Of a DNA stretch of 64,000 bases, positions 1 to 64,000 are shown one piece after another (the first letter of the stretch is position 1; each line of letters starts with the position of its first letter). This DNA is from Bacteroidia bacterium. Its GTDB lineage: Bacteria > Bacteroidota > Bacteroidia > J057. The translations under genes were made by a program, and so were the position numbers. The notes beneath the pieces were generated by a model, which saw only the letters and a list, made by a program, of their open reading frames with translations, was not told where the DNA came from and did not search any database. The stretch covers positions 1-64,000 of the forward strand of contig JAUIKF010000037.1 of assembly GCA_030430575.1 (NCBI GenBank), in the 5' to 3' direction.

Positions 1-50
1 AAAGTTCCCCTTGTGATATTATTTAAACAATATAGCATTATTTAACCCCA

Positions 51-121
51 TAGTACGACTTTTTGAGCCACCTACCTAGCACGACTTAATGAGCCAATTC
101 CTTAGCACGACTTAGTGAGCC
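51..121. repeat. three tandem 19-bp direct repeats, 26-bp period
   Basis: Three copies of a 19-bp motif close to TAGCACGACTTAATGAGCC begin at 51, 77 and 103, each separated by 7 unrelated bases. The first copy differs at a few positions. The array lies just downstream of the kinase gene stop codon, at the left edge of the window. A 26-bp period would place the copies on nearly the same DNA face every 2.5 turns. The function is unknown. It could be a binding-site array or part of a longer repeat that begins outside the window. Confidence 0.75.
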
Positions 122-143
122 TTGACAATCATTCAAAATTCAA

Positions 144-1553
144 TCAGACAGGCGTCTTCTTGATCCATCGTTCCAAGATATCTTTCAGCTTGGCGAAGGT
201 GAAGGGTTTGCTGACAAAATCGTTCATGCCAGCTTCGAAGCACTCCTTTTGATCTGTCAGGGAGGCGTTTGCTGTTAGGGCAATAATGGCAGGAGGTGGG
301 GTATTTTCTGCTTCATATTTAGTCAAAATATGCCCGGTAGCTTCTATCCCATTCATCTCAGGCATTTGGACATCCATAAAGATAAGATCGAAAGTTGACG
401 CTTCTACTCTTTCCAACGCTTCTACCCCATTGTTAGCTATACAGACTTGGTATCCAAATTTTTCTAGCACCTTACTGAGCAGTCGCTGGTTGATCAAATT
501 GTCATCAACTAGCAGGATGGTGGCTGGGTTAGCATCGGCAAATTGCTCATCAATTCCCACCCGTTCTGACAATTTAGTGGGGCGTTTCAATGAGGAAAGG
601 CTACTTATAGTCGGCTTTCTCAACGAGACATCAAATTGAAAAACAGACCCTTCATTTAGGGTGCTTGTTACGCCCAGTTGTCCTCCCATAAGCTCAACTA
701 ATTTGGAAGAAATATGTAGTCCAAGGCCAGTACCGCCATATTTTCGCGTAATAGAGAGGTCAGCCTGGGCAAAGGGTTGAAAAAGGCCTTCTATTTGAGC
801 AGGCGTCATCCCAATGCCTGTGTCGATCACCTGTATATTGATGCGTATTTGGCCCTCATTTTCCTCAAGCATGCTTATTTCTAGTTGGATGCCTCCCTCC
901 TCTGTGAACTTGACCGCATTGCCGATGAGGTTCACCAAAATCTGGCGTAGGCGGTTTTCATCTCCGATAAGCATATCCGGGATCCTAGGATCAATGTGAA
1001 AATGGAGCCCCAACCCTTTTTCCCTAATTTTCGCTTTAAACAGCCCTGTAATACTTGCGAGGCAATGGCGAACAGAAAAATTCGCCAAATCTAATTCTAA
1101 TTTACCAGCTTCAATCTTAGAAAGATCAAGCAATCCATTGATCAGTCGGAGAAGGGATTCTCCCGAAATCTTGAGGGTATCGATGTATTCTAACTGTTCG
1201 TCATTGAGTGGGGTGAGTTCCAAAAGTTGCAACATCCCTAAGACGCCATTCATCGGCGTTCGTATTTCATGGCTCATATTTGCCAGGAAAACGGATTTTG
1301 CCATATTGGCCTCTTCAGCTTCATGACGAGCCTCTTTCAGTTCTTCATTCTTCTCGGTAAGGTCATTGGATACTTGGGTCAAGAAATGGACAATGGCCGT
1401 TTTTTCTCGAAAGGTACGCTCAAACTTAAAAGAAGTAATAGTGTAATCTTTAGCTGCAACTCTCACGAGTTCAAGCATTTCTTTCTTCTCTTCCTCGCCA
1501 AGCGAGGAAGAAGCTTGTAACATCTTCTTCAATTGCTCCAAATCTTTTTGCAT
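144..1553 (-). CDS. soluble hybrid histidine kinase / response regulator
   Basis: Predicted cytoplasmic hybrid sensor kinase (469 aa) that would autophosphorylate on histidine and pass the phosphate to its own receiver. The first 90 residues are charged and helical, probably coiled coil; no membrane segment, PAS or GAF domain is visible. The HisKA H-box has His95 within SHEIRTP, followed by an HATPase domain with an N-box (NLIGNAVKF) and G-boxes (DTGIGM, GGTGLGL). The receiver domain fills the last 120 residues, with the acidic pair in LLVDDN, phospho-acceptor Asp394 in MDVQMPEMNG, the switch Thr in ALTANA and the conserved Lys in SKPF. It begins 9 bp after the stop of the FIST gene, so the two form an operon. 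The missing input domain suggests that the FIST protein or a coiled-coil partner supplies the signal (inference). No DNA-binding output is present. Confidence 0.93.
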   Translation of the reverse strand: MQKDLEQLKKMLQASSSLGEEEKKEMLELVRVAAKDYTITSFKFERTFREKTAIVHFLTQVSNDLTEKNEELKEARHEAEEANMAKSVFLANMSHEIRTPMNGVLGMLQLLELTPLNDEQLEYIDTLKISGESLLRLINGLLDLSKIEAGKLELDLANFSVRHCLASITGLFKAKIREKGLGLHFHIDPRIPDMLIGDENRLRQILVNLIGNAVKFTEEGGIQLEISMLEENEGQIRINIQVIDTGIGMTPAQIEGLFQPFAQADLSITRKYGGTGLGLHISSKLVELMGGQLGVTSTLNEGSVFQFDVSLRKPTISSLSSLKRPTKLSERVGIDEQFADANPATILLVDDNLINQRLLSKVLEKFGYQVCIANNGVEALERVEASTFDLIFMDVQMPEMNGIEATGHILTKYEAENTPPPAIIALTANASLTDQKECFEAGMNDFVSKPFTFAKLKDILERWIKKTPV

Positions 1554-1562
1554 CTACTTCTC

Positions 1563-2702
1563 TTAATTTTCTTTCAAAACTACTAGGGAACAGGTTTCAT
1601 TGTGGTAATCTGTACCACTCCCTTTAAGATTCCCTATTTCTCCATAAGTAAAGAATCCAACCAATGGTGCCCCCCAAACACTCCTAATTCCCTCTACTTC
1701 TTCTTCTATCATCGGCCCCAAAGCCAGGTGACGCGCTTTACACGAGAATAGAACCAGCGCATCTGCTTCTGGTGCATGTTGTTTAAGTAAGCGCGTTTCG
1801 TCTATAACTTGGTTGACAATATCAAAATTTGGCGGAACCGAAAACTTCACCTTGGCTCCTTGTGGTACTGTACCTCCAAAGATCAGAGATCCATCCTCGG
1901 GATTTCCCATTAGTGCAGCTCTCAAAACTGGTTCGTTTTCCCCTCGATCCAGTTGAAGTGGGTATTGAACCCCAATAGAGTCGACTACGTCGGAAGGATT
2001 TTTCCCTAAATCTTCTCTGAGTCCAAAATACTTGATAAATACATCTATGGCAGGCTCATCATCAATTGTATAGACAACATTTCCTTTAGCTTTTGTAATC
2101 GTTTTCTCCACGCCTACTCCTTTCCACCCACTTGCTGCCAGGCCCACCACAGAAAATTTATCCCCATCCAAAGTCAACCCAATAATCCCGTCGTTGGATG
2201 AAGTCCTATTAGAAAAGACAAAAGTCTCATTCATCTTAAAATCGTCTCCCGCCATCCCTCCAAATATTGGAACATTGTGCCCTATGGTATTTGTAATTCC
2301 GCGAACGACCTCTTCTCCATCAGTTGTAAGGCCAGAAAACGTAACCAATATTGCAGGATTTGAAAATGATTCGGTAGCTTTTTTAGCCAATTCTTGGCTT
2401 ATGCTATAGGTGTCTCGGTCTTCAGTTGAGATAACATCAATCCTAAAACCCGACTTATCCAGCTCCATAAGCATCACTGAACAGGCTGCCTCTATCACTT
2501 CATCATTTGCAATTTCACCTGCTGTAGTAGCCCCATATACTACTATTCCCCTTGAATCAAGAGACTTGCACACGGCATTATAATCTATTTCAACGGAACT
2601 AAATACAATAGCAAGTGTAGGGGCAAAGTCAGGGGTAATGTACTGATCTAGTTGGGAATCAATATTGCTAATGGAATCTCCATGAAATACTTTTGTTTTC
2701 AT
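1563..2702 (-). CDS. FIST-domain signal-sensing protein
   Basis: 379-residue protein matching the FIST N plus FIST C architecture (F-box and Intracellular Signal Transduction), a family thought to bind small ligands such as amino acids. The N-terminal half contains the characteristic GATTAGEI segment near residue 55-62 and the ILVTFSGLTTDGEEV...GGMAGDD region near 110-160. The C-terminal half has the FIST_C pattern with APLVGFFTYGEIG close to the end. No signal peptide or membrane segment is seen, so it is cytoplasmic. It is the first gene of a two-gene operon with the downstream histidine kinase (9 bp gap), a context typical of FIST proteins that feed a kinase. The actual ligand cannot be read from sequence. 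Confidence 0.92.
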   Translation of the reverse strand: MKTKVFHGDSISNIDSQLDQYITPDFAPTLAIVFSSVEIDYNAVCKSLDSRGIVVYGATTAGEIANDEVIEAACSVMLMELDKSGFRIDVISTEDRDTYSISQELAKKATESFSNPAILVTFSGLTTDGEEVVRGITNTIGHNVPIFGGMAGDDFKMNETFVFSNRTSSNDGIIGLTLDGDKFSVVGLAASGWKGVGVEKTITKAKGNVVYTIDDEPAIDVFIKYFGLREDLGKNPSDVVDSIGVQYPLQLDRGENEPVLRAALMGNPEDGSLIFGGTVPQGAKVKFSVPPNFDIVNQVIDETRLLKQHAPEADALVLFSCKARHLALGPMIEEEVEGIRSVWGAPLVGFFTYGEIGNLKGSGTDYHNETCSLVVLKEN

Positions 2703-2814
2703 GTTTTAGGGTAAATTCGATTTGACACTGCTTCAATTTATCAAAAGAAAGAACTGAATCAAAGGCTATATCTACATTTAGGATTTTGGGGTTTTCTCTT
2801 CGCACAGTTTTGTC

Positions 2815-2822
2815 TAACTTTG
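2815..2822 (+). promoter_or_regulatory. candidate Bacteroidota -7 promoter element for lysS
   Basis: TAACTTTG fits the Bacteroidota -7 consensus TAnnTTTG, 35 bp upstream of the lysS start codon. No good TTG -33 element lies at 19 bp; TTTTG-like tracts are nearby but at poor spacing. The call rests on consensus and position only. Confidence 0.4.
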
Positions 2823-2857
2823 CGGAGCAAAATTTTTGACCCAAATCCAGCATTATT

Positions 2858-4594
2858 TTGAGTACACCGTATTTATCTGATCAGGAACTGAGAAGAAGGG
2901 AAGAATTAGCCCAACTAAAGGCATTAGGAATAGATCCTTACCCTGCTGCAAAGTTTGAAATCAACTGCACTACACAAAAAATCCACGAGGGATTCTCCGA
3001 AGGGGTAGCAGGCTTTGATACCTTGTCTTTGGCAGGGCGCCTGACCAATAAACGGATCATGGGTAAAGCCTCTTTTGCCGAGTTGGAAGACAGCACAGGC
3101 AAGATTCAGCTCTATTTTAATCGCGATGAAATATGCCCAGGTGAAGATAAGACCCACTACAATACGGTTTTCAAAAAGCTGACATCCCTGGGAGACATTA
3201 TCGGGATCAAAGGTCATGCCTTTGTGACTCAGACAGGTGAAAAATCTGTTTTTGTGAAGGAATTTACCATGCTGTGCAAGGTATTGCGTCCGATTCCTTT
3301 TCGTACAGAAACCGATGACAAGGTATATGAAGTCCTCACAGACACTGAGCAGCGCTATCGCATGCGCTACCTTGACTTGATCGTCCATCCAGAAGTGAGA
3401 GAGGTTTTTCGCAAGCGAACCAAGATGGTCCAGACTATGCGGGATTACCTCAATGGCAAAGGGTACCTGGAAGTAGAAACACCGATCCTCCAGCCCATCT
3501 ATGGAGGTGCCACAGCGCGCCCCTTCAAGACCCACCACAATACCTTGGACATGACGCTCTATTTGCGCATAGCCAACGAACTATACCTCAAGCGGTTGAT
3601 TGTAGGAGGATTTGATGGCGTATATGAATTTTCAAAAGATTTCCGAAACGAAGGCATGTCTCGCTTTCACAACCCTGAATTCACCCAAGTAGAGCTTTAT
3701 GTCGCTTATAAAGACTATGAGTGGATGATGGATTTGGTGGAGGAAATGGTAGAACAAGTCGCCATCGCCACCAATGGTACTACGGAGGTGCAAGTTGGTG
3801 ACCACGTTATCAATTTTAAGCGTCCGTGGAAACGTATCACCATGTATGATTCCATTAAGGAGTTTACGGGCGTTGACATATCTGCCATGGATGAAGCTAC
3901 CATGCGCCAAGCTTGTAAAGAACTCGATGTACCTGTGGACGACACCATGGGCAGAGGAAAATTGATAGATGAGATTTTTGGAGAAAAGGTCGAGCCATTT
4001 TTGATTCAGCCTACCTTTATCACAGACTATCCCGTGGAGATGAGTCCCTTAGCCAAGAAACATAGATCCAAGGAAGGTCTTGTGGAGCGCTTTGAAGGGA
4101 TTTTCAATGGGAAAGAGTTTTGCAACTCCTTCTCGGAACTGAATGACCCCATAGATCAGCGCGAGCGCTTTGAATCTCAACTAGAACTCGTCAAGCGAGG
4201 CGATGCAGAAGCGATGATCCTCGATGAGGACTTCCTAAGGTCATTGGAATATGGTATGCCGCCTACGGCGGGATTGGGGATTGGAATCGATAGATTGGCT
4301 ATGATTATGACCAATCAACCCTCGATACAAGATGTGCTATTTTTCCCTCAAATGAAACCAGAGAAGAAGGTAGAAATAGCTAGTGCTGAGACCTTTACAG
4401 CACTCGGCGTGCGCGAGGAACTGGTCCAATTGTTGTACAAGGTGGGCATCACAACAGTTGAGGGGTTAAGGGATGCAAACCCCAACAAACTGCACCAAGA
4501 CATTTGCTCCCAAAATAAAAAACTCAAATTGGGCTTAAAAAACCCGACCAAGGAGGAGGTGACTCAGTGGCTTGCTAATGCTGCGACCGCCTAA
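2858..4594 (+). CDS. lysS: lysyl-tRNA synthetase (class II)
   Basis: Charges tRNA-Lys with lysine in the cytosol. The protein is 578 aa: an N-terminal OB-fold anticodon-binding domain (about 55-145) and a class II catalytic core. Motif 2 is at about 255-280 ([14 protein letters not shown]) and motif 3 at about 472-483 ([10 protein letters not shown]). Beyond the core is an extension of about 70 residues with a helix-hairpin-helix look ([21 protein letters not shown]), which makes it longer than the E. coli enzyme (505 aa) but normal for Bacteroidota. The start is a TTG codon giving [10 protein letters not shown]; no in-frame ATG lies nearby and the residues from here align with how this family begins. 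It is followed after 97 bp by the DUF349 gene on the same strand. Confidence 0.97.
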
Positions 4595-4691
4595 TCCAAG
4601 AGGAGGTTTTTATACCTAAAGTCGGATTCCGTGTATAATTGCAAATATTTGCGTAACATTACGTCTAATCTCAATAGAAAAACGCTGATTT

Positions 4692-7286
4692 ATGTTGTCA
4701 AAGGACAAGATCGAGAATGATCAGGAAGCGCAGGAAAATATCAATGGAGAGGGGACTCCAGAGACTGCCAATAACCTTTCTGATTCCACAGCGGAAACGC
4801 TGAATGAAGAAGCCTCTACACCTGCTCAAGATCACACTTCTGAGCCAGAAGAACCTTCCATGGAGACTCCTGCTGAAGAAACAGGAACCGCGAAAGAAGC
4901 CGCTGAAGCTGAGGCTTCAGATGCTGCTGATGAAGTAGAAGCCCCCGATGCACCGGTTGCAGAAGCTGAAGTACCAGAGGCCACTACTGATGAGCCAGAA
5001 ACTCCTGATACGCCTGTAGCTGAAGCTGAACAAGAAACTGCTCCCGAGGAGGCGTCGACTCCCGACACACCTGTAGCAGAAGCTCCAGAAGCCGATGCCG
5101 AGGAACCTGAGGCTACAGATGCCCCCACAGCAGAAGCTGAGACCTTAGAGGCTGCCGCTGATCAGGCAGATGCAGGTACAGAAGAACTGGCTCCAGCCGC
5201 TGCACCCGAAGGGGCAGCAGAGGAAGCGGCTCCAGAAGCTTCCAATGAAGAGACTCCAGAATCAGAAGAAGCGCCAGAAGAGCCGCTTACCGTAAGTGAC
5301 TCCTTCTCCGAAGAGGAGATGATGAAGCAGATTGATCAGATTCTGGATAACGCCGAAAACCTCGACGCACTGATCGAAAATGCCAATCCCAGTGAGATGA
5401 TTCTCATGATTGACCATTTCTACCATGCAGAGGAAGTAAGGCCTTATATACGCCGAGTTGGATTGATCAAACGCGCCTTTGACGCAATAAGGGATAAGCA
5501 AGAGGTCCCTACAGCCTTGTTGACTCGCTTCAGCACGTCCCTGGCAAGATTCAATAAAAAGCGGTCTGAATACCAAGCCGCGCTTGAAGTGGAAAAAGAG
5601 GAGAATTCTCGCCTGAAGCGGGAGTTAATCACCCAGTTGAAGGAGGTCGTAGATGCCGAAGACATGACACGCTACAATGAAGTACGTGACATGCAGGATC
5701 GGTGGAAGAAGATCGGATTTGTGCGCAAAGAAGACATGGACCTGCTCAATCAAGAGTATCGGTATCTGTTGGATCAATATTATAAGCAGCGGGAGATTCA
5801 TCTTCAGTTGAGAGACTATGACCGCAAAATCAATTTGCAGGACAAAGAGAAACTGCTGATTGAACTTACACATATTATCCCTGCAGAGGAAGACCGTGAA
5901 AAGAGAGAAATCTGGCAGCAGAAAAATGATATGTTGACGGATATTCAGCTTCGCTGGCGGGCCGTAGGCCATGTCCCTAGAGAGGACCTCGACCGTATCA
6001 ACCAAACCTATCGGAAGATCACAGAAGAGTTTTTCAACCTCAGACATGAATTCTACGAATCTCAAGATGAGGAGAAAAAAGAAAATACAGAGAAAAAGGA
6101 GGCACTTCTCATTCGCATGCAGGAGTTTGCAGAATTTGGTTCTGATAAGCCCAAAGCATGGAATGAAGCCACCAATAACCTGAGGAAGCTGCAAGAGGAG
6201 TGGAAAGAAATTGGCAGGGCCAGTAAGGAAAAGAATAGCGACCTGTGGAAGCAATACCGTGCGGTCGGCAATGCTTTCTTTGCTGCAAAAGCTGCATTTT
6301 TCCGCCAACTCGATGATATGCGCCAGGAAAACCTCCAGAAAAAGCGCGAGCTATGCGAAAAAGCAGAAGCCTTGGTCAAGGAGGAAAATATTGAGAAGAC
6401 AGCGAATGAACTGAAAGCCCTTCAAGTGGAGTGGAAAAAGATTGGCTCTGTGCCTGATCGCTACTCCAACAAATTGTGGCAACGGTTCCGGGCTGCATGT
6501 GATGCATTCTTCGAAACGCGTAGGAGCCATTATGATGCTTTGCGCAGTGATGAGAATGCTAACCTGGATCGCAAAAAAGCGCTGATCCAAGAAGTCCGCA
6601 AGATTTCGGTAGAAGAAGCGGGAAGCGCTGATGAGGCGATTGCCCAAATCAAGGAAATCCAAGCTAGATGGAAAGGGATCGGAAGGGTACCCTATAAGGA
6701 TAAAGACACCATCTGGAAAGAATTCAGAGCTGAGATTGATCAGTTTTTTGATGACTTGCGCGCCAATCGCGATCGCAGCAACTACGCTAAGCTTAAGTCA
6801 TCAGTAAAATCTCTGCCCGTAGATAAGAAGACACGTGCTATCAAAGATAAAATCTTCAGGGCTACCAAGAAAATCCAGGCTTCTGAGGAGATGATTGAGC
6901 AGTATAGTACAAATATCCAGTTCATCTCTAAAGGAAAATCAGGAGATGCGCTACGTGAACAAATCCAAGGGCAAATAGACAAAGAAAAACGTGCCCTTGA
7001 AAATTCACGCAAGCACCTGCGTCAACTAGAGGATCTACTGAAGAACCCGCCAAAGGAGGAGAAGCCTAAAGAAGAAGAAGCGAAAAAAGAGGAGGCTCCT
7101 GCTGAGGCTAAAAAAGCGGATGCGCCTACAGAGAAGGAAGCTGACGCACCTGTGGAGCAAGAAACCGAGGCTCAACCTGAGGCAAAAGCTTCTGATGAAG
7201 CTCCTGAAGCAAAAGAGGAAACTCCTCCAAGTGAAGAAGCGGATGCCGCTCCTCCATCCAAGGAAGAAAAACCTGCTGAAGAATAA
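4692..7286 (+). CDS. DUF349 repeat protein with acidic low-complexity ends
   Basis: 864-residue protein of the DUF349 family, common in Bacteroidota and of unestablished function. About 200 N-terminal residues are a Glu/Ala/Pro/Thr-rich acidic tract built from loose repeats such as PETPDTPVAEAE. Then come five DUF349 repeats, each about 75 residues and recognisable by W(K/R)xIGxVxxxxxDxLWxxFR and FF cores: RWKKIGFV, RWRAVGHV, EWKEIGRA, EWKKIGSV and RWKGIGRV. A coiled-coil segment and a Lys/Glu/Ala-rich tail of about 100 residues follow. No signal peptide or membrane segment is present. Codon-level repetition in the tail looks prone to slippage. The gene ends in a strong intrinsic terminator. 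Related proteins have been linked to RNA or ribosome biology, but nothing here proves that. Confidence 0.88.
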   Translation: MLSKDKIENDQEAQENINGEGTPETANNLSDSTAETLNEEASTPAQDHTSEPEEPSMETPAEETGTAKEAAEAEASDAADEVEAPDAPVAEAEVPEATTDEPETPDTPVAEAEQETAPEEASTPDTPVAEAPEADAEEPEATDAPTAEAETLEAAADQADAGTEELAPAAAPEGAAEEAAPEASNEETPESEEAPEEPLTVSDSFSEEEMMKQIDQILDNAENLDALIENANPSEMILMIDHFYHAEEVRPYIRRVGLIKRAFDAIRDKQEVPTALLTRFSTSLARFNKKRSEYQAALEVEKEENSRLKRELITQLKEVVDAEDMTRYNEVRDMQDRWKKIGFVRKEDMDLLNQEYRYLLDQYYKQREIHLQLRDYDRKINLQDKEKLLIELTHIIPAEEDREKREIWQQKNDMLTDIQLRWRAVGHVPREDLDRINQTYRKITEEFFNLRHEFYESQDEEKKENTEKKEALLIRMQEFAEFGSDKPKAWNEATNNLRKLQEEWKEIGRASKEKNSDLWKQYRAVGNAFFAAKAAFFRQLDDMRQENLQKKRELCEKAEALVKEENIEKTANELKALQVEWKKIGSVPDRYSNKLWQRFRAACDAFFETRRSHYDALRSDENANLDRKKALIQEVRKISVEEAGSADEAIAQIKEIQARWKGIGRVPYKDKDTIWKEFRAEIDQFFDDLRANRDRSNYAKLKSSVKSLPVDKKTRAIKDKIFRATKKIQASEEMIEQYSTNIQFISKGKSGDALREQIQGQIDKEKRALENSRKHLRQLEDLLKNPPKEEKPKEEEAKKEEAPAEAKKADAPTEKEADAPVEQETEAQPEAKASDEAPEAKEETPPSEEADAAPPSKEEKPAEE

Positions 7287-7288
7287 CA

Positions 7289-7318
7289 AAAAGCCTGGCC
7301 ACGAGCCAGGCTTTTTTA
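7289..7318. terminator. bidirectional intrinsic terminator
   Basis: A perfect 9-bp stem AAGCCTGGC / GCCAGGCTT (7291-7299 and 7305-7313) with a 5-nt loop, preceded by an A tract and followed by a T tract. It lies between the convergent DUF349 gene and the periplasmic-protein gene and could end transcription from both sides. Confidence 0.92.
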
Positions 7319-7319
7319 T

Positions 7320-7778
7320 TTACCAACGATTTCGAGGATTGCGATTGGCATTCTGGCTTCGTAGTTGTTTCAATACCCATCGAGGAAATTCTTCTTCGGC
7401 ATAATAAAACCGCAAGAGTTTTTTGGGAGAAAGTATTTCCTGGAATTGAGGGTAATACCTTTCAATAATAGCCAACCTTTTCCGCTTATAACTCATCAAT
7501 TCTTCTGATGCTACCTGAATTTCAGATTCACTCAATTGGTTCATGGTCCGCTTAAGGGTTGCTGCGCGAAGTTTCATCTCTTTCTGAACCGCTTCAATCT
7601 CCTCGCTATACGCATTAAACACCGGCCAGAATTTTTGTGCATCTGTCGCAGACAACGGAATTTTTTCTGTGTAATAACCAATCCTGAGCTGTTTGATTTT
7701 AGGGTTCGATGGCAATTGGCTAATAGCGTGAGGCGCAAGTCCCCACAGTACGGTTATTAGGGCGAGTAGTGTTTTCAT
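7320..7778 (-). CDS. secreted helical protein, third gene of ECF sigma operon
   Basis: Small exported protein, 152 aa from the start chosen here. The start at MKTLLALITV is preferred because it begins directly with a signal peptide (hydrophobic to about residue 15, cleavage after HAISQ); ten further residues could be read upstream. The mature part is almost wholly helical and rich in Lys, Glu and Arg, with a pattern (FWPVFNAYSEEIEAV...ERYYPQFQEILSPKKLLRFY) like the periplasmic proteins that accompany ECF sigma operons in Bacteroidota and resemble Spy/CpxP-type helical sensors. It is the last gene after sigma and anti-sigma, 42 bp downstream. The role is inferred from context: sensing or buffering envelope stress. 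Confidence 0.75.
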   Translation of the reverse strand: MKTLLALITVLWGLAPHAISQLPSNPKIKQLRIGYYTEKIPLSATDAQKFWPVFNAYSEEIEAVQKEMKLRAATLKRTMNQLSESEIQVASEELMSYKRKRLAIIERYYPQFQEILSPKKLLRFYYAEEEFPRWVLKQLRSQNANRNPRNRW

Positions 7779-7820
7779 ATAATCCTTCATTTCAAATGTA
7801 AAAAACATATAATCTTTCTG

Positions 7821-8408
7821 TTAAATCCCTTCAATGAGGGTTTCTTCTAAGTCAAAAGTAGATTGGTCTAGTAGATCCAATAAGTCAGAAACTTCTTCCT
7901 CGCTAAATTCTTCTCCTTCAAAAGAAATCGCCGACAAGTCAAATACCTCTGCAATATCAAAGGCGTCTACATCTGTCTGCTCAATAATGCTCCAATAATC
8001 TATTGCTGTATCCTGAGTATGTGTTTGATCTCCCATTACCCACATTCCCACCACCAGCAATACCACTGCCGCAGCCACACTCATAGCATAGACCAATTGT
8101 TGGGGATGTTGCCACAACTGACGGAGCGTGCGCGTCGCAGATGGCTGAGAAGCCTGAATCGTTTCCATCACCTTATTGGGAAATGACGCCGCATAATGAC
8201 TGGGCTGAAGGAAGATATTTTCCTTTCCTGCGGCTCGCAAATTAGGCGCATTTTCAAGAACGTCTTCGTCTTCGATCTTGTCCGCTAACACTGACATAAA
8301 CGACCCAAAATACCTATCAGGTGCTTCAAATGGCCCTTCTCGGCTCACCTGATCAAGAAACGAAGGCGTTTCTCCTGACTTATTAGGTTCTATATCGTTC
8401 GTATTCAT
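7821..8408 (-). CDS. single-pass membrane anti-sigma-like protein
   Basis: 195-residue protein with one membrane segment near residues 110-130 (YAMSVAAAVVLLVVGMWVMG), a cytosolic N-terminal part and an acidic C-terminal part ending in many Glu/Asp/Leu residues. There is no zinc-binding anti-sigma motif. Its ATG overlaps the sigma factor stop codon (TAATG), implying translational coupling, which is the usual arrangement of a sigma factor and its membrane-bound inhibitor. I infer that it holds the sigma factor at the inner membrane until a signal arrives from outside. The sequence itself is weakly conserved, so the call leans on position, topology and size. Confidence 0.7.
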   Translation of the reverse strand: MNTNDIEPNKSGETPSFLDQVSREGPFEAPDRYFGSFMSVLADKIEDEDVLENAPNLRAAGKENIFLQPSHYAASFPNKVMETIQASQPSATRTLRQLWQHPQQLVYAMSVAAAVVLLVVGMWVMGDQTHTQDTAIDYWSIIEQTDVDAFDIAEVFDLSAISFEGEEFSEEEVSDLLDLLDQSTFDLEETLIEGI

Positions 8409-8959
8409 TAGGATTCTGTTAAATATTTCTCAATCTTTTTTACCGCATGATGATAACTCGCTTTGAGCGCGCCTACCGTTACTTCCAACATGTCAGCCAT
8501 TTCATCATATTTCAATTCGTTAAAATACCGCATATTAAATACCAATCGCTGTCGATCTGGTAACGTAAGGATAGCCAGTTGCAACTTTTGTTGGATTTCA
8601 TCCCCGCCAATATACTTCCCTTGGGTCAGGCTATGGCGCAAGTCTGCTTCGAGATCCTCTACCGGTTGATGCATATGTTTCTTTTTTTGGTTCAAAAAAG
8701 TTAATGCTTCATTGGTTGCAATGCGATATAGCCAGGTTTTGATTGCGGCATCTCCTCGGAATCGGTCCAGGTACCGCCATGCCTTCAAAAAGGTATTTTG
8801 GAGGACATCATCCGTATCCCCGTGATCAATCACCATCCGACGGATATGATAGTACAACATTTCCTGATGGTCACGGACCACCTGCTCAAAAGCGTAGGCG
8901 CGTGTCACCGGATTTTTCAACTGGTCTAGGAGCGTTTGTTCTTTCAAGGCTACTGGCAT
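8408..8959 (-). CDS. ECF-type RNA polymerase sigma factor
   Basis: 183-residue sigma-70 family factor of the extracytoplasmic-function type. Region 2 (about 25-95) shows the typical DVLQNTFLKAWRYLDRFRG and IKTWLYRIATNEAL stretches. Region 4 (about 120-178) has LPDRQRLVFNMRYFNELKYDEMA and a helix-turn-helix VTVGALKASYHHAVKKI. It has no extra domain. It heads a three-gene operon with a membrane inhibitor and a secreted helical protein, diverging from the L,D-transpeptidase gene 105 bp away. Such operons usually autoregulate and respond to envelope conditions. No clear own-promoter motif was identified upstream. Confidence 0.95.
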   Translation of the reverse strand: MPVALKEQTLLDQLKNPVTRAYAFEQVVRDHQEMLYYHIRRMVIDHGDTDDVLQNTFLKAWRYLDRFRGDAAIKTWLYRIATNEALTFLNQKKKHMHQPVEDLEADLRHSLTQGKYIGGDEIQQKLQLAILTLPDRQRLVFNMRYFNELKYDEMADMLEVTVGALKASYHHAVKKIEKYLTES

Positions 8960-9064
8960 GTTGGTACTTGGACCATCATTTGAGGGAAAGGTTTAAATAG
9001 GATCAATACTTCCTACTAATTATTGGATTTATCCGTTAATTTCAGACAAATTTTATCATCAACC

Positions 9065-9697
9065 ATGAAATACGCTTCCTTTCTTTTCGCCTGTATGTTG
9101 CTTTTGATAGGCATTGGCACGCCTACTTTGGCCCAACAACCCGATGAAATGCTCCAGTCCCTTAAATCCTATGTTTCGGAAAAATACCCCTCCCATACCT
9201 TCGATGAATTTCTCTATGTATCTGTAGACAGCCAACGCATGTATTTGATCAACGATTGGAAGATCAAGGACTCGTATATCATTTCTACTGGGAAAAATGG
9301 GACCGGAAATCTGAGTGGAAGCAATAAGACGCCCCTGGGCTTACACAAAATTGCCGCAAGATATGGCGATGACCTTCCGCTAGGTGCTATTCTCAAATCC
9401 CGCCAATACACTGGCAGGATTGCCAAAATCTATACTGATCAGACAGATGCCAAGACCGATGATGTCACAACCCGCATTCTCTGGTTAAAAGGATTGGAAG
9501 CAGGGGTCAACCTCGGCAAAAATGCACGCGGCCAGTTGGTAGATTCTTATAAAAGGTATATTTATATTCATGGTACCCCTGAAGAGGGGCTATTGGGAAA
9601 ACCTGCTTCACATGGATGCGTGCGTATGGTCAATGCGGAAGTAGCTGCGCTATATCCGCAGACACGGGTTGGGATGTTGGTGTTGATTGGGGATTGA
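9065..9697 (+). CDS. L,D-transpeptidase (YkuD domain), exported
   Basis: Predicted periplasmic enzyme that forms 3-3 cross-links in peptidoglycan or attaches proteins to it. From the ATG chosen here it is 210 aa and starts with a clear signal peptide (MKYASFLFACMLLLIGIGTPTLAQ). The YkuD domain carries the signature HGTPE...SHGCVRM, with catalytic Cys185 and the two conserved histidines. A TTG start 42 bp upstream would add 14 residues before the signal peptide and is less likely. It is divergent from the ECF sigma operon, so it may be a target of it (inference). It is convergent with gyrB, with an 82-bp gap filled by two hairpins. Confidence 0.92.
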   Translation: MKYASFLFACMLLLIGIGTPTLAQQPDEMLQSLKSYVSEKYPSHTFDEFLYVSVDSQRMYLINDWKIKDSYIISTGKNGTGNLSGSNKTPLGLHKIAARYGDDLPLGAILKSRQYTGRIAKIYTDQTDAKTDDVTTRILWLKGLEAGVNLGKNARGQLVDSYKRYIYIHGTPEEGLLGKPASHGCVRMVNAEVAALYPQTRVGMLVLIGD

Positions 9698-9722
9698 TTG
9701 GATATATCCGATTTCTGGTAGA

Positions 9723-9773
9723 GACGCGATTTATCGCGTCTGGTAGTAGAGACGTGATAAATCACGTCTCTAC
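9723..9773. repeat. two adjacent palindromes, GTAGAGACG type
   Basis: The first hairpin is GACGCGAT / ATCGCGTC with a TT loop (9723-9740). The second, 9746-9773, is a 28-nt palindrome beginning GTAGAGACGTGAT and ending with its reverse complement, giving a 13-bp stem with a 2-nt loop. Both begin with the same TAGAGACG text, so they are diverged copies of one unit. They fill the gap between the convergent transpeptidase and gyrB genes and could terminate transcription in both directions, although there is no clean T tract. Confidence 0.85.
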
Positions 9774-9779
9774 AATTGA

Positions 9780-11735
9780 TTATACATCAATCTTCGCGTA
9801 TTTCGCGTTCCGCTCTATAAACTCCCGTCTTGGGGCGACATCGTCTCCCATCAGGGTAGAGAAAATGTGATCGGCTTCCGCAGCGCTGTCAATGCTTACT
9901 TGCTGAAGCGTCCTGCGGTCAGGGTCCATGGTAGTATCCCATAGCTGATCAGGGTTCATCTCTCCGAGTCCCTTATAGCGCTGGATGCCTACTTTGCTTT
10001 CATCTCCTTTTCCCATTTCATCTATCGCACGGATACGATCCTCCTCGGTCCAGCAATAGCGCCTTTGTTTGCCCATCTTTACCAGGTATAAGGGCGGTTG
10101 AGCGATATAGACATGGCCTGCTTCGATGAGGTCATGGAGGTAGCGGTAAAATAAGGTTAATAACAGCGTGCGAATGTGGCTACCATCGACATCGGCATCC
10201 GTCATGATGACGAGTTTGTGATAGCGGAGTTTTTCGAGGTTCAATTCGCCTTCCTGGCCGATATTGGGGATTCCCAATGCGGTGATGATATTCTTGATCT
10301 CCTCGTTGTCGTAGATTTTGGAAGGGTGTGCCTTCTCTACATTCAGGATTTTTCCGCGTAGGGGAAGGATCGCTTGAAACTTACGGTCTCTGGCCTGCTT
10401 GGCGCTACCACCTGCCGAGTCACCCTCCACAAGGAAGAGTTCACACTCTTCGGCTTTGCGGCTAGAACAGCTCGCCAGTTTGCCAGGAAGTCCTCCTCCA
10501 AATCCTGCATTTTTCTTTTGGACAGCCTCTCTGGCTTTCTTAGCGGCGTTGCGTGCTTCTGCGGAGAGGATTACTTTCTGGAGGATGCGTTTCCCGATGG
10601 TAGGGTTTTCCTCTAAATATTCAGATATGCGCTTATTGACAATCGACTCCACAATGCCTGAGACATCAGAGTTTCCTAGCTTAGTCTTGGTCTGGCCTTC
10701 AAATTGAGGTTCTGGGACTTTTACCGAGATAATACAGGTAAGTCCTTCACGAAAGTCATCTCCCGAAATGGAAAATTTCAGTTTCTTGAGCAGGCCTTCC
10801 TGGTCTGCATAGTTCTTTAAACTTCTGGTGAGGGCTTTCTTGAAGCCAGAGACGTGGGTTCCGCCCTCATGGGTGTTGATATTGTTGACGTAGGAGTGGA
10901 TATTCTCCCTGTAGGAAGAGTTGTATTGCATGGCCAGTTCTACAGGCGTCGAACCGTCATCATCTATGCCGCTGATGTAGATGGGTTCGTCGTGCAGCCC
11001 TTCGCGGTTTTTGTCCAGGTATTTCACAAATTCCATCAATCCGCCTTCTGAGTAGAAGACGTCTCCCATGGGCTCCCCTGACTTCTCGTCCAACTCCCGC
11101 TTGTCTGTGAGGGTAATCCTTACCCCTTTGTTGAGGAATGCGAGTTCACGCAGGCGAGAGGCGAGGGTATCGTACCGATATTCCAGGACGGTAAAGATGG
11201 TACCATCTGGCCAGAATTGAGTTTCTGTCCCTGTGCGGTCAGTCTTGCCGACTACTTTGATCCGCTCAATGGCTTTGCCTTCTTTATAAAACTGCTCGTG
11301 GATTTTTCCATCGCGATATACCTTGACGGCACATTTAGCAGAAAGGGCATTGACGCAGGATACACCTACCCCATGGAGGCCCCCTGAGACTTTATAACTG
11401 TCTTTGTCAAACTTACCTCCAGCGCCCAGACGCGTCATGACCAGTTCTAAGGCTGATAACCCTTCTTTGGCGTGGGTATCTACGGGAATGCCTCGGCCAT
11501 CGTCTACGACGGTGATTGAGTTGTCTTCATTGATGACTACCTCAATGTTCTTGGCGTAGCCTGCCATGGCCTCGTCAATGGAGTTGTCGACGACTTCATA
11601 TACCATGTGATGGAGACCGCGTTCGCCTACATCCCCAATATACATGGCGGGGCGTTTACGAACATGTTCTATCCCCTCAAGGACTTGGATGTTACTTGCG
11701 GAATAGTCGTTGTTTGCCTGTGGAATTTCACTCAT
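9780..11735 (-). CDS. gyrB: DNA gyrase subunit B
   Basis: ATPase subunit of DNA gyrase, which introduces negative supercoils with GyrA. The length of 651 aa is normal for Bacteroidota. The GHKL ATPase domain is visible at the N-terminus (VRKRPAMYIGD, EVVDNSIDEAMAG, DDGRGIPVD, GGLHGVGVSCVNALS). The transducer follows, and the TOPRIM domain has EGDSAGGSAKQARDR and DADVDGSHIRTLLLT. The C-terminus has the conserved QRYKGLGEMNPDQLW. GyrB rather than ParE is favoured by overall sequence and length; no gyrA is in the window. A TATTTTTG -7-like element lies upstream. It stands alone, convergent with the transpeptidase gene. Confidence 0.97.
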   Translation of the reverse strand: MSEIPQANNDYSASNIQVLEGIEHVRKRPAMYIGDVGERGLHHMVYEVVDNSIDEAMAGYAKNIEVVINEDNSITVVDDGRGIPVDTHAKEGLSALELVMTRLGAGGKFDKDSYKVSGGLHGVGVSCVNALSAKCAVKVYRDGKIHEQFYKEGKAIERIKVVGKTDRTGTETQFWPDGTIFTVLEYRYDTLASRLRELAFLNKGVRITLTDKRELDEKSGEPMGDVFYSEGGLMEFVKYLDKNREGLHDEPIYISGIDDDGSTPVELAMQYNSSYRENIHSYVNNINTHEGGTHVSGFKKALTRSLKNYADQEGLLKKLKFSISGDDFREGLTCIISVKVPEPQFEGQTKTKLGNSDVSGIVESIVNKRISEYLEENPTIGKRILQKVILSAEARNAAKKAREAVQKKNAGFGGGLPGKLASCSSRKAEECELFLVEGDSAGGSAKQARDRKFQAILPLRGKILNVEKAHPSKIYDNEEIKNIITALGIPNIGQEGELNLEKLRYHKLVIMTDADVDGSHIRTLLLTLFYRYLHDLIEAGHVYIAQPPLYLVKMGKQRRYCWTEEDRIRAIDEMGKGDESKVGIQRYKGLGEMNPDQLWDTTMDPDRRTLQQVSIDSAAEADHIFSTLMGDDVAPRREFIERNAKYAKIDV

Positions 11736-11756
11736 AATTATGCTTTGCTAACCCAG

Positions 11757-11764
11757 CAAAAATA
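11757..11764 (-). promoter_or_regulatory. candidate -7 promoter element for gyrB
   Basis: On the minus strand this reads TATTTTTG, fitting TAnnTTTG, 21 bp upstream of the gyrB ATG. The expected TTG -33 box at about 19 bp is not clear, so support is partial. Confidence 0.35.
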
Positions 11765-11798
11765 CAAAAAAATCGCCTAACATGAGGGGTATAGGCAC

Positions 11799-11826
11799 AA
11801 AAAAAAAGCAGCCCACATGGGCCACT
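11799..11826 (-). terminator. intrinsic terminator after the T9SS gene
   Basis: On the minus strand, an 8-bp stem (AGTGGCCC / GGGCTGCT, with two G-T pairs) and a 4-nt loop are followed by nine T residues. It sits 36 bp past the stop codon of the T9SS cargo gene and would insulate gyrB from it. Confidence 0.85.
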
Positions 11827-11861
11827 TTTCCGACGTGTAATTCCAAATATATGAAAAGAAC

Positions 11862-12602
11862 TTAGTGATTCCGATTTACTGTGAGCTTCTTGGTCCAACT
11901 CCCCTCATTTCCTTCAAAAGAGACCATATACACTCCTGACGCAATTTGCAATTCCTCTAGCGAAAAGGTATAAGATCGCTGTTGGCGCGTCACTTCTATT
12001 TCTGTGATAGCTTCTCCCTGGAGATTGACAAGGCTCAAAGTCCCTGCATATGCTTCTGGGAGGGTCACACTGACGATATCCACAGCTGGATTGGGATATA
12101 CATCTACACTGGCTGCTAAGGCGTCTTCAACGGCTGTATTCACGGCGTTGGCACTGTCTATAGCGTCTACTTGCGTTATATAGTAATGATTCTTGACATC
12201 AGTGTCTTGACCTGGTTTTAGTCTTGGCCATACTACCACAATGATGCCAGAGTGTCCAGCACGAAAATTTTGAATATCTGCAAAGAACTCTCCACTATAT
12301 GAGATCGTGGAATCTGCTTCTATTTGAGTTAGCTGTATTTTGAAAGAAGTATCTTGTTCTACATTAAAAGTATCCACCAATGGGGTGTAACTCGCATGCA
12401 CATTCATCGTCAACCATCCATCATCTGTCACAAATGCATCTGGCCCATGATTCTTAATGTCTCCACTCACCGGCACCATCTGCCCCATCACCACTGTACT
12501 TGGAACATTTGTATTTTGGAGCTCCAAATCATACGTCTGTGCAAAGGTGCTTGAAAGCATCCCTATTATCATCACAGGTAAGAGCAAGTACACGACTCTC
12601 AT
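11862..12602 (-). CDS. secreted protein with T9SS type A sorting domain
   Basis: 246-residue exported protein of unknown function. It has a signal peptide (MRVVYLLLPVMIIGMLSSTFAQ). One beta-rich domain of about 130 residues resembles the CARDB/Ig-like folds used in cell-surface proteins (QNTNVPSTVVMGQMVPVSGDIKN). The C-terminal sorting domain spans about 165-246: VDVYPNPAVD, LSLVNLQGEAI, LASGVYMVSF-like (here IASGVYMVSF) and KKLTVNRN. It would cross the inner membrane by Sec and the outer membrane through the T9SS, whose translocon subunit SprA is encoded at 29-36.6 kb. It stands alone with its own terminator. Confidence 0.85.
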   Translation of the reverse strand: MRVVYLLLPVMIIGMLSSTFAQTYDLELQNTNVPSTVVMGQMVPVSGDIKNHGPDAFVTDDGWLTMNVHASYTPLVDTFNVEQDTSFKIQLTQIEADSTISYSGEFFADIQNFRAGHSGIIVVVWPRLKPGQDTDVKNHYYITQVDAIDSANAVNTAVEDALAASVDVYPNPAVDIVSVTLPEAYAGTLSLVNLQGEAITEIEVTRQQRSYTFSLEELQIASGVYMVSFEGNEGSWTKKLTVNRNH

Positions 12603-12714
12603 AACATTCCTTTCATTTGTGTTACCTAACTAACTACAAAAACAAAGTTACTATTCTCTTGCTTTGTTAAAATACATTTAGTAAGTATGATATTACAAAC
12701 TCAAATGTGCAAAA

Positions 12715-14217
12715 ATGAACAAACTTACTGAAATTATAAGGAGCTTAAACAAGCAAGAGGCACGTAACTTTAAGATCTTCGAGAAGCGAATCGGGGCGGA
12801 TAAGTTTGAAAAAAAGATGCTGAAGCTCTACGATTACATCAGATCGGGTAAATTTGAAGAACATGACGATGCATTAGTAGAGAAGCTATATCCACCCAAT
12901 AATAAGAACGCATATTACAGACTCAAAAATAGATTAGTTAGCAATCTGCAAAAAAGTTTAATAGAATTTCATCTAGGGGTTGACAAGCGTATGACGGTGC
13001 TAGGAACCATCATGCTGGCGCGCATTTTTTATTACAAAGCCAATTATAAGCTTTCCTTTAACTACTTAAAGAAGGCAGAAAAGCAAGCAATTGACAGCGC
13101 ATCTTACAACCTTTTGAATCTAATTTACGACGAAATCATCAACTTAAGCAAATATTACTATGAAATAGACCCTCAATTCTACATCAACCTCAAGGCAAAA
13201 AAGAATCAAGAATACGCTCAGATTCAGCAAGTAGAGTACCTTTTGGCCAATATCAACTACCAATTGCACCAGACTAATTTCTCTGACAGAGGGGCGTCTG
13301 TAGTAGACGAATTGGAGCGGCTCCAGGAACAGTTTGAACTGCTACCCGAAAACCAGTCTGAAGCGGTGCAGATTGAGATTCACCGCGTGGTCCGCAGTAT
13401 CCTGCTGCAAAAGCAAGACATGGCAAGCCTTGAGACCTATTTGCTTGAAAGTCATAAGAAATTTGAAGAAAATGGATTTTTCACCAAATCTAATCACCGC
13501 GAGAAAATCATCCTGCTGACCTGGTTGATCAACACCTTAAACAAGAACCTCAAATTCAAAGATGCAGAGTCTTGGTTAGATGCCCTTAAGGACGCCTTAT
13601 TAGAATACAATAAGTTGTATTATGATCAATACATCTGGACCTATTATATGGGACTCGTGACCAACTGGTGGAGCTCCAACCAAAACGAGCGAGCCATCGA
13701 CCTGCTGGAAGGCCTGAAAGAAGCAGAGGACAATGAGGGACTAAAATATTATGCACCTTATATATATATCAGTTTGGTGACGCTGTATTTTGGGATAGAC
13801 AATTACACCCAGGCTACACGCAACCTGAACCATTTGCTTCACACTTCCTCCTATCAAGCCCTCTCCCCTCCCTTGCGGCTGGGCTTAGCCATAGCTGAGG
13901 TCATTATCCGGATCGATACGGAAGATTGGAACTACGCACATTCGCGCCTCAAAGCCTTAAAAAGGAGTCATCGGACCTTGCTCACCAAAGAAGAGTATCA
14001 ACAGGAAAAGGCCTTTATCTCTGTCCTCAATGTGATCGTAGGTGAACCAGATGCGTTCCGCCAGCCCCGCGCCCGCAAGAAAATCACCGATTTTCTTGAC
14101 AGCCTCACCCAGGAAGTCGATTCCAATGGGCCAATCGACTATACCTCATGGCTGCGCGCACGCATGACTGGCACCAGTTATTATGATACCATGATCAAGG
14201 CGAATAGTAAGAAGTAG
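12715..14217 (+). CDS. large helical-repeat protein of unknown function
   Basis: 500-residue cytosolic protein with no signal peptide or membrane segment. The first 90 residues form a helical module (LNKQEARNFKIFEKRI...AYYRLKNRLVSNLQKSL). The rest looks like TPR-type helix pairs (YKLSFNYLKKAEKQA, FKDAESWLDALKDALLEYNK, ARNLNHLL). I recognise it as a Bacteroidota-restricted hypothetical family found in many copies per genome, without known function. The protein at 43033-44496 has the same size and plan: a helical N-terminal module ending in a Leu-rich helix, then TPR-like helices. It stands alone between a T9SS gene and a palindromic repeat region. Confidence 0.85.
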   Translation: MNKLTEIIRSLNKQEARNFKIFEKRIGADKFEKKMLKLYDYIRSGKFEEHDDALVEKLYPPNNKNAYYRLKNRLVSNLQKSLIEFHLGVDKRMTVLGTIMLARIFYYKANYKLSFNYLKKAEKQAIDSASYNLLNLIYDEIINLSKYYYEIDPQFYINLKAKKNQEYAQIQQVEYLLANINYQLHQTNFSDRGASVVDELERLQEQFELLPENQSEAVQIEIHRVVRSILLQKQDMASLETYLLESHKKFEENGFFTKSNHREKIILLTWLINTLNKNLKFKDAESWLDALKDALLEYNKLYYDQYIWTYYMGLVTNWWSSNQNERAIDLLEGLKEAEDNEGLKYYAPYIYISLVTLYFGIDNYTQATRNLNHLLHTSSYQALSPPLRLGLAIAEVIIRIDTEDWNYAHSRLKALKRSHRTLLTKEEYQQEKAFISVLNVIVGEPDAFRQPRARKKITDFLDSLTQEVDSNGPIDYTSWLRARMTGTSYYDTMIKANSKK

Positions 14218-14225
14218 GAGGCTGG

Positions 14226-14535
14226 AAGATTAAGTTCAATCGCAAGTTCAAGTTCAAGTTCAAGTTCAAGTTCAGGAAAGAACGTTTGAGTTTGAGTATC
14301 GTGTGTAAAAAGTTTTTAGCCATTTCATATCAACACAGTTGTCATTTCGACCAACGGGAGAAATCTAACACGCCCTTTCGAGGGGTTATTTCCAGGCTTC
14401 TAGACCACATTGTTAGATTTCTCCTCCCTCCGCAAAGCCTCCGGTCGTCGAAATGACAGTAATGCTGTTATGGCGAAAAACTTTGGTTACACTGTATTGA
14501 GTTTGAATTTGAATTTGAATTTGAACTTGAGTTTC
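14226..14535. repeat. 310-bp nested palindromic region between convergent genes
   Basis: This fills the 320-bp gap between two convergent genes. Outer arms are low-complexity: AAGTTC hexamers (about 14233-14275) face TTTGAA hexamers (about 14505-14530), which are each other's complement. Inside, GTGTGTAAAAAGTT (14301-14314) faces a diverged complement near 14472-14495. The core runs from GTCATTTCGACC (14341) to GGTCGTCGAAATGAC (14443-14457), with AGAAATCTAAC facing TTAGATTTCT. A second copy of the core and its left flank is at 23435-23620. No ORF is credible here. It may terminate both transcripts. Confidence 0.85.
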
Positions 14536-14537
14536 TC

Positions 14538-14975
14538 TCAGAGTCTTTTGGCAAATAGCACCACGCGATTGACCTCGGTGAAGCCCATGGATTCATGAAA
14601 ATGAATGCTTGCCTCGTTGTGAAGCTCTACGTCGGAGGCAAATTCAGTGCATCCTTTGGACAAGGCCCATTCTTCACCTGCTTGAATAAGGGCTTTCCCT
14701 ATTTGCTGATGGCGAAAATCAGGCTTCACATAAATGCCTTCTACGTAACCTACAGGTGAAGTCGAAGTTCCCTCTACGTACTCCGATCGCAAGGAAACAT
14801 GGACAAATGCGATCGCTTCTTCGCCTTTATAGGCTAACGAGACCATATTATTATCTGTAGTTAACAATGTGGTGAATTCTGTAACCAATTCATCATAGTT
14901 GGCATCAGGCCACAGGGCCAAGGCAAGGGATGCGGCCGCTGGGATATTGTTGGAGGAAAGAGGAGTGATATGCAT
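14538..14975 (-). CDS. GNAT acetyltransferase, aminoglycoside 6'-N type
   Basis: 145-residue N-acetyltransferase from the chosen start MHITPLSS; an upstream ATG would add 14 residues of repeat-like origin. The segment SEYVEGTSTSPVGYVEGIYV followed by PDFRHQQIGKALIQAGEEWA (acetyl-CoA binding, Q/R-x-x-G-x-A/G) and CTEFASDVELHNEASIHFH plus MGFTEVNRVVLF matches the AAC(6')-I subfamily (Acinetobacter AAC(6')-Ig/Ih type) almost motif for motif. It would transfer acetyl from acetyl-CoA to an amine. Whether it inactivates aminoglycosides or acts on a housekeeping substrate cannot be told. It is chromosomal in appearance, with no mobile element beside it. Confidence 0.82.
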   Translation of the reverse strand: MHITPLSSNNIPAAASLALALWPDANYDELVTEFTTLLTTDNNMVSLAYKGEEAIAFVHVSLRSEYVEGTSTSPVGYVEGIYVKPDFRHQQIGKALIQAGEEWALSKGCTEFASDVELHNEASIHFHESMGFTEVNRVVLFAKRL

Positions 14976-15094
14976 GAGACACCATGAGATTGATAGATTT
15001 GTTTCTGATCTCGTCATCTTCCCCCGAGGGAGTATCCTAGCTCTTTTTAAGGCATAAATTCCTCTTGTTCATCAAAAACAAAACCTAGAACTTC

Positions 15095-16057
15095 CTATCG
15101 ATTCACCACATCTGGATTTCCCATTTTGCCTGCTTGATAATCGCGAATGCACTGGTCGATCTGCTCTCGACTGTTCATCACAAATGGGCCATAGGAATAG
15201 ACCGGCTCATTGAGCGGCTGACCGCCCAAGATAAGCATCTCTGCACCGTCCTTGCTGAATAAATTGATCAGGCTTTCACCGCGCTCGTAGAGAGCAATTT
15301 GGTTAGTCTTAAGGGCTCGTTGACCTGCTACCTCCATGTCACCGTCGATGACATATACAAACGCATTGTGTTGGGGATCAGTGGGGATGTCCAATCTACT
15401 GTTGGGCTTCAATTTTATATGGTAATAAAAAGCGGGAGATAGCAGCTCTATCTTTGATTTTGCCTCGAATAATTCACCCAAAATCACCTTGGCCCAATAA
15501 TCCTTATGCTCAATGGTATCCATCTGGTCGTTGCGGTGGACATGGGTAGTAGGATCAATGAATTTGTACTGCGCAGGCATATTCAGCCATATCTGAAAAC
15601 CGTGGTATTTTCCACCTTGGTCAAATAATTGGGCGCCCGTCTCCTCCATGTGAATAGCCCCTCGGCCAGAACTGAAGACCATGAATTCGCCCTTATTGAC
15701 CTGAAAATCATAGTTGAGGCTGTCTTTGTGATGGCCGCTGCCTTCGAGGAAATAGGTCGTAGGAATCACGCCCGCGTGGGGATGCGCATCCACACGCAAA
15801 GGGGCACCGCCCGCCGCCAGGTTCACTGGCCCAAATTCGTCAAAGAGGACATAGGGTGTGACGTAGTCCTGATTATCTCCAGCAAATGCGCGGAGAATCG
15901 GCAAGGTGCCGACCTTGGTCCTACTGGCATTCAAGATTCGATGAATCTTGCGATAAGATTTCTCCGCAAACATGCCCGAACTTGCCTTAAATAAGAGCGG
16001 AGTCGCAATGGTCGCCCCCACGATGGCTGAGCCTTTGATGAATTTTCTGCGCTTCAT
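15095..16057 (-). CDS. pirin-family protein with Tat signal
   Basis: Cupin-fold pirin homologue, 320 aa from the chosen start MKRRKFIKGS; ten more residues could be read upstream. The N-terminus has a twin-arginine motif (RRKFIK) and a hydrophobic stretch (GSAIVGATIATPLLF), so folded export through Tat is predicted, which is unusual because most pirins are cytosolic. Metal ligands are visible as HPHAG (near residue 92) and the HMEE motif after GRGAI, matching the His/His/His/Glu set of pirin and bacterial quercetinases. The second cupin and the C-terminal YGPFVMN and EQIDQCIRDYQ segment are intact. It could act as a quercetin-type dioxygenase or a redox-sensitive regulator; export argues for an enzyme. 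Confidence 0.9.
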   Translation of the reverse strand: MKRRKFIKGSAIVGATIATPLLFKASSGMFAEKSYRKIHRILNASRTKVGTLPILRAFAGDNQDYVTPYVLFDEFGPVNLAAGGAPLRVDAHPHAGVIPTTYFLEGSGHHKDSLNYDFQVNKGEFMVFSSGRGAIHMEETGAQLFDQGGKYHGFQIWLNMPAQYKFIDPTTHVHRNDQMDTIEHKDYWAKVILGELFEAKSKIELLSPAFYYHIKLKPNSRLDIPTDPQHNAFVYVIDGDMEVAGQRALKTNQIALYERGESLINLFSKDGAEMLILGGQPLNEPVYSYGPFVMNSREQIDQCIRDYQAGKMGNPDVVNR

Positions 16058-16068
16058 AGGAGATAATG

Positions 16069-16214
16069 GTAAATGGAAAATGGTCAATTGTTAATTTGAG
16101 GAATAATCTTTCAGATTTGAATTTAATGTTAAAACATTAAATTTCAAAAGAGCCGATTGATTTCCCACATTTTTTATTCATTTTCAATTCTCCATTTTTA
16201 ATTATTAATTTTCC
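16069..16214. repeat. AT-rich inverted low-complexity arms
   Basis: Between the divergent pirin and aminotransferase genes. The left arm (16069-16100; AATGGTAAATGGAAAATGG, then TCAATTGTTAATTT) faces a right arm (16180-16212; TTTTCAATTCTCCATTTTT, then AATTATTAATTTTCC). A central palindrome, GAATTTAATG / ACATTAAATTTC, lies near 16118-16146. Promoters for both genes should lie here, but no convincing TAnnTTTG pair was found. Confidence 0.6.
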
Positions 16215-16216
16215 TC

Positions 16217-17395
16217 ATGTCTTCCCTCCGATCAGACTTCCTCCAATACGTTGCCCAAACGTCTCCCGAACCCATCGACCTGACGGTCGAGAAAGCGGAA
16301 GGCATCTACCTTCATACTCCTGACGGACGCAAGGTCATCGATTTTATCAGCGGGATATGTGTGAGCAATGTGGGGCACGGGGCTCCCGAGATAGTGGAAG
16401 CCCTGCAAGCGCAGGCGGCTGCCTATTTGCACACGATGGTCTACGGCGAGGCCGTTTTATCCCCCCAGGTGCGCTTTGCGCAGCGATTGGCGGAATTGCT
16501 CGGCGAGCGATTTGGCAAAGTGTTCTTCAGCAATAGCGGCGCAGACGCTGTAGAAGGCGCCCTCAAAGTCGCCAAGAAATTCACAGGCCGTTCCCGCATT
16601 GTCTCCTGCTGGCATGCCTATCACGGCTCCACCCACGGCGCGCTCAGCGTCACCGGCAATGACGAACTGAAGCGAGGCTACGGCCCCCTCCTACCCGAAA
16701 TCGACTTCATCCATTTCAACCAGTTCGACGAACTCGCCCAGATCACTGAGCAGACCGCCGCTATCATCATCGAGCCGATCCAAGGTGCAGCAGGAGCCAT
16801 AGTCCCTGCCGAAGGCTACCTCGAAGCAGTCCGCAAACGCTGCGACGAAGTGGGCGCCTTGATGATTCTGGATGAAATTCAGACGGGGTTTGGGCGGACA
16901 GGGCCGCTATTCGCCTTTCAGGATTACAACTTCGAACCCGACATCCTGGTTCTCGCCAAAGCCCTCGGCGGCGGCATGCCCATGGGTGCCATCCTCACAC
17001 GGACGGAAATCATTTCCGTCATTCAAAAAGACCCCATTCTGGGCCTTATCTCCACTTTTGGGGGGCACCCCATGTGCTGCGCAGCAGGCCTCGCCGCCCT
17101 CAACAAACTCATCGACGATCAATTGATGGCGCGTGTGCCGAGGCTGGAAGCCTTACTTCATGAGCACCTCCGCCACCCCGCCATTGTAGAGCTGCGCGGC
17201 AAAGGGCTGCTCTATGCCATGATCTTCCAAGATTACGAGACCGCAGATCGGGTGCGGGTCGCGGCCTTGGAGCGAGGACTCCTGACAATTGGCTTTTTGT
17301 CAATAGACAATGGGCTGCGCGTGTCGCCGCCGCTGACGATGACGGATGCGGAGATGGTCGCAGCGTGTGAGGTGGTGGTGGCGGCGTGTGGGTAA
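16217..17395 (+). CDS. class III PLP-dependent aminotransferase
   Basis: 392-residue fold-type I aminotransferase of the acetylornithine/ornithine/4-aminobutyrate group. Visible features are the phosphate-binding SNSGADAVEGALKVA near 105-119, WHAYHGSTHGALSVTG near 132-146, Asp219 in MILDEIQTGFGRTG, Schiff-base Lys248 in LAKALGGGMPMGA, and STFGGHPMCCAAG. It would move an amino group from a terminal amine to 2-oxoglutarate. No arginine or GABA pathway genes adjoin it, so the exact substrate stays open. The gene looks clearly more GC-rich than its neighbours, which suggests a different origin or codon selection. The stop is followed by ATGGATGG-type low-complexity DNA (17396-17435). Confidence 0.9.
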   Translation: MSSLRSDFLQYVAQTSPEPIDLTVEKAEGIYLHTPDGRKVIDFISGICVSNVGHGAPEIVEALQAQAAAYLHTMVYGEAVLSPQVRFAQRLAELLGERFGKVFFSNSGADAVEGALKVAKKFTGRSRIVSCWHAYHGSTHGALSVTGNDELKRGYGPLLPEIDFIHFNQFDELAQITEQTAAIIIEPIQGAAGAIVPAEGYLEAVRKRCDEVGALMILDEIQTGFGRTGPLFAFQDYNFEPDILVLAKALGGGMPMGAILTRTEIISVIQKDPILGLISTFGGHPMCCAAGLAALNKLIDDQLMARVPRLEALLHEHLRHPAIVELRGKGLLYAMIFQDYETADRVRVAALERGLLTIGFLSIDNGLRVSPPLTMTDAEMVAACEVVVAACG

Positions 17396-17481
17396 ATGGA
17401 TGGAATTGGATGGATAAATGGAGGTCAACACTTGTTGTTGAATCCCATTCGCACCTAGGCGCAAGTTTTCAATCTGTGCAC

Positions 17482-17513
17482 AAAAAAAACACCCACAGCC
17501 TTCGCTGCGGGTG
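17482..17513 (-). terminator. intrinsic terminator of tRNA-Ala
   Basis: On the minus strand, CACCCGCAGC / GCTGTGGGTG forms a stem around the GAAG loop and is followed by a run of eight T residues. It begins 10 bp past the 3' end of the tRNA. Confidence 0.9.
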
Positions 17514-17523
17514 CCTCAAGATG

Positions 17524-17597
17524 TGGAGCATGGCGGAGTCGAACCGCCGACCTTTTGACTGCCAGTCAAACGCTCTAGCCAACTGAGCTAATGCCCC
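17524..17597 (-). tRNA. tRNA-Ala (anticodon GGC)
   Basis: A full cloverleaf reads on the minus strand. The acceptor stem is GGGGCAT/ATGCTCC with the alanine identity pair G3-U70. The D arm is GCTC-AGTTGGCTA-GAGC, the anticodon stem TTTGA/TCAAA closes the loop CTGGCAG (anticodon GGC), the variable loop is AGGTC and the T arm is GGCGG-TTCGACT-CCGCC. The discriminator is A and CCA is not encoded. It reads GCC (and GCU by wobble) alanine codons. A strong terminator follows. Confidence 0.97.
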
Positions 17598-17730
17598 AGA
17601 AAGAATCATCAATCAATCAATGAATAATTCCCGATCAGGCGTCAAAGATAGGACATTAAATTTTGGAGGCAAAACTTAAACAAGTTTTTGCGGAAATTTT
17701 GGCTAATTTTGGTGGAGAAATACCTATGCC

Positions 17731-18744
17731 ATGAAAGTGAGTACCTCCTTTCGACGATTGATCATCTCCCTCATATTATTGTTCAGCCTTTCCGTCATTG
17801 GGGTGGTTGGATTTTATGCCATTGACGACCACAGTGTGATAGAGGCGGTCTATATGACCATCATCACCATGAGTACAGTGGGGTTTGGAACGGTGAAAGA
17901 CTTGAGTCCTAATGGGATGCTATTTGCGAGTTTTCTCATCATAGGCAGCGTAGGGACATTTCTTTATACGATTACCAACCTCACTACCTTTGTGGTAGAA
18001 GGCGAGATCAGGCATGTTTTCCATCATTTTAAAGTGAATAATAAAGTGGCCAAATTGAAAGACCATATTATCATCTGTGGCTTGGGGCGAAATGGGCGGG
18101 AAACGGCGCTAGAGCTGATTCGCCAACGTCAGCCGTTTGTTGTTGTGGAGATGAATGAGGATGTCATTGAAGAGTTCCTGGAACTCCATGATGGGGTGTT
18201 GTTTGTGCAGGGAGATGCGACACATGAAGATATCCTGGAGAAGGCAAATATTGCCACTGCCAAGGGCTTGATCTCTTCGCTCTCTACCGATGCCGAGAAT
18301 GTCTATGTCACCCTCACGGCACGGGAGATGAATCCCCGCATCAAGATCGTAGCCCGTGCCTCTCATGAAAGCACGATCTCCAAGCTTAAACGTGCAGGAG
18401 CCAATGAAGTCATCGCTCCCAACCTCATCGGTGGCCGCAAAATGGCCAACCTCATCACGCGTCCTGCGCTGATAGAATTTGTCGAAATGGTTTCGGGAGA
18501 GCACAGCACCCACTTTCACTTGGAAGTATTCACGTGTGGGCTGCACGATAAATTAGCAGGCAAAACCATCGCCGAGCTCCAAGTCCGCTCACGTACAGGC
18601 GCGACCATCATCGGCCTCAAAAGTGGCAATCAGTCTATCCAACTCATCCCTCCTCCCAATCAAATCCTCGACGGAGATGATCGCCTCTTCGTCTTGGGAC
18701 ATGATGAGCAATTGGATCGATTTCGGGAGGTGTATTTGGGGTGA
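17731..18744 (+). CDS. K+ channel with RCK (TrkA-N/TrkA-C) domains
   Basis: 337-residue two-transmembrane potassium channel subunit of MthK-like plan. TM1 is at about 9-28, the pore helix and selectivity filter at 41-54 (MTIITMSTVGFGT; TVGFGT in place of the common TVGYGD) and TM2 at about 62-85. The first RCK domain starts at about 112 with IIICGLGRNGRETA, a Rossmann nucleotide-binding loop, and continues through DATHEDIL. A TrkA-C domain follows at about 250-335 (GKTIAELQVRSRTGATIIGL). It would act as an inner-membrane tetramer gated by cytosolic ligands. The last codons and the TGA stop lie in the left arm of an inverted-repeat region (18740-19019). Confidence 0.93.
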   Translation: MKVSTSFRRLIISLILLFSLSVIGVVGFYAIDDHSVIEAVYMTIITMSTVGFGTVKDLSPNGMLFASFLIIGSVGTFLYTITNLTTFVVEGEIRHVFHHFKVNNKVAKLKDHIIICGLGRNGRETALELIRQRQPFVVVEMNEDVIEEFLELHDGVLFVQGDATHEDILEKANIATAKGLISSLSTDAENVYVTLTAREMNPRIKIVARASHESTISKLKRAGANEVIAPNLIGGRKMANLITRPALIEFVEMVSGEHSTHFHLEVFTCGLHDKLAGKTIAELQVRSRTGATIIGLKSGNQSIQLIPPPNQILDGDDRLFVLGHDEQLDRFREVYLG

Positions 18745-19019
18745 GACCGCTCGGGCTTCGAAGACTCAGCCCTCGCTGTCAGATCGTTCGCTGACGCTCA
18801 CTGTCAGACCGCTTCGCTACGAGACAAGAGATTTCATTCACTCTCACGCTCCAACTCACTCTGTCCTCAAAGACTCGCCTCGCTGTCAGATAAGAGACTT
18901 GCCTTTAGTCTGACAGCGAGTCTTCGAGCGGTCTGACAGTGAGTGCCGAAGGCGCGAACGATCTCACCGTTTCCCGTAGGGTCACGATATATCGTGACCC
19001 TACGGGAAACGGTCTCACC
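18740..19019. repeat. 280-bp palindromic region, ends overlap both stop codons
   Basis: It is bounded by a perfect 10-bp inverted repeat, GGTGAGACCG (18740-18749) and CGGTCTCACC (19010-19019). The arms contain the TGA stop codons of the K+ channel and of the convergent hydrolase gene. Inside, GATCGTTCGC, CTCACTGTCAGACCGCT and CTCGCTGTCAGA occur on the left (18768-18820) and as complements on the right (18905-18967). A separate 48-nt perfect palindrome sits at the right end. No gene is seen. Confidence 0.85.
18966..19013. repeat. 48-nt perfect palindrome
   Basis: Every base from 18966 to 19013 pairs with its partner around the 18989/18990 centre, with no mismatch. The left half begins ACCGTTTCCCGTAGGGTC and the centre is GATATATC. 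Its inner 28 nt begin GTAG and end CTAC, as does the palindrome at 9746-9773, suggesting one hairpin family. It can act as a cruciform or, once transcribed, as a 22-24 bp hairpin. Confidence 0.95.
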
Positions 19020-20691
19020 GCAAATAGATCTTCCGCGCTTGGACTTCACCAGATTGCGCCATCTTTAGGATATAAATCCCCGATTGGATATTGCCGGTGG
19101 GCAATAGGATGCGGTTATAGCCTTGATTGGGCGCCCCGTTTTTGGTGAGGATTTCTTGCCCCATCAAGTTGTAGAGTTGGAGCGTGAGGTTGCTAGGGTC
19201 TTCTGTGACGACTTCCAGTTCCAAATCGGTGGTGGTACTGGACATCCCTGCCAAAGTCAAAGGCAAAGCTAATTCATGATTGACCTGTACCACAGGACTA
19301 AAGCTTTCTTCTCCACTGATCCCTACCTGACGAAGTCTATAGTAGTACATACCTGGCGCTGCATCATAGTCGGGCAAGGAATAGGACTGCCTTTCCAATG
19401 ATATGCCCGCGCCTGGTACTTCGTCTATCTCTTCATACATCCATCCGTCAGATGAACGCTGAATGACGAATCCCTCATTGAAACTTTCTGTAGCCGTGCT
19501 CCATCCCAATTCTATGATTTGCCCATTGGAATGCCCTTCAAACCCTAGCCATGCGACAGGCTCCATGTCAGTGAAGGTCTGGTAAGCCGTGTCCTTACAA
19601 CTATTAGCTGCCGTTACAACCAACTGGACATTGCCTTTTTCTTCACTAAAAACATGGACAGGATCAAGTTCTGTAGAAGTATCTCCATCTCCAAAGTCCC
19701 AAAAGGTCTCCTCCGCAGCATTTGAAAAATCACTGAAACGAACGACACGGCCCGTCACATCTGAGGTAAACTGTGCAATAGGCGCAGGCCATATCCCTTC
19801 TGTCTCATACGTATGGCCTGGGGCATCCGTCAGAAAATCGTAAAACTGCTGCCAGGCAGCGCATTCAGCCTTCAGGTAGTATTCACACCAGGGCAAAATT
19901 GCCTGCATGACATGGTCTTGCTGTTGGTGTTTATTGAGGAGGCCAGCTGGCACGAGGCAACTCGCCTTTTCGCGTTTGCGACAGGGAGAATTGTTTAAGG
20001 CGCGCCCAAACTGGCAATGGGTGCCTTTATGGATGTCGAGATATACTTTATAAGCAGATTGAGAAATCGATTCATATAGGGGAATCTGATGTTCTATCGG
20101 CTTTGCGAGGCAGTCTGTATTGGTACCAATAATAAGGCTAGGTACCTGGATATCAGGAGCTACATTGATGGCTTTTTGCGCGCTATCAATAAAGGCGAGG
20201 TTGGCCATGGCTACCAGAGAGGGATGCCCTTGTGCCGCGGCAAATACGCTCGACGCCGCTCCAAAGTCATGTCCCATGACAATCGCTTTATCCCCTATCT
20301 TTCCTTCAAACTCTGTCCCAGGCGTTCTTCCTTGTTCTTGAAGAACATCAATGATATGCAGCATATCCCGACCGAGTTCTGTTTCATTGGGATCTAGATG
20401 CATCTCCGTCGTAGGAAATGCCACGATGTAACCAAAGGGCACCATGATACGCCACATATAGTCATACTCCGTGTAGGACATCTGCATTCCGTGTGCAAAT
20501 ACAATGATAGGAAAAGGGCCTTCTTCTATTTCCCCTAATTGGTCAATAGGATAAAATAGCTGGGCCGTAACGAGACGGGCGTCCCGAGAAGAATCATTTA
20601 CAAAAAGGGATTGGGAACCCACACGAATGTTTTGTCCAAATGTCCCAGATACAAGAAAAAACAAGCAAGAAAAGAATAGAACGTGTCTCAT
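19015..20691 (-). CDS. secreted alpha/beta hydrolase with PKD and T9SS sorting domains
   Basis: 558 residues from the chosen start MRHVLFFSCLFFLVSGTFGQ, which begins a signal peptide. An upstream start at 20808 would add 39 residues that only translate repeat DNA. The alpha/beta hydrolase fold covers about 20-305: the oxyanion strand IIVFAHGMQ, a nucleophile elbow GHDFGA where GxSxG would be expected, and a possible catalytic His in KGTHCQFG. A PKD-like domain follows (WDFGDGDTSTELDPVHVF), then a fibronectin-like segment and a T9SS sorting domain (LYNLMGQEI, SGIYILKM). It is likely a surface-attached or secreted hydrolase; an Asp nucleophile would be unusual for an esterase of this group. The stop codon lies in a palindromic region. 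Confidence 0.85.
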   Translation of the reverse strand: MRHVLFFSCLFFLVSGTFGQNIRVGSQSLFVNDSSRDARLVTAQLFYPIDQLGEIEEGPFPIIVFAHGMQMSYTEYDYMWRIMVPFGYIVAFPTTEMHLDPNETELGRDMLHIIDVLQEQGRTPGTEFEGKIGDKAIVMGHDFGAASSVFAAAQGHPSLVAMANLAFIDSAQKAINVAPDIQVPSLIIGTNTDCLAKPIEHQIPLYESISQSAYKVYLDIHKGTHCQFGRALNNSPCRKREKASCLVPAGLLNKHQQQDHVMQAILPWCEYYLKAECAAWQQFYDFLTDAPGHTYETEGIWPAPIAQFTSDVTGRVVRFSDFSNAAEETFWDFGDGDTSTELDPVHVFSEEKGNVQLVVTAANSCKDTAYQTFTDMEPVAWLGFEGHSNGQIIELGWSTATESFNEGFVIQRSSDGWMYEEIDEVPGAGISLERQSYSLPDYDAAPGMYYYRLRQVGISGEESFSPVVQVNHELALPLTLAGMSSTTTDLELEVVTEDPSNLTLQLYNLMGQEILTKNGAPNQGYNRILLPTGNIQSGIYILKMAQSGEVQARKIYLR

Positions 20692-21290
20692 CAGCAAAAA
20701 TTTAAGGGAGAGAAGAGACGGCTTTTGAAAGTTCAAATCCTGTCCTGAGCGAAGTCGAAGGATCAAACTCAAATACAAATTCAAGTTCAAATAGGAAGTC
20801 CACTTCAAATAACGACCTGAGGGCCAGTTGTATAAAACAAAAAATAACCTACAACTTTACCCCTAAAGCCAAAGTCTCTGATCTCGTTTACGCCGAAAAA
20901 AAATAAAATCTGAAAGATTATCTGGAAATCCTTACACCCAAAAAATCGCACAATAACCTTGCCAGAGGAGGAGGGGAAAGAGAATAAAAATTAAAATGGA
21001 AATAAAAATTAAAATGCTGATTACCAGTATATTAAGGGGTGTTTTTTCCATCAAGTCGATGAAAGTGTATGGAGAATAGTACAGTTTTTGGGAAATAATT
21101 TTTTCAAGAAAGGTTAATGATGAAGCAGGCAAATAGCTTTTAGGTACTATTTGACTGGAAATCCTAACATGAAAATTGCCGCCCATTTTTCTTTAATCTG
21201 TGCAAATCCGTGTAATCCGTGGCTTATTCTTCTTTCAACCTGAAAGCTCTCGATTGATACAAACCCTATTCCCCAGAACCTAAACCTAAG
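20692..21290. other. gene-free stretch with low-complexity and interspersed repeats
   Basis: Part of an 846-bp gap between two minus-strand genes. It holds: TTCAAATC and CAAACTCAAAT-type low-complexity text with an ATCCT...AGGAT hairpin containing CCTGAGCGAAGTCGAAGG (20724-20795); a 16-nt direct repeat AATAAAAATTAAAATG at 20983 and 21001; and the interspersed motif ATCCGTGTAATCCGTGGC near 21206-21223, shared with 27602 and 49985. An 84-codon reading frame at 20932-21186 is low-complexity and I do not accept it. Confidence 0.7.
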
Positions 21291-21510
21291 CTGTTCAATC
21301 TATAAGGAATGAAGCGTGTCGCTTTTTAATAGGGGCTGGATCACGCGCAGGACAGACCCACTGTCTGGAAATCCAGCCTAGCGCATCTTTTATGCGCCAT
21401 ATAACGCACTTACAGCGCGCTGTCGTGGATTTCGGCCTGTGCGATTGCTTGTGGGTAATCCGCGACTAGATCGTAAAACGGCTACGCCAAATCTCAAACT
21501 GATTGAACAG
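21291..21510. repeat. structured intergenic element, copy A (with 10-bp terminal inverted repeats)
   Basis: CTGTTCAATC at 21291-21300 and its exact complement GATTGAACAG at 21501-21510 bound 220 bp. The core (21332-21464) read on the minus strand has CGCGGATTAC, GAAATCC, CAGCGCGC, GCTGGATTTC and GCGCGTGATCC in the same order as the copies at 28911-29054 and 51095-51235. No ORF is present. It lies downstream of the acyl-CoA dehydrogenase gene. Either a structured RNA or a non-autonomous mobile repeat would fit. Confidence 0.8.
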
Positions 21511-21512
21511 CC

Positions 21513-21540
21513 TAACCCTAAACCCTAAACCCTAAACCTA
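21513..21540. repeat. CCCTAAA heptamer array overlapping a stop codon
   Basis: Consecutive units of about 7 nt (AACCCTA, AACCCTA, AACCCTA, AACCTA) run to the end of the acyl-CoA dehydrogenase gene. The CTA of the last unit is its TAG stop on the minus strand. A similar CCTAAACCTAAG text occurs just left of copy A at 21278-21290. The resemblance to plant telomere repeats is presumably accidental. Confidence 0.8.
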
Positions 21541-23400
21541 AAACGGGTATTCCCCTTTTTCAATCACATAATCTGCCACAGCACGGCGAAGCTTCATGGG
21601 ATTCATAGCTGATCCAGGGAGCAAACGATTGACCACTACAAGCAGCAGCCGACGCTGAAAGCCAGTAGCGAAGCTATTGATCGCATCTTTGGCAGCCTTG
21701 TGGGTCGTGTCACGGGCCTCATAAAGCGATAGTTCCATCATTTGTTGCTTGATTTGGCGCATTTTGGGGTCATTGTTTGGGGATAAATGTAGCTTGTGGA
21801 GTTTCAGCCACACTGATTCGGCCACATAAGTTTCTGCCAGAATATCGGCCAAATTAAGCACGATCTCCTGGGCCTCAACCAGCTCCTTTCGCAGCTTTTT
21901 TCCTGCCACACCCGAAATCAATAAAAAGCAGTATTTCATCCCCTGGACCAGCCGCTCGGCGTGGTCCATCGGCGCAGCAGACTTAAAAGGCAGGAAGCTT
22001 TTGAGTAAAAAGCCGGGAATGGCTTTCCCTGCCTTCACCAAGTCAATCTCTTTGGTTTTCAGGGTGCGCTTGCTGAGTTCGGCCACGCTGAGCATGCGGT
22101 TCACCTCATTGGTGCCTTCGTAGATGCGCGTGATGCGCGCATCGCGATACCCCATCTCCATGCCCGTCTCCGCAGCGTAGCCCATTCCCCCATGGATTTG
22201 CATAGCTTCATCGGTAGCGTAACAGGCGAGTTCGGCGCCTTTGGTTTTGAGGATCGCGCACTCTATCGCGAATTCTCGCACTGCGCTCAGCTTCGCTTCG
22301 CCTGCCTCCATGCCCGAAGCCAAGAAGGCTTGGGTCTTTTCATCTACCATATGCCCCGTCCTGTACAGCGCCGCATCCAAGGCAAAGGCCTGTGTGGTGA
22401 TATCCCCAATCTTATGGCGTATCGCCCCAAAAGTGGCAATGGCCTGCCCAAATTGCTTGCGCTCTTTCGCAAACTGAACACTGCGCGTGACACTCATTTT
22501 TGCCCCTCCTACTCCACCAGCTCCCAACTTGATGCGACCCGTATTGAGGATATTGAGGGCAATTTTGAAGCCTGCCTGCCGCCCTGAAAGCAAATTCTCC
22601 ACAGGTACAGGACAATCATCAAAAAATAGCTGCACCGTCGACGAGGCCTTGATTCCCATCTTTTTTTCCTCTTTCCCTATTGTAATGCCTCCAAATGCTT
22701 TTTCAACAATAAAAGCCGAAAGGTCCTCGTCATCATCGATTTTGGCAAACACAATGAACACATCGGCCATGCCCCCATTGGTGATCCAAATCTTCTGGCC
22801 ATTTAGCAGATAGTGAGAACCATCGGCTGAAAGGTTTGCCCGCGTCTTGCCCGCATTGGCGTCGGAGCCTGCTGAAGGCTCTGTAAGGGCGTAGGCCGCG
22901 ATGAGCTCGCCTGAAGCGATACCAGGCAGGTATTTTTGTTTTTGGGCTTCGGTCCCATAAAATACAATCGGCAAGGAGCCGATAGATGTCTGGGCGCCGA
23001 TGGTCGTTGCGAAAGAAAAGCCACCAGCAATCGCCTCAGAGAACAATACGCCCGTATTGAAATCAAGGCCCATCCCCCCATATTCCTCTGGAATGCTGAC
23101 GCTACAAAGTCCCAGTTCGGCTGCTTTTTGGAACACAGCCATCACTTCCTCCCTGTCTTCAGGGCGACTGATCTCCAGTTCTCGTCCCCGTTTAAAAAAC
23201 GGCTTTTGAACCTCCCGTTCGCAAAAATCCATCACCAATTCGGCAATCATTTGCTGTTCCTCGGTCCATTCCTCTGAAATAAAGAGGTCTTTTGGATCCA
23301 TGAAGTCGGTGAGGAAAAAGCCTCCTGTGAGGTGGGGGGCTTCTTGCTGTTGTACTGCTTTGGCAGTCGATTTAGGTGGAATTGCAGTGGAAGTATTCAT
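21538..23400 (-). CDS. acyl-CoA dehydrogenase (VLCAD-like)
   Basis: 620-residue FAD enzyme that makes the first double bond in acyl-CoA beta-oxidation. The N-terminal (60-150), middle and C-terminal dehydrogenase domains are intact: YALTEPSAGSDA and WITNGG mark the FAD/substrate region, RKQFGQAIATFGAIRHKIGD the C-terminal helix bundle and IHGGMGY the FAD ring contact. The catalytic Glu sits in RIYEGTNEVNR near 455. A C-terminal extension of about 150 residues resembles that of very-long-chain enzymes and some Bacteroidota homologues. The gene is divergent from the FMO-TetR-acyl-CoA dehydrogenase operon, with a palindromic repeat between, so both may belong to one fatty-acid-like degradation block. 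Confidence 0.93.
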   Translation of the reverse strand: MNTSTAIPPKSTAKAVQQQEAPHLTGGFFLTDFMDPKDLFISEEWTEEQQMIAELVMDFCEREVQKPFFKRGRELEISRPEDREEVMAVFQKAAELGLCSVSIPEEYGGMGLDFNTGVLFSEAIAGGFSFATTIGAQTSIGSLPIVFYGTEAQKQKYLPGIASGELIAAYALTEPSAGSDANAGKTRANLSADGSHYLLNGQKIWITNGGMADVFIVFAKIDDDEDLSAFIVEKAFGGITIGKEEKKMGIKASSTVQLFFDDCPVPVENLLSGRQAGFKIALNILNTGRIKLGAGGVGGAKMSVTRSVQFAKERKQFGQAIATFGAIRHKIGDITTQAFALDAALYRTGHMVDEKTQAFLASGMEAGEAKLSAVREFAIECAILKTKGAELACYATDEAMQIHGGMGYAAETGMEMGYRDARITRIYEGTNEVNRMLSVAELSKRTLKTKEIDLVKAGKAIPGFLLKSFLPFKSAAPMDHAERLVQGMKYCFLLISGVAGKKLRKELVEAQEIVLNLADILAETYVAESVWLKLHKLHLSPNNDPKMRQIKQQMMELSLYEARDTTHKAAKDAINSFATGFQRRLLLVVVNRLLPGSAMNPMKLRRAVADYVIEKGEYPF

Positions 23401-23434
23401 AAGGAAAAAGGAGTATTCTTGTTATCTAGTGATG

Positions 23435-23620
23435 GTGTGTAAAAAGTTATTGCCATAACAGCAAAGCTGTCATTTCGACCAACGGGAGAAATCTAACCAT
23501 GTGGTTTAGTATACTCGTCGAAGCATATGGTAGCCAGCTCGTATAGCCAAAACAAAAGGGGATGTTGGATTTCTCCTCCCTACGCAAAGCCTTCGGTCGT
23601 CGAAATGACAACTGTGTTGT
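23435..23620. repeat. GTCATTTCGACC palindrome, second copy
   Basis: It lies in the 310-bp gap between divergent genes. The left flank GTGTGTAAAAAGTT (23435) and the core, from GTCATTTCGACC (23469) to GGTCGTCGAAATGAC (23595-23609), match 14301-14457, including AACGGGAGAAATCTAAC. The loop sequence between the arms differs in the two copies. Because this copy sits between divergent promoters rather than convergent stops, termination cannot be its only role. Confidence 0.85.
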
Positions 23621-23681
23621 AAGGAAAGGATTAGAAATCCTTTCATCTCAATTCTAGGTCCAAAAAACTAATTTTTTGGCT

Positions 23682-23705
23682 AAATTAGTATTTAAATACT
23701 AATTT
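23682..23705. promoter_or_regulatory. 24-bp perfect palindrome, likely TetR operator
   Basis: AAATTAGTATTT followed directly by its exact complement AAATACTAATTT, ending 5 bp before the first ATG of the FMO gene. It overlaps the region where a TTG box (23675-23678) and a -7-like TACTAATTTG would place the promoter. The operon it precedes encodes a TetR regulator, so autoregulation through this site is the natural inference. Confidence 0.75.
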
Positions 23706-23710
23706 GCACA

Positions 23711-24997
23711 ATGATGAGCAAATCACCACGCGTAGCGGTAGTAGGAGCAGGCTGTTCGGGCCTTACCTCCATCAAAAACCTGGTTCAAGCTGGGGTACAG
23801 GAGGTTGTGTGTTTTGAGCAAAATGATCAGGTAGGCGGAAACTGGGCCTTCACAGGAAGTGTCGGACATTCTAGTGTGTGTGAGACTACACACATCATCA
23901 GTTCCAAGCGGATGTCTGAATTTGAAGACTTTCCGATGCCAGCAGATTATCCTGATTACCCCTCCCACGCGCAGGTATTGGCCTATTTCCAATCTTATGC
24001 CGATCATTTTAACCTGAAGAAGCACATTCGTTTTAACACCAAAATCGCCCACATCACCAAGCTCGATACCGAAGGCAAAGAAGCCTGGGATATCGAACTG
24101 GAAAATGGTGAACATGAAGTATTTGATTATGTGATGTTGGCTAATGGGCACCATTCTGTCCCTCGTATGCCTGAGTTTGAAGGTTCGTTTTCGGGTGAAT
24201 TTCTCCATTCACATAGCTATAAAAGCAGTCAGCCCTTTGCGGGAAAGCGGGTGTTGGTGGTAGGCGCTGGCAATTCAGGTTGCGACTGCGCCGTCGAAAT
24301 CAGTCGCGTTGCGAGCCATGTAGGCATCAGTATGCGCAGTCCACAATACATCTTTCCAAAATTCTTTTCGGGCGTGCCTACAGACGTATTTGCGAAGCAA
24401 ACGGCGTGGATGCCGCAATTTTTGAGGGAGCCTTTGCAGCGCCTCAGTTTGCGGTTCATTCAGGGTAAATATTCAGATTATGGCCTCGAAGCGCCTAATT
24501 ATTCTTTAACAAAATCACATCCTACCGTCAACTCTGAGCTGCTCTATCGGATACGCCATGGGAAAGTGCATCCAAGAAAAGGAATAAAATGGCTAGCAGG
24601 CGATAAGGTCCATTTTACAGACGGGACAGTGGAAACCTATGATGTCATCCTAGCTGCTACAGGGTATAAGATCACTTTCCCCTTTTTCGACAAAAGCTTT
24701 GTCGACTATGAGGAGGCCGATGAAATTCCGCTATGGCTCAGGGTCTTTCATCCTGAACATCGCTCTCTTTTCTTCATTGGTCTGGTACAGCCTCAAGGCT
24801 GTATATGGCCTTTATCAGATGCGCAAGCCAAGCTCACAGCGAACCTGATCATGGGCCGTTGGCAACTGCCAGAGAACTTGGAAGCCCTTGCCCAAAAGGA
24901 TGCCGAAAGTATCAGCAAGAACTTTGTCGAAGGGAAGCGTCATTCGGTTGAAGTGCATTTTGCCCCCTATTTGAAATCACTTAAACGCCAATTATGA
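23711..24997 (+). CDS. FMO-like flavin monooxygenase
   Basis: 428-residue flavin-dependent monooxygenase of the FMO/YUCCA/Baeyer-Villiger superfamily. The FAD motif is at the N-terminus (VVGAGCSGLTSIKNL, GxGxxG type). The FMO-type signature FxGxxxHxxxF is present as FSGEFLHSHSY near 160-170, and the NADPH motif as VVGAGNSGCDCAVEI near 182-196. LAATGYKITFPF matches the conserved ATGY. It would insert one oxygen atom into a nitrogen, sulfur or carbonyl substrate using NADPH. The gene opens an operon with TetR (stop and start overlap as ATGA) and an acyl-CoA dehydrogenase, suggesting a hydrophobic or acyl-type substrate. Two ATG codons stand in tandem at the start. Confidence 0.93.
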   Translation: MMSKSPRVAVVGAGCSGLTSIKNLVQAGVQEVVCFEQNDQVGGNWAFTGSVGHSSVCETTHIISSKRMSEFEDFPMPADYPDYPSHAQVLAYFQSYADHFNLKKHIRFNTKIAHITKLDTEGKEAWDIELENGEHEVFDYVMLANGHHSVPRMPEFEGSFSGEFLHSHSYKSSQPFAGKRVLVVGAGNSGCDCAVEISRVASHVGISMRSPQYIFPKFFSGVPTDVFAKQTAWMPQFLREPLQRLSLRFIQGKYSDYGLEAPNYSLTKSHPTVNSELLYRIRHGKVHPRKGIKWLAGDKVHFTDGTVETYDVILAATGYKITFPFFDKSFVDYEEADEIPLWLRVFHPEHRSLFFIGLVQPQGCIWPLSDAQAKLTANLIMGRWQLPENLEALAQKDAESISKNFVEGKRHSVEVHFAPYLKSLKRQL

Positions 24998-25641
24998 CCA
25001 CTAAACAGAAGATCATACAAGCAGCGATAGAACTGTTCAATCAGCAGGGCGTGATCAAAGCAAAAATTCAAGACATTGCCAAAGCTGCGGGAATCAGCCC
25101 AGGCAATTTGACCTATCATTATACCACCAAAAAGGAGCTGATCCAGTCGGTCTATCGCTATATGATGAAGACACTGGAGGAAGTGGCCTATGGCAATCGG
25201 ATATTTGTACAGGGGATAGAGGGCATGGACGTAGCGCGGGATTACCTCGCCCATCAGCTTAAATTTCGCTTTTTTTATTTAGATACATTGGAAATCCTTC
25301 GCGAATGCCCTGAAATTAAAGAAGCCCATCAAATGCAAGTAGAATCAGAGATTGGCATCATCAAGAACCTCATCTATTTTGCCCTAGGCAAAGGGTATCT
25401 GATACAGGAACCCATCGAAGGTCACTATGAAGCGCTCGCCCAAAACACCTGGATGGTGCTTTACTTCTGGCTCACGCAACAAGCCGTTCGCGGCAAAACC
25501 GAATTTGCCGTCGAAGCAGGTATCCAAGCCCAGGCCACTCTATTTTGGCCATACTTAACAGAAAAAGGAATCACTTATTACCAAACAAAGTTTGAACGTC
25601 TGAAGTCTGAAAGTCTGAACACAGAAGAAGCTTTAGCTTAA
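24994..25641 (+). CDS. TetR-family transcriptional regulator
   Basis: 215-residue regulator with an N-terminal TetR helix-turn-helix (TKQKIIQAAIELFNQQGV, IQDIAKAAGISPGNLTYHYTTKKEL; about 1-50) and a helical ligand-binding domain. Its ATG overlaps the FMO stop codon, and the acyl-CoA dehydrogenase follows 35 bp later, so it most likely represses this operon via the palindrome at 23682-23705. The ligand would be a pathway intermediate such as an acyl-CoA (inference). The last 15 residues (ERLKSESLNTEEALA) are encoded by repeat-like GTCTGAA text, so the C-terminus appears to have been replaced by repeat DNA. Confidence 0.93.
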   Translation: MTTKQKIIQAAIELFNQQGVIKAKIQDIAKAAGISPGNLTYHYTTKKELIQSVYRYMMKTLEEVAYGNRIFVQGIEGMDVARDYLAHQLKFRFFYLDTLEILRECPEIKEAHQMQVESEIGIIKNLIYFALGKGYLIQEPIEGHYEALAQNTWMVLYFWLTQQAVRGKTEFAVEAGIQAQATLFWPYLTEKGITYYQTKFERLKSESLNTEEALA

Positions 25642-25668
25642 CCCTCAGACATTCAGACGTTCAGACAT
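25594..25668. repeat. GTCTGAA inverted repeat spanning a gene end
   Basis: The left arm (25594-25619: GAACGTCTGAAGTCTGAAAG and on) lies inside the TetR coding sequence; the right arm (25644-25668: CTCAGACATTCAGACGTTC and on) lies after the stop. The arms complement each other apart from small gaps. Confidence 0.8.
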
Positions 25669-25676
25669 CTTTACTT

Positions 25677-27482
25677 ATGAAATACATCAATACAGACCAC
25701 CTCCGCTTCCTCTTATATGAGGTCCACAACGCAGAAGAATTGCTTCAATATGAGCGCTTTCAGGCGTTTGACAAAGAAGCCTTTGACATGATGCTCGACA
25801 CAGCCAAGGACTTGGCGGATAAAGAGTTCTTTCCCTATTACGTAGCCATGGACACAGACCCAGTGCGCTATGAAGACGGAAAAGTCATCGCCCATCCCCA
25901 ACTCAAGAATATCATCAAAAAATCTGCTGAGATCGGTTGGATCGGGGCTTCTTTTGACGAAGCGCATGGTGGGATGCAGCTTCCAAATACCGTTTTTGGC
26001 GCTGCGGATTTGATCTTAAATGCGGCGAATAACAGCGCTGTGGGCTACTTGGGCCTAACCTCAGGTGCCGCCAGATTGATTGCCTCCTTTGGCGAACAGT
26101 CCCTTTACGACACGTATGTGCCTAAGATGATGGCAGGCGACTGGATGGGCAGCATGGCACTCACTGAGCCACAAGCAGGTAGTTCGCTATCTGACATCAC
26201 GACTTCTGCTACGCCTACAGACGATGGGCATTATTTAATCAAAGGCCAAAAGATCTTTATCTCGGGTGGGGATCACCAGTGTGCGGATAACTTTGTCCAT
26301 CTGATGCTGGCGCGCATAGAAGGCGCTCCTGCGGGCACCAAAGGCATCTCTTTATTTGTAGTCCCCAAATACCGACCAGAGGCAGATGGTAGCCTTACGC
26401 CCAACGATGTGACTACTGTCGCAGACTTCCAGAAGATGGGCCAGCGTGGCTACGCGACGACGCACCTCATGATGGGAGAGAAAGAGGATTGCCGTGGATG
26501 GTTGGTCGGTCAGCCTCATCTCGGTTTGAAATACATGTTTCAGATGATGAATGCGGCACGCATAGAAGTGGGGCTTTCGGCTACAGGTACTGCCTCTGGC
26601 GCGTATTACGCTTCTCTCCTATATGCACAGGAACGTGCACAAGGCAGAAGGCTCTCCAAAGACGGCCGTAAGAACCCGTCCCAAGAGCCTACCCTGATCA
26701 TCAATCACCCTGATGTCAGGCGGATGCTTTTCCTCCAAAAAGCCATCGTAGAAGGAGCTATGAGCCTTTTGTTGGATTGTACCAAAATGCACGATATGGC
26801 GGACGTATCCGAGGGAGAAGAAGCGGAGAAATACCATTTGTTATTGGAACTGCTCACGCCTATCGCCAAGACCTATCCTTCTGAGATGGGCAAAGTCGCT
26901 ATCGACAATGGCCTGCAGGTACTGGGAGGCTATGGCTACTGCATGGACTTTCCCTTGCAGCAATATTACCGCGATATCCGCATCATGACCCTCTATGAAG
27001 GGACTACAGGCATTCAGTCGCTGGATTTGTTGGGACGAAAAATTACGATGAAAAATGGGGCGGCTCTGCAATTGCTGATGGATGAGGTACAGCAGACGAT
27101 GGAGGCTGCCATGATGTATGAAGAGCTGAAGCCTTATGTGAAGCAATTAGGGGAAAAGCTGGCCGTGACTCAACAAGTGCTTCAGCACTTGATGCCTTAT
27201 GCGATGCAAGGCAATCACGAGCGCTTCCTCGCAGATGCGACCTTGTTTATGGAAATGGCTAGTACAATCGTCGTGGCTTGGCAGTGGTTGAAAATGGGAA
27301 CTGCGGCCAAAAAAGCCATGCTGGCAGGAGGAGGTGCTCAAAGCAATGAGTTCTATGCTTCCAAACTGCACACGATGAAATTCTTCTTCAAATATGAACT
27401 TCCCAAAACCCTCACGCACGCCCATGTGCTGATGGACAATGAGGTTTTGACCATTGTAGGAGAAGAGGAGCTGATTAGGTGA
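25677..27482 (+). CDS. acyl-CoA dehydrogenase (large, 600-aa type)
   Basis: 601-residue acyl-CoA dehydrogenase of the large group with an extra C-terminal domain (AcdA/FadE-like). Features are GWIGASFDEAHGGMQLPN in the N-domain, SMALTEPQAGSSLSDI for flavin and substrate contact, YATTHLMMGE..GWLVG, and the C-terminal LQVLGGYGYCMDFPLQQYYRDIRI with the catalytic Glu in LYEGTTGIQSLDLLGRK near 440. It differs clearly from the dehydrogenase at 21538-23400, so it may take another chain length. It is the last gene of the FMO-TetR operon. No thiolase, hydratase or CoA ligase adjoins it, so the pathway is only partly encoded here. Confidence 0.93.
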   Translation: MKYINTDHLRFLLYEVHNAEELLQYERFQAFDKEAFDMMLDTAKDLADKEFFPYYVAMDTDPVRYEDGKVIAHPQLKNIIKKSAEIGWIGASFDEAHGGMQLPNTVFGAADLILNAANNSAVGYLGLTSGAARLIASFGEQSLYDTYVPKMMAGDWMGSMALTEPQAGSSLSDITTSATPTDDGHYLIKGQKIFISGGDHQCADNFVHLMLARIEGAPAGTKGISLFVVPKYRPEADGSLTPNDVTTVADFQKMGQRGYATTHLMMGEKEDCRGWLVGQPHLGLKYMFQMMNAARIEVGLSATGTASGAYYASLLYAQERAQGRRLSKDGRKNPSQEPTLIINHPDVRRMLFLQKAIVEGAMSLLLDCTKMHDMADVSEGEEAEKYHLLLELLTPIAKTYPSEMGKVAIDNGLQVLGGYGYCMDFPLQQYYRDIRIMTLYEGTTGIQSLDLLGRKITMKNGAALQLLMDEVQQTMEAAMMYEELKPYVKQLGEKLAVTQQVLQHLMPYAMQGNHERFLADATLFMEMASTIVVAWQWLKMGTAAKKAMLAGGGAQSNEFYASKLHTMKFFFKYELPKTLTHAHVLMDNEVLTIVGEEELIR

Positions 27483-27549
27483 TGACTTAGTTGACCATGA
27501 AGGTTCATTCTGCCTTTTAACAGAATAAATTCTTTACTCCTCAAGATTT

Positions 27550-27615
27550 GCCACGGATTACACGGATTTCCACAGATAAATAAAAGAATCCGTGCTAATC
27601 TGTGTAATCCGTGGC
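27550..27615. repeat. ATCCGTG-type inverted repeat
   Basis: GCCACGGATTACAC (27550-27563) pairs perfectly with GTGTAATCCGTGGC (27602-27615). It is followed by TTATTCTTCTTTCA, which also follows the related motif at 21206-21236. A third copy lies at 49951-50003. It is located between the acyl-CoA dehydrogenase and the EEP gene. Confidence 0.88.
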
Positions 27616-27697
27616 TTATTCTTCTTTCATCATTAAAGTCCTCGCTGAACCGGGGGATTTATTGTAAATTGGGGCAAAATCCCACACTTTACCTATC

Positions 27698-28867
27698 ATG
27701 AAGCTATTCAAACGCTTCCTTCGAATCCTGGCTTTGGTAATTTTGCTTGGTCTTTTATACCTAGGGGGCGTCATCGGTTACGCCTGGTTCTATGATTTTG
27801 ACCCACCGCCAACGGAGGTGCCTGACCTGCTAGGCAAGGCGCAAAAACCTGTGCTGGACAAAGATACACTAGTCCTTTTCAACTGGAACATAGGATTTTG
27901 TGGATTGGGCGAAGCCGCTGACTTCTTCTATGATAGCGACAAATCGTCCTTCTACTCGGACGGAGGGACAAACGTACATACGCCCAAAGATCAGGTAGAG
28001 AAAAACTTGGCGGGTGTGCTCAGCACCCTTCACTCCGCGGTCAGGGAAACCGACTTTTTTTTGTTGCAAGAGGTGGACATCCGTTCTGACCGCAGTCAAG
28101 AAGTCAATGAGGTACAGGCGATTTCGGAAAAATTACAAGGATTTGTGGAGGCATTTGGGAAAAACTATGATGTAGACTTTATCCCCCTTCCGCTCACCAA
28201 TCCGATGGGTGAAGTGCTTTCTGGCCTCTCCACTTGGAGCCGTTATCAGCCTGCTGAGGTAAAGCGCTATGCGTTTGAAGGCAATTACAATTTCCCCAAT
28301 TACCTCTTTTTCCTCGACCGCTGTTTCTTGCTAGAGCGATTTCCCCTCGCCAATGGGACCGAACTGGTATTGATCAATACGCACAACTCTGCCTATGATG
28401 ATGGCACTTTGAGGCAAAAGCAGATGCAGCAGCTCCGCCAAGTATTGCTTGAGGAGTATAGCAATGGTAATTATGTCATTGTAGGCGGCGACTGGAACCA
28501 ATTCCCTCCAGGCTATCAGGGGGTATATGCTTATACTCAAGGCAAAGGCCCTCGCATGATTCCTCCTAATAAGACAGACAGTAAATTCTTTGTACCCAAG
28601 GACTATCCCGCCCAGGGCTGGCAGTGGGCCTACGATCCCAATATCGCCACAAATCGGGCTTTGGATGCCCCATTTGATCCAGATGCTACCTACCAATGCA
28701 TCATCGATTTCTATCTCCTTTCCCCCAATATTGAGATACTTGAGGTAAAAACCATTGACCAACAATTTCAATTCTCAGATCACCAGCCAGTGACACTCAA
28801 AGCCCGGCTGGTAGGGCTGGCGGAGCCGGATTCATCGCGGAGCGATGGGGTAAGTTCTAAGTTCTAG
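27698..28867 (+). CDS. membrane-anchored endonuclease/exonuclease/phosphatase-family protein
   Basis: 389-residue EEP-superfamily hydrolase. One N-terminal membrane segment (LRILALVILLGLLYLGGVIGYAWFY, about 8-32) anchors it with the catalytic domain outside the cytosol. Catalytic motifs are LFNWNIGFCG, FLLQEVD (metal-binding Glu), LINTHNSAYDD, VGGDWNQFP and SDHQPV (catalytic Asp-His). Possible substrates are nucleic acid, phosphoinositide-like or sphingomyelin-type phosphodiesters; the family alone does not decide. The last residues (SRSDGVSSKF) are encoded by the start of a GTTCTAGG repeat array, so the gene end has been shaped by the repeat. It is transcribed alone, convergent with sprA. 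Confidence 0.85.
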   Translation: MKLFKRFLRILALVILLGLLYLGGVIGYAWFYDFDPPPTEVPDLLGKAQKPVLDKDTLVLFNWNIGFCGLGEAADFFYDSDKSSFYSDGGTNVHTPKDQVEKNLAGVLSTLHSAVRETDFFLLQEVDIRSDRSQEVNEVQAISEKLQGFVEAFGKNYDVDFIPLPLTNPMGEVLSGLSTWSRYQPAEVKRYAFEGNYNFPNYLFFLDRCFLLERFPLANGTELVLINTHNSAYDDGTLRQKQMQQLRQVLLEEYSNGNYVIVGGDWNQFPPGYQGVYAYTQGKGPRMIPPNKTDSKFFVPKDYPAQGWQWAYDPNIATNRALDAPFDPDATYQCIIDFYLLSPNIEILEVKTIDQQFQFSDHQPVTLKARLVGLAEPDSSRSDGVSSKF

Positions 28868-29143
28868 GTTCTAGGTTCTAGGTTCTAGGTTCTAGGTTCA
28901 GTTAACGGGTCGGATTACACCAAGAGCCAACTCACCCCTTCGATAAACTCAGGGCAGCGCGTCCGGAAATCCGCCCCAGCAATTTAACTTGCTTGCTATG
29001 CAAGCTGGCGTGGATTTCCGGATTCGAGGGGCTGATTTGTGTGTAATCCGCGCCTCTGTCTTATCCACATTTCAGTCTTGAAAGAACATTAGGTTCTAGG
29101 GTGTGTTTCCACATAGAACTTAGAACATAAAACCTAGAACTTA
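28850..29143. repeat. structured intergenic element, copy B, inside GTTCTAG arms
   Basis: The left arm is a TAGGTTC heptamer array (28850-28899) and the right arm (29115-29143) carries complementary AGAACTTAGAAC and AACCTAGAACTTA. Between them, 28911-29054 is a copy of the roughly 140-bp element. On the minus strand it reads GGCGCGGATTAC, AATCCGGAAATCC, CGCCAGCTTGC, GCGGATTTCCGG, TGAGTTGGCT and TGTAATCCG, matching copy C at 51095 closely. An extra CCTGAGTTTATCGAAGG unit lies inside it. It is between the convergent EEP gene and sprA. Confidence 0.82.
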
Positions 29144-29154
29144 AATTCTTCTTC

Positions 29155-32100
29155 CTAATTCGCGAGCGAGAAGCGAATCTTAAATCCACCACTGGTGAAT
29201 CCTGTTCGATACGTGTTTGAGGTATAAGGCTTGGTGATGTTTTGCTTAAAGAAAAGCTGAATATTGACCCGTGTATTGATGACATAGTCAATCGTGGGTT
29301 CAAGAATCAGGTTAAAGCTCCCTTGGGTGTATTCAGGAGATAGATTAGAGTCCAGGGTCCGGTTTCGGGTACGGTTGTCACTAAGGGTAAAGCGGAACTG
29401 CGCGTTGAGGCTGTTTTGCAGGTCAAAATCACGGCCCAAGAGGCGGAACTGCGCATTCAGCTTATCTTTTCGCCAGCCAATCATCACAGACACATCTTCA
29501 CTTCGCTGTTCGGTAAGTTGCAAGGTTCCTGTACTGAAGCTCAAGCGGCGATCTTTTTTGTAGTCAATACTGGAGGTCACCCCATTTTTAAAATTCATCT
29601 GAACCCCTAAAAGAGGAGAGAACTGCTCATTGATCTGTACCGATTGGATATTGTCAGTCGAATAGAATTCCTCAAAATCATTTCCATTAAGATCCTGCTT
29701 CGTCTCGGTATTGGTCACAAATCCACGCGAATCGACTTCTGCATTGAGGTTATTGCTAAAGGAACTCACATTATAAGTCGCGCGATAGGCATGACGCAGC
29801 GTAAAGGAATTCATCACCCCCTTGAGGAAGGGCAGATTGTTCAGTCCATTGTAGTTAATATTCCAGTTGGGAAGGGGAATTTTGGGGAAATTGTTCAATT
29901 CAATATTGCTTGCCCCTGTGATGGAATAACCTGCCAGCAAAGCTGGAATCAAGACATCTTGGTTCCCTTTAGAATACCCATTTTGGAAGGCAACCGATGA
30001 TAGCCCAAGCGAATCAGCCCATGGATTGCGATCCCTTAAGCGACGCGAGATTTCCTCCCTACTTCTATCAAAATCGTCAAATGCCTGGGAGAAATCCTCA
30101 TTTTTCTCAAACGCTGTATTGAGGAAGATATAAGACATATTGAAACTCCCATTGACCAACTGATCCGAGCCTATATAAGCCAGAGAATCCTGGTTCCATC
30201 GGAAGAGCTCACTGAAGTTCTCATTGCGCATTCGATTCACATTGAAATCTATCCTAAAGCCTTTAAACAGCTCCACCGACGTACGTCCATTGATCTGTTC
30301 ATTGAGGTTCCTGGCATAGAAATTAGACAAGGTTGAATCTCGGGAAATCCAGCCGTTTTGCCCTGCCAGATGCCGTATGTCCTTTTGGCTGCCAAAGACA
30401 AACCCTGGCGTCGGCGGCAATGCGCCCGTCGGTTGAAAGCTCTCATCGTCAAAGGGCGATTCGTAGCGAAAATCCAGCCCAAAGTTATCAGTAGCGGGGA
30501 TATAACCCGGTAGAATGGTATTGGCATTTCGGTTAATACTCAAGTCTAAGCTTTGCACACTGAAAACGATGCGCAACAGCTCCTGCCCAATGTTTCGGAG
30601 CGCCTTGAAACGAGACGTATCTTCCTCAGCCACAGGTCCTTGTGGCCGCTGAGGATTACGCCCTGCTGGCTTATTAGCTGACTGCCCCTTCTTCGCAGCC
30701 TCCTTCTCGCGCTGCTTGGCACGACGCTTTTGTTCCTTCTCTCGTGCCCGTTTATCGATAGCATCCATCAACTTCTTGATAGGAGTAATTTTGCCATATA
30801 ACCCCTTCAAGTCCACACGGCCTGTCCCTTGCAAGTTTTGGGCATTGGAGATCGTTGCGCCCAGGGCCTTGTTGTTCTCTGGCGCCTGTGTCCACTGGAA
30901 GGACCCTGCATAATTGACATTTCCATTGATCCAACTGGTCCAGGTAAACTTATTGAAAGGCATCTGATAGGTAAGGGCCATATTCTGGGTGTACCCAATG
31001 TTACGCCCCATATTGACCATATTGTAGTGGCCCCGAGCTGTATCACGCCCAATCTTGAACAAGTTATCCCAAACAGTACCTACAGAGTCTTGTTCGGCAG
31101 GGGTCGCATCTTCATAATAGCCGCGCACCTCGTCTACTCGTGAAGAGTTTGTAGCGGTGAAGTTGACGCTGAGGCTTTGGGTCAGGTTCCAAGTCAAATT
31201 ATAAGTTCTTGCCAGCTCAAAGTTTTTGGCGAAGGTAGGTTCTACTGATCCACCGAAAGTGCTGCCTGTCCGCATCTTCCTTTCTTCAAAGTCACGGTTG
31301 CCGTGCAAGGTCATAGAAAAGGCATTGGGCAACAGGTTGAAGTTGAAAAGGGAGATCGGGTTTTTGCGCTTCCACGCTTTAAAAGGCTTTATCTCTACCG
31401 GTTGGAAATTGTAGCGATAATTGATCACAAACCTATGCTGCGTACGTCTCAAGCGCTCGACAAAGGCTGAACGGTTGAGCTGTTCATTATAGGAGAAGGT
31501 AAAATCAAATTTCTCTGCACTCCAAGGCATCTTCGCCTTGGGACCTTTGGGGTCAGGTTTGGCATTCGGATCTGGGAGCTTTTGCACCCGTACGTTATTG
31601 AATGAAACACTCTGGTTGCGAGAGTAGTCCTGAAATTCGCGGCGTGTACTATCCCGTTGGGGCTTCTCTTCAATGCTTTCCAGCAATTCTTTGGTGCGGA
31701 TATCAGGTTCCCGTGGATTAAATTTTGGGGTAATTTTCTGCTCTCCATAGGTCACGTACATCGGCAGATTGATGCCCCAGTTTTGAGGGAAAAGTTTTCC
31801 TAAGGAGAAATTACCTGCCAAGTCGTAACGGAAGGTGTTTTCCTGGCTACGCTCGCTCACCTTCTGCTCCAATCCTCCAAATCCAGGTGTCCTATTTGAA
31901 ATCGAACCATTGAGGGTAAAGAAATCTGCCCCCTGAACTGAGAAATTGGCATTTGTCGCCCAACCAGAAGTCTTGTCAAAATCTGTCAAGCGTAGCTCAT
32001 TGATCCACAATTCCACATCTACATCCTGTATCGGCGTAAATTCATCCGGACAGGGTCGAGGGTTCCTCGCACCTATCATGATGTTCCGCAGGTCACTTAA

Positions 32101-35100
32101 CACGGGCGTTCCTCGCACGATGATTTTGTGCCCATTGGGAAGGCCATTGGTATAATAAAATGGCTCTCCTGGAGGCACTGCACTTCTATCACGTGCAGCT
32201 TTAGCTGCTTGGAAGTCAGTCAGGAGGATGTCCATCTCATTGCTTTCTGGCCAGATATTATTGATCGATTGGGGAGCAGGCGAAAAAGGATCAGACGGCG
32301 TCAGTGGCATCTCATACTCATAATAATTCTCTTCATTATCCTGTCCTAACCGGATGAAACAAGCCGCATCGCCCGTATCGACAAAATTAGCCTGTATCGG
32401 ATCGCCGATGGCCTCGGCATGCACCCAGAGTTTGAGTCGCTGGTAGTTTCGGAGGTCTACCTTCACCACCTTGAAGGCGCCTCTGGCGTCTCCGGGCATG
32501 AGGTCTTTGGCACTGAGGAGAAGGGAACGTTCATTTTGTAGGAAGCCCGCCTGGGTATTTCCATTAAGCTGCTGGCGTTGAATCCCTGGAGGCAGGGTAT
32601 AGTTAAAGGGCGATTTCTGAGAATTTTCCTCAATACTCACACTGCCAATCTCAAACTGAGCTGACTGGAAGCCAGCAGGTCCTATAAACTCACAGACCGG
32701 CTGTAGCTGGTAGTTGTTTTGGAAACGTCTCCACTGAGTCGCAACGAGTTGGAACTCCGTCAGACGGAGGATGACCGAGTCTTCAAACCCTGTCAGAAAC
32801 ATTCGCACAAAGTCTACCGACTTGAGGTTGGAAATATTATTGATGGCTTCGCGGCTGAGGTCAGCCACAGGAATACGGAACTGGAACCAGGTCACTTCTG
32901 TGGTCCGGTTATCTACGTTGACAGTACTCTGAATACTGTCCACGATGAAGTTGGTTCCTGGAACCATCGCAGAGGGCTTCAGGTCAATTTCATACTGAAA
33001 ATATTCCTCTGCTGTACTCAGGTTACCATTCTGGTTGATGTCCTCTGCATCGGGTTCCTGACTCCCCAATGTCAGGAAATTGCCCCCAGACTGGGCATTG
33101 CTGCCTGGAGGGGAGTTGCCTTCCATTCCATTAAACTTCAGGTAACGGCCGAGAATGCCTGTTCCATTGGTTTCATAATCCGCATCGCGGAAGTGAAGGA
33201 AGTCATCCGTACTAGGATCAGCGAGCGCTTGCTGATAAGCAGGGTGGTTGACACCCAGCACCGCTTCCAGCGGACGCAAATAAGCGCTATCGTAAAAGCT
33301 TCGCTCATTGTCATTGTTCAACCCGTCCAACCCAATATCTTGGAAGGTCCGCTCCGCTGGGTCATTGGAGAAGGTCTGGTTTGGGGGGAGACCGATGGGC
33401 ACACGCCCCCAAACAGTAGTGTCTATATTATTGACATCCAGTTCATTACGAGGCAATCCATTTTCGAGCGAGATGGCTTTATCGGGCAACACATCCTCAC
33501 TGATGCGCCCAAGATTAAAGTACACTTTACCACCCGTATGATTCGGTTCCTTCATAAAGGGGTCCATCATCCAGAATTCAAGGAACTCTACATTTGTCGC
33601 TTCAAAGTCATTATTGACGGTCACCTGACGCGTGACACCCGCCCAGTTGTCCTTAGGATTTTTGAGCTTACCTGTGGCAGGGTCTACATCTGTTGTATAG
33701 TTATAGTGTCCCCGTTCATCTGGAATATAGTGTAGGTCAAAAGTTGGTTGAATGCTGGCACCAAATGCAGGCCGAGAAGTCGGGAAGATTTCCTGGATCG
33801 TGACCATTCGGGTATAGTTGTCTCGGATATCTTCAGCGGGAATATTGGGTCGTCCAAAGCCTTGCAAGAAGGACTGGTCAATCTGGTACCAGGCCAATTT
33901 TCCACGGGTGAAGTTTCGGGCCAAAGGAGAGGGATCGGTGTCTACCGGGTCGTCAACTGCTGGATTGTCCTCGGGAAAAGCAGCCAGCTTCCACTGGTTG
34001 ATGCCTGAAAGGACAAAATTGGTCTTAGCCGCCTCGAAATCGTCAAGGTAGATATTACTCTTGTCCCGCTCCGTCTGGACTTGCCTGGGCTGGCCGGGTT
34101 TGAACTGTGCAAATTCTACATTTCCCTGAATACTCGACGTCTGTTTGGTACTGATCAGGGGCAATTTATCGATTGCCTTGGTGAGCCATTCTGACTCCGT
34201 ACGATAAGCAGCGTCTATCCCCCAGAGGAGGTTATTGGTGGGTTCATCGCCAAGGGTAGTCTTTTGGGTAAAGGGCCGTTCACTCAGGTTCAACGCAGTC
34301 AGCCCAAGGGTCAAATTGTCGGTAGGTGCATATTCTGCACGTGCTCCCAGCAACGTCTTGCTTTGCACATTGTAAAGAGAGGAACTTTCGTAGTTCACAT
34401 CGATCTTCTGTCCAGAAGTGAGGAGGGCCTCATTGAGGATCGTCACTTTTCCCCCAAAATAATCCACCAGATAATCAGAGCCTTCAACGAGCGGTACCCC
34501 ATTGGCGGTCACCGTCACACTGCCTTCCTGTAGGTTAAAAGCGTTCAGGGGAATTTCATTTCCACCCGAAGAGCGATAAAATCCCTGTAAAGCGTAACGA
34601 TTCAGGCGAGGGAAGTTCTGGATCGCATCCTGTTGCGTCCCATCATATAGGGGGTCAAAGACATATTCGTTAATGGCGTCCTGATCAGGCTCTAGTTGCG
34701 CCCGCAGGTAATCACCAAATGGCTCCAAGACCGGGAAGATAATCAACCCTCGATCTGGGATGATGGTCCTCCCTTCAATGAAGTCAAAGTAGTTGTCAGG
34801 ATTAGGAGCCGTATGGTTCGTCAGACGATCCAGTTCTGTGGCCTGGATCAGCAATTTATTGGCGATAGGACCTGTAGGTAGGTAGTTTAGCTTACCATCG
34901 CTGGTACCTGAGTTATAGGTGATGTCCAGGAAAAAGCCTTGGCGCTCAATCCCATAGCCGATGCTATAGATGTTTTTCATCATCAGGTCCCAGGCGGGAT
35001 ACATCTGTACATTGCCACGAGTATCTGTGTAGTTGGGCTTGACCGAAGCAGGCTTTAGCATCTTCAGAAACAGGAGATTGGTTCCAGAACCAGCCGCAGG

Positions 35101-36606
35101 GACGTCTTGCGAGAATTCACCCACTTGATAGCTTTGACCATTGAAGGTGTATTCAAAAGCTACAAAAAGTACTTGGTTGGCCACGGCCCGTTGATTCATC
35201 GAAATATACCCAAGCTGTGGGTCAAAGCTGAATTCATTATTATCCAGCTTCCGCATATTGGTCACCCGTTCGTAGTCCAGGCCTTCTTGCATACCAATAG
35301 CATCCAGGGCATCGGGAGCCGTACGGTAATCCCGAAAGGCGGGATCAGCCGTCAGCTTGCCATATAGATCATTGGCATCATTGTCGGGAAAGCGAACGGC
35401 GGTGCTACCATTGATGGTATCATTGAAGATCAATCCCAGTCCGCCATTGGGCGCACGGTTGCTATTTTCCCCCAAATCCACCAGTCCAACCGCATTACGG
35501 TTATTTTGAGTCGTAGATCCTCGTTGGTTATTGATCCAAACTTCTATTCGGTTGATCCTGACAGTTGAGTTCACCTGTGGCAAATTGACCAATGCAGGTT
35601 CGTAACGTGAGCGGAAGTAATGAGAGAGAAAATAGTGACGGTACTCGTCGTATTGCGCTACTTCCTGCTCAAATGGCGTCTCTATTGCTCCCCCACCAGC
35701 GATACTCACTGTCTCTACTTTTCCACGCTCTGTAGAAGCCACCGCAATGATATTGATGGGTCCGAATTTGAGGCCCGCTTTTAACCCAAATAGATTGGAA
35801 CGCCCTTGAATCAGGGTATTTCCTAGCGGCATGCTTACATTACCCGCTTCTATGCTCTGGAGAATTTTGTCCTCATCTCCTTCCCATTTCAGCTTCAACT
35901 GGTTCTCAAAATCAAAAGTCGCCTTGGTATCAAAATTGAAATTGAGGTTCATCAATTTCCCTATTTGTCCCGTTACCCCCAACTGGATCTGCTGGTCAAA
36001 ATTGAAGGTCGTGACGCGCTGCTGACGCAGGGGGAGAGAGGGGTTGTCTGTCCGGTTGCGATCGAGGGAGAAATTGAGGGTAGCGTAGCCAGTAGGGCGT
36101 ATTTCAACGGTTCCTCCTCCAAATATGTCACTGATTTCTCCTAGCTCGAAGGTCGGGATGAGCCCAGGCTTCTCGCCGTCCCCTTGGGCCAGCGATTGTT
36201 CGCGATAGTATTCGGCAATGCCGTTTTTTCTCCGATACTCCAGATAATCCTCAAAAGAGATCCAGGAAGGCGGACGCATGTCAACACCTCCGATTCTTTC
36301 ATGGATATAATAACCTTTTCCGTCTTCAGAGAGTTCAAATTCTACCTTGACGTTACTGGGGTTTTTGAGGTACATGGGAGACACATACCCCTGCCGTGTA
36401 GCATCCCCGACACGGTCATTGGGGTTGCGTTTTTTCTTAGATGTGTCCTCATCTACAGAATAAAAAAGTTCTGGCGGCTCATAGGGCATTTGCCATACGA
36501 CTGCTGATGGGATAGAATCTGCTAAGGTTTGTGGAGGGGTCGCTTCTTCACCTGAGAATACAGATGCCACGACCGATACCAATAATGCTATACTGAACTC
36601 GGACAA
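29155..36606 (-). CDS. sprA: SprA, T9SS outer-membrane translocon / gliding protein
   Basis: 2483-residue outer-membrane protein SprA, the large beta-barrel through which T9SS cargo crosses the outer membrane; in gliding bacteria it is also needed for motility. The length matches Flavobacterium SprA (about 2400 aa). A short hydrophobic N-terminus is followed by the conserved PSNVKVEFELSEDGKGYYIHERIGG region, then GYATLNFSLDRNRTDNPSLPLRQQRVTTFNFDQQIQLGVTG-like barrel strands, several SprA N-type repeats and a C-terminus of alternating beta strands ending in KIRFSLAN. The frame is intact. It follows ruvA by 156 bp, an arrangement seen elsewhere in Bacteroidota. It would export the six sorting-domain proteins of this window. 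The precise N-terminal residue is uncertain. Confidence 0.96.
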   Translation of the reverse strand: MSEFSIALLVSVVASVFSGEEATPPQTLADSIPSAVVWQMPYEPPELFYSVDEDTSKKKRNPNDRVGDATRQGYVSPMYLKNPSNVKVEFELSEDGKGYYIHERIGGVDMRPPSWISFEDYLEYRRKNGIAEYYREQSLAQGDGEKPGLIPTFELGEISDIFGGGTVEIRPTGYATLNFSLDRNRTDNPSLPLRQQRVTTFNFDQQIQLGVTGQIGKLMNLNFNFDTKATFDFENQLKLKWEGDEDKILQSIEAGNVSMPLGNTLIQGRSNLFGLKAGLKFGPINIIAVASTERGKVETVSIAGGGAIETPFEQEVAQYDEYRHYFLSHYFRSRYEPALVNLPQVNSTVRINRIEVWINNQRGSTTQNNRNAVGLVDLGENSNRAPNGGLGLIFNDTINGSTAVRFPDNDANDLYGKLTADPAFRDYRTAPDALDAIGMQEGLDYERVTNMRKLDNNEFSFDPQLGYISMNQRAVANQVLFVAFEYTFNGQSYQVGEFSQDVPAAGSGTNLLFLKMLKPASVKPNYTDTRGNVQMYPAWDLMMKNIYSIGYGIERQGFFLDITYNSGTSDGKLNYLPTGPIANKLLIQATELDRLTNHTAPNPDNYFDFIEGRTIIPDRGLIIFPVLEPFGDYLRAQLEPDQDAINEYVFDPLYDGTQQDAIQNFPRLNRYALQGFYRSSGGNEIPLNAFNLQEGSVTVTANGVPLVEGSDYLVDYFGGKVTILNEALLTSGQKIDVNYESSSLYNVQSKTLLGARAEYAPTDNLTLGLTALNLSERPFTQKTTLGDEPTNNLLWGIDAAYRTESEWLTKAIDKLPLISTKQTSSIQGNVEFAQFKPGQPRQVQTERDKSNIYLDDFEAAKTNFVLSGINQWKLAAFPEDNPAVDDPVDTDPSPLARNFTRGKLAWYQIDQSFLQGFGRPNIPAEDIRDNYTRMVTIQEIFPTSRPAFGASIQPTFDLHYIPDERGHYNYTTDVDPATGKLKNPKDNWAGVTRQVTVNNDFEATNVEFLEFWMMDPFMKEPNHTGGKVYFNLGRISEDVLPDKAISLENGLPRNELDVNNIDTTVWGRVPIGLPPNQTFSNDPAERTFQDIGLDGLNNDNERSFYDSAYLRPLEAVLGVNHPAYQQALADPSTDDFLHFRDADYETNGTGILGRYLKFNGMEGNSPPGSNAQSGGNFLTLGSQEPDAEDINQNGNLSTAEEYFQYEIDLKPSAMVPGTNFIVDSIQSTVNVDNRTTEVTWFQFRIPVADLSREAINNISNLKSVDFVRMFLTGFEDSVILRLTEFQLVATQWRRFQNNYQLQPVCEFIGPAGFQSAQFEIGSVSIEENSQKSPFNYTLPPGIQRQQLNGNTQAGFLQNERSLLLSAKDLMPGDARGAFKVVKVDLRNYQRLKLWVHAEAIGDPIQANFVDTGDAACFIRLGQDNEENYYEYEMPLTPSDPFSPAPQSINNIWPESNEMDILLTDFQAAKAARDRSAVPPGEPFYYTNGLPNGHKIIVRGTPVLSDLRNIMIGARNPRPCPDEFTPIQDVDVELWINELRLTDFDKTSGWATNANFSVQGADFFTLNGSISNRTPGFGGLEQKVSERSQENTFRYDLAGNFSLGKLFPQNWGINLPMYVTYGEQKITPKFNPREPDIRTKELLESIEEKPQRDSTRREFQDYSRNQSVSFNNVRVQKLPDPNAKPDPKGPKAKMPWSAEKFDFTFSYNEQLNRSAFVERLRRTQHRFVINYRYNFQPVEIKPFKAWKRKNPISLFNFNLLPNAFSMTLHGNRDFEERKMRTGSTFGGSVEPTFAKNFELARTYNLTWNLTQSLSVNFTATNSSRVDEVRGYYEDATPAEQDSVGTVWDNLFKIGRDTARGHYNMVNMGRNIGYTQNMALTYQMPFNKFTWTSWINGNVNYAGSFQWTQAPENNKALGATISNAQNLQGTGRVDLKGLYGKITPIKKLMDAIDKRAREKEQKRRAKQREKEAAKKGQSANKPAGRNPQRPQGPVAEEDTSRFKALRNIGQELLRIVFSVQSLDLSINRNANTILPGYIPATDNFGLDFRYESPFDDESFQPTGALPPTPGFVFGSQKDIRHLAGQNGWISRDSTLSNFYARNLNEQINGRTSVELFKGFRIDFNVNRMRNENFSELFRWNQDSLAYIGSDQLVNGSFNMSYIFLNTAFEKNEDFSQAFDDFDRSREEISRRLRDRNPWADSLGLSSVAFQNGYSKGNQDVLIPALLAGYSITGASNIELNNFPKIPLPNWNINYNGLNNLPFLKGVMNSFTLRHAYRATYNVSSFSNNLNAEVDSRGFVTNTETKQDLNGNDFEEFYSTDNIQSVQINEQFSPLLGVQMNFKNGVTSSIDYKKDRRLSFSTGTLQLTEQRSEDVSVMIGWRKDKLNAQFRLLGRDFDLQNSLNAQFRFTLSDNRTRNRTLDSNLSPEYTQGSFNLILEPTIDYVINTRVNIQLFFKQNITKPYTSNTYRTGFTSGGFKIRFSLAN

Positions 36607-36762
36607 AATTTCGCTCTTTTAATTAAATACAAAGAATCGATCAAAAAATCACATATCAAAGTATAGCATTTACATCATAGGCACTAACGGGGGGATTAAG
36701 TAGCGTTGTTGGGGTAAAAGTACTAAATACTTCTGAAGGATGAAGTGCAATTTTTTCCCTCA

Positions 36763-37365
36763 CTAGGGATTTCTGAGGGAAAGTTTAATTATTTCCTCAA
36801 CTGTGAGGGTTTCCTTAGTCGATTTAAGGATTTTGTCGATGCGTTTGCCAGCTTCTTGGCGAGAGAAACCAAGGTTGGTGAGGGCCATGAGGGCTTCCGC
36901 CTTGAGCTGGCCTGCCGTTGCTGCGGGGCCAGCAGTTCCATCTGTGGCAGTGGGAAATTCTCCGTCTATTTTCAGTTTATCTTTCAGTTCCAGAATGATA
37001 CGGCCCGCGGTTTTGGCACCGATGCCTTTGATCCGCTTGAGGCTGACGGTATCTTCCATGCGGATCGCCTGAAACAGGTCAGCAGGAGAGCTGCTGGAAA
37101 GGATAGTCAGCGCCGTGCTGGCCCCTACGCCAGAGACGCCGATCAATTGCTCGAATATGCGTTGTTCTTGTAATTCGGCAAAGCCGTATAGGAGTTGCGC
37201 ATCTTCCCGAACGACCATAAAGGTATGCAGTTTAAGCTGCTTTTGCCCTTTGATCTTGTCATAGGTATGCATGCTGATCAGCACGCGGTAGCCTACGCCA
37301 TTACATTCGATGATGACATTGCCTGGTTCTATATGGGTGATTTCCCCTTTCAGGTATGCGATCAT
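36763..37365 (-). CDS. ruvA: Holliday junction branch migration protein RuvA
   Basis: 200-residue RuvA, the tetrameric protein that binds Holliday junctions and recruits the RuvB motor. The OB-fold N-domain starts MIAYLKGEITHIEPG and has CNGVGYRVLIS. The double helix-hairpin-helix domain has LIGVSGVGASTALTILS and LKRIKGIGAKTAGRIILELK. The C-terminal RuvB-contact domain has EALMALTNLGFSRQEAGKRI. It is upstream of sprA on the same strand. The upstream region is a (TGTGGTT)-type repeat rather than an obvious promoter. Confidence 0.97.
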   Translation of the reverse strand: MIAYLKGEITHIEPGNVIIECNGVGYRVLISMHTYDKIKGQKQLKLHTFMVVREDAQLLYGFAELQEQRIFEQLIGVSGVGASTALTILSSSSPADLFQAIRMEDTVSLKRIKGIGAKTAGRIILELKDKLKIDGEFPTATDGTAGPAATAGQLKAEALMALTNLGFSRQEAGKRIDKILKSTKETLTVEEIIKLSLRNP

Positions 37366-37374
37366 GGAAGAACG

Positions 37375-37478
37375 TTTGTGGTTTGTGGTCTGTGGTCTGT
37401 GGTCTGTGGTTTGTGGTTTGTGGTTTGTGGTTTGTGATTGCCTTTTTAACCACAGACAACAAACTACAGACCTCAGAC
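37375..37478. repeat. GTTTGTGGTCTGTGG array with inverted right arm
   Basis: About nine TGTGGTT/TGTGGTC heptamers (37375-37436) face a right arm ACCACAGACAACAAACTACAGACC (as parts, 37449-37478). Uniform short units and no spacers distinguish it from a CRISPR. It separates the outer-membrane barrel gene from ruvA. Confidence 0.85.
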
Positions 37479-37484
37479 TTTGTC

Positions 37485-38315
37485 TTAAATATCTGAACTA
37501 GCAGGTGATGGACTCTTGGGGAAACGATTGCCCCCGAGGGTATAGGTAATCCCTATCAAGACGCCAAGGCTAGCGTTATACGAGGCAGCACGCGCTGCTG
37601 GCCAATAGTCCTGACGATTAGTCTGACCAGCTTCAGTGACGCGGAAGGAAGCCGTTTTGTCTTCGGCATCATCCAGGCCATAGTCACCTCTCAGACGGAG
37701 GTTTAGCACAAAGTCGTCTACAAGTTTAATATCAAATCCCACTTCTCCCACCACGCTATAGGTACGATTGGTATAAAGCGCATAGGTGTCGGGATAATCA
37801 GTGACATTGGGAGGAATAGGGAGGATATACTCTGTGTCTGTGGTATACTCGAAAGCCCTGGTGAGCAAGTTCATCTGTAGACCTGCATAGGCTGAAAACG
37901 AAATTTTTGAGACCGTAGGGTCCGCTGTATGAAAGCCGATCATCAATGGGATCTTGAGGTACTCAAGACGGGTTGTGTTTAGGTCACACAAGTATTCCTC
38001 GCCCCTGTAACGACACGTACTGGTCCCACTGGCAAGGTCACGCGTAGAATGGCGGACGCCAGCCTGGGTATAAAGAACATTTAAGCGAATGCCAAAAGCA
38101 GCACCTGGGTTCCACCCAAGGACCAGACCGCCGGCCATATTGGGGAGGAACTCTTGCTGGAAAAATCCAGGCTGGTAGAGCAGTCGATCATCAGCATTAA
38201 ATAGGGTAGAGACCGTGGGCATTCCAAATGCTCCCACTTTAAGGCCTTTTTGCGCTTGGACCGAGCCACAGATCATGAGCAGGGATACAAGCAGGATGAG
38301 GCTAACATTTCGCAT
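37485..38315 (-). CDS. outer-membrane beta-barrel protein (PorT-like family)
   Basis: 276-residue exported protein with a signal peptide (MRNVSLILLVSLLMICGSVQAQ) and alternating hydrophobic strands ending in aromatic residues, as in the Bacteroidota outer-membrane beta-barrel family often labelled PorT-like. Segments such as LEYLKIPLMIGFHT, FSAYAGLQMNLLT, VVGEVGFDIKLVDDFVLNLRLRGDYGLDD and ASLGVLIGITYTLG are typical strand pairs of an 8-strand barrel. It is a small barrel of unknown cargo. The genuine PorT of the T9SS is similar in size, but this family is broad and I would not name it PorT. The stop lies beside repeat DNA. Confidence 0.82.
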   Translation of the reverse strand: MRNVSLILLVSLLMICGSVQAQKGLKVGAFGMPTVSTLFNADDRLLYQPGFFQQEFLPNMAGGLVLGWNPGAAFGIRLNVLYTQAGVRHSTRDLASGTSTCRYRGEEYLCDLNTTRLEYLKIPLMIGFHTADPTVSKISFSAYAGLQMNLLTRAFEYTTDTEYILPIPPNVTDYPDTYALYTNRTYSVVGEVGFDIKLVDDFVLNLRLRGDYGLDDAEDKTASFRVTEAGQTNRQDYWPAARAASYNASLGVLIGITYTLGGNRFPKSPSPASSDI

Positions 38316-38375
38316 AGGTTGAGTCGGTAAAATTTAGCAATACCAAAACTAAAACTAATTTAGGTTCTTTGCAAT

Positions 38376-39110
38376 TTGTTATCTTGTGAAAAAATTGGGA
38401 CGGTCCATGGTCCAAATGCCGTATTTGGTCCAGCCAAGAAACAGAAAAACACAGAAACCTCCAAAAACTCTCCTCCATTGGCAGCAACGTATCTCTCCAT
38501 CCACCCCGAATCCCCTCAACCTAGATTTATCAGCCGAGTTGTCGATTGCCTTCGCAAGGGCGGCATTATCATCTATCCTACCGACACACTCTATGGGTTG
38601 GGATGTGATATGTACAACAAAAAAGCAGTGGAGCGTATCTGCCAACTCAAGGGTATTTCGCCCGAAAAAGCACAGCTAAGCTGCATTTGCCCCGACCTCA
38701 AGACAGCAGGAGCTTACACCATTCAGCTCTCCAATCCCGTCTTCAAACTCATGCGAAAGACCTTGCCAGGGCCCTACACCTATGTCCTGCAAGCCTCCAA
38801 AGAAGTGCCTCGTCACTTCCAGTCCAAGCGCAAGACCATCGGCATCCGTGTCGTAGACCACGCCATCACCAATGCTATCGTCCAAGAACTCGGACATCCC
38901 CTTCTCAGCACCAGCCTTCCTCCTGACGAAGACGAACCGTCTTACATCATCTATCCCGAAGAGATTCGGGAGCGGTACCATAAGCGCGTCGACTTCATCG
39001 TCGACGGAGGTTATGGAGAGATGGAAGGGTCTACAGTCTTGGACTGTAGTGGGGAAGAGATTGTGGTGCTGCGGGAAGGGAAGGGAACGCTGGAGGGGCT
39101 GGGGATTTGA
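38376..39110 (+). CDS. Sua5/YciO/YrdC-family protein
   Basis: Member of the L-threonylcarbamoyladenylate synthase fold (YciO branch). The conserved core starts TYLSIHPESPQPRFI and has GGIIIYPTDTLYGLGCD, KGISPEKAQLSCICPDL, LPGPYTYVLQAS and KTIGIRVVDH. TsaC/Sua5 proteins make the ATP-dependent precursor of the t6A tRNA modification; YciO relatives are less active and their role is debated. The start is unclear: the long frame uses TTG at 38376, giving 244 aa, but the family normally begins near the TTG at 38478 (210 aa). The extra 34 residues are low in conserved features. It is divergent from the barrel gene. Confidence 0.85.
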   Translation: MLSCEKIGTVHGPNAVFGPAKKQKNTETSKNSPPLAATYLSIHPESPQPRFISRVVDCLRKGGIIIYPTDTLYGLGCDMYNKKAVERICQLKGISPEKAQLSCICPDLKTAGAYTIQLSNPVFKLMRKTLPGPYTYVLQASKEVPRHFQSKRKTIGIRVVDHAITNAIVQELGHPLLSTSLPPDEDEPSYIIYPEEIRERYHKRVDFIVDGGYGEMEGSTVLDCSGEEIVVLREGKGTLEGLGI

Positions 39111-39117
39111 GGGGATG

Positions 39118-39160
39118 ATTGCAAAGTTCAAACTCAAATACAAGCTCAAACTCAATTTTC
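39118..39160. repeat. CAAACTC low-complexity tract
   Basis: CAAAGTTCAAACTCAAAT followed by ACAAGCTCAAACTCAATTTT, immediately downstream of the YciO-like gene. It is the same text class as 20724-20795 and 53983-54044. No opposing arm was found here. Confidence 0.6.
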
Positions 39161-39283
39161 TACTAGGCTTGATTCCTGAATTGTACTACGGCCTTTGGAG
39201 GAATTAAGAATTTTCTAGCCATAATTACCCTAGGGTAGACGCCCAATAAAGGTTATATTTGGCTATAAAATCGGTCATACCTT

Positions 39284-39508
39284 ATGTCTTTAGTAGAAAC
39301 ATATTTGATTTGGATTAAAAAACTGAGTGTAGATGCACGATTAGGGTTGATTGCTAGAATATCAGATTCTCTTCGAAAAGAAGCCGTTGACAGGAGTACG
39401 CAATTTTTTGCTACTTGTGGGAAATTAGAATCAGAGGAGACGGATGATGAATTAATTGATGAAATTCGGTCAGCGAGGTATTTTAGAGACAAATCGATTG
39501 AATTTTAA
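39284..39508 (+). CDS. small orphan antitoxin-like protein
   Basis: 74-residue protein with an ATG start. The N-terminal half is helical (SLVETYLIWIKKLSVDARLGLIARISDSLRK) and the C-terminal end DDELIDEIRSARYFRDKSIEF matches the tail of Bacteroidota type II antitoxins that pair with PIN-domain (VapC-type) toxins, where the last residues wrap the toxin. No toxin gene follows: the next gene, on the other strand, overlaps its stop codon by 3-4 bases (TTAA). It is thus an orphan antitoxin, or a remnant whose toxin was lost. The family call rests on the tail only. Confidence 0.65.
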   Translation: MSLVETYLIWIKKLSVDARLGLIARISDSLRKEAVDRSTQFFATCGKLESEETDDELIDEIRSARYFRDKSIEF

Positions 39509-40002
39509 CCATGCCCTCCCCAATGCCGCTTCACCACCAACCTCATCATCTCCTCCAAATACTTTTGATCCACCGCAGAAAAATCCGCTAGCTGATCGCT
39601 ATCGACATCTAGCACGCCTTTCACTTCGCCTTCGGCGATGAGGGGCACAACAATCTCCGATTGAGAAGCACTGCTGCAGGCAATATGGCCTGGGAAGGCG
39701 TTGACATCATCGACGACCAGCGTCTTTTGCTGGGTCGCAGCAGCGCCGCAGACGCCACGGTCCAGCGCGATGCGCGTGCAGGCCAACGGCCCTTGGAAAG
39801 GCCCCAGGACCAGTTCTCCATCTATCATGCGATAGAAGCCCACCCAGAAGAAGCCCATGGCTTCTTTGAGGACAGCCGCTATATTGGCAAGGTTGGCGAT
39901 GAGGTCCGGCTCATCGGCGATCAAGGCCTTGACTTGTGGAAGGAGTTCCTGGTAGCGCTCGGCCCTGCTGAGCCCTTCGGATAGTATAAGTGATTCGGAC
40001 AT
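39505..40002 (-). CDS. msrC: free methionine-(R)-sulfoxide reductase (GAF domain)
   Basis: 165-residue GAF-domain enzyme that reduces free methionine-R-sulfoxide with thioredoxin. The three active-site cysteines are present with exact spacing: Cys75 in GPLACTRI, Cys85 in RGVCGAA and Cys109 in GHIACSSASQSEIVVP. The intervals of 10 and 24 residues equal those of E. coli fRMsr (Cys84, 94, 118). The N-terminal helix and FFWVGFYRM aromatic pocket are also conserved. It protects against oxidative damage in the cytosol. It converges with the small antitoxin-like gene and overlaps its stop. Confidence 0.95.
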   Translation of the reverse strand: MSESLILSEGLSRAERYQELLPQVKALIADEPDLIANLANIAAVLKEAMGFFWVGFYRMIDGELVLGPFQGPLACTRIALDRGVCGAAATQQKTLVVDDVNAFPGHIACSSASQSEIVVPLIAEGEVKGVLDVDSDQLADFSAVDQKYLEEMMRLVVKRHWGGHG

Positions 40003-40074
40003 CTGGAGATTGCGTAACTATTTCAAAAAAATATCCTATTAATCCTGCAAATCTTGTCAATCCTGTCATAAAAA

Positions 40075-40103
40075 GAAAAAGAGGCAAAAAGTTTTGCCCC
40101 TTG
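40075..40103 (-). terminator. intrinsic terminator after the large T9SS gene
   Basis: On the minus strand, AAGGGGCAAAAC faces TTTTGCCTCTTTTTC: an A-rich/G-C stem followed by T residues, about 64 bp past the stop codon of the T9SS protein gene. Confidence 0.75.
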
Positions 40104-40166
40104 AAACAAAGAATGAGAAACACATTTTCTAATAATTAATCAATAATCATTCAATTAATCATCAAG

Positions 40167-42650
40167 TCATCGAATGAGCTGAATCTTCTTGGTAAGGATG
40201 CCCTGACCATTAGAGGCTTTCAACAAGTAGATACCTGGTGTCAAGTGCGTCAGGGACAAGGTATTTTTCCCTGTATGCGCTTTATGCGTCATCACAGGGC
40301 GACCTTGAAGGTCATATAGGACGAGGTCCAATTCGTATACATTTTCCACCTGTACCAGCAATTGGCCTTTATTGGGATTAGGATAAAGCGTCATGGTGTT
40401 GGTCGGGAGGGTTGGTGGAATACCGACATTGTCGTTGGTTATAATGATCCGTCCATCTACGGGATAAATAGGAATTTCAGTCCCATCCGTACGGATTACG
40501 CGTAGGTCCACCACTTCCAGGTACAGGGTATCGAATATCTGCCGCTTCCCTGTAATATCATCAATCATGATAATATCGAGCCGAGCGATTTCTCCATGAT
40601 TTCCCCTGAAAGTATGATCATCTCGACTAATACCGATATTGATGCGTCCGTCTTGGAATTGATCTTTTTGCATGCTAAAAAGATCTGTCCCTGGCGTTCC
40701 TAACCATGAATTTTCAACGGTAATGTGTGCAGAGCCAGAATCCACCAATTCGCTGTCATAGGTGATGCTAAAGGCGACACCATATACGCTGTCGGCAGGC
40801 AAAGAGTCCGTTCCCAGCAAGATGGGGATAGACAGGGTGTCTCCTGTCAAGACAGCGAAATTAGGCGTTTGAAGCCAAAGGGGCGGATCGCCTGGACCGC
40901 CTGAACGGCTAGTCTTGAAATGGGTATTGGCATAATTCAGGGAAATGCCCAAGGTGTCATCTACATTGATAATGGTATCTCCATTGGTATTGGCGTAGGT
41001 GTAGTCCACACCGCCGAGAATGGTATCTCCCCAAGCAGATGCCTGCTTGCCGCTCCACGTCAGGCTCTGGTCCTGACGGGCTGGTCCTGTCTCGCCGTAG
41101 GCCAGGCCGATGGCCAGCACGTCAAAGTTGTTGGCGGTCCCGTCATTGTCGGCGTCGCCAGGCCATACGCAGAAGTCAGCGTATGCGACTACTACAGAGT
41201 CCTTGGATTCTCTATGAAAGGGGTCACGAAGGGTAGAATCCACAACAAGAACAGAATAAGTACCTGGCAAACCCACTTTGATAGAAGTTCCCGTTGCATT
41301 GGTATTCCATGCATAGGAAAAAGGACCAGAAGCTGGAATCCCATAAATGGTAGGACTGAGTACCAAACTATCACCTGGGCAGATGTAAATGGTATCTTCT
41401 GGAAATACAGCCAAAAGGCTCGTGTCTGCTACATCAATTGTAATCGCATAGTCCGTCAGTGCTGTAAGGCCACACCAAGTAGAATCTATTAACCGAACTC
41501 CAAATGCATGGCGACCACTTACTTTTGGAATCCATTGAAATTCCGCTACAGGGTCGATTCCACTGACAATATTTGTCTTAGTGGGGTCAGAATCGTCATA
41601 GAATTCAGCCCCTAGTTGAGGTAAATTATCAGTCCAGGTAACCGTGCTTTTATCCCCGTCATTATCCATTACCTGCAATTCAAATCGCAGCTGCTCCCCT
41701 ATCGCAGCACGCACAGTAAAGGAATCTACCCATCCCCCCCCCCAAACACTGTCTGTGACTTGTGGAGGAACCAAATAAGGCAATTCGCCGATTAGCGGAT
41801 CTACTGTCGTAGGATTGACCACTTCAAAGCTCATGTCTCGCATATAAGTGGTCAGCAGCATCCCATCGCGATATTCCTTTACCTCCACACACACTGGTGC
41901 CTGGACTTCACCTCCTGGCGAAGGCAGGAAAGTCAGGTTACCAGTGAGGGGATCAAGGGATACTTCCCAGTTGGGTCCCATAGGCTGGGCGAGGGAGTAT
42001 CCAGACAAATAAGTGATAGGGGCGTTGGCAGTATCCAAACAATCCACAAAATGGAACGACAAAGAATCTCCATCAGGATCGTCTGCCCCCAGACTCGCAT
42101 GAGCAATAGTAGAGTCGAGTATATAAACAGTCGGTGGGAATAAGAAATTAGGCGAATGATTACAGAAAGTAAAATCTATCGGCCCCGTCCTGACATAGAG
42201 GTCTGCATCCGCAGCGCCATTGGTCATGTCGCTAGATCGACAACAACCATCAAATACAATCCAGAATTCACAAGCAGGAGAAATCCCAGAAAAATCCACG
42301 TCCAGGTATTGAACATATTCCTTTACGCCGCCTATGGCAGAGGGCGGCGGGCTAGGTTGGACACAACTATTGGGAATGAGTGGACAGATAGGCGTCACTT
42401 CTATGATATGGGTGGTAGCCCAAGTTCCTGGCAAAGTAGGCGAAGGACACATCCCTTCTAACCAAATATCAGGGGAATCAATAGGCGTGGTATCACACAC
42501 AATATAGCGCGTCACGATGATACGATACTGATCAGATCCTTTACACTCATAGCGAAGGTCTACCCCGATTTCATTTTGGCTAAATGCATTTACACAAGTA
42601 AGCAATAGCCCACTTATACATAATAGCCGCAACAGGGAGAGGAACTTCAT
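40167..42650 (-). CDS. large T9SS surface protein with dockerin-like segment
   Basis: 827 residues from the chosen start MKFLSLLRLLCISGLLLTC, which opens a signal peptide ending VNAFSQ; a start at 42740 would add 30 poorly supported residues. The body is beta-rich with Ig/cadherin-like modules (DDPDGDSLSFHFVDC; LRFELQVMDNDGDKSTVTW). A dockerin-like calcium stretch is visible around WPGDADNDGTANNFDVLAIGL and NTNGDTIINVDDTLGISL, with paired Dx(N)DGxxNxxD loops. A T9SS sorting domain closes the protein (LYPNPNKGQLLV, LYDLQGRPV, GIYLLKASNG). It is probably an adhesin or matrix protein. Nothing identifies a ligand. It has its own terminator and no operon partner. Confidence 0.85.
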   Translation of the reverse strand: MKFLSLLRLLCISGLLLTCVNAFSQNEIGVDLRYECKGSDQYRIIVTRYIVCDTTPIDSPDIWLEGMCPSPTLPGTWATTHIIEVTPICPLIPNSCVQPSPPPSAIGGVKEYVQYLDVDFSGISPACEFWIVFDGCCRSSDMTNGAADADLYVRTGPIDFTFCNHSPNFLFPPTVYILDSTIAHASLGADDPDGDSLSFHFVDCLDTANAPITYLSGYSLAQPMGPNWEVSLDPLTGNLTFLPSPGGEVQAPVCVEVKEYRDGMLLTTYMRDMSFEVVNPTTVDPLIGELPYLVPPQVTDSVWGGGWVDSFTVRAAIGEQLRFELQVMDNDGDKSTVTWTDNLPQLGAEFYDDSDPTKTNIVSGIDPVAEFQWIPKVSGRHAFGVRLIDSTWCGLTALTDYAITIDVADTSLLAVFPEDTIYICPGDSLVLSPTIYGIPASGPFSYAWNTNATGTSIKVGLPGTYSVLVVDSTLRDPFHRESKDSVVVAYADFCVWPGDADNDGTANNFDVLAIGLAYGETGPARQDQSLTWSGKQASAWGDTILGGVDYTYANTNGDTIINVDDTLGISLNYANTHFKTSRSGGPGDPPLWLQTPNFAVLTGDTLSIPILLGTDSLPADSVYGVAFSITYDSELVDSGSAHITVENSWLGTPGTDLFSMQKDQFQDGRINIGISRDDHTFRGNHGEIARLDIIMIDDITGKRQIFDTLYLEVVDLRVIRTDGTEIPIYPVDGRIIITNDNVGIPPTLPTNTMTLYPNPNKGQLLVQVENVYELDLVLYDLQGRPVMTHKAHTGKNTLSLTHLTPGIYLLKASNGQGILTKKIQLIR

Positions 42651-42791
42651 AAAGGTTTGAGGTTGTTGGTTAAGGTTTTTACACTTAAGGGATTGATTAT
42701 GAACTACATAGTCGATCACCTGTTTCCGTTCAAGGTACAATTTGAAACTAAATATTCAGGTCCCAAAAAACATCGAAGCACGTTTCTGATA

Positions 42792-43020
42792 AAATCAAAA
42801 TAAAAATTAAAATTAAAATTAAAATTAAATAGCTGACAATCAGTGAATTAATAATAAATCAATCAATAATTCCACCCCTTTTTCTGAATTTTTCTGCACT
42901 TTGAGTATCTTGAGTGATTAGATTGATATACTAGTTTTGTAAAACCCTGACAGGCAGTTTATATTTTCACCCTTTGGCAGGCTCAGGACATATTTTCATT
43001 TTCATTTTAACTTTGATTTA
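42792..43020. repeat. AAAATT arrays flanking the 43033 gene promoter region
   Basis: This lies in the 382-bp gap between two divergent genes. A left tract of ATTAAA hexamers (42792-42830) faces a right tract TTTTCATTTTCATTTTAAC (42993-43011). Between them are a candidate promoter and CCTTTGGCAGGCTCAGGA (42971-42988), a text related to the CTGAGC units elsewhere. No gene is seen. Confidence 0.6.
42932..42939 (+). promoter_or_regulatory. candidate promoter of the helical-repeat gene
   Basis: TAGTTTTG fits TAnnTTTG and has a TTGA element (42910-42913) 18 bp before it, close to Bacteroidota spacing. It is about 94 bp upstream of the ATG at 43033. Confidence 0.45.
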
Positions 43021-43032
43021 TTCTTCAAAGAT

Positions 43033-44496
43033 ATGTTGAGTTCCAAATTGACCGATCTGCTTAAATCATTTTCCTCCAAGGATTTCAAAAAATTTATTCA
43101 ATTTGTCGAATCGCCCTTTTTTAATCGGAATCCTAGATTGGTAACGTTGGCAAAGCTGCTTAGGAAGGCTGCGCCTGACTTTGAGGATAAAATGTTGGAG
43201 AAAGAAGCGGTTTTTGCTGCAATGTATGGAAAGGAAGTACCCTTTAATGAGCAGCAAGTCTACGACCATATTTCCTTCCTGATGCGGCTATTGGAAGATT
43301 TTTTGGCCTACCTGGAGTATGAAGAGGATACGGTGGGGCAAAAGCGTTATTTGCTCAAATCCCTCACCGACCGTTCCCTCAAAGATCATTTCAAACGGAC
43401 TGCTCGTAAGGTGGACAATTTTCAAGGACGAAGAAATATTCGGGACGACTCTTTTTATTTCGACAACTACCTGATTGCCAAAGAAGCCAACCGCTTTTAC
43501 TCCAAACAATACAAACGCGGCTTTGACGATAGCCTGATTGGGATCGTCGAAAACCTGGACATCTTCTACCTCGTGAGCAAGCTCAAATATTCCTGCGACA
43601 TGCTCAACCGCAAAAATATCCTCAATGTCGCTTATGAGTCCCAGATGATGCCTGAGGTTCAGCAATATTTACAAGAAAATCCCGAATACCTCAAAATTCC
43701 CTCCATCAACATCTACTACCAGATCTATATGATGCTGGTCGAAAGTGAAAACGAAGTCCATTACCAAAACCTGGTTAGCTTGCTGGATGAGCACTCCGAG
43801 ACCCTCAAAAAAGAAGAAGCCCTTGGCCTTTATGGCTATGCCCAGAACTACTGCACCAAGCAGATCAACAACGGCAACACCCGCTACCTCAAAGAAATTT
43901 TTCGCCTTTATAAAGACTTGCTGAAAAAGGAGCTACTCATGTTTGAAGGTATTTTTGACCATAGAGTCTATAAGAATATCGTCACGGTCGCCCTACGCCT
44001 CAACCAGTTTGAGTGGACGCACGATTTCATCGAATCCTATCGAGCGCATATCACACCTACCTTCCGGGATACCGCCTATAACTTCAATATGGCGACCTAT
44101 TTCTACGAGCAACAGAAATACCACGAAGCGCTCCAAGCCCTGCAAAAGGCTTCCCTTGAAGACGTATTCTACCACCTCAGCGCCAAGTCTATGCTGCTCA
44201 AGATTTATTATGAAATGGAGGAAGACGATGCCTTGGAGTCGCTGATTGATTCGTTTAAGGTCTATTTGAAGCGAAATAAATATGTTTCCAAATACCACTA
44301 CGAGACGCACCGCAACCTGCTCAAATTTGTCCGGCGCGCCAATAAGCTCCGTCAGACACATTGGATGATGTCAGAGGAGAAATACACCGAATCCATCAAA
44401 AAACTCAACACCGAAATCGAGGCGACCTCCAACCTCACCAACATCAGTTGGTTGAAAGCGAAAGTGAGGGAGCTGGAGCGTTCGAGCGTTCGATAG
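43033..44496 (+). CDS. large helical-repeat protein, paralogue-like to 12715-14217
   Basis: 487-residue cytosolic protein without signal peptide or membrane segments. The N-terminal module (about 1-95: SSKDFKKFIQFVESPFFN, RLVTLAKLLRK, HISFLMRLLEDFLAY) is a signature I have seen at the start of many Bacteroidota hypothetical proteins. The remaining 390 residues are helical pairs of TPR style (FMATYFYEQQKYHEALQAL-like, here NMATYFYEQQKYHEALQALQKASLED). The plan and size equal those of the protein at 12715-14217, but sequence identity is low by eye. No function is known. Many-copy helical proteins of this type could be adaptors. It is followed by a hairpin, then the SDR gene. Confidence 0.85.
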   Translation: MLSSKLTDLLKSFSSKDFKKFIQFVESPFFNRNPRLVTLAKLLRKAAPDFEDKMLEKEAVFAAMYGKEVPFNEQQVYDHISFLMRLLEDFLAYLEYEEDTVGQKRYLLKSLTDRSLKDHFKRTARKVDNFQGRRNIRDDSFYFDNYLIAKEANRFYSKQYKRGFDDSLIGIVENLDIFYLVSKLKYSCDMLNRKNILNVAYESQMMPEVQQYLQENPEYLKIPSINIYYQIYMMLVESENEVHYQNLVSLLDEHSETLKKEEALGLYGYAQNYCTKQINNGNTRYLKEIFRLYKDLLKKELLMFEGIFDHRVYKNIVTVALRLNQFEWTHDFIESYRAHITPTFRDTAYNFNMATYFYEQQKYHEALQALQKASLEDVFYHLSAKSMLLKIYYEMEEDDALESLIDSFKVYLKRNKYVSKYHYETHRNLLKFVRRANKLRQTHWMMSEEKYTESIKKLNTEIEATSNLTNISWLKAKVRELERSSVR

Positions 44497-44505
44497 TCCA
44501 ACAAA

Positions 44506-44553
44506 AGACCTCGGAGGTTTGATCAGCATTATGGCTAAAAACCTTCGAGGTCT
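44506..44553. repeat. AGACCTCGGAGGTTT hairpin
   Basis: AGACCTCGGAGGTTT (44506-44520) pairs with AAACCTTCGAGGTCT (44539-44553), 15 bp with a single G-T pair, and sits 10 bp after the helical-protein stop. A short GGGTTTTAT tract follows, so it may act as a terminator. Confidence 0.85.
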
Positions 44554-44611
44554 CGCGGGTTTTATTACCGATAATCATCATGAGAAAATATCCCGTCAAA
44601 TATTCCCACAC

Positions 44612-45277
44612 ATGAAAAAAGTTCTCCTCACCGGCGCCACCGGCATGGTCGGTGGCATCGTCTTACAAACCTGCTTGGCGTCCGCTGAGATCGCCCAAGT
44701 CACGTCCCTCGTCCGAAGGTCATCGGGGATTGCACATCCCAAGTTGAAGGAAGTCATCCACGATGATTTTAGCAACTATACGGGCCTAGAGGCCCATTTC
44801 GAGGAAATAGACGCTGCCTACTTCTGTATTGGTGTTTATACAGGTCAGGTCCCAAATGATCAGTTCAAGGTCATCACCGTTGACTTTACCCTTGCCTTTG
44901 CTGATGCGCTCAAAACGCACAGCCCAGAAGCGACGCTCTGCTTCCTCAGCGGCGCAGGCGCTGACCCCAAAGAAAAAAGCCGAACGGCTTTTGCCCGCTA
45001 CAAAGGCATCGCCGAGAACTACCTCCTCAGCAAAGGATTTTCGCAATTGTACATCTTCCGTCCTGCCTATATTTACCCCGTCACCCCACGCAAAGAACCC
45101 AACCTCATGTACCGCGTCAGCCGCAAGCTATATCCAGTCTTAAAGGCCATTTATCCCGCTGCCACCATCACCTCCGTCCAGTTGGGGCAAGCCATGTTTC
45201 AGGCGGGCCTGACAGGAGCGGAGCAGACGATATTGGAAAATGAGGAGATCAAGAAGATATTGCAGATTGATGATTAA
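44612..45277 (+). CDS. atypical SDR, NAD(P)-binding protein
   Basis: 221-residue Rossmann-fold protein of the atypical short-chain dehydrogenase group (NmrA/HTATIP2-like). From the chosen ATG it begins directly with the nucleotide loop MKKVLLTGATGMVGGIV (TGxxGxxG). An earlier ATG at 44519 would force translation through the hairpin and is rejected. CFLSGAGADPKEKSRTAFARYKGIAENYL carries a Ser and a YxxxK-like YKGIAE region, and FRPAYIYPV follows. HTATIP2-type relatives bind NADPH, but the substrate is unknown. It lies downstream of the helical protein gene and upstream of repeat DNA. Confidence 0.85.
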   Translation: MKKVLLTGATGMVGGIVLQTCLASAEIAQVTSLVRRSSGIAHPKLKEVIHDDFSNYTGLEAHFEEIDAAYFCIGVYTGQVPNDQFKVITVDFTLAFADALKTHSPEATLCFLSGAGADPKEKSRTAFARYKGIAENYLLSKGFSQLYIFRPAYIYPVTPRKEPNLMYRVSRKLYPVLKAIYPAATITSVQLGQAMFQAGLTGAEQTILENEEIKKILQIDD

Positions 45278-45382
45278 CGAACAAGGATTTTTGAAGGGGG
45301 AAGATTGCGGAATATCGATTGACGAACAAGGATTTTTGAAGGAAAAGACCTCTTCACTTCAACAATCATCAATCCTTGTTCG
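45278..45382. repeat. 20-bp direct repeat with inverted partner
   Basis: CGAACAAGGATTTTTGAAGG occurs at 45278-45297 and again at 45323-45342. AATCCTTGTTCG (45371-45382) is the complement of its first part. The first copy begins two bases after the SDR stop codon region and the last arm ends just before the GNAT gene. Confidence 0.88.
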
Positions 45383-45397
45383 ACATTCATCAATCAA

Positions 45398-45910
45398 ATG
45401 ATCAAACTCCTCACCCCATCAGACGCAGTCGCTTACCGAGAACTGAGGCTCAAAAGCCTTCAGGAAGCACCATTTGCCTTTAGCGAAGGCTATGAAGATG
45501 AAGTGCAGAAAGACTTAGAAGCCTTTGCAAAAGACCTCAAAATCAAAGGCAATCCACCTGAGCGATTCATTCTAGGCGCACGTGACGCACAAGGCGAATT
45601 GATAGGCTTTGTCACCTTCAAGCGTGACCAGCGGTCCAAGGCCCGTCACAAAGGCATGATCCATGCCATGTACACCGCGCCAGCCTTCAGAAAACAAGGA
45701 ATTGGTAAACAGTTGATCATGGAATTATTCGAAAGAGTCAAGCTACTTGAAGGATTGGAACAAATCCACCTCTGGGTGCTCCACACGACCACTTCAGCGA
45801 CTGATTTCTATCTGAAATGTGGATTCGAGTCACAAGGCGCTTTTGTCAAAAATGACCTCAAATTTGAAGGACAGTATATCCATGCAGCGTATATGGTGAA
45901 GTACCTTTGA
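45398..45910 (+). CDS. GNAT-family N-acetyltransferase
   Basis: 170-residue acetyltransferase with a single GNAT domain. The acetyl-CoA loop is at about 100-115 (APAFRKQGIGKQLIMEL, Q/R-x-x-G-x-G/A). Motif A is preceded by IHAMYTAPAF, and motif B has IHLWVLHTTTSATDFYLKCGF (as parts near 127-148), typical of small-molecule or protein acetyltransferases. The substrate cannot be predicted. It is unlike the AAC(6')-type GNAT at 14538. It stands between repeat DNA and the AlkD gene. Confidence 0.9.
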   Translation: MIKLLTPSDAVAYRELRLKSLQEAPFAFSEGYEDEVQKDLEAFAKDLKIKGNPPERFILGARDAQGELIGFVTFKRDQRSKARHKGMIHAMYTAPAFRKQGIGKQLIMELFERVKLLEGLEQIHLWVLHTTTSATDFYLKCGFESQGAFVKNDLKFEGQYIHAAYMVKYL

Positions 45911-46027
45911 GATATTTTAGATTTTTTCAGAGAAAAAATCTGTGCGTTAACTGATCATTAGTGTAATTTACCCCTCCTCAATCCTCCATTCAAAATTCAC
46001 CATTCAATCATTCAAAATTATCCCCCC

Positions 46028-46735
46028 ATGACACTAGACCAAATCATGACCGAGCTCGAAGGCTACGGAAGCGAAAGCACCAAAAAGATACTCATGAAAC
46101 ACGGCGCAAAGGAGCCGTTTTTTGGCGTCAAAGTCGCAGACTTGAAGAAGATCGTCAAAAAGACTAAAAAACAGCACGAACTGTCGCTGGAGTTATATGC
46201 GACCGGTAATTCTGACGCGATGTATCTGGCAGGCCTGATAGCTGATGAGAAGCAGATCACCAAAGCCCAACTGCAGGAATGGGTGCAACAGGCGTATTGG
46301 TATATGATCAGCGAATACACCGTGCCGTGGATCGCCGCTGAGACGCCGTATGGCTTTGAACTGGGCATGGAATGGATCAAGTCTGATCAGGAAATGATCG
46401 CCGCCGCAGGATGGTCTACCCTTTCCTCCTACGCTTCTGTGAATCCTGACAGCGAACTGGATATTGCCACTTATGAATCGCTCCTCGATCACGTAGCAGA
46501 AAACATCCACGCGGCTCCCAACCGTGTCCGATACACCATGAACGCCTTCGTCATTGCTGTAGGCAGCTATATCAAAAGCCTCACAGATAAGGCAAACGAG
46601 GCCGCAGCCCTCATCGGTAAGGTAAGCGTAGACATGGGCGGCACTGCCTGTAAGGTCCCGTTGGCGACGACCTATATCCAGAAAGTGGCGGATAGAGGAA
46701 GTATTGGGAAAAAACGCAAGATGGCGCGTTGTTGA
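46028..46735 (+). CDS. AlkD-like DNA alkylation repair protein
   Basis: 235-residue HEAT-like helical protein of the DNA alkylation repair family (PF08713 type). The opening (MTLDQIMTELEGYGSESTKKILMKHGAKEPFFGVKVADLKKI) matches the family N-terminus. The core includes YWYMISEYTVPWIAAE and WSTLSSYA, and the C-terminus is KKRKMARC. AlkD removes N3- and N7-alkylated purines. This branch (with TCKVPLATTYI) is common in Bacteroidota and has not been shown to be catalytic. It is not in an operon with other repair genes. Confidence 0.88.
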   Translation: MTLDQIMTELEGYGSESTKKILMKHGAKEPFFGVKVADLKKIVKKTKKQHELSLELYATGNSDAMYLAGLIADEKQITKAQLQEWVQQAYWYMISEYTVPWIAAETPYGFELGMEWIKSDQEMIAAAGWSTLSSYASVNPDSELDIATYESLLDHVAENIHAAPNRVRYTMNAFVIAVGSYIKSLTDKANEAAALIGKVSVDMGGTACKVPLATTYIQKVADRGSIGKKRKMARC

Positions 46736-46781
46736 GGGATTTTACGCAAAAAAAGGATTGAATACCATGCCCACTGAATTG

Positions 46782-46857
46782 AACCATATAAGGAATATAA
46801 GTCCATTTAAGAGAGATGTCTTTTTCCCTTATATGCACTTAAATGTCTTATATGGTT
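46782..46857. repeat. AACCATATAAG inverted repeat
   Basis: AACCATATAAG (46782-46792) pairs with CTTATATGGTT (46847-46857). Inner blocks TATAAGTCCATTTAAG and CTTATATGCACTTAAAT also complement each other in part. It is located between the AlkD-like and leucyl aminopeptidase genes. Confidence 0.85.
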
Positions 46858-46938
46858 TAAAAAATGGCTTTAAATTCTATTTTTGCCTGCTGTTAATTTG
46901 CCCCAAAAGCAAAACAGTAAATTTCCCTTACCCCAACC

Positions 46939-48405
46939 ATGAACATTACCCCAACCAGCCGTCCCACCGCCAAGGTGTTTATCCACCTCGTTTCTCCTTC
47001 CCTTCCTCTCCTGAAGATTGCCTCCATCGTCGGCACCTCTCCCTCGGGCCTTCAGGCCTATTTGGAAGCACACCCGACAGGCACCAATCAGGTTTTCTCA
47101 CCAGAAGGCACCACCCATGTCCTCCTGGGCATCGGTAAGGAACCCACTGCCAAAAGTGCAGCAAAGGCGCTCAGCACCTATATCCGAAAGCACAAAAGCA
47201 CCTATGAGCGCCTATGCTTATACTTTGCAGAACACTCACTTTGGGAAGGGCTATTGGATTCAGAACAGCATGTGTATATCACCGCCCTCGCCAAAGCTTG
47301 CAAAGTAGCGACCTATGATGCGGGTGGCCTCAAAAGTGAAGCGGGTTCCCCCGACCGCAAGCCCCTCGCTTTAGAGCAGGTTGAATTTTGGATCAATAAG
47401 GACCAAGAAGCAGCGGTCAACGAAGCCCTTACCAAAGGCATCCAGATCGCCAATACCCAGACCAAACTCATGGAAATGGTCAATCTCCCCGGCAATTACC
47501 TGACGCCCCAGCGTCTGGCGGAGTATGCAGTGGAGTCGGGCGCAGCGCATGGTTTTGAGGTAGATGTATGGGACAAAAATAAATTGGATGAAATGGGCTT
47601 TGGGGGATTGTTAGGGGTAAATAAAGGCTCCGAGCGCCCACCCGTTTTTATCCTGATGGAATACAAACATCCCGACGCACCGCAGACCATCGCTCTGGCA
47701 GGCAAGGGGGTCACTTTCGACACGGGCGGTATTTCTCTCAAGAAAGCCACCAATATGCATTATATGAAGTCTGACATGGGCGGTGCGGCGGCTGTACTGG
47801 GGGCTATCGAAATTGCGGCGAAGCGTCAACTTCCCCTCCATCTCGTCGCAGCCATCCCCGCGACAGACAACCTCCCCGATGGCAAAGCCATCGTCCCAGG
47901 GGATATCCTTACCGCCTACGGCGGCATTACCATAGAAATCGCAGATACCGATGCGGAAGGGCGACTCATCCTGGCAGATGCCGTTTCCTATCTGAGTGAA
48001 ACTTATCAACCGGATGTCATGATTGACTTTGCCACGCTCACAGGTGCAGCTGTATATGCCTTGGGCTATCACGCAGGCGCGCTTTTTACGCATCACGACG
48101 AGCTGGCTGACGCCCTCTACGCCGCCGGCCAAGCCTCCGGCGAACGCGTCTGGCGACTGCCCCTCTGGGATGACTACGCCAAGGCCATGAATTCTGATGT
48201 CGCAGACATCAAGAACTACGGAGGTCCAGCGGCCGGTGCCATCACCGCCGCCAAATTCATCGAAAAATTTACCCGAAATCACCCTTGTTGGGCACACCTG
48301 GACATCGCAGGCGTCGCCTTCGGCAATACAGCCTATGCCAAAGATAAAAGCGCCACAGGCTTTGGAGTGGAGTTGATGCTTTCCTATTTTGAAGAAAGTA
48401 ATTAG
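46939..48405 (+). CDS. pepA: leucyl aminopeptidase (M17 family)
   Basis: 488-residue zinc/manganese aminopeptidase that releases N-terminal residues from peptides in the cytosol as a hexamer. The C-terminal catalytic domain has all metal and active-site motifs: GKGVTFDTGGISLK (Lys and Asp ligands), MKSDMGGAAAV, and the family signature ADTDAEGRLILADA (normally NTDAEGRL) near 337-350. LVNLPGNYLTP-like text (here MVNLPGNYLTP) marks the domain junction. The N-terminal domain is diverged, as is usual. It stands alone; its start ATG begins MNITPTSRPT. No recombination-accessory function is implied for the Bacteroidota enzyme. Confidence 0.95.
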   Translation: MNITPTSRPTAKVFIHLVSPSLPLLKIASIVGTSPSGLQAYLEAHPTGTNQVFSPEGTTHVLLGIGKEPTAKSAAKALSTYIRKHKSTYERLCLYFAEHSLWEGLLDSEQHVYITALAKACKVATYDAGGLKSEAGSPDRKPLALEQVEFWINKDQEAAVNEALTKGIQIANTQTKLMEMVNLPGNYLTPQRLAEYAVESGAAHGFEVDVWDKNKLDEMGFGGLLGVNKGSERPPVFILMEYKHPDAPQTIALAGKGVTFDTGGISLKKATNMHYMKSDMGGAAAVLGAIEIAAKRQLPLHLVAAIPATDNLPDGKAIVPGDILTAYGGITIEIADTDAEGRLILADAVSYLSETYQPDVMIDFATLTGAAVYALGYHAGALFTHHDELADALYAAGQASGERVWRLPLWDDYAKAMNSDVADIKNYGGPAAGAITAAKFIEKFTRNHPCWAHLDIAGVAFGNTAYAKDKSATGFGVELMLSYFEESN

Positions 48406-48477
48406 TTCTAGTGATCTTTCAATTTTGAAAGATGGAGTTGGAAGTCATTTACTATTCTCAACTGTCAGAAAGTACAA

Positions 48478-48660
48478 ACAAGGAACAAGAAATAAAAAAG
48501 TGAAAAGGGAAGAGATAACTAGTTACCCATACCCAAGAAATACTTTTGACTTCCTTGTTCCTTGTTTTTTATTTTTACTTAACCAGACAGCTAAACCTAG
48601 AACAAATTCTAGGCTAAAAGACGACTTAGAACATAGAACCTAAAACTTAGAACCGTGCCT
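48478..48660. repeat. inverted repeat between convergent genes
   Basis: ACAAGGAACAAGAAATAAAA (48478-48497) faces CCTTGTTCCTTGTTTTTTAT (48553-48572). Next to it is a GTTCTAGG-class text: CCTAGAACAAATTCTAGG (48595-48612) and AGAACATAGAACC. The 260-bp gap between pepA and the ATP-grasp gene contains no accepted ORF. Confidence 0.8.
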
Positions 48661-48665
48661 TTCTT

Positions 48666-49886
48666 CTACGAAGAAGGCTTCTCCCCAATCGGAACACTCG
48701 CAAAGAAGTCCTCATAAAAACGCCCTGCGTACTGATCGAGGAGCTCGATCACACGTGCCTGGGAAGGAGAACTTACGATCATCCCTGCATGTTGCGGTTT
48801 GGTCATTTTCCAAACGACTTCTTCGTCATTGTAGGCCGACATGTCAGGATGTTCTTGGCGTGCCAACGAAATGATGATGCCTGCATGGTCGTCTTTAGTG
48901 GAAGGAAGGGAATAGGATTCGCCCGCCGGGAGGGTCTCGATCTTGGCCCACTCGGCCCATAGGTTGATACCCGAAGCAGCTTCCACCATCTCTGCAATAT
49001 GTGCACCGCCTACACGAGACGCAGTCTCGATGAAGTAGTATTTGCCGTCTTCATGTGCCCGCAAAAACTCCGTGTGCATGGCGCTGTACTTCATGCCGAA
49101 TCCTTTACATACAGCTTCGTTGAGGCGCAAGAGATCCTGATTGATAGGATCGTCTGTATCAAGGCTATGCGTACGAAATAGCCCTCCATCATGTGCTACC
49201 GCCATCGGTGGGCTCATATAGCGGTGTGCTTTGGCAAAAATGACTTCTCCTTCGTATGCCAAGGCATCTACGTGAAAGACATCTCCAGGGATGAATTGCT
49301 CCAATACATAGTGTACCCGCTCAGCACCTAGCTTATTCAGCAAAGCCCATGCTTCATCTGCGTTGTGGAGTTTTGTGATGCCTGTGGCTGAAGCCTGAGA
49401 ACGGGGCTTCAAGATCCAAGGGGCCGGAACACGCCCCAAAAAATCCGCGATGACTTCATCATGAAAAGGAGCAATGAAATCGGGATTGCCGATACCTGCT
49501 TCCTTGGCCATGTAGCGCATAGCGAGCTTGTCGCGGAAGTAGCGCGCACGGGTCTGGCCCATGCCAGGCACACGCAGGTGCTCCCTGAGCAAAGCGCCTT
49601 TCTCCACATCGTAGTCGTCTAGCGCTACAATCTTGTCCACATGCTCGGTACGCACCATGTGATTCACCCCTTCAAGAAGGGTGTTTTCATCCCATGCGTC
49701 CATAGGACCAGGCATGTAATAATACTCGTCTATGGCCTCACGAGGCCAATTTTCTTCTTTCAGAGATTCTGAAGTCACCAATAGCACACGGCATCCTTGC
49801 GCCTTGCAGCTTTTGATAAAGTCAACGCCTTTGAAATAGCTTGCCAGGCAGAGGACTGTTTGGGGACGTGAAGTGATATTTTGCAT
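48666..49886 (-). CDS. ATP-grasp family ligase
   Basis: 406-residue ATP-grasp enzyme, which would join a carboxylate to an amine or thiol through an acylphosphate. The N-terminal Rossmann-like domain (1-110; VLCLASYFKGVDFIKSCKAQG, ALDDYDVEKGALLREHL) is followed by the ATP-binding domains: PDFIAPF, WILKPRSQASATGI with the ATP-contacting Lys, YVLEQFIPGDVFHVDAL, AMHTEFLRAHEDGKYYFIETASRVGGAHI with the Glu and Asn/Arg metal region. It resembles carbamoyl-phosphate-synthase-like stand-alone ATP-grasp proteins of peptide and secondary metabolism. It is divergent from an esterase gene (207-bp gap); a shared pathway is possible but unproven. Confidence 0.9.
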   Translation of the reverse strand: MQNITSRPQTVLCLASYFKGVDFIKSCKAQGCRVLLVTSESLKEENWPREAIDEYYYMPGPMDAWDENTLLEGVNHMVRTEHVDKIVALDDYDVEKGALLREHLRVPGMGQTRARYFRDKLAMRYMAKEAGIGNPDFIAPFHDEVIADFLGRVPAPWILKPRSQASATGITKLHNADEAWALLNKLGAERVHYVLEQFIPGDVFHVDALAYEGEVIFAKAHRYMSPPMAVAHDGGLFRTHSLDTDDPINQDLLRLNEAVCKGFGMKYSAMHTEFLRAHEDGKYYFIETASRVGGAHIAEMVEAASGINLWAEWAKIETLPAGESYSLPSTKDDHAGIIISLARQEHPDMSAYNDEEVVWKMTKPQHAGMIVSSPSQARVIELLDQYAGRFYEDFFASVPIGEKPSS

Positions 49887-49950
49887 AAAATGTTAGGTCG
49901 TTTTTCTAAAAATCGCGCAAAGGTAGGGAATTAATTATTATTCATTGATA

Positions 49951-50003
49951 GATTATCACGGATTTTCTTCTTTAATCTGTGTTAATCCGAGTAATCCGTG
50001 GCC
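49951..50003. repeat. ATCCGTG-type repeat, third copy
   Basis: ATCACGGATTTTC (49955-49967) followed by TTTAATCTGTGTTAATCC and GTAATCCGTGGCC (49990-50002). It is the same text as 21191-21236 and 27550-27615, here between the divergent ATP-grasp and esterase genes. Confidence 0.8.
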
Positions 50004-50093
50004 AATTTTCAAGGGTAATGGATTTACTCCACTAAATGTCTCGATGAACAGTCAATAATTAATTACCTTTGCGATCTTAATTTTCCGATAGTA

Positions 50094-50936
50094 ATGACCA
50101 TGGTACATAAACAGGCGACGGATACCCTTTCTCCCCAATCAATCGATCATTATGCGGGGTTTCCGTCCACCTATCTTGCAAGAGAAGTAGTGCTCGATAT
50201 TTTCCTTCCCCCTACCCCATCAGCAACACCCCCGAGGCTACTTTTGCTCAATGATGGGCAAAACTGGAAGGCGCTCAAACTAGCACGCACGCTTCAGACG
50301 CTATATGCCGGTGGCAAAATCTCGCCCGTGCTCGTCGTGGCGATCCATGCTGACAAAAACCGTATGCACGAGTATGGTACAGCGGCTATGGCAGACTATA
50401 AACATCGTGGGAGCAAAGCAGCGGCTTATACCTTCTTTCTTACCAAGGAATTGCTTCCCTTTTTAACCAAAAAATATCAATTGCTGGATGATCCATCTCA
50501 ACGCGCCTTAGCGGGATTTTCACTAGGGGGATTATCGGCCTTTGACATTGTATGGCATCATCCGCATATTTTCCATACAGCAGGCGTGTTTTCAGGATCC
50601 TTCTGGTGGCGCACCCCACAAGGCCCCAATGAAACTGATGACCAGAGCCGTATCATGCACCGACTGGTAGCTGCAGGTACACATCATCCCGAATTAAAGT
50701 TATGGTTTCAGGCTGGGACCGAAGAAGAAAAAGAAGACCGCAACAATAATGGCATCATCGATGTCATAGACGACATCATCGACCTGATGGATGAGCTCAA
50801 GGCTTTGGGCTACTCCGAGGACCAAATGCATTACCGCGAACTAGCAGGCGGGAAACATCACGAAAGCAGTTGGGCGAAGATGATTCCGGAGTTTCTGGAA
50901 TGGTGGGAAGGAACGTTTGAACGTTCGAAGGGGTGA
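50094..50936 (+). CDS. esterase of the enterochelin-esterase (Fes/esterase D) type
   Basis: 280-residue alpha/beta hydrolase of the putative-esterase family (PF00756 type). The nucleophile Ser is in LAGFSLGGLSAFD (GxSxGG) near 144, and HHESSWAKMIPEF near the end supplies the catalytic His. No signal peptide is visible, so it is cytosolic. An insert near 215-235 (EDRNNNGIIDVIDDIIDLM) has the D-x-N-x-N-G-x-I-D spacing of an EF-hand/dockerin calcium loop, seen in some members of this family. It diverges from the ATP-grasp gene. The last residues (GTFERSKG) come from a GAACGTTCGAA-like repeat. Confidence 0.88.
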   Translation: MTMVHKQATDTLSPQSIDHYAGFPSTYLAREVVLDIFLPPTPSATPPRLLLLNDGQNWKALKLARTLQTLYAGGKISPVLVVAIHADKNRMHEYGTAAMADYKHRGSKAAAYTFFLTKELLPFLTKKYQLLDDPSQRALAGFSLGGLSAFDIVWHHPHIFHTAGVFSGSFWWRTPQGPNETDDQSRIMHRLVAAGTHHPELKLWFQAGTEEEKEDRNNNGIIDVIDDIIDLMDELKALGYSEDQMHYRELAGGKHHESSWAKMIPEFLEWWEGTFERSKG

Positions 50937-50989
50937 GTTTTTTGGGGGTTTTATTCCTCATACCTGATAGATTACCGTCCCATGAATAC

Positions 50990-51309
50990 AACAGCAAAGC
51001 TGTCATTCTGAGCCCGCGAAGAATCCTACTGCCTAATGAACAACTGAGCATATCCCTAGTGCATCAAGCATTATATTATTAGCGGTTATTCTGAGGGGCG
51101 CGGATTACTCCAAAGATCTAGCCCCACAATCCGGAAATCCGCGCCAGCTTGCTTGACAACTAAGAGCATGCGCATTTATTTGCGCTGGGCTGGATTTCTG
51201 GCGCGTGAGTTGGCTTTTGAGCGTAATCCGGCCCCAAACCGATAAGAACTTAGTGCTTGATGCACTAGTAAGATCCTTCACTCCGTTCAGGATGACAGCT
51301 ACACTGTTA
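50990..51309. repeat. nested palindrome carrying structured element copy C
   Basis: Outer arms: ACAGCAAAGCTGTCATTCTG (50990-51009 region) and GGATGACAGCTACACTGTT (51290-51309). Next, a perfect 15-bp inverted repeat CTAGTGCATCAAGCA (51056-51070) / TGCTTGATGCACTAG (51254-51268). Innermost, 51095-51235 is the roughly 140-bp element (GGGGCGCGGATTAC, AATCCGGAAATCC, CGCCAGCTTGC, GGGCTGGATTTC, TGAGTTGGCT, GTAATCCGGCCCC), copy C. This fills much of the 632-bp gap before the acylase gene; 51310-51568 has nothing I can assign. Confidence 0.85.
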
Positions 51310-51568
51310 GTTTTTGAGAATCTCAAAAGAAGGTTTTTTACTCAAAAAAAAGTTTAGAAACATTATTCTTTAAAAATCCGAAGGCTTTTGGACAATTTTA
51401 AGCCCTTCTACTTTGGAGAAATGGGCATCATAACCACATATCTTCATCAATCTCTCCAAAGGGTTCAATGTTCTTTTCAAATTCTTGCGCCTCTTCTTTT
51501 CTCGATTATCCCATCCCTACGTATTTTTCGGTATTTTTGAATAAATTGCTCCTTGATCTTGAAATAAA

Positions 51569-53974
51569 ATGAAATTATTCAAAAAAATAGCCCTCGTTGT
51601 CATTATCCTCATCCCAATTTGTGGGAGCGGGGGGTATATGTATTTGCGAAATTCTTTGCCTACCTATTCGGGCGAATTGACGCTGCAAGGGCTAAATGAG
51701 GAGGTCGAGGTACTCTTCGACACCTATGCGATTCCGCATATATATGCACAGAATGAGGCAGATGCCTATTTTGCCCTGGGCTATGTGCATGCGCAGGAAC
51801 GGCTGTTCCAGATGGAACTCATCCGGAGGGCAGCCTCAGGACGACTGGCAGAGATTTTGGGACCTGACTTGGTCGAGGTGGATCAGCTCTTTCGGACTGT
51901 GGGCCTGGATCAGGCCGCAAAGGAAAGTGCCAGTTGTTTCCTCATTGAAGGGAAAACGCCGTTTCGCCAAGCTGCCCTTGCCTATATCGACGGGGTCAAC
52001 CAGTTCATCGAGACAGGGCCTACCCCACCAGAGTTTGAATTGATTGGTATTCCCAAAACCCCCTTTACCCCTGAAAATGTCTACCATATTTCAGGATATA
52101 TGGCCTTTGGCTTTGCCATGGGATTTGATGAAGACCCTGCAGTAGACCGCATCTTGCGCAATTGGGGCCCCGACTATTTGGTGGACGTAGTAGATAATTA
52201 CAAAGGAGGAACTCAAACGATCAAATCCTTTCCTTTACCCATTCTCCAACATGCGCCACAACTTTCAGACTTGCGGTCACGCATTCGCCCTATTCTGGAT
52301 AAGCTTCCTATTCCTTTATTGATCGGAAGTAATAGTTGGATTGTAGGGCCTCAGAAGACAAAAAGTGGTCATGCCATTCTTGAAAATGATACCCATATAG
52401 GATATAGCCAGCCTGCGGTATGGTATGAAGCTCACCTGGAATACCCTGGCTTTAGTTTCTACGGCCTGCACTTAGCAGGCTTACCGCTAGGAGTGATTGG
52501 TCATACGCGCAGTCATGCTTGGGGCATCACCATGCTGGAAAATGACGACATGGACTTTTTTATTGAAAAAAAGCACCCTGATCGCCCTGAAGTATGGGAA
52601 GATGACCAATGGGTTCCCCTCAAAGTAAGAGAGGAAGTCATCAGGGTAAAAGATGCGCCTGACCAGTCCTTTCAAGTATTTACTTCCAGGCATGGTCCGT
52701 TAGTCCAACAGGTATTTGAAGGCATGGTGGATACCATGCCCATCGCTATGTCATGGGCTTATAACCAATTCCTGAATAAGAGCCTTCATGCTGTCTATAA
52801 GCTTGCGCATGCCCGCGACATCAACGATGCCCGGAGCGCGGTTTCAAGCATAGACGCCCCAGGCCTCAATATGATGTATGCCGACACGGCAGGCAATATC
52901 GCCTGGTGGGCAGCAGGACGCTATACGCGCTACCCTGCCCACGTCAATACCAAAACTTTATTGGATGGTTCTACAGCCGAAGATGCCCCGCTGGGTAAAT
53001 ATCCCTTTGAAGAGAACCCCCAAGCGGAGAATCCTCCTTGGGGATATGTATACTCTGCCAACAACCAGCCCGACAGTGTTCACGGGCAGATTTTTCCTGG
53101 CTATTATGCGCCAGAAGGAAGGCCAAGGCGAATTGTAGAGATGCTAGAGGCAAAAAATGACTGGACAGTGGAGGAAGTTCAAAAAATGAGTGTGGACACG
53201 CGCAGCACCTCACAACTAGATATTATCACAGTCATGATCGATGGCCTATCTAAGGATAAAGAACGCTCAACAGTCGAGCAAAAGGCCTTGGAGCAGCTCA
53301 AAGGCTGGGATGGCCAGCATTTACTCGCTTCAATCGGACCAGTCATTTACCAGAGATGGACCTATCACATCATGTACATGGCTATGGCCGACGAAATGGG
53401 AGAACCTGATTTCAAGGCAATTAGCGGCGGATTTTTACTAAAAAGAACGACTCCAAGGCTGATGAGCAATGAAGCTTCACGCTGGTGGGATGACATCACT
53501 ACAGAAGCTAAAGAAACGCGAGAGGACATTTTTGAAAAAGCTTTTTCTCACGCTATTTCTCAACTCCAAACCCAATTGGGTAATGATGTCAGCCAGTGGC
53601 AATGGGGCAAAGTCCATACGGTGGAGCACCAGCATGCTATCGGCCGTCAGGGCGGGGCACTGGGAGCTACTTTTAATGTAGGGCCTTTCCCTACGATGGG
53701 AGGCAGCGAAGCGATTAATTGTATTGCTGTGAAGACGAGTGCGTCAGGCACATACGAATCGACGTATGGCCCTGCCATGCGCAATGTCGTCGACCTTGGC
53801 AACCTCGAAACAGGCTGGGCCATCCTGCCTACGGGCCAGTCAGGCCACTTCTTAAGCGATCATTATGATGACCAGGCGGAGATGTATGTGAAAGGAGAAT
53901 ATCGGAAAATGATGATGAATAGAGCGGATATCGAGGCAGATATGAAAGGGAAATTGGTGTTGAAGAAGAAATAG
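51569..53974 (+). CDS. penicillin acylase-family N-terminal-nucleophile hydrolase
   Basis: 801-residue precursor of the penicillin amidase (Ntn-hydrolase) family. A hydrophobic N-terminus (FKKIALVVIILIPICGSGGYMYL) directs export or anchors it. The alpha-chain features FDTYAIPHIYAQNEADAYFALGYVHAQERLFQMELIRRAASGRLAEI are textbook. The chain is predicted to cut itself before Ser254 in GSNSW, which then becomes the N-terminal catalytic residue of the beta chain. ENDTHIG and SNAARWW-like (here SNEASRWW) motifs follow, with HTRSHAWGIT and YTRYPAH. It cleaves an amide such as an acyl homoserine lactone or a lactam side chain; quorum-quenching relatives are known. The substrate is not readable here. 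Transcribed alone. Confidence 0.92.
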   Translation: MKLFKKIALVVIILIPICGSGGYMYLRNSLPTYSGELTLQGLNEEVEVLFDTYAIPHIYAQNEADAYFALGYVHAQERLFQMELIRRAASGRLAEILGPDLVEVDQLFRTVGLDQAAKESASCFLIEGKTPFRQAALAYIDGVNQFIETGPTPPEFELIGIPKTPFTPENVYHISGYMAFGFAMGFDEDPAVDRILRNWGPDYLVDVVDNYKGGTQTIKSFPLPILQHAPQLSDLRSRIRPILDKLPIPLLIGSNSWIVGPQKTKSGHAILENDTHIGYSQPAVWYEAHLEYPGFSFYGLHLAGLPLGVIGHTRSHAWGITMLENDDMDFFIEKKHPDRPEVWEDDQWVPLKVREEVIRVKDAPDQSFQVFTSRHGPLVQQVFEGMVDTMPIAMSWAYNQFLNKSLHAVYKLAHARDINDARSAVSSIDAPGLNMMYADTAGNIAWWAAGRYTRYPAHVNTKTLLDGSTAEDAPLGKYPFEENPQAENPPWGYVYSANNQPDSVHGQIFPGYYAPEGRPRRIVEMLEAKNDWTVEEVQKMSVDTRSTSQLDIITVMIDGLSKDKERSTVEQKALEQLKGWDGQHLLASIGPVIYQRWTYHIMYMAMADEMGEPDFKAISGGFLLKRTTPRLMSNEASRWWDDITTEAKETREDIFEKAFSHAISQLQTQLGNDVSQWQWGKVHTVEHQHAIGRQGGALGATFNVGPFPTMGGSEAINCIAVKTSASGTYESTYGPAMRNVVDLGNLETGWAILPTGQSGHFLSDHYDDQAEMYVKGEYRKMMMNRADIEADMKGKLVLKKK

Positions 53975-53982
53975 GAAGGAGG

Positions 53983-54044
53983 AAAAATTCAAACTCAACT
54001 ATCCTTCTTTTTGAATTTGAACTTGAGTTTGAACTTGAATTTTC
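53983..54044. repeat. TTTGAACTTGA inverted low-complexity tract
   Basis: AAAAATTCAAACTCAACT (53983-54000) faces TTTTTGAATTTGAACTTG and GTTTGAACTTGAATTTTC (54008-54044). It spans the gap between the convergent acylase and anti-sigma genes and probably terminates both. Confidence 0.8.
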
Positions 54045-54065
54045 TCAGATATATATCTTTTCTTT

Positions 54066-54818
54066 TTATTCCCCCAATTCTTCCAAAATCTCTTTTGCTT
54101 TTTCTTGATAATGATGTCCTTCACGATCCGCTATTCTTTGAAAAGCCTTTTGGGCTTTTTCCCTATCCACTGGAACCGTCAACCAGCTCAAAGCAGTATA
54201 CCAATCCCCTTGTTCTGTCAGTTGTCCCATTTCTTGAAAGTGATCCCTCGCCTGTCCAGGATTACCCAATTTCAGGTAAGATAGACCCGTGAACAGGGCT
54301 TTTTCTGACTGCTGCAGGGCAGAGAGACTATCTGCTGGCACCTGTTCATATAAAGCAATGGCAGCTTCATAGGCTTGTCTTTCAAACGTTTTATGCGCTG
54401 CAGCCATCAGGCTATCGGTCACGGTGCCCAAAGGCGCTGGCGTATCGGGCAGTGAAAAGTTTTCTGCAAATAACTGGGCTGGATCAGCCGATCCGTCAAA
54501 ATCGACAAGCATAACCACAGCAATCAGCAGGGCAATAGCGGCTGCAAGGAGCCCGCCGCCCATCCACAAATTTCGGGTGCGGGTCGATCGCTGACGCTGC
54601 TGGTGGGCTTTTGTTGAAATCTCATGAAGGCTTTCTTTCTCATGCAAGGTACCAGCTTGGATAGCCAGATGCTTGGTCTTCAAAAAACCTTCAAATTCTG
54701 CCTTGATTGCAGCATTTTCTTCTATCTCTGATTCCAACTGAAGTAGTTCAGCCTCCGCCAACTTCCCAGCAAGATAGCGATCAAATCGTGCGTATAGTTC
54801 ATGGTCATGCGTTTCCAT
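54066..54818 (-). CDS. membrane anti-sigma-like protein with TPR domain
   Basis: 250 residues from the chosen start METHDHELYA; a start at 54875 would overlap the sigma gene by 52 bp and is less likely. The cytosolic N-terminus (FDRYLAGKLAEAELLQLESEIEE) resembles the short zinc-less anti-sigma modules of Bacteroidota. One membrane segment (about 100-125, WMGGGLLAAAIALLIAVVMLV) follows. The outer part holds about three TPR-like repeats (ALYEQVPADSLSALQQSEKALFTGLSYLKLGNPGQARDHF). It starts 5 bp after the sigma stop codon. It would bind and hold the sigma factor and sense a periplasmic partner through its TPR part, which is an inference. Confidence 0.78.
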   Translation of the reverse strand: METHDHELYARFDRYLAGKLAEAELLQLESEIEENAAIKAEFEGFLKTKHLAIQAGTLHEKESLHEISTKAHQQRQRSTRTRNLWMGGGLLAAAIALLIAVVMLVDFDGSADPAQLFAENFSLPDTPAPLGTVTDSLMAAAHKTFERQAYEAAIALYEQVPADSLSALQQSEKALFTGLSYLKLGNPGQARDHFQEMGQLTEQGDWYTALSWLTVPVDREKAQKAFQRIADREGHHYQEKAKEILEELGE

Positions 54819-54823
54819 TTGGG

Positions 54824-55414
54824 TCAAGTAGTTTTGTGTTTCTCTGACAGTAAGTCTCTCAAGCGTTTCATACATCGGTACTTAATATTGGATGCCGTCG
54901 CTCCCTTATTAAAGCCCATTCGTTCTGCAATTTCTTCCATCGTATACCCATAGTACTCTGCTTCTATCAGTATTCTTCGACATTTTTCCCCTAACTGATC
55001 CATCAGCCTTTTCACCTCACTCAGCTCCTCTTGCAGTTCTAATTGCTTCAATATATTTCGAGCCTTGTCCGGCAAGTGTTGATATTGTTCGACTTCCTCC
55101 TCAATTACATGAGACGAGTTTTTTCGAATTCTATCTACACATCGATTTGAAAAAGCTTGAAAAAGATACGTGGACAACTTACTTTCGCCCCGAAAACGGC
55201 CTTGCCGTATTTGCCTACATGTGCCGATTACGGCATCTGAGTAGGCATCTTGGGCGTCTTCGAAGCTCAGTCCATGGCGTTTGATCCCACTATAAATGAA
55301 ATCCATATATTGCTCATAAAATAGCTGGGTATAGCGCCTTTCGCTAAGCCCATCTGCTAGCAATCCATCCAAAATTTGCTGATCTGGATAAGCTTTTTTA
55401 TTTTTTTTTGCCAT
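54824..55414 (-). CDS. ECF-type sigma factor of the CHAT cluster
   Basis: 196-residue sigma-70 family factor. Region 2 covers about 28-100 (LFYEQYMDFIYSGIKRHGLSFEDAQDAYSDAVIGTCRQI, FRGESKLSTYLFQAFSNRCVDRIRKN). Region 4 covers about 135-190 (LGEKCRRILIEAEYYGYTMEEIAERMGF, a helix-turn-helix NKGATASNIKYRCMKRLRDLL). It is diverged from the ECF factor at 8408. It is divergent from the T9SS cargo gene across 168 bp that carry the shared motifs described for 55440-55529. I infer that it controls the CHAT/subtilisin/Hint cluster. No direct promoter evidence exists. Confidence 0.93.
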   Translation of the reverse strand: MAKKNKKAYPDQQILDGLLADGLSERRYTQLFYEQYMDFIYSGIKRHGLSFEDAQDAYSDAVIGTCRQIRQGRFRGESKLSTYLFQAFSNRCVDRIRKNSSHVIEEEVEQYQHLPDKARNILKQLELQEELSEVKRLMDQLGEKCRRILIEAEYYGYTMEEIAERMGFNKGATASNIKYRCMKRLRDLLSEKHKTT

Positions 55415-55439
55415 AGATGGTGATGCAGGTCCTTTGGGT

Positions 55440-55529
55440 TCGTCTCATCAAATAACGGTTTTTTTTTCTTAGCGGAAAAACCTTCGGGCAGGAAGGGTCA
55501 AAACCGAACTGATCATGTGAAAAGGAATC
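55440..55529 (+). promoter_or_regulatory. upstream region with motifs shared across the CHAT cluster
   Basis: Three exact words sit in the 168-bp sigma/T9SS gap and recur elsewhere only upstream of cluster genes, as far as I can see. TCGTCTCATC (55440-55449) recurs at 59459. TTCTTAGCGGAA (55466-55477) recurs at 63807. TGTGAAAAGGAATC (55516-55529) recurs at 56503. CGTCT resembles the -10 of ECF promoters. Together they suggest a common regulator, but no site is proven. Confidence 0.55.
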
Positions 55530-55582
55530 ACCGTGCACTTATGTAACGGGCAATATCCTATTAACTCAAATGAATTTATCAC

Positions 55583-56461
55583 ATGAAAAAAATGCATTTT
55601 CTAACTTCTACTTTTTTGTTTTTGCTGCTCACTTCCTTCCTCTTGTCCTTTGCTAAGACAACGACTAATCCTCCCCCCCCTACGGGCAATCCTGAAGGGA
55701 ATGGGACTGGAGTTATTGCTAATGGTGTCTTGGGGAGAGATGATCCGGAAGATGTCTATATCCAAACTTGCGCCGTATTTGGGCAAAATAACTATGTGGT
55801 TTTTAACCATGACATCAGTTTGACTTATGATCCGAATCAATTTCCCTATTTAGCCCTGACTTTTTATCTGACAGACCCTAACGGCAACCCCCTTTCAGGT
55901 AATTTTCTCGGACAAGTGAATGATAGTTTTACCGTAGCCTTCAACCCTGTAATTCCCTTCCCAACGATTCCTTCTACCACTGTCTGCGACTCTTTTGAAT
56001 GTATTATTCAATTTAACCTGTACTACAGTTGCATGATTCCATCTACCTACCCAGTAGACGATGAAATTCATATCCACATGTACTTATTTGATTATCGCCA
56101 TACGCCAGATGGAGAATTCACCATTTTTGCGCCGATATGCTCCCTCGTCCCTTTCGGCGACCGAATCAAAACTGCGGGCAGGCTGGGAGGACCAGGCTCC
56201 CCTCAAACAGATGCATTTGACAACTTCTATGACCTTTACCCCAATCCATTTCAGGATCACGTAACGTTGAGCGCCAATCCTAATGGGCGGACTCAATTTA
56301 GCTTATGGAACCTGCAAGGTCATATGTTGAGGAAGAGTGATTGGGTTGAGGCAAATATGTCTCAGCAATGGAATCTGGCTCAATTGCCTCCAGGGGTGTA
56401 TATCGTCATGATCGAAGACGAATTTGGGCAAAGAGGGGTGAGAAAAATGATCAAGAAATAA
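55583..56461 (+). CDS. secreted T9SS cargo protein of the CHAT cluster
   Basis: 292-residue exported protein with a signal peptide (HFLTSTFLFLLLTSFLLSF, to about residue 24). The body of about 190 residues is beta-rich and unlike any domain I recognise. It contains five cysteines (DVYIQTCAVFGQN, TVCDSFECIIQF, YYSCMIP, APICSLVP), so disulfides are possible in the mature protein. A T9SS sorting domain closes it (DLYPNPFQDHVTLS, LWNLQGHML, PPGVYIVMIEDE). It is divergent from the sigma/anti-sigma pair and upstream of the CHAT gene. Its upstream motifs suggest control with those genes. It could be the signal received outside or an effector. Confidence 0.82.
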   Translation: MKKMHFLTSTFLFLLLTSFLLSFAKTTTNPPPPTGNPEGNGTGVIANGVLGRDDPEDVYIQTCAVFGQNNYVVFNHDISLTYDPNQFPYLALTFYLTDPNGNPLSGNFLGQVNDSFTVAFNPVIPFPTIPSTTVCDSFECIIQFNLYYSCMIPSTYPVDDEIHIHMYLFDYRHTPDGEFTIFAPICSLVPFGDRIKTAGRLGGPGSPQTDAFDNFYDLYPNPFQDHVTLSANPNGRTQFSLWNLQGHMLRKSDWVEANMSQQWNLAQLPPGVYIVMIEDEFGQRGVRKMIKK

Positions 56462-56468
56462 ACTAATA

Positions 56469-56490
56469 AAGCCTCCGGGCAGGGAGGCTT
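56469..56490. terminator. hairpin after the T9SS cargo gene
   Basis: AAGCCTCC (56469-56476) and GGAGGCTT (56483-56490) form an 8-bp perfect stem with a 6-nt loop, 7 bp past the stop codon. No T tract follows, so termination may be partial. Confidence 0.7.
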
Positions 56491-56502
56491 CAAGATGCTA
56501 TT

Positions 56503-56516
56503 TGTGAAAAGGAATC
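56503..56516 (+). promoter_or_regulatory. 14-mer shared with the sigma/T9SS intergenic region
   Basis: TGTGAAAAGGAATC, identical to 55516-55529; TGCAC follows 7 bp later here and 4 bp later in the other copy. It is 158 bp upstream of the CHAT gene start. Confidence 0.5.
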
Positions 56517-56674
56517 CACTAACTGCACCTGACTATAAAATTACGCTTTAATCATATAAAAACTAAATTTGCATATGCAAAATCTTAGGTATTTTGGCAT
56601 TAACACATTGCTCACCCTTCTTACCTACGGCTTAGGATCGTCCAGCAATTCGCAAATAAAGAAATTGATCAACA

Positions 56675-59428
56675 TTGATTAAGCACCAATTATGTTGTCT
56701 CAGAATGGTCCTCCTATGTGTTTTCATAGGCGGGCCATTATTTCATTTATCATTATCGGGGCAGGAAACGGACTCGGCGATCATCCAACTCCGAGCCGAA
56801 ATAAATGCGGCGAAGGCAAAGAAGGATTGGCAGGCCTATTCCTTGGGGTATAATAGGGTAACAGAACGCCTGGCAAGGGATGAAAGCCGTTTTTGGGAAG
56901 CATACCAACATGGGCAGAAAGCCCTTGATAGTATCGGCTACTATTTGTCAGATACAGCGAAGAATTATAGTAACGCCTTAGCCAATCAGGCGTATTTTTG
57001 CCGTAGGCTGGGCCAGCTGAAAGAAGCGAAATCTATTTATCAAAAAAGCATAGAACTGTATCAAATCGACCCTAATCGCAATTCTGAGGCTATTTGTACG
57101 GCTTATTATATGCTAGGCACGGTCTACTTTATGGAAGGCAACTGGCTGGAGGCGAAAGCACGATTTGAAAAATCAATAGCCGTCTGGGTAGATGCGGGCA
57201 TGCCGCCGTATAGCTATACGGTAAGTACCTATTTGCACCTGGGATATGTCTTCAGAAAACTGGAGGACTGGGCCAGTAGTAGGGCCTATTATGGGGCGTG
57301 CCTCAATTTCCATTATCGGCCGTACAGGATTGAGGCGGGCTATGGGATGGCCTGGGCCTTCCTGGAAGAGAACAAATCCGATACGGCTCAGATGTACCTC
57401 GACTATGCCATCCGTCAGCAAGACAGTTCGGATCTATACATCCCTCAAAAAGTAGCTGAAATTCAAGCGAAAATATTTGCCTTGCAAGGACGGGAAAAGG
57501 ATGCGTTGGGATCTTTCAGGGAAGCGCAGCGAATGCGGGTAGTAGATAGTCCTTATCGTTTTGAAGATTTATCTATTGGGGAAAAGGAGCTTGCGGATCA
57601 TTTCCTCCAAATGGCCATGTATGATAGTGCTTTTCAGCATGTGGGCCAAGCATTTGCTTACCTGGAATTACCCAATGAATTACCCCTTGCATCTACCTCT
57701 ACTGATCGATTCATCTTTCCGCAACAAGCCCTTGAATTGTATATCCTAAAGGGCAATATATATCAAGCGCAGTATGAAAGAGATCAACATGACAGTTTGT
57801 CTCATGCAGCCTTGGCTTGTTATGAGAAAGGATTTGAGCTATATCGTGGGCTGAGGGAAGATCGGGTAAATGAAGCCAATAAGCTCCTCTTGAGCGACTT
57901 GAACTGCCAGTTGACAGAAGGCGCACTGACCAGTATATATGCCCTGCTTCGCGCAGAAGGCCAAGCCTTTGCAGATCAAGCCCTCCTATGGATGGAACGC
58001 TATCATGGAGGCATCCTCTATTCTGAGTTTCAAAGAAGCGAAGCTTTTTTGGAGGAATATCTTCCTGACAGCATTCGCGTTCAAGAGAAAAACCTGCTGA
58101 GCAGGATCAGCTACCTCAGGTCTGAGGTTCAGGAGGCGCGGGATGATGAGACGCGTGTGCAAAAGCAAAATGAATTGTTTGAAAGGCGTGAGGCCTATGG
58201 CCAGTTCAGAACGCGTACAGCCATGGAATGGCCTCAATATGGGCAGCAAACGAAGCCCATTTCGCTACCTTCTTTGAGGCAAGGCCTCCAAGACTTAGAG
58301 AAGGGGGCAAAAGTACTTTCCTTTTTCTGGGGGAAAAGCCATCTTTTTGCCCTGACGGTTTCACAAAACTTTTCCATCAAACTCGAACAAATCTCAGGTC
58401 AAGCTGCCCTTGCTGAAAAGGTGCCTCAATTTCACTCCATACTGGAAACACCTGATTATAGCCCTGAAGGGCTTGATAGTTTCTGCCACTATGCGACAGG
58501 CCTGTATGCGCATTTATCTACCATTTTATCTCCTCTATCAACAGCAGAAGCCCTTTTTATTCAGCCCGATGGGGCCTTGGCGAATCTTCCATTTGAACTA
58601 TTAGTAGCAAAAAGACCTGAAATTGAGGCCATGCCTTCGGTGTCGGCAGCCTATCGGCATTTGCCTTATTGGGGGAGAGAATTGCCGATTGCCTACTTTC
58701 ATTCCCTCAACCTGATGTTGACTTCGTCAGCATCCAAACCGCCAAAACATGCCTCCCTGGCTGTATTTGCCCCGCGCTATGCGGGCGCCTATCACCTCAA
58801 GCAAAATGAAAGCATTTCAAGCGAACTTTCTCCATACCTGTCATCTACTAGCTTCTCTTTTGAAAAAGCGACCAAAGCCCGCTTATTGAATGAAATGCCG
58901 CGCTATGCCTATAGCCATGTATCTGTACATGGCTACCCCAATGAAGAGAGCCCATGGGATGCCTATTTGCAATTTGCCCCACATGATTCCTCGTTGGAGC
59001 GGCTGTATGTCCACGAGATCTATACCCTCGAACTACCGGGCTCTTTGGTCACGCTGGCGGCTTGTGATGTGGGCAAAGGCCGCTTAGAGGCTGGAGAGGG
59101 CATCTTGAGCCTTGCCAGGGCCTTCCGCTATGCAGGCGCCTCTACGGTCATCCAGAGCCGCTGGCGAGCAGATGCGCGAGTGGCTTCTATGCTTTTCCCT
59201 TCATTTTACCAAGAACTCGCTGCCAAAGAAAGCTCCCTCGCAGCTTTTTCCCTTGCCCGCAAGGAATTCCTTGAAGAAGCCCCCATCGGGCTCACACATC
59301 CTCATTTCTGGGCCAATTTTGCCCATTGGGGCGTGGATAAGGAAGCACCTGCTTCCTTCTGGTGGGGATGGATCGCGCTGATTTTGGTGCTGTTCATGTT
59401 AGCGGGAATTTATTTTTATAAAAAATAA
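56675..59428 (+). CDS. TPR-CHAT (caspase-like protease) membrane protein
   Basis: 917-residue protein combining TPR repeats with a CHAT domain, a caspase-fold cysteine protease. A signal-type hydrophobic N-terminus (MVLLCVFIGGPLFHLSLSG) comes first. TPR-like helices cover about 30-450 (KSIYQKSIELYQI, AKARFEKSIAVWVD, YMLGTVYFMEGNW) and a helical linker follows. The CHAT domain is at about 600-880 with the catalytic dyad His752 (HVSVHGYP) and Cys797 (LAACDVGKG), both intact, and the conserved GEGILSLARAFRYAGASTVIQSRW. A C-terminal membrane segment (WIALILVLFMLAGIYF) would anchor it with the CHAT domain outside the cytosol. The start used is TTG; ATG at 56705 is possible. It would cut a protein target when the TPR part binds a partner; the target is unknown. 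Confidence 0.92.
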   Translation: MIKHQLCCLRMVLLCVFIGGPLFHLSLSGQETDSAIIQLRAEINAAKAKKDWQAYSLGYNRVTERLARDESRFWEAYQHGQKALDSIGYYLSDTAKNYSNALANQAYFCRRLGQLKEAKSIYQKSIELYQIDPNRNSEAICTAYYMLGTVYFMEGNWLEAKARFEKSIAVWVDAGMPPYSYTVSTYLHLGYVFRKLEDWASSRAYYGACLNFHYRPYRIEAGYGMAWAFLEENKSDTAQMYLDYAIRQQDSSDLYIPQKVAEIQAKIFALQGREKDALGSFREAQRMRVVDSPYRFEDLSIGEKELADHFLQMAMYDSAFQHVGQAFAYLELPNELPLASTSTDRFIFPQQALELYILKGNIYQAQYERDQHDSLSHAALACYEKGFELYRGLREDRVNEANKLLLSDLNCQLTEGALTSIYALLRAEGQAFADQALLWMERYHGGILYSEFQRSEAFLEEYLPDSIRVQEKNLLSRISYLRSEVQEARDDETRVQKQNELFERREAYGQFRTRTAMEWPQYGQQTKPISLPSLRQGLQDLEKGAKVLSFFWGKSHLFALTVSQNFSIKLEQISGQAALAEKVPQFHSILETPDYSPEGLDSFCHYATGLYAHLSTILSPLSTAEALFIQPDGALANLPFELLVAKRPEIEAMPSVSAAYRHLPYWGRELPIAYFHSLNLMLTSSASKPPKHASLAVFAPRYAGAYHLKQNESISSELSPYLSSTSFSFEKATKARLLNEMPRYAYSHVSVHGYPNEESPWDAYLQFAPHDSSLERLYVHEIYTLELPGSLVTLAACDVGKGRLEAGEGILSLARAFRYAGASTVIQSRWRADARVASMLFPSFYQELAAKESSLAAFSLARKEFLEEAPIGLTHPHFWANFAHWGVDKEAPASFWWGWIALILVLFMLAGIYFYKK

Positions 59429-59458
59429 GGCTAAGGTGGTGAGGCAATTGTGTACCGC

Positions 59459-59486
59459 TCGTCTCATCTAGCATAAGGCTTTTTCT
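59459..59486 (+). promoter_or_regulatory. motif shared with the sigma/T9SS intergenic region
   Basis: TCGTCTCATC (59459-59468), then a TTTTTCT tract ending at 59486, followed by a CAGAAATTTCC stretch. The same order occurs at 55440-55480 (TCGTCTCATC, then TTCTTAGCGGAAA), with spacing of 24 versus 26 bp. It lies 134 bp upstream of the subtilisin start; the equivalent distance at the T9SS gene is 143 bp. Confidence 0.5.
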
Positions 59487-59592
59487 CAAACAGAAATTTC
59501 CTTCTCAGGCCCTCCTTTTATTTAACCGTTGATCCCAATGGCTCTATATGAGCATGGAGACCTATTGTCCAACATTTTATAAGAATATACCC

Positions 59593-61989
59593 ATGTACCG
59601 ACCACTTATCTTAATACCCCTTATCGCTTGTTTCTTGAGCCTGCAATTTCTTTCGGCCCAAGTAGGCGAGCCAGTCTTCGAAAAGGGCGTTATTTATGTG
59701 AAATTGACTAATAGTTCAAAGGTAGAATTGCCTATCATAACAGATAGACGGCAAGTAGTGCACCTGTATTCCTCAGAACTAAGTGCACTTTATCCTCTTT
59801 TTCTCGAATATGATGTCTTTCAGGTGAAAAGACCATTTATCACCTCCTATAGCCAAGATCTCAAAAATGTGTATGAGGTCCATTTCGGGGAGGAAGCGGG
59901 GATAGATCTATTTGTAGAAAGGCTAGAATTGCTTTCCATTGTTGATTATGCAGAAAAAATAGGGAGGCCCTATTCCTTGTATATGCCTGATGACTATACC
60001 AATTACGGTTTATGGCACTTGGACGTCATCAAAGCTAGAGATGCATGGGATATCTCTAAGGGGAGCGAGCATGTAGTCATAGCTATCATTGATGATTCCT
60101 TCCTCCTGACTCATCCTGACCTTAAGGACAATATCTGGATCAATCAGGACGAAATCCCCAATAATGGAATCGATGATGATCATAATGGATATATCGATGA
60201 TTATCAGGGGTGGGACTGCGTGGACAATGACAACGACCCCAATCCTCCTGCCAATACAGGATACCATGGACATGGTACAGCGATGGCTGGTTGTGCATCT
60301 GCTGCGACAGACAATGGGATAGGCATATCAGGGATGGGGTTCAATACCCAAGTGATGCCTTTAAAAACCAAAGAAGATATTATTGATCCTTTAAGCCCAA
60401 ACACATCAAGTGGACCCGCAAGTAATGTAGCTGTACAATATGCCATTGACAATGGGGCAGACATTATCAGTATGTCATATGGGCATACGATCGGAAGCCC
60501 CACTTCCCAATTGCTAATAAATGAGGCCCATTCAAGAGGGATCGTCATCATTGCAGGAGCGGGGAATAATGGAATGCAAATCCCTTTTTACCCTGCTGCA
60601 TTAGATAATGTAATCAGTGTTACAGGGACAGACAATCTGGACTATATCAGCTTTTTTTCCAATTACCACGCTACTGTAGACCTTTCTGCTCCAGCTCAAT
60701 CTATATACTCGACCGCACATATGCCAGATCTCACGCCTAATTATTGGCCTGCTAGTGGGACCTCAAATTCTGCCCCGATCGTGGCAGGCATAGCAGCCCT
60801 CATGCTTTCTGTAAACCCCTGCCTGACACCGGATGAGGTAGAAGCTATGCTCAAAGCAACTGCGGTGAATATCGATGGGAGGAATTCCTGGGCTACAGGC
60901 TTGATAGGGGCAGGGCGCGTAGATGCTAAAGCTGCGGTGGCTATGACATTGCAGACAGCTACACCCAGTGCCAATTTCTCTGTAGATGATTTGAATACCT
61001 GTGATGGCTATGTACAATTTATCTACACCCCTGATAGCCTGGCTTCTTGCCCATCAAACTTTGTCTGGCTCGTTGATGGCCAACCCTATACTGAACCGGA
61101 TCCCAAAGTCTATTTCCCTCAGTCTGGGACATATCCTGTGACCCTCATTGTCAGCAATCACATTGGATCGAATCAATCCTCTCAAACCCTTAATATCACC
61201 GTAGGAACGGGAACCGTCCCCATGGTAGAAGCGGGCGGTGACGTGAATGGGCAACTCAAAACCTGTTTTGGCATTCAACACCAGTTGCGTGCCACATCCA
61301 ATGTCTCTGGAGGGGCTTATCGCTGGACGCCTTCGGCAGGACTGAGCAATCCCAACATCCCCAATCCTACCTTACTTCCTGCCACCAGTGTGACCTATTC
61401 CCTGACAGTCACTGACTCTCTAGGCTGCACTGCCACAGACAAACTAGCGGTGAAAGTCGAGGCCCTTGCGGTAGACGCTGGCCCTGATGTCAGGATTCAG
61501 CCTGGTGATTTAGCCCAGTTGATGGCAAATGCCTGTGGCAATAACTTGACTTATACCTGGTCTCCCACTGTAGGGCTTTCTGGCCACACGATCGCTGATC
61601 CTATTGCAACGCCTTCAGTCACCACGACTTACTACCTCACCATCACTGATCAGCTCAATAATCAAGCGACCGATAGTTTGATCGTCATCATAGATCCGGC
61701 TGCCAGCCTTGAAAACGCCTATTCTCCTCTAGGGAATATCCAACTTCCCTATCCCAGTCCTGCCCAGCAGGAGATGACATTGCGGGCCGACCTGGAAGAG
61801 TCGGGAGACCTAAAAATCGAAGCCTACGACTTGACAGGCCGTCTTATGATGAGGGTGTATGAAGGCCGTGCAGGAAAGGGCCCTTTTACTGTTGAATGGC
61901 GCCGTCAGGCCCAACTGGCAAGTGGCATGTACCTACTCGTCTGGCAGATGAATGGCGCACAACATGTGCAGAAGGTACAGTGGAGGTAG
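59593..61989 (+). CDS. secreted subtilisin-like protease (S8) with T9SS sorting domain
   Basis: 798 residues from the chosen ATG, which opens a signal peptide (MYRPLILIPLIACFLSLQFLSAQ); a start at 59548 would add 15 residues. A propeptide of about 130 residues comes first. The subtilisin domain has catalytic Asp167 in IIDDS, His227 in GHGTAMAG, the oxyanion Asn in AGAGNNG and Ser391 in SGTSNSAPIVAG. It also has the Ca-type IPNNGIDDDHNGYIDD insert common in Bacteroidota subtilases. Two PKD-like domains follow (GTYPVTLIVSN; YSLTVTDSLGCTATD), then a T9SS sorting domain. It acts outside the cell. The cluster context suggests it processes a co-exported partner (inference). Confidence 0.93.
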   Translation: MYRPLILIPLIACFLSLQFLSAQVGEPVFEKGVIYVKLTNSSKVELPIITDRRQVVHLYSSELSALYPLFLEYDVFQVKRPFITSYSQDLKNVYEVHFGEEAGIDLFVERLELLSIVDYAEKIGRPYSLYMPDDYTNYGLWHLDVIKARDAWDISKGSEHVVIAIIDDSFLLTHPDLKDNIWINQDEIPNNGIDDDHNGYIDDYQGWDCVDNDNDPNPPANTGYHGHGTAMAGCASAATDNGIGISGMGFNTQVMPLKTKEDIIDPLSPNTSSGPASNVAVQYAIDNGADIISMSYGHTIGSPTSQLLINEAHSRGIVIIAGAGNNGMQIPFYPAALDNVISVTGTDNLDYISFFSNYHATVDLSAPAQSIYSTAHMPDLTPNYWPASGTSNSAPIVAGIAALMLSVNPCLTPDEVEAMLKATAVNIDGRNSWATGLIGAGRVDAKAAVAMTLQTATPSANFSVDDLNTCDGYVQFIYTPDSLASCPSNFVWLVDGQPYTEPDPKVYFPQSGTYPVTLIVSNHIGSNQSSQTLNITVGTGTVPMVEAGGDVNGQLKTCFGIQHQLRATSNVSGGAYRWTPSAGLSNPNIPNPTLLPATSVTYSLTVTDSLGCTATDKLAVKVEALAVDAGPDVRIQPGDLAQLMANACGNNLTYTWSPTVGLSGHTIADPIATPSVTTTYYLTITDQLNNQATDSLIVIIDPAASLENAYSPLGNIQLPYPSPAQQEMTLRADLEESGDLKIEAYDLTGRLMMRVYEGRAGKGPFTVEWRRQAQLASGMYLLVWQMNGAQHVQKVQWR

Positions 61990-62022
61990 GACAAGTTCAA
62001 TCTCAAGTTCAATCTCAAGTCT
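61988..62022. repeat. AAGTTCAATCTC tandem repeat
   Basis: CAAGTTCAATCT occurs twice with CAAGTC following, in the 42-bp gap between the subtilisin and SBBP genes. The short gap means both genes are probably co-transcribed. Confidence 0.75.
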
Positions 62023-62031
62023 TTTCCTTAA

Positions 62032-63729
62032 ATGAAACGCTTAGAAAAACTCATTCTCCTCCTCATCCTCCTTTTTCTCATGCCTACGCTCACCTCTGCG
62101 CAATCCCTTGATTGGGTAAAAACGATGGGGGGGACAGCATATGAAAGCGGCTATGCAATCGCCGTCGATGACGCAGGCAATGTCTATACCACGGGAGCCT
62201 TCAAAGGCACCGTCGATTTTGACCCGAATGCGGGTACCGATTCCCTCACAGCCATTCAGGATTTTGATATTTTCATACAAAAGCTGGATGTAAAGGGTAA
62301 GCTAGTTTGGGCCAAAAGCATGGGGGGAACAGGGGAAGATGAAGGCTATGCCATCACTGTAGACCCGACGGGCAATGTGTACACGACAGGTCCATTTCAA
62401 GGAACGGTAGACTTTGACCCTAATGCGGGTACCTATGACCTCACGGCCACAGGAAGTAGAGATGTATTTATCCAGAAATTGGATAAAGATGGGAACCTCG
62501 TCTGGGCAAAAAGCCTGGAAGGATCTGCCGCTAGTTTTGCCCATCAGATTGCCTTGGACGATTCAGGGAATCTCTACTTGGCAGGTTCGTTTGAAGGGGC
62601 CGTAGATTTCGATCCAGGCAATGGTATGCATATGGTGACATCCAATGGGGCTGAAGATGTTTTCATCTTAAAATTGACTGCCAACGGTGATTTTTTGTGG
62701 GTAAAAAGTGTAGGAGGATTAAATTTTGATTATCCAGCAGGGATTGCCTTAGATGGGGCAGGGAATATTTACATCTGCGGCTCTTTTTCACAAACAGTGG
62801 ATTTCGACCCAGGCGCGGGAACCCATATTTTCAGCACAATACCAGCTATTCTTGGCCTCTTTATCCTAAAACTGGATAGCAATGGTGACTTTAGCTGGGC
62901 CAAACAAGTGTATGGCACGGCAGATACTGAAGCGCAAGGGATTGCGGTAGATGGGGAGGGGAATGTGTGCGTGATTGGCTCTTTTTCGGAAACAGCAGAT
63001 TTTAATCCAGGCACCGATACTTTCAATTTGACAGCGGTAGGTTTCTATAACATTTTTGTCCAGAAGTTAGATTCAAACGGTGATTTCATCTGGGCTAACA
63101 GTATGGTAGGAGAAGGGATTGCAGCGCCTTTGGGCCTATCGATAGATGACTCTGCCAATATCTATACCACGGGATTTTTTACAGACTCCATAGATTTTGA
63201 CCCTGGCACAGGCATTTCCATGCTCAAAACAAAAGGCGATTTTGATACCTATATCCAAAAGCTAGATTCACAGGGTAACCTCCGTTGGGTCTATGAAGTA
63301 GGGGGTACAAATCAAGTCATCGGGCAAGGGATAGCAGTAGATAATCGGGAAAATGTTCATATAACCGGAGATTTTGTAGGGACAGTGGATTTTGATGCAA
63401 ATGGAGGGCGTGTAACCACGGCAGTAGGTGATGGGGATATATTTACCCTCAAGCTTACGACAAATGGGAATGTCGCCATCGAAACCATACGACCTGCACA
63501 TCTCAGGCTTTACCCCAATCCCAGCCATGGCTATTTCACCATAGATCTCCCTTCAGGCACCCGAGGGGATCTCCAAGTGGTGGATCATCTCGGTAGACAA
63601 ATAGGGGTCTACCCTTTGCCTTCTTCCCAACCTGCTGTAGACCTCTCTCACCTCCCTGCCGGGGTCTACCATGTCTGTGTAGCGCTCGATTCTGGAGAGA
63701 AGTTTTTGGGGAAGGTGATGTTGAAGTAA
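62032..63729 (+). CDS. secreted SBBP beta-propeller repeat protein with T9SS domain
   Basis: 565-residue exported protein with a signal peptide (LEKLILLLILLFLMPTLTSAQ). About seven repeats of 60-65 residues share the pattern GNVYTTGxFxGTVDFDPNAGT, DxFIQKLDxxGxLVWAKSxGG, typical of SBBP repeats, which form a propeller-like surface protein. The DFDPxAGT motif, repeated in each unit, looks like a calcium-binding or turn element. A T9SS sorting domain closes it (LYPNPSHGYFTID, VVDHLGRQI, PAGVYHVCVALD). It follows the subtilisin gene by 42 bp, so it is likely part of its operon and may be substrate or partner of the protease. Its function is otherwise unknown. Confidence 0.88.
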   Translation: MKRLEKLILLLILLFLMPTLTSAQSLDWVKTMGGTAYESGYAIAVDDAGNVYTTGAFKGTVDFDPNAGTDSLTAIQDFDIFIQKLDVKGKLVWAKSMGGTGEDEGYAITVDPTGNVYTTGPFQGTVDFDPNAGTYDLTATGSRDVFIQKLDKDGNLVWAKSLEGSAASFAHQIALDDSGNLYLAGSFEGAVDFDPGNGMHMVTSNGAEDVFILKLTANGDFLWVKSVGGLNFDYPAGIALDGAGNIYICGSFSQTVDFDPGAGTHIFSTIPAILGLFILKLDSNGDFSWAKQVYGTADTEAQGIAVDGEGNVCVIGSFSETADFNPGTDTFNLTAVGFYNIFVQKLDSNGDFIWANSMVGEGIAAPLGLSIDDSANIYTTGFFTDSIDFDPGTGISMLKTKGDFDTYIQKLDSQGNLRWVYEVGGTNQVIGQGIAVDNRENVHITGDFVGTVDFDANGGRVTTAVGDGDIFTLKLTTNGNVAIETIRPAHLRLYPNPSHGYFTIDLPSGTRGDLQVVDHLGRQIGVYPLPSSQPAVDLSHLPAGVYHVCVALDSGEKFLGKVMLK

Positions 63730-63806
63730 CATGATTTAGCTGACAAATAACAAGCTCCACATGGGGTAGCTTGATGGGATACGCATGCCCAGATTTACCT
63801 AAAACG

Positions 63807-63818
63807 TTCTTAGCGGAA
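63807..63818 (+). promoter_or_regulatory. 12-mer shared with the sigma/T9SS intergenic region
   Basis: TTCTTAGCGGAA, identical to 55466-55477, 49 bp upstream of the last ORF of the window. Confidence 0.45.
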
Positions 63819-63866
63819 GCCGAAAAGCTGTAACAGAGTAGGCATTATCACTAATTATTATCATTT

Positions 63867-64000
63867 ATGAATTCCAAGAAAAAAGGAATGAAAGTACTAG
63901 GCCCTAATTGTATGAAGACGATTAAAGGCGGGGTTATCATTATTCAGGACATTGTCATTGACGGTTGTTTCGAAGAATCGACCCTCATCACCACCCAGGC
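63867..64000 (+). CDS. partial ORF: Gly-Gly motif then intein/Hint-like start
   Basis: Open frame from ATG at 63867 to the window end (44 complete codons, no stop), not long enough to be called elsewhere. It reads MNSKKKGMKVLGPN, then CMKTIKGG, then VIIIQDIVIDGCFEESTL and ITTQ. KTIKGG resembles the double-glycine end of Bacteroidota leader peptides. CFEESTLITT resembles the first block of Hint/intein domains (Cys, then x-x-x-T-x-I-x-T). Either or both may be real: a leader-bearing Hint protein that splices or cleaves itself would fit. It follows the SBBP gene by 137 bp, with a cluster-type 12-mer upstream. The rest lies outside the window. Confidence 0.55.
   Translation, partial: MNSKKKGMKVLGPNCMKTIKGGVIIIQDIVIDGCFEESTLITTQ

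Follow-up and report, generated by a model that had tools for sequence, protein, structure and literature searches.

Probable REP doublets of a Bacteroidota-type RAYT: a family of mobile DNA units, in part bounded by CTAG, in a Bacteroidia genome

We analysed a 64,000-nucleotide stretch of a Bacteroidia genome (the window) and found that three repeated elements in it, copies A, B and C, appear from their sequences to be copies of one mobile DNA unit of about 220 bases, of which the genome holds about a hundred. The units are probably REP doublets, that is, non-autonomous mobile DNA of the REPIN type, belonging to a REP-associated tyrosine transposase (RAYT) of Bacteroidota type, from the HUH/Y1 family. 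By its sequence features the system is a variant of REP/REPIN, with long-looped REPs, GCT in the place of GT[AG]G, feet that point inward and, at 34 of the 108 tabulated sites, arms bounded by CTAG.

All three copies lie essentially where the initial annotation had placed them, with the motifs in the order it gave, and none of the listed ORFs of at least 80 aa covers a core, as it had also claimed. The units reach past those cores, out to terminal inverted repeats (Table 1). Relative to GGCG/CGCC, the H1 stem of copy A carries compensatory changes, apart from one C-A mismatch. Of its two ends, copy B retains the left alone, near 29092 (CTAATGTTCTTTCAA, which differs from the type I end by a single change); a CTAGAAC repeat array stands in place of its right arm, and the loop of its H2 is enlarged because it holds a second repeat, one of the GCCCTGAG..TCGAAGGGG type. 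An 80-aa ORF (29061-29303, minus strand) touches the outer arm of this copy. The window holds five matches to GCGCGGATTAC with at most one mismatch, where 0.61 would be expected, and none of 100 shuffles reached five. One of these five matches (26599) lies outside any copy.

Table 1. Coordinates of the three copies and of their putative REP hairpins (positions in the window; CM, covariance model)
Feature	Position	Strand	Details
Copy A, whole unit	21291..21510	-	bounding inverted repeat CTGTTCAATC/GATTGAACAG; CM match C59:21334-21466, E 1.4e-19
Copy A, first REP hairpin (H1)	21422..21466	-	stem GTCGCGGATT/AATCCACGAC
Copy A, second REP hairpin (H2)	21334..21378	-	stem GGCTGGAT/ATCCAGCC; GCT foot 21380-21382
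Copy B	28904..29092 (about)	-	CM E 6.2e-31
Copy B, REP hairpin H1	29007..29054	-	
Copy B, REP hairpin H2	28908..28976	-	one G-A mismatch in outer stem
Copy C, whole unit	51056..51268	+	CTAG to CTAG, inverted repeat CTAGTGCATCAAGCA / TGCTTGATGCACTAG; CM E 9.5e-25
Copy C, REP hairpin H1	51097..51145	+	followed by AGC at 51146-51148 (inward foot, other strand)
Copy C, REP hairpin H2	51188..51233	+	preceded by GCT foot, 51184-51186

A search of the 8.16-Mb genome with a covariance model made from 20 copies gave 144 matches on both strands, so that further copies clearly exist; they merged to 116 distinct stretches, and 108 of these were tabulated as sites. With copy B as the query, blastn returned 55 matches in the genome, a number that includes several fragments of a single copy. 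Of the tabulated sites, 64 were clearly and 9 probably doublets, 34 held a single unit and one held a pair in the same direction. Their context was tested at 105 sites using crude calls of ORFs of 100 aa or more: 88 fell into the gaps between such ORFs, 9 overlapped an ORF and 8 could not be judged. Five copies, all of them doublets, were identical across 217 bp while their flanks were unrelated, which shows that the unit moved recently. Together with the number of sites and the compensatory changes in the hairpin stems, these copies bear out the earlier suggestion of a palindromic mobile unit.

In a full unit, two REP hairpins stand in inverted orientation with their GCT feet pointing inward; between them is a spacer that contains small hairpins, and inverted arms enclose the whole. 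The REP hairpin has the form GGATTTC-loop-GTAATCC, the loop being about 20-30 nt or more. GCT preceded H2 in 60 of 61 doublets and AGC followed H1 in 58 of 61; 5' of the hairpin, GCT was found instead of the tetranucleotide GTAG or GTGG. In SBW25 REPINs the GTGG feet lie at the outer ends, whereas here the GCT feet face the spacer.

The initial annotation had proposed that compensatory changes be looked for among the copies, and they were found in the hairpin stems. Among 140 distinct REP units, stem position -2 was paired in 120 (GC 79, CG 34, TA 6), position -3 in 134 (CG 77, GC 57), position -4 in 137 (GC 111, TA 26) and position -5 in 128; position -1 was paired in just 93, which we count against the REP-doublet explanation. 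The variable positions covary as two separate hairpins (the 'clover'). In 61 doublets, clover pairing accounted for 536 of 610 cells and a long palindrome for 298, and at position -3 the two accounted for 117 and 4 of 122 pairs, respectively. In 60 doublets with differing stems, at least four of the five outer pairs formed in both local hairpins in 55 cases and in the long palindrome in one. The long palindrome, in which, as the initial annotation had it, outer segments pair with outer and inner with inner, was preferred by RNAalifold, but its pairing is not favoured by the covariation; the minimum-energy fold of copy C was also mainly of this form. The complementarities described in the initial annotation do exist, and either pairing is open to the invariant cores; it is the variable stem positions that agree with the separate local hairpins.

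The only RAYT found in the genome, P0001 (180 aa, contig C73), scored 97.8 bits with the NCBIfam model NF047646 (cut-off 80) and 31.3 bits with Pfam Y1_Tnp (cut-off 23). Residues H58, H60 and Y142 were invariant across eight aligned proteins; the HUH motif is SHLH in P0001 and three others and NHIH or NHLH in the remaining four. P0001 also carries WQ, YIHQNP and SS motifs, and by these sequence features would fit subclass 2.6 (group 5) as published. Its gene is flanked on either side by REPs of the family, and so is a RAYT gene on contig C20 of a congener (G001). Two more Y1-family genes are present, an IS200/IS605 transposase on C77 (71.5 against a cut-off of 55) and a gene with an in-frame stop on C47.

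We also looked at relatives. When 40 genomes (our own and 39 relatives) were searched with the query R1, matches were obtained in our own genome, G001, G003 and G006, and a marginal one (E 0.002) in a genome of another family, G032. The core GGATTAC..GAAATCC is also present in G001, G003 and G006, where the stems differ. No family REPs were seen beside the RAYT genes of G003 and G006 or beside the second RAYT of G001 (its contig C73); the G003 locus gave three one-mismatch regex matches, whose stems did not match by eye. Among 13 genomes within the family, REPs were found in 4 and RAYT homologues in 8, all 4 REP genomes being among the 8; this co-occurrence is only a trend (one-sided Fisher test calculated by hand, about 0.1). 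Of 80 related RAYT genes of Bacteroidota, 41 had hairpins with a TTTG[CT]AA loop nearby, 117 such hairpins lying within 800 bp and 23 in the rest of the 80 loci (0.95 vs 0.05 per kb). The other 39 of these named loci had none within 800 bp, and all 16 RAYT loci of the relatives checked lacked them. Perhaps this hairpin is the uninterrupted form of the REP. Query R1 gave only five weak matches at three of the 80 loci, with E-values up to 1.

The outer arms are the variable part of the unit, differing between subfamilies and genomes, and the REPs are the conserved part. The copies of G001 inspected by eye had outer arms without a terminal CTAG. Outer-arm pairing exceeded the 95th percentile of letter shuffles at 50 of 105 sites and that of swapped arms, which included arms of the same subfamily, at 23 of 105, a supportive but not strong result. 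The CTAG ends are mostly 35-43 nt outside the REPs, which is far for a REP-guided cut and thus speaks against the explanation by REP doublets and RAYT. Empty sites were sought in G001, where neighbouring genes are just 65-72% identical; either the two flanks fell on different contigs or only one gene matched well, so junctions within our own genome were used. When the flanks were joined and compared in a 7-base register, four of the 34 CTAG-bounded sites scored above 0.62; each of the four did best when a single CTAG was kept, and no other collapse exceeded 0.62 at any of the 34. As for the target-site duplications that the initial annotation had suggested looking for, one CTAG is regenerated, a footprint that would look the same after a single-strand cut as after a duplication of 4 bp or of TA.

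That removal of the unit leaves one CTAG is compatible with another explanation, in which the whole unit is a MITE: a DDE-type transposase would recognise the outer arms and insert at CTAG, with a 4-bp CTAG or 2-bp TA duplication, and the REP doublet, by chance a substrate of the RAYT, would be carried along as a passenger. Neighbouring units having a single common CTAG at three places (judging by the flanks, C60:79585, C97:7601 and C55:64271) agree with this, as does the type I end, CTAGTGTTCTTTCAA, which is also borne by a REP-less repeat in the same genome, so that the ends are not tied to REPs. Such a MITE is possible, though we lean towards doubting it. Conserved REPs with variable arms are the reverse of an ordinary MITE, and 20 of 21 type II end matches were at or beside tabulated REP sites (in the exception, C35:4324, no REP was seen by eye). 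An IS630-type transposase was considered as the mover and rejected; a single gene was found, and the CTAGTG end was absent in the 4 kb around it. Nor was an autonomous element with these ends seen in a search that covered one DDE family and two types of end, with type I ends followed about 330 nt outward.

The initial annotation had offered a structured RNA as the other possibility. A non-coding RNA or RNA regulatory element, such as a terminator or an mRNA-stability hairpin, dispersed by an unrelated process, would agree with the small number of sites between divergent genes (10 of 88) and with the stable folds calculated for single-stranded DNA (z of -7.0 for copy C, -2.5 for copy A and -11.1 for one type II copy). 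We nevertheless consider it very improbable, as no Rfam family matched at these places at the gathering score, at which the window gave only tRNA and DUF805b, a transposase gene is flanked by the same hairpins, and identical copies lie within unrelated flanks. It is also unlikely that the REPs are fossils, once spread by the RAYT and now merely decaying: single units do occur beside the doublets, along with the one same-direction pair, but the five 217-bp copies are still identical and the catalytic residues of the RAYT are present.

If the units are REP doublets, each REP would fold on its own in single-stranded DNA, such as that of the lagging strand, and the RAYT would bind foot and hairpin, cut close by and rejoin the strand elsewhere. 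The latest moves seem to have carried the entire unit, CTAG to CTAG, into CTAG targets. The RAYT is the leading candidate for the mover of the whole unit; a separate transposase is possible, since the REP-less repeat has the same arm type. That repeat also counts against the REP-doublet explanation, as do the outer arms of G001 without CTAG, the two other Y1-family genes, the co-occurrence that is no more than a trend and the poor matches at the RAYT of G003. To have the RAYT itself cut at CTAG as well is to go one step further, on weaker ground. For one RAYT (Marinomonas Mb), a published rule holds that the cut site is complementary to the last two guide bases, and for a foot ending in CT the predicted cut is at AG, inside CTAG. 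Only tentatively, and with more doubt than conviction, could one propose that a RAYT of Bacteroidota, belonging to a family for which domestication has been proposed, actively transposes single strands with specificity for CTAG, moving 217-bp cloverleaf units as a whole and using the GCT foot as guide.

REP dissemination is called poorly understood in a passage of PMC8266576. For REPs of a Bacteroidota RAYT group there is now an anatomy with covariation, a GCT foot and a GGATTT/GTAATCC stem that a long loop interrupts; in other members of the phylum, shorter TTTG[CT]AA hairpins adjoin RAYT genes. The two proposed REPIN folds are also told apart in this family by covariation and not by folding energy. 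Because some copies moved recently and are precisely bounded, both the transposition product and the target are directly testable.

MITEs of DDE insertion sequences are short and non-coding, with terminal inverted repeats and the target sequence regenerated at both ends. The units share all these properties; unlike MITEs, they have variable ends and a conserved interior, and no autonomous partner was seen for the two end types within the one DDE family searched. Within the open-licence literature, the element was not described in the titles and abstract openings among the matches listed, and nothing useful was found on DDE elements with CTAG targets. The composite TIRs of P. putida and P. fluorescens, degenerate GTAG-1 units adjoining unrelated stem-loops (in the relevant passages of Di Nocera et al. 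2013, PMC3733652), likewise join REP units to other inverted repeats in many copies; they belong to another REP class and phylum, and those passages describe no CTAG-bounded unit. Closer is TnpAY1 subclass 2.6, group 5 of Bertels, whose REPs are 'atypical secondary structures' lacking GT[AG]G in the main-text passages of Quentin et al. (2018, PMC6006769), which give no sequence for them, so that the structures are compared by description. Common to both are the occurrence in Bacteroidetes, the protein size (median 179 aa), the WQ, YIH[QN]NP and SS motifs, and atypical structures that flank the gene and recur across the genome, whereas the HUH motif is NH[LIV]H there and SHLH in P0001. With REPINs, as portrayed in parts of Bertels and Rainey (2011, PMC3116915), the units share two inverted REPs with a spacer, many extragenic copies and a cognate RAYT with adjoining REPs, and differ in having GCT instead of GT[AG]G, loops of about 20-30 nt or longer, and extra outer inverted arms. 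The legend of supplementary Figure S11 of that paper sets a 'clover' fold against a stable hairpin, and it is the clover that resembles the pairing covarying here.

All motifs that the initial annotation had listed for copies A, B and C were present in the window, in the order and on the strands it gave. The core of the unit consists of two homologous half-units in inverted order, the REP hairpins H1 (GGATTAC..GAAATCC) and H2 (GGATTTC..GTAATCC), each with extra outer stem pairs and a long variable loop, which in some cases holds an extra repeat of the type CCCTTCGACAAGCTCAGGG. All 20 aligned copies have AGC after H1, as do 58 of 61 distinct doublets (56 from the source genome and 5 from its congener); the foot GCT precedes H2 in 19 and 60 of these, respectively, and the spacer between the hairpins contains small hairpins of its own. 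The outer arms vary by subfamily in the source genome (CTAGTGTTCTTTCAA, CTAGTGCTTTCAGCACTA, CTAGTGCATCAAGCA, CTGTTCAATC), and units of the congener, read by eye, have yet other arms. With at most one mismatch, GCGCGGATTAC occurs five times in the window (0.61 expected), once outside any copy. The earlier statement that the copies contain no ORF held for the cores, none of which was covered by the listed ORFs of at least 80 aa, but one 80-aa ORF touches the outer arm of B.

We searched all 127 contigs of the genome (8.16 Mb). Blastn with copy B gave 55 matches, several of them pieces of one copy, and the covariance-model search proposed for finding further copies gave 144 matches at E ≤0.01, which merged into 116 stretches. 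The 108 that were tabulated comprise 64 clear doublets, 9 probable ones, 34 single units and one pair of same-direction units; of the other 8, five are single REPs next to the transposase gene on contig C73 and three are weak matches (see table). In a crude ORF test on 105 sites, the ORFs on either side were tandem at 47, convergent at 31 and divergent at 10; 8 sites were unjudged, and 9 overlapped an ORF longer than about 120 aa.

Positions of the copies and of other features (window, unless a contig is named)
Feature	Position	Strand	Remark
Copy A	21291-21510	-	
Copy B	~28904-29092	-	
Copy C	51056-51268	+	
Weak covariance-model matches	C12:137318, C19:76938, C126:10298		
Second repeat, degenerate copy	48409 to ~48585		type I end (CTAGTGATCTTTCAA..), without REPs; interior with AAGGAACAAGAAATAAAAAAGTGAAAAGGG and inverted partner
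CTAGAAC/GTTYTAG heptanucleotide array	28858-28895		also in several element flanks, mostly of type I units
Intergenic inverted repeat GTCATTTCGACC..GGAGAAATCTA	14326-14472, 23454-23620		two copies; related piece at 50990-51028
Further repeat AATCTGTG..AATCCGTGTAATCCGTGGC	21186-21252, 27550-27644, 49965-50007		once an inverted pair
Perfect palindrome	18966-19013		24+24 nt, no spacer; possibly a terminator
Repeat of 195-bp period	62107-63398		within a 565-aa ORF
Rfam DUF805b motif	63810-63844		above gathering score

The unit could fold as two separate local hairpins (clover) or as one long palindrome, the latter corresponding to the initial proposal that outer arms pair with outer and inner with inner. 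The invariant GGATT/AATCC segments are compatible with both pairings and do not discriminate. When compensatory changes were looked for in the 20 aligned copies, the local hairpins had 10 cells with both sides changed, a number reached by 0 of 500 shuffles, and scored 0.086 for covariation where the shuffles averaged 0.050 (0/500), whereas the long palindrome had 5 such cells (reached by 184 of 500 shuffles) and scored 0.032, with a shuffled average of 0.028 (83/500). Among 140 distinct REP units, stem position -4 was GC in 111 and TA in 26, position -3 CG in 77 and GC in 57, and position -2 GC in 79, CG in 34 and TA in 6; position -1 was paired in only 93. RNAalifold by itself picked the long form, and single folds were divided: that of copy C was mostly of the long form, and those of the youngest copy and of A (centroid) resembled the clover. 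In the 61 doublets, however, 536 of 610 cells kept the local pairing and 298 fitted the long palindrome, which does not favour the proposed pairing; at least 4 of 5 pairs were retained in both local hairpins by 55 of the 60 doublets with differing stems, and in the long form by one.

Matching CTAG-bounded ends were found at 34 of the 108 sites (a filter on ends), at a distance that is mostly 36-41 nt for H1 and 35-43 nt for H2. A single 217-bp sequence, running from one CTAG to the other, recurs without any change in five copies, whose flanks are unrelated. At C60:79585 the unit adjoins a second CTAG-ended repeat with one CTAG common to both, and the flank tables indicate that neighbours apparently share one CTAG at C97:7601 and C55:64271 too. 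In the suggested check for target-site duplications, joining the flanks gave a 7-base register above 0.62 at 4 of the 34 CTAG-bounded sites, each of them best with exactly one CTAG, and other collapses of the joined flanks exceeded it at none of the 34. This points to CTAG as a target that is regenerated; the one-CTAG footprint would look alike whether it arose by duplication of 4 bp, by duplication of TA or by a single-strand cut.

The type I end also occurs on a second repeat (interior like AACAAGAAATAAAAAAGTGAAAAGGG) that lacks REPs, which shows that the ends can be separated from the REPs. By eye, nine of the 12 further type I ends without REPs that we looked at were assigned to this second repeat, as was one beside C60:79585.

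Between REPs on contig C73 lies the gene of P0001, a RAYT of 180 aa that scored above the NCBIfam REP_Tyr_transpos cut-off and weakly matched the sequence of the solved TnpArep 4er8 (E 0.006). P0001 matched nothing besides itself in the source genome at E 0.001; a Y1_Tnp search gave two further genes, on C77 and on C47, the latter with an in-frame stop. The C77 gene (L132, ORF 199-669) is intact and by NCBIfam encodes a transposase of the IS200/IS605 family (NF033573, 71.5 bits; cut-off 55), whose YIRNQEAHH resembles the subclass 1.2 motif, given as YIKNQKEHH in PMC6006769. In the congener, a protein 77% identical to P0001 is encoded among REPs, and a second RAYT (NF047646, 99.2 bits) has no such REPs nearby. 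Tandem REP arrays stand beside the RAYT gene in both genomes, with a period of 90 bp in the source genome (L067) and of 145 and 177 bp in the congener (L068, contig C20). The RAYT is a candidate mover of the CTAG-bounded unit.

REPs occurred in 4 and RAYT homologues in 8 of the 13 family genomes, a co-occurrence that is a trend only; near the RAYT genes of the relatives G003 and G006, the latter close to a contig end, there were no REPs of the window type. Several REP sites of G003 (L062, L066, L267-L269, L272) are direct tandem arrays, not inverted doublets with arms.

From 392 RAYT relatives in named genomes we used the best 80, all of which, as far as recognised, we take to be Bacteroidota. 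At 41 of the 80 loci, hairpins with a TTTG[CT]AA loop lay no more than 800 bp from the gene, 117 in all; elsewhere in the 80 loci there were 23 (0.95 against 0.05 per kb). CT was present in the six bases beside these hairpins on the 5' side in 50 of 106 and on the 3' side in 20 of 106. The window's REP looks like such a hairpin in which an insertion of about 24 nt separates GGATTT from GTAATCC, and we infer that the two are homologous.

Taken together, the family likely belongs to the REP-RAYT class. P0001 is consistent with subclass 2.6, whose members, according to PMC6006769, are proteins of Bacteroidetes with flanking secondary structures that are atypical and lack GT[AG]G. REP/REPIN-RAYT systems are already known as a kind; what is distinctive here is the REP anatomy, the foot, the inward orientation, the loop inserts and the CTAG-bounded arms.
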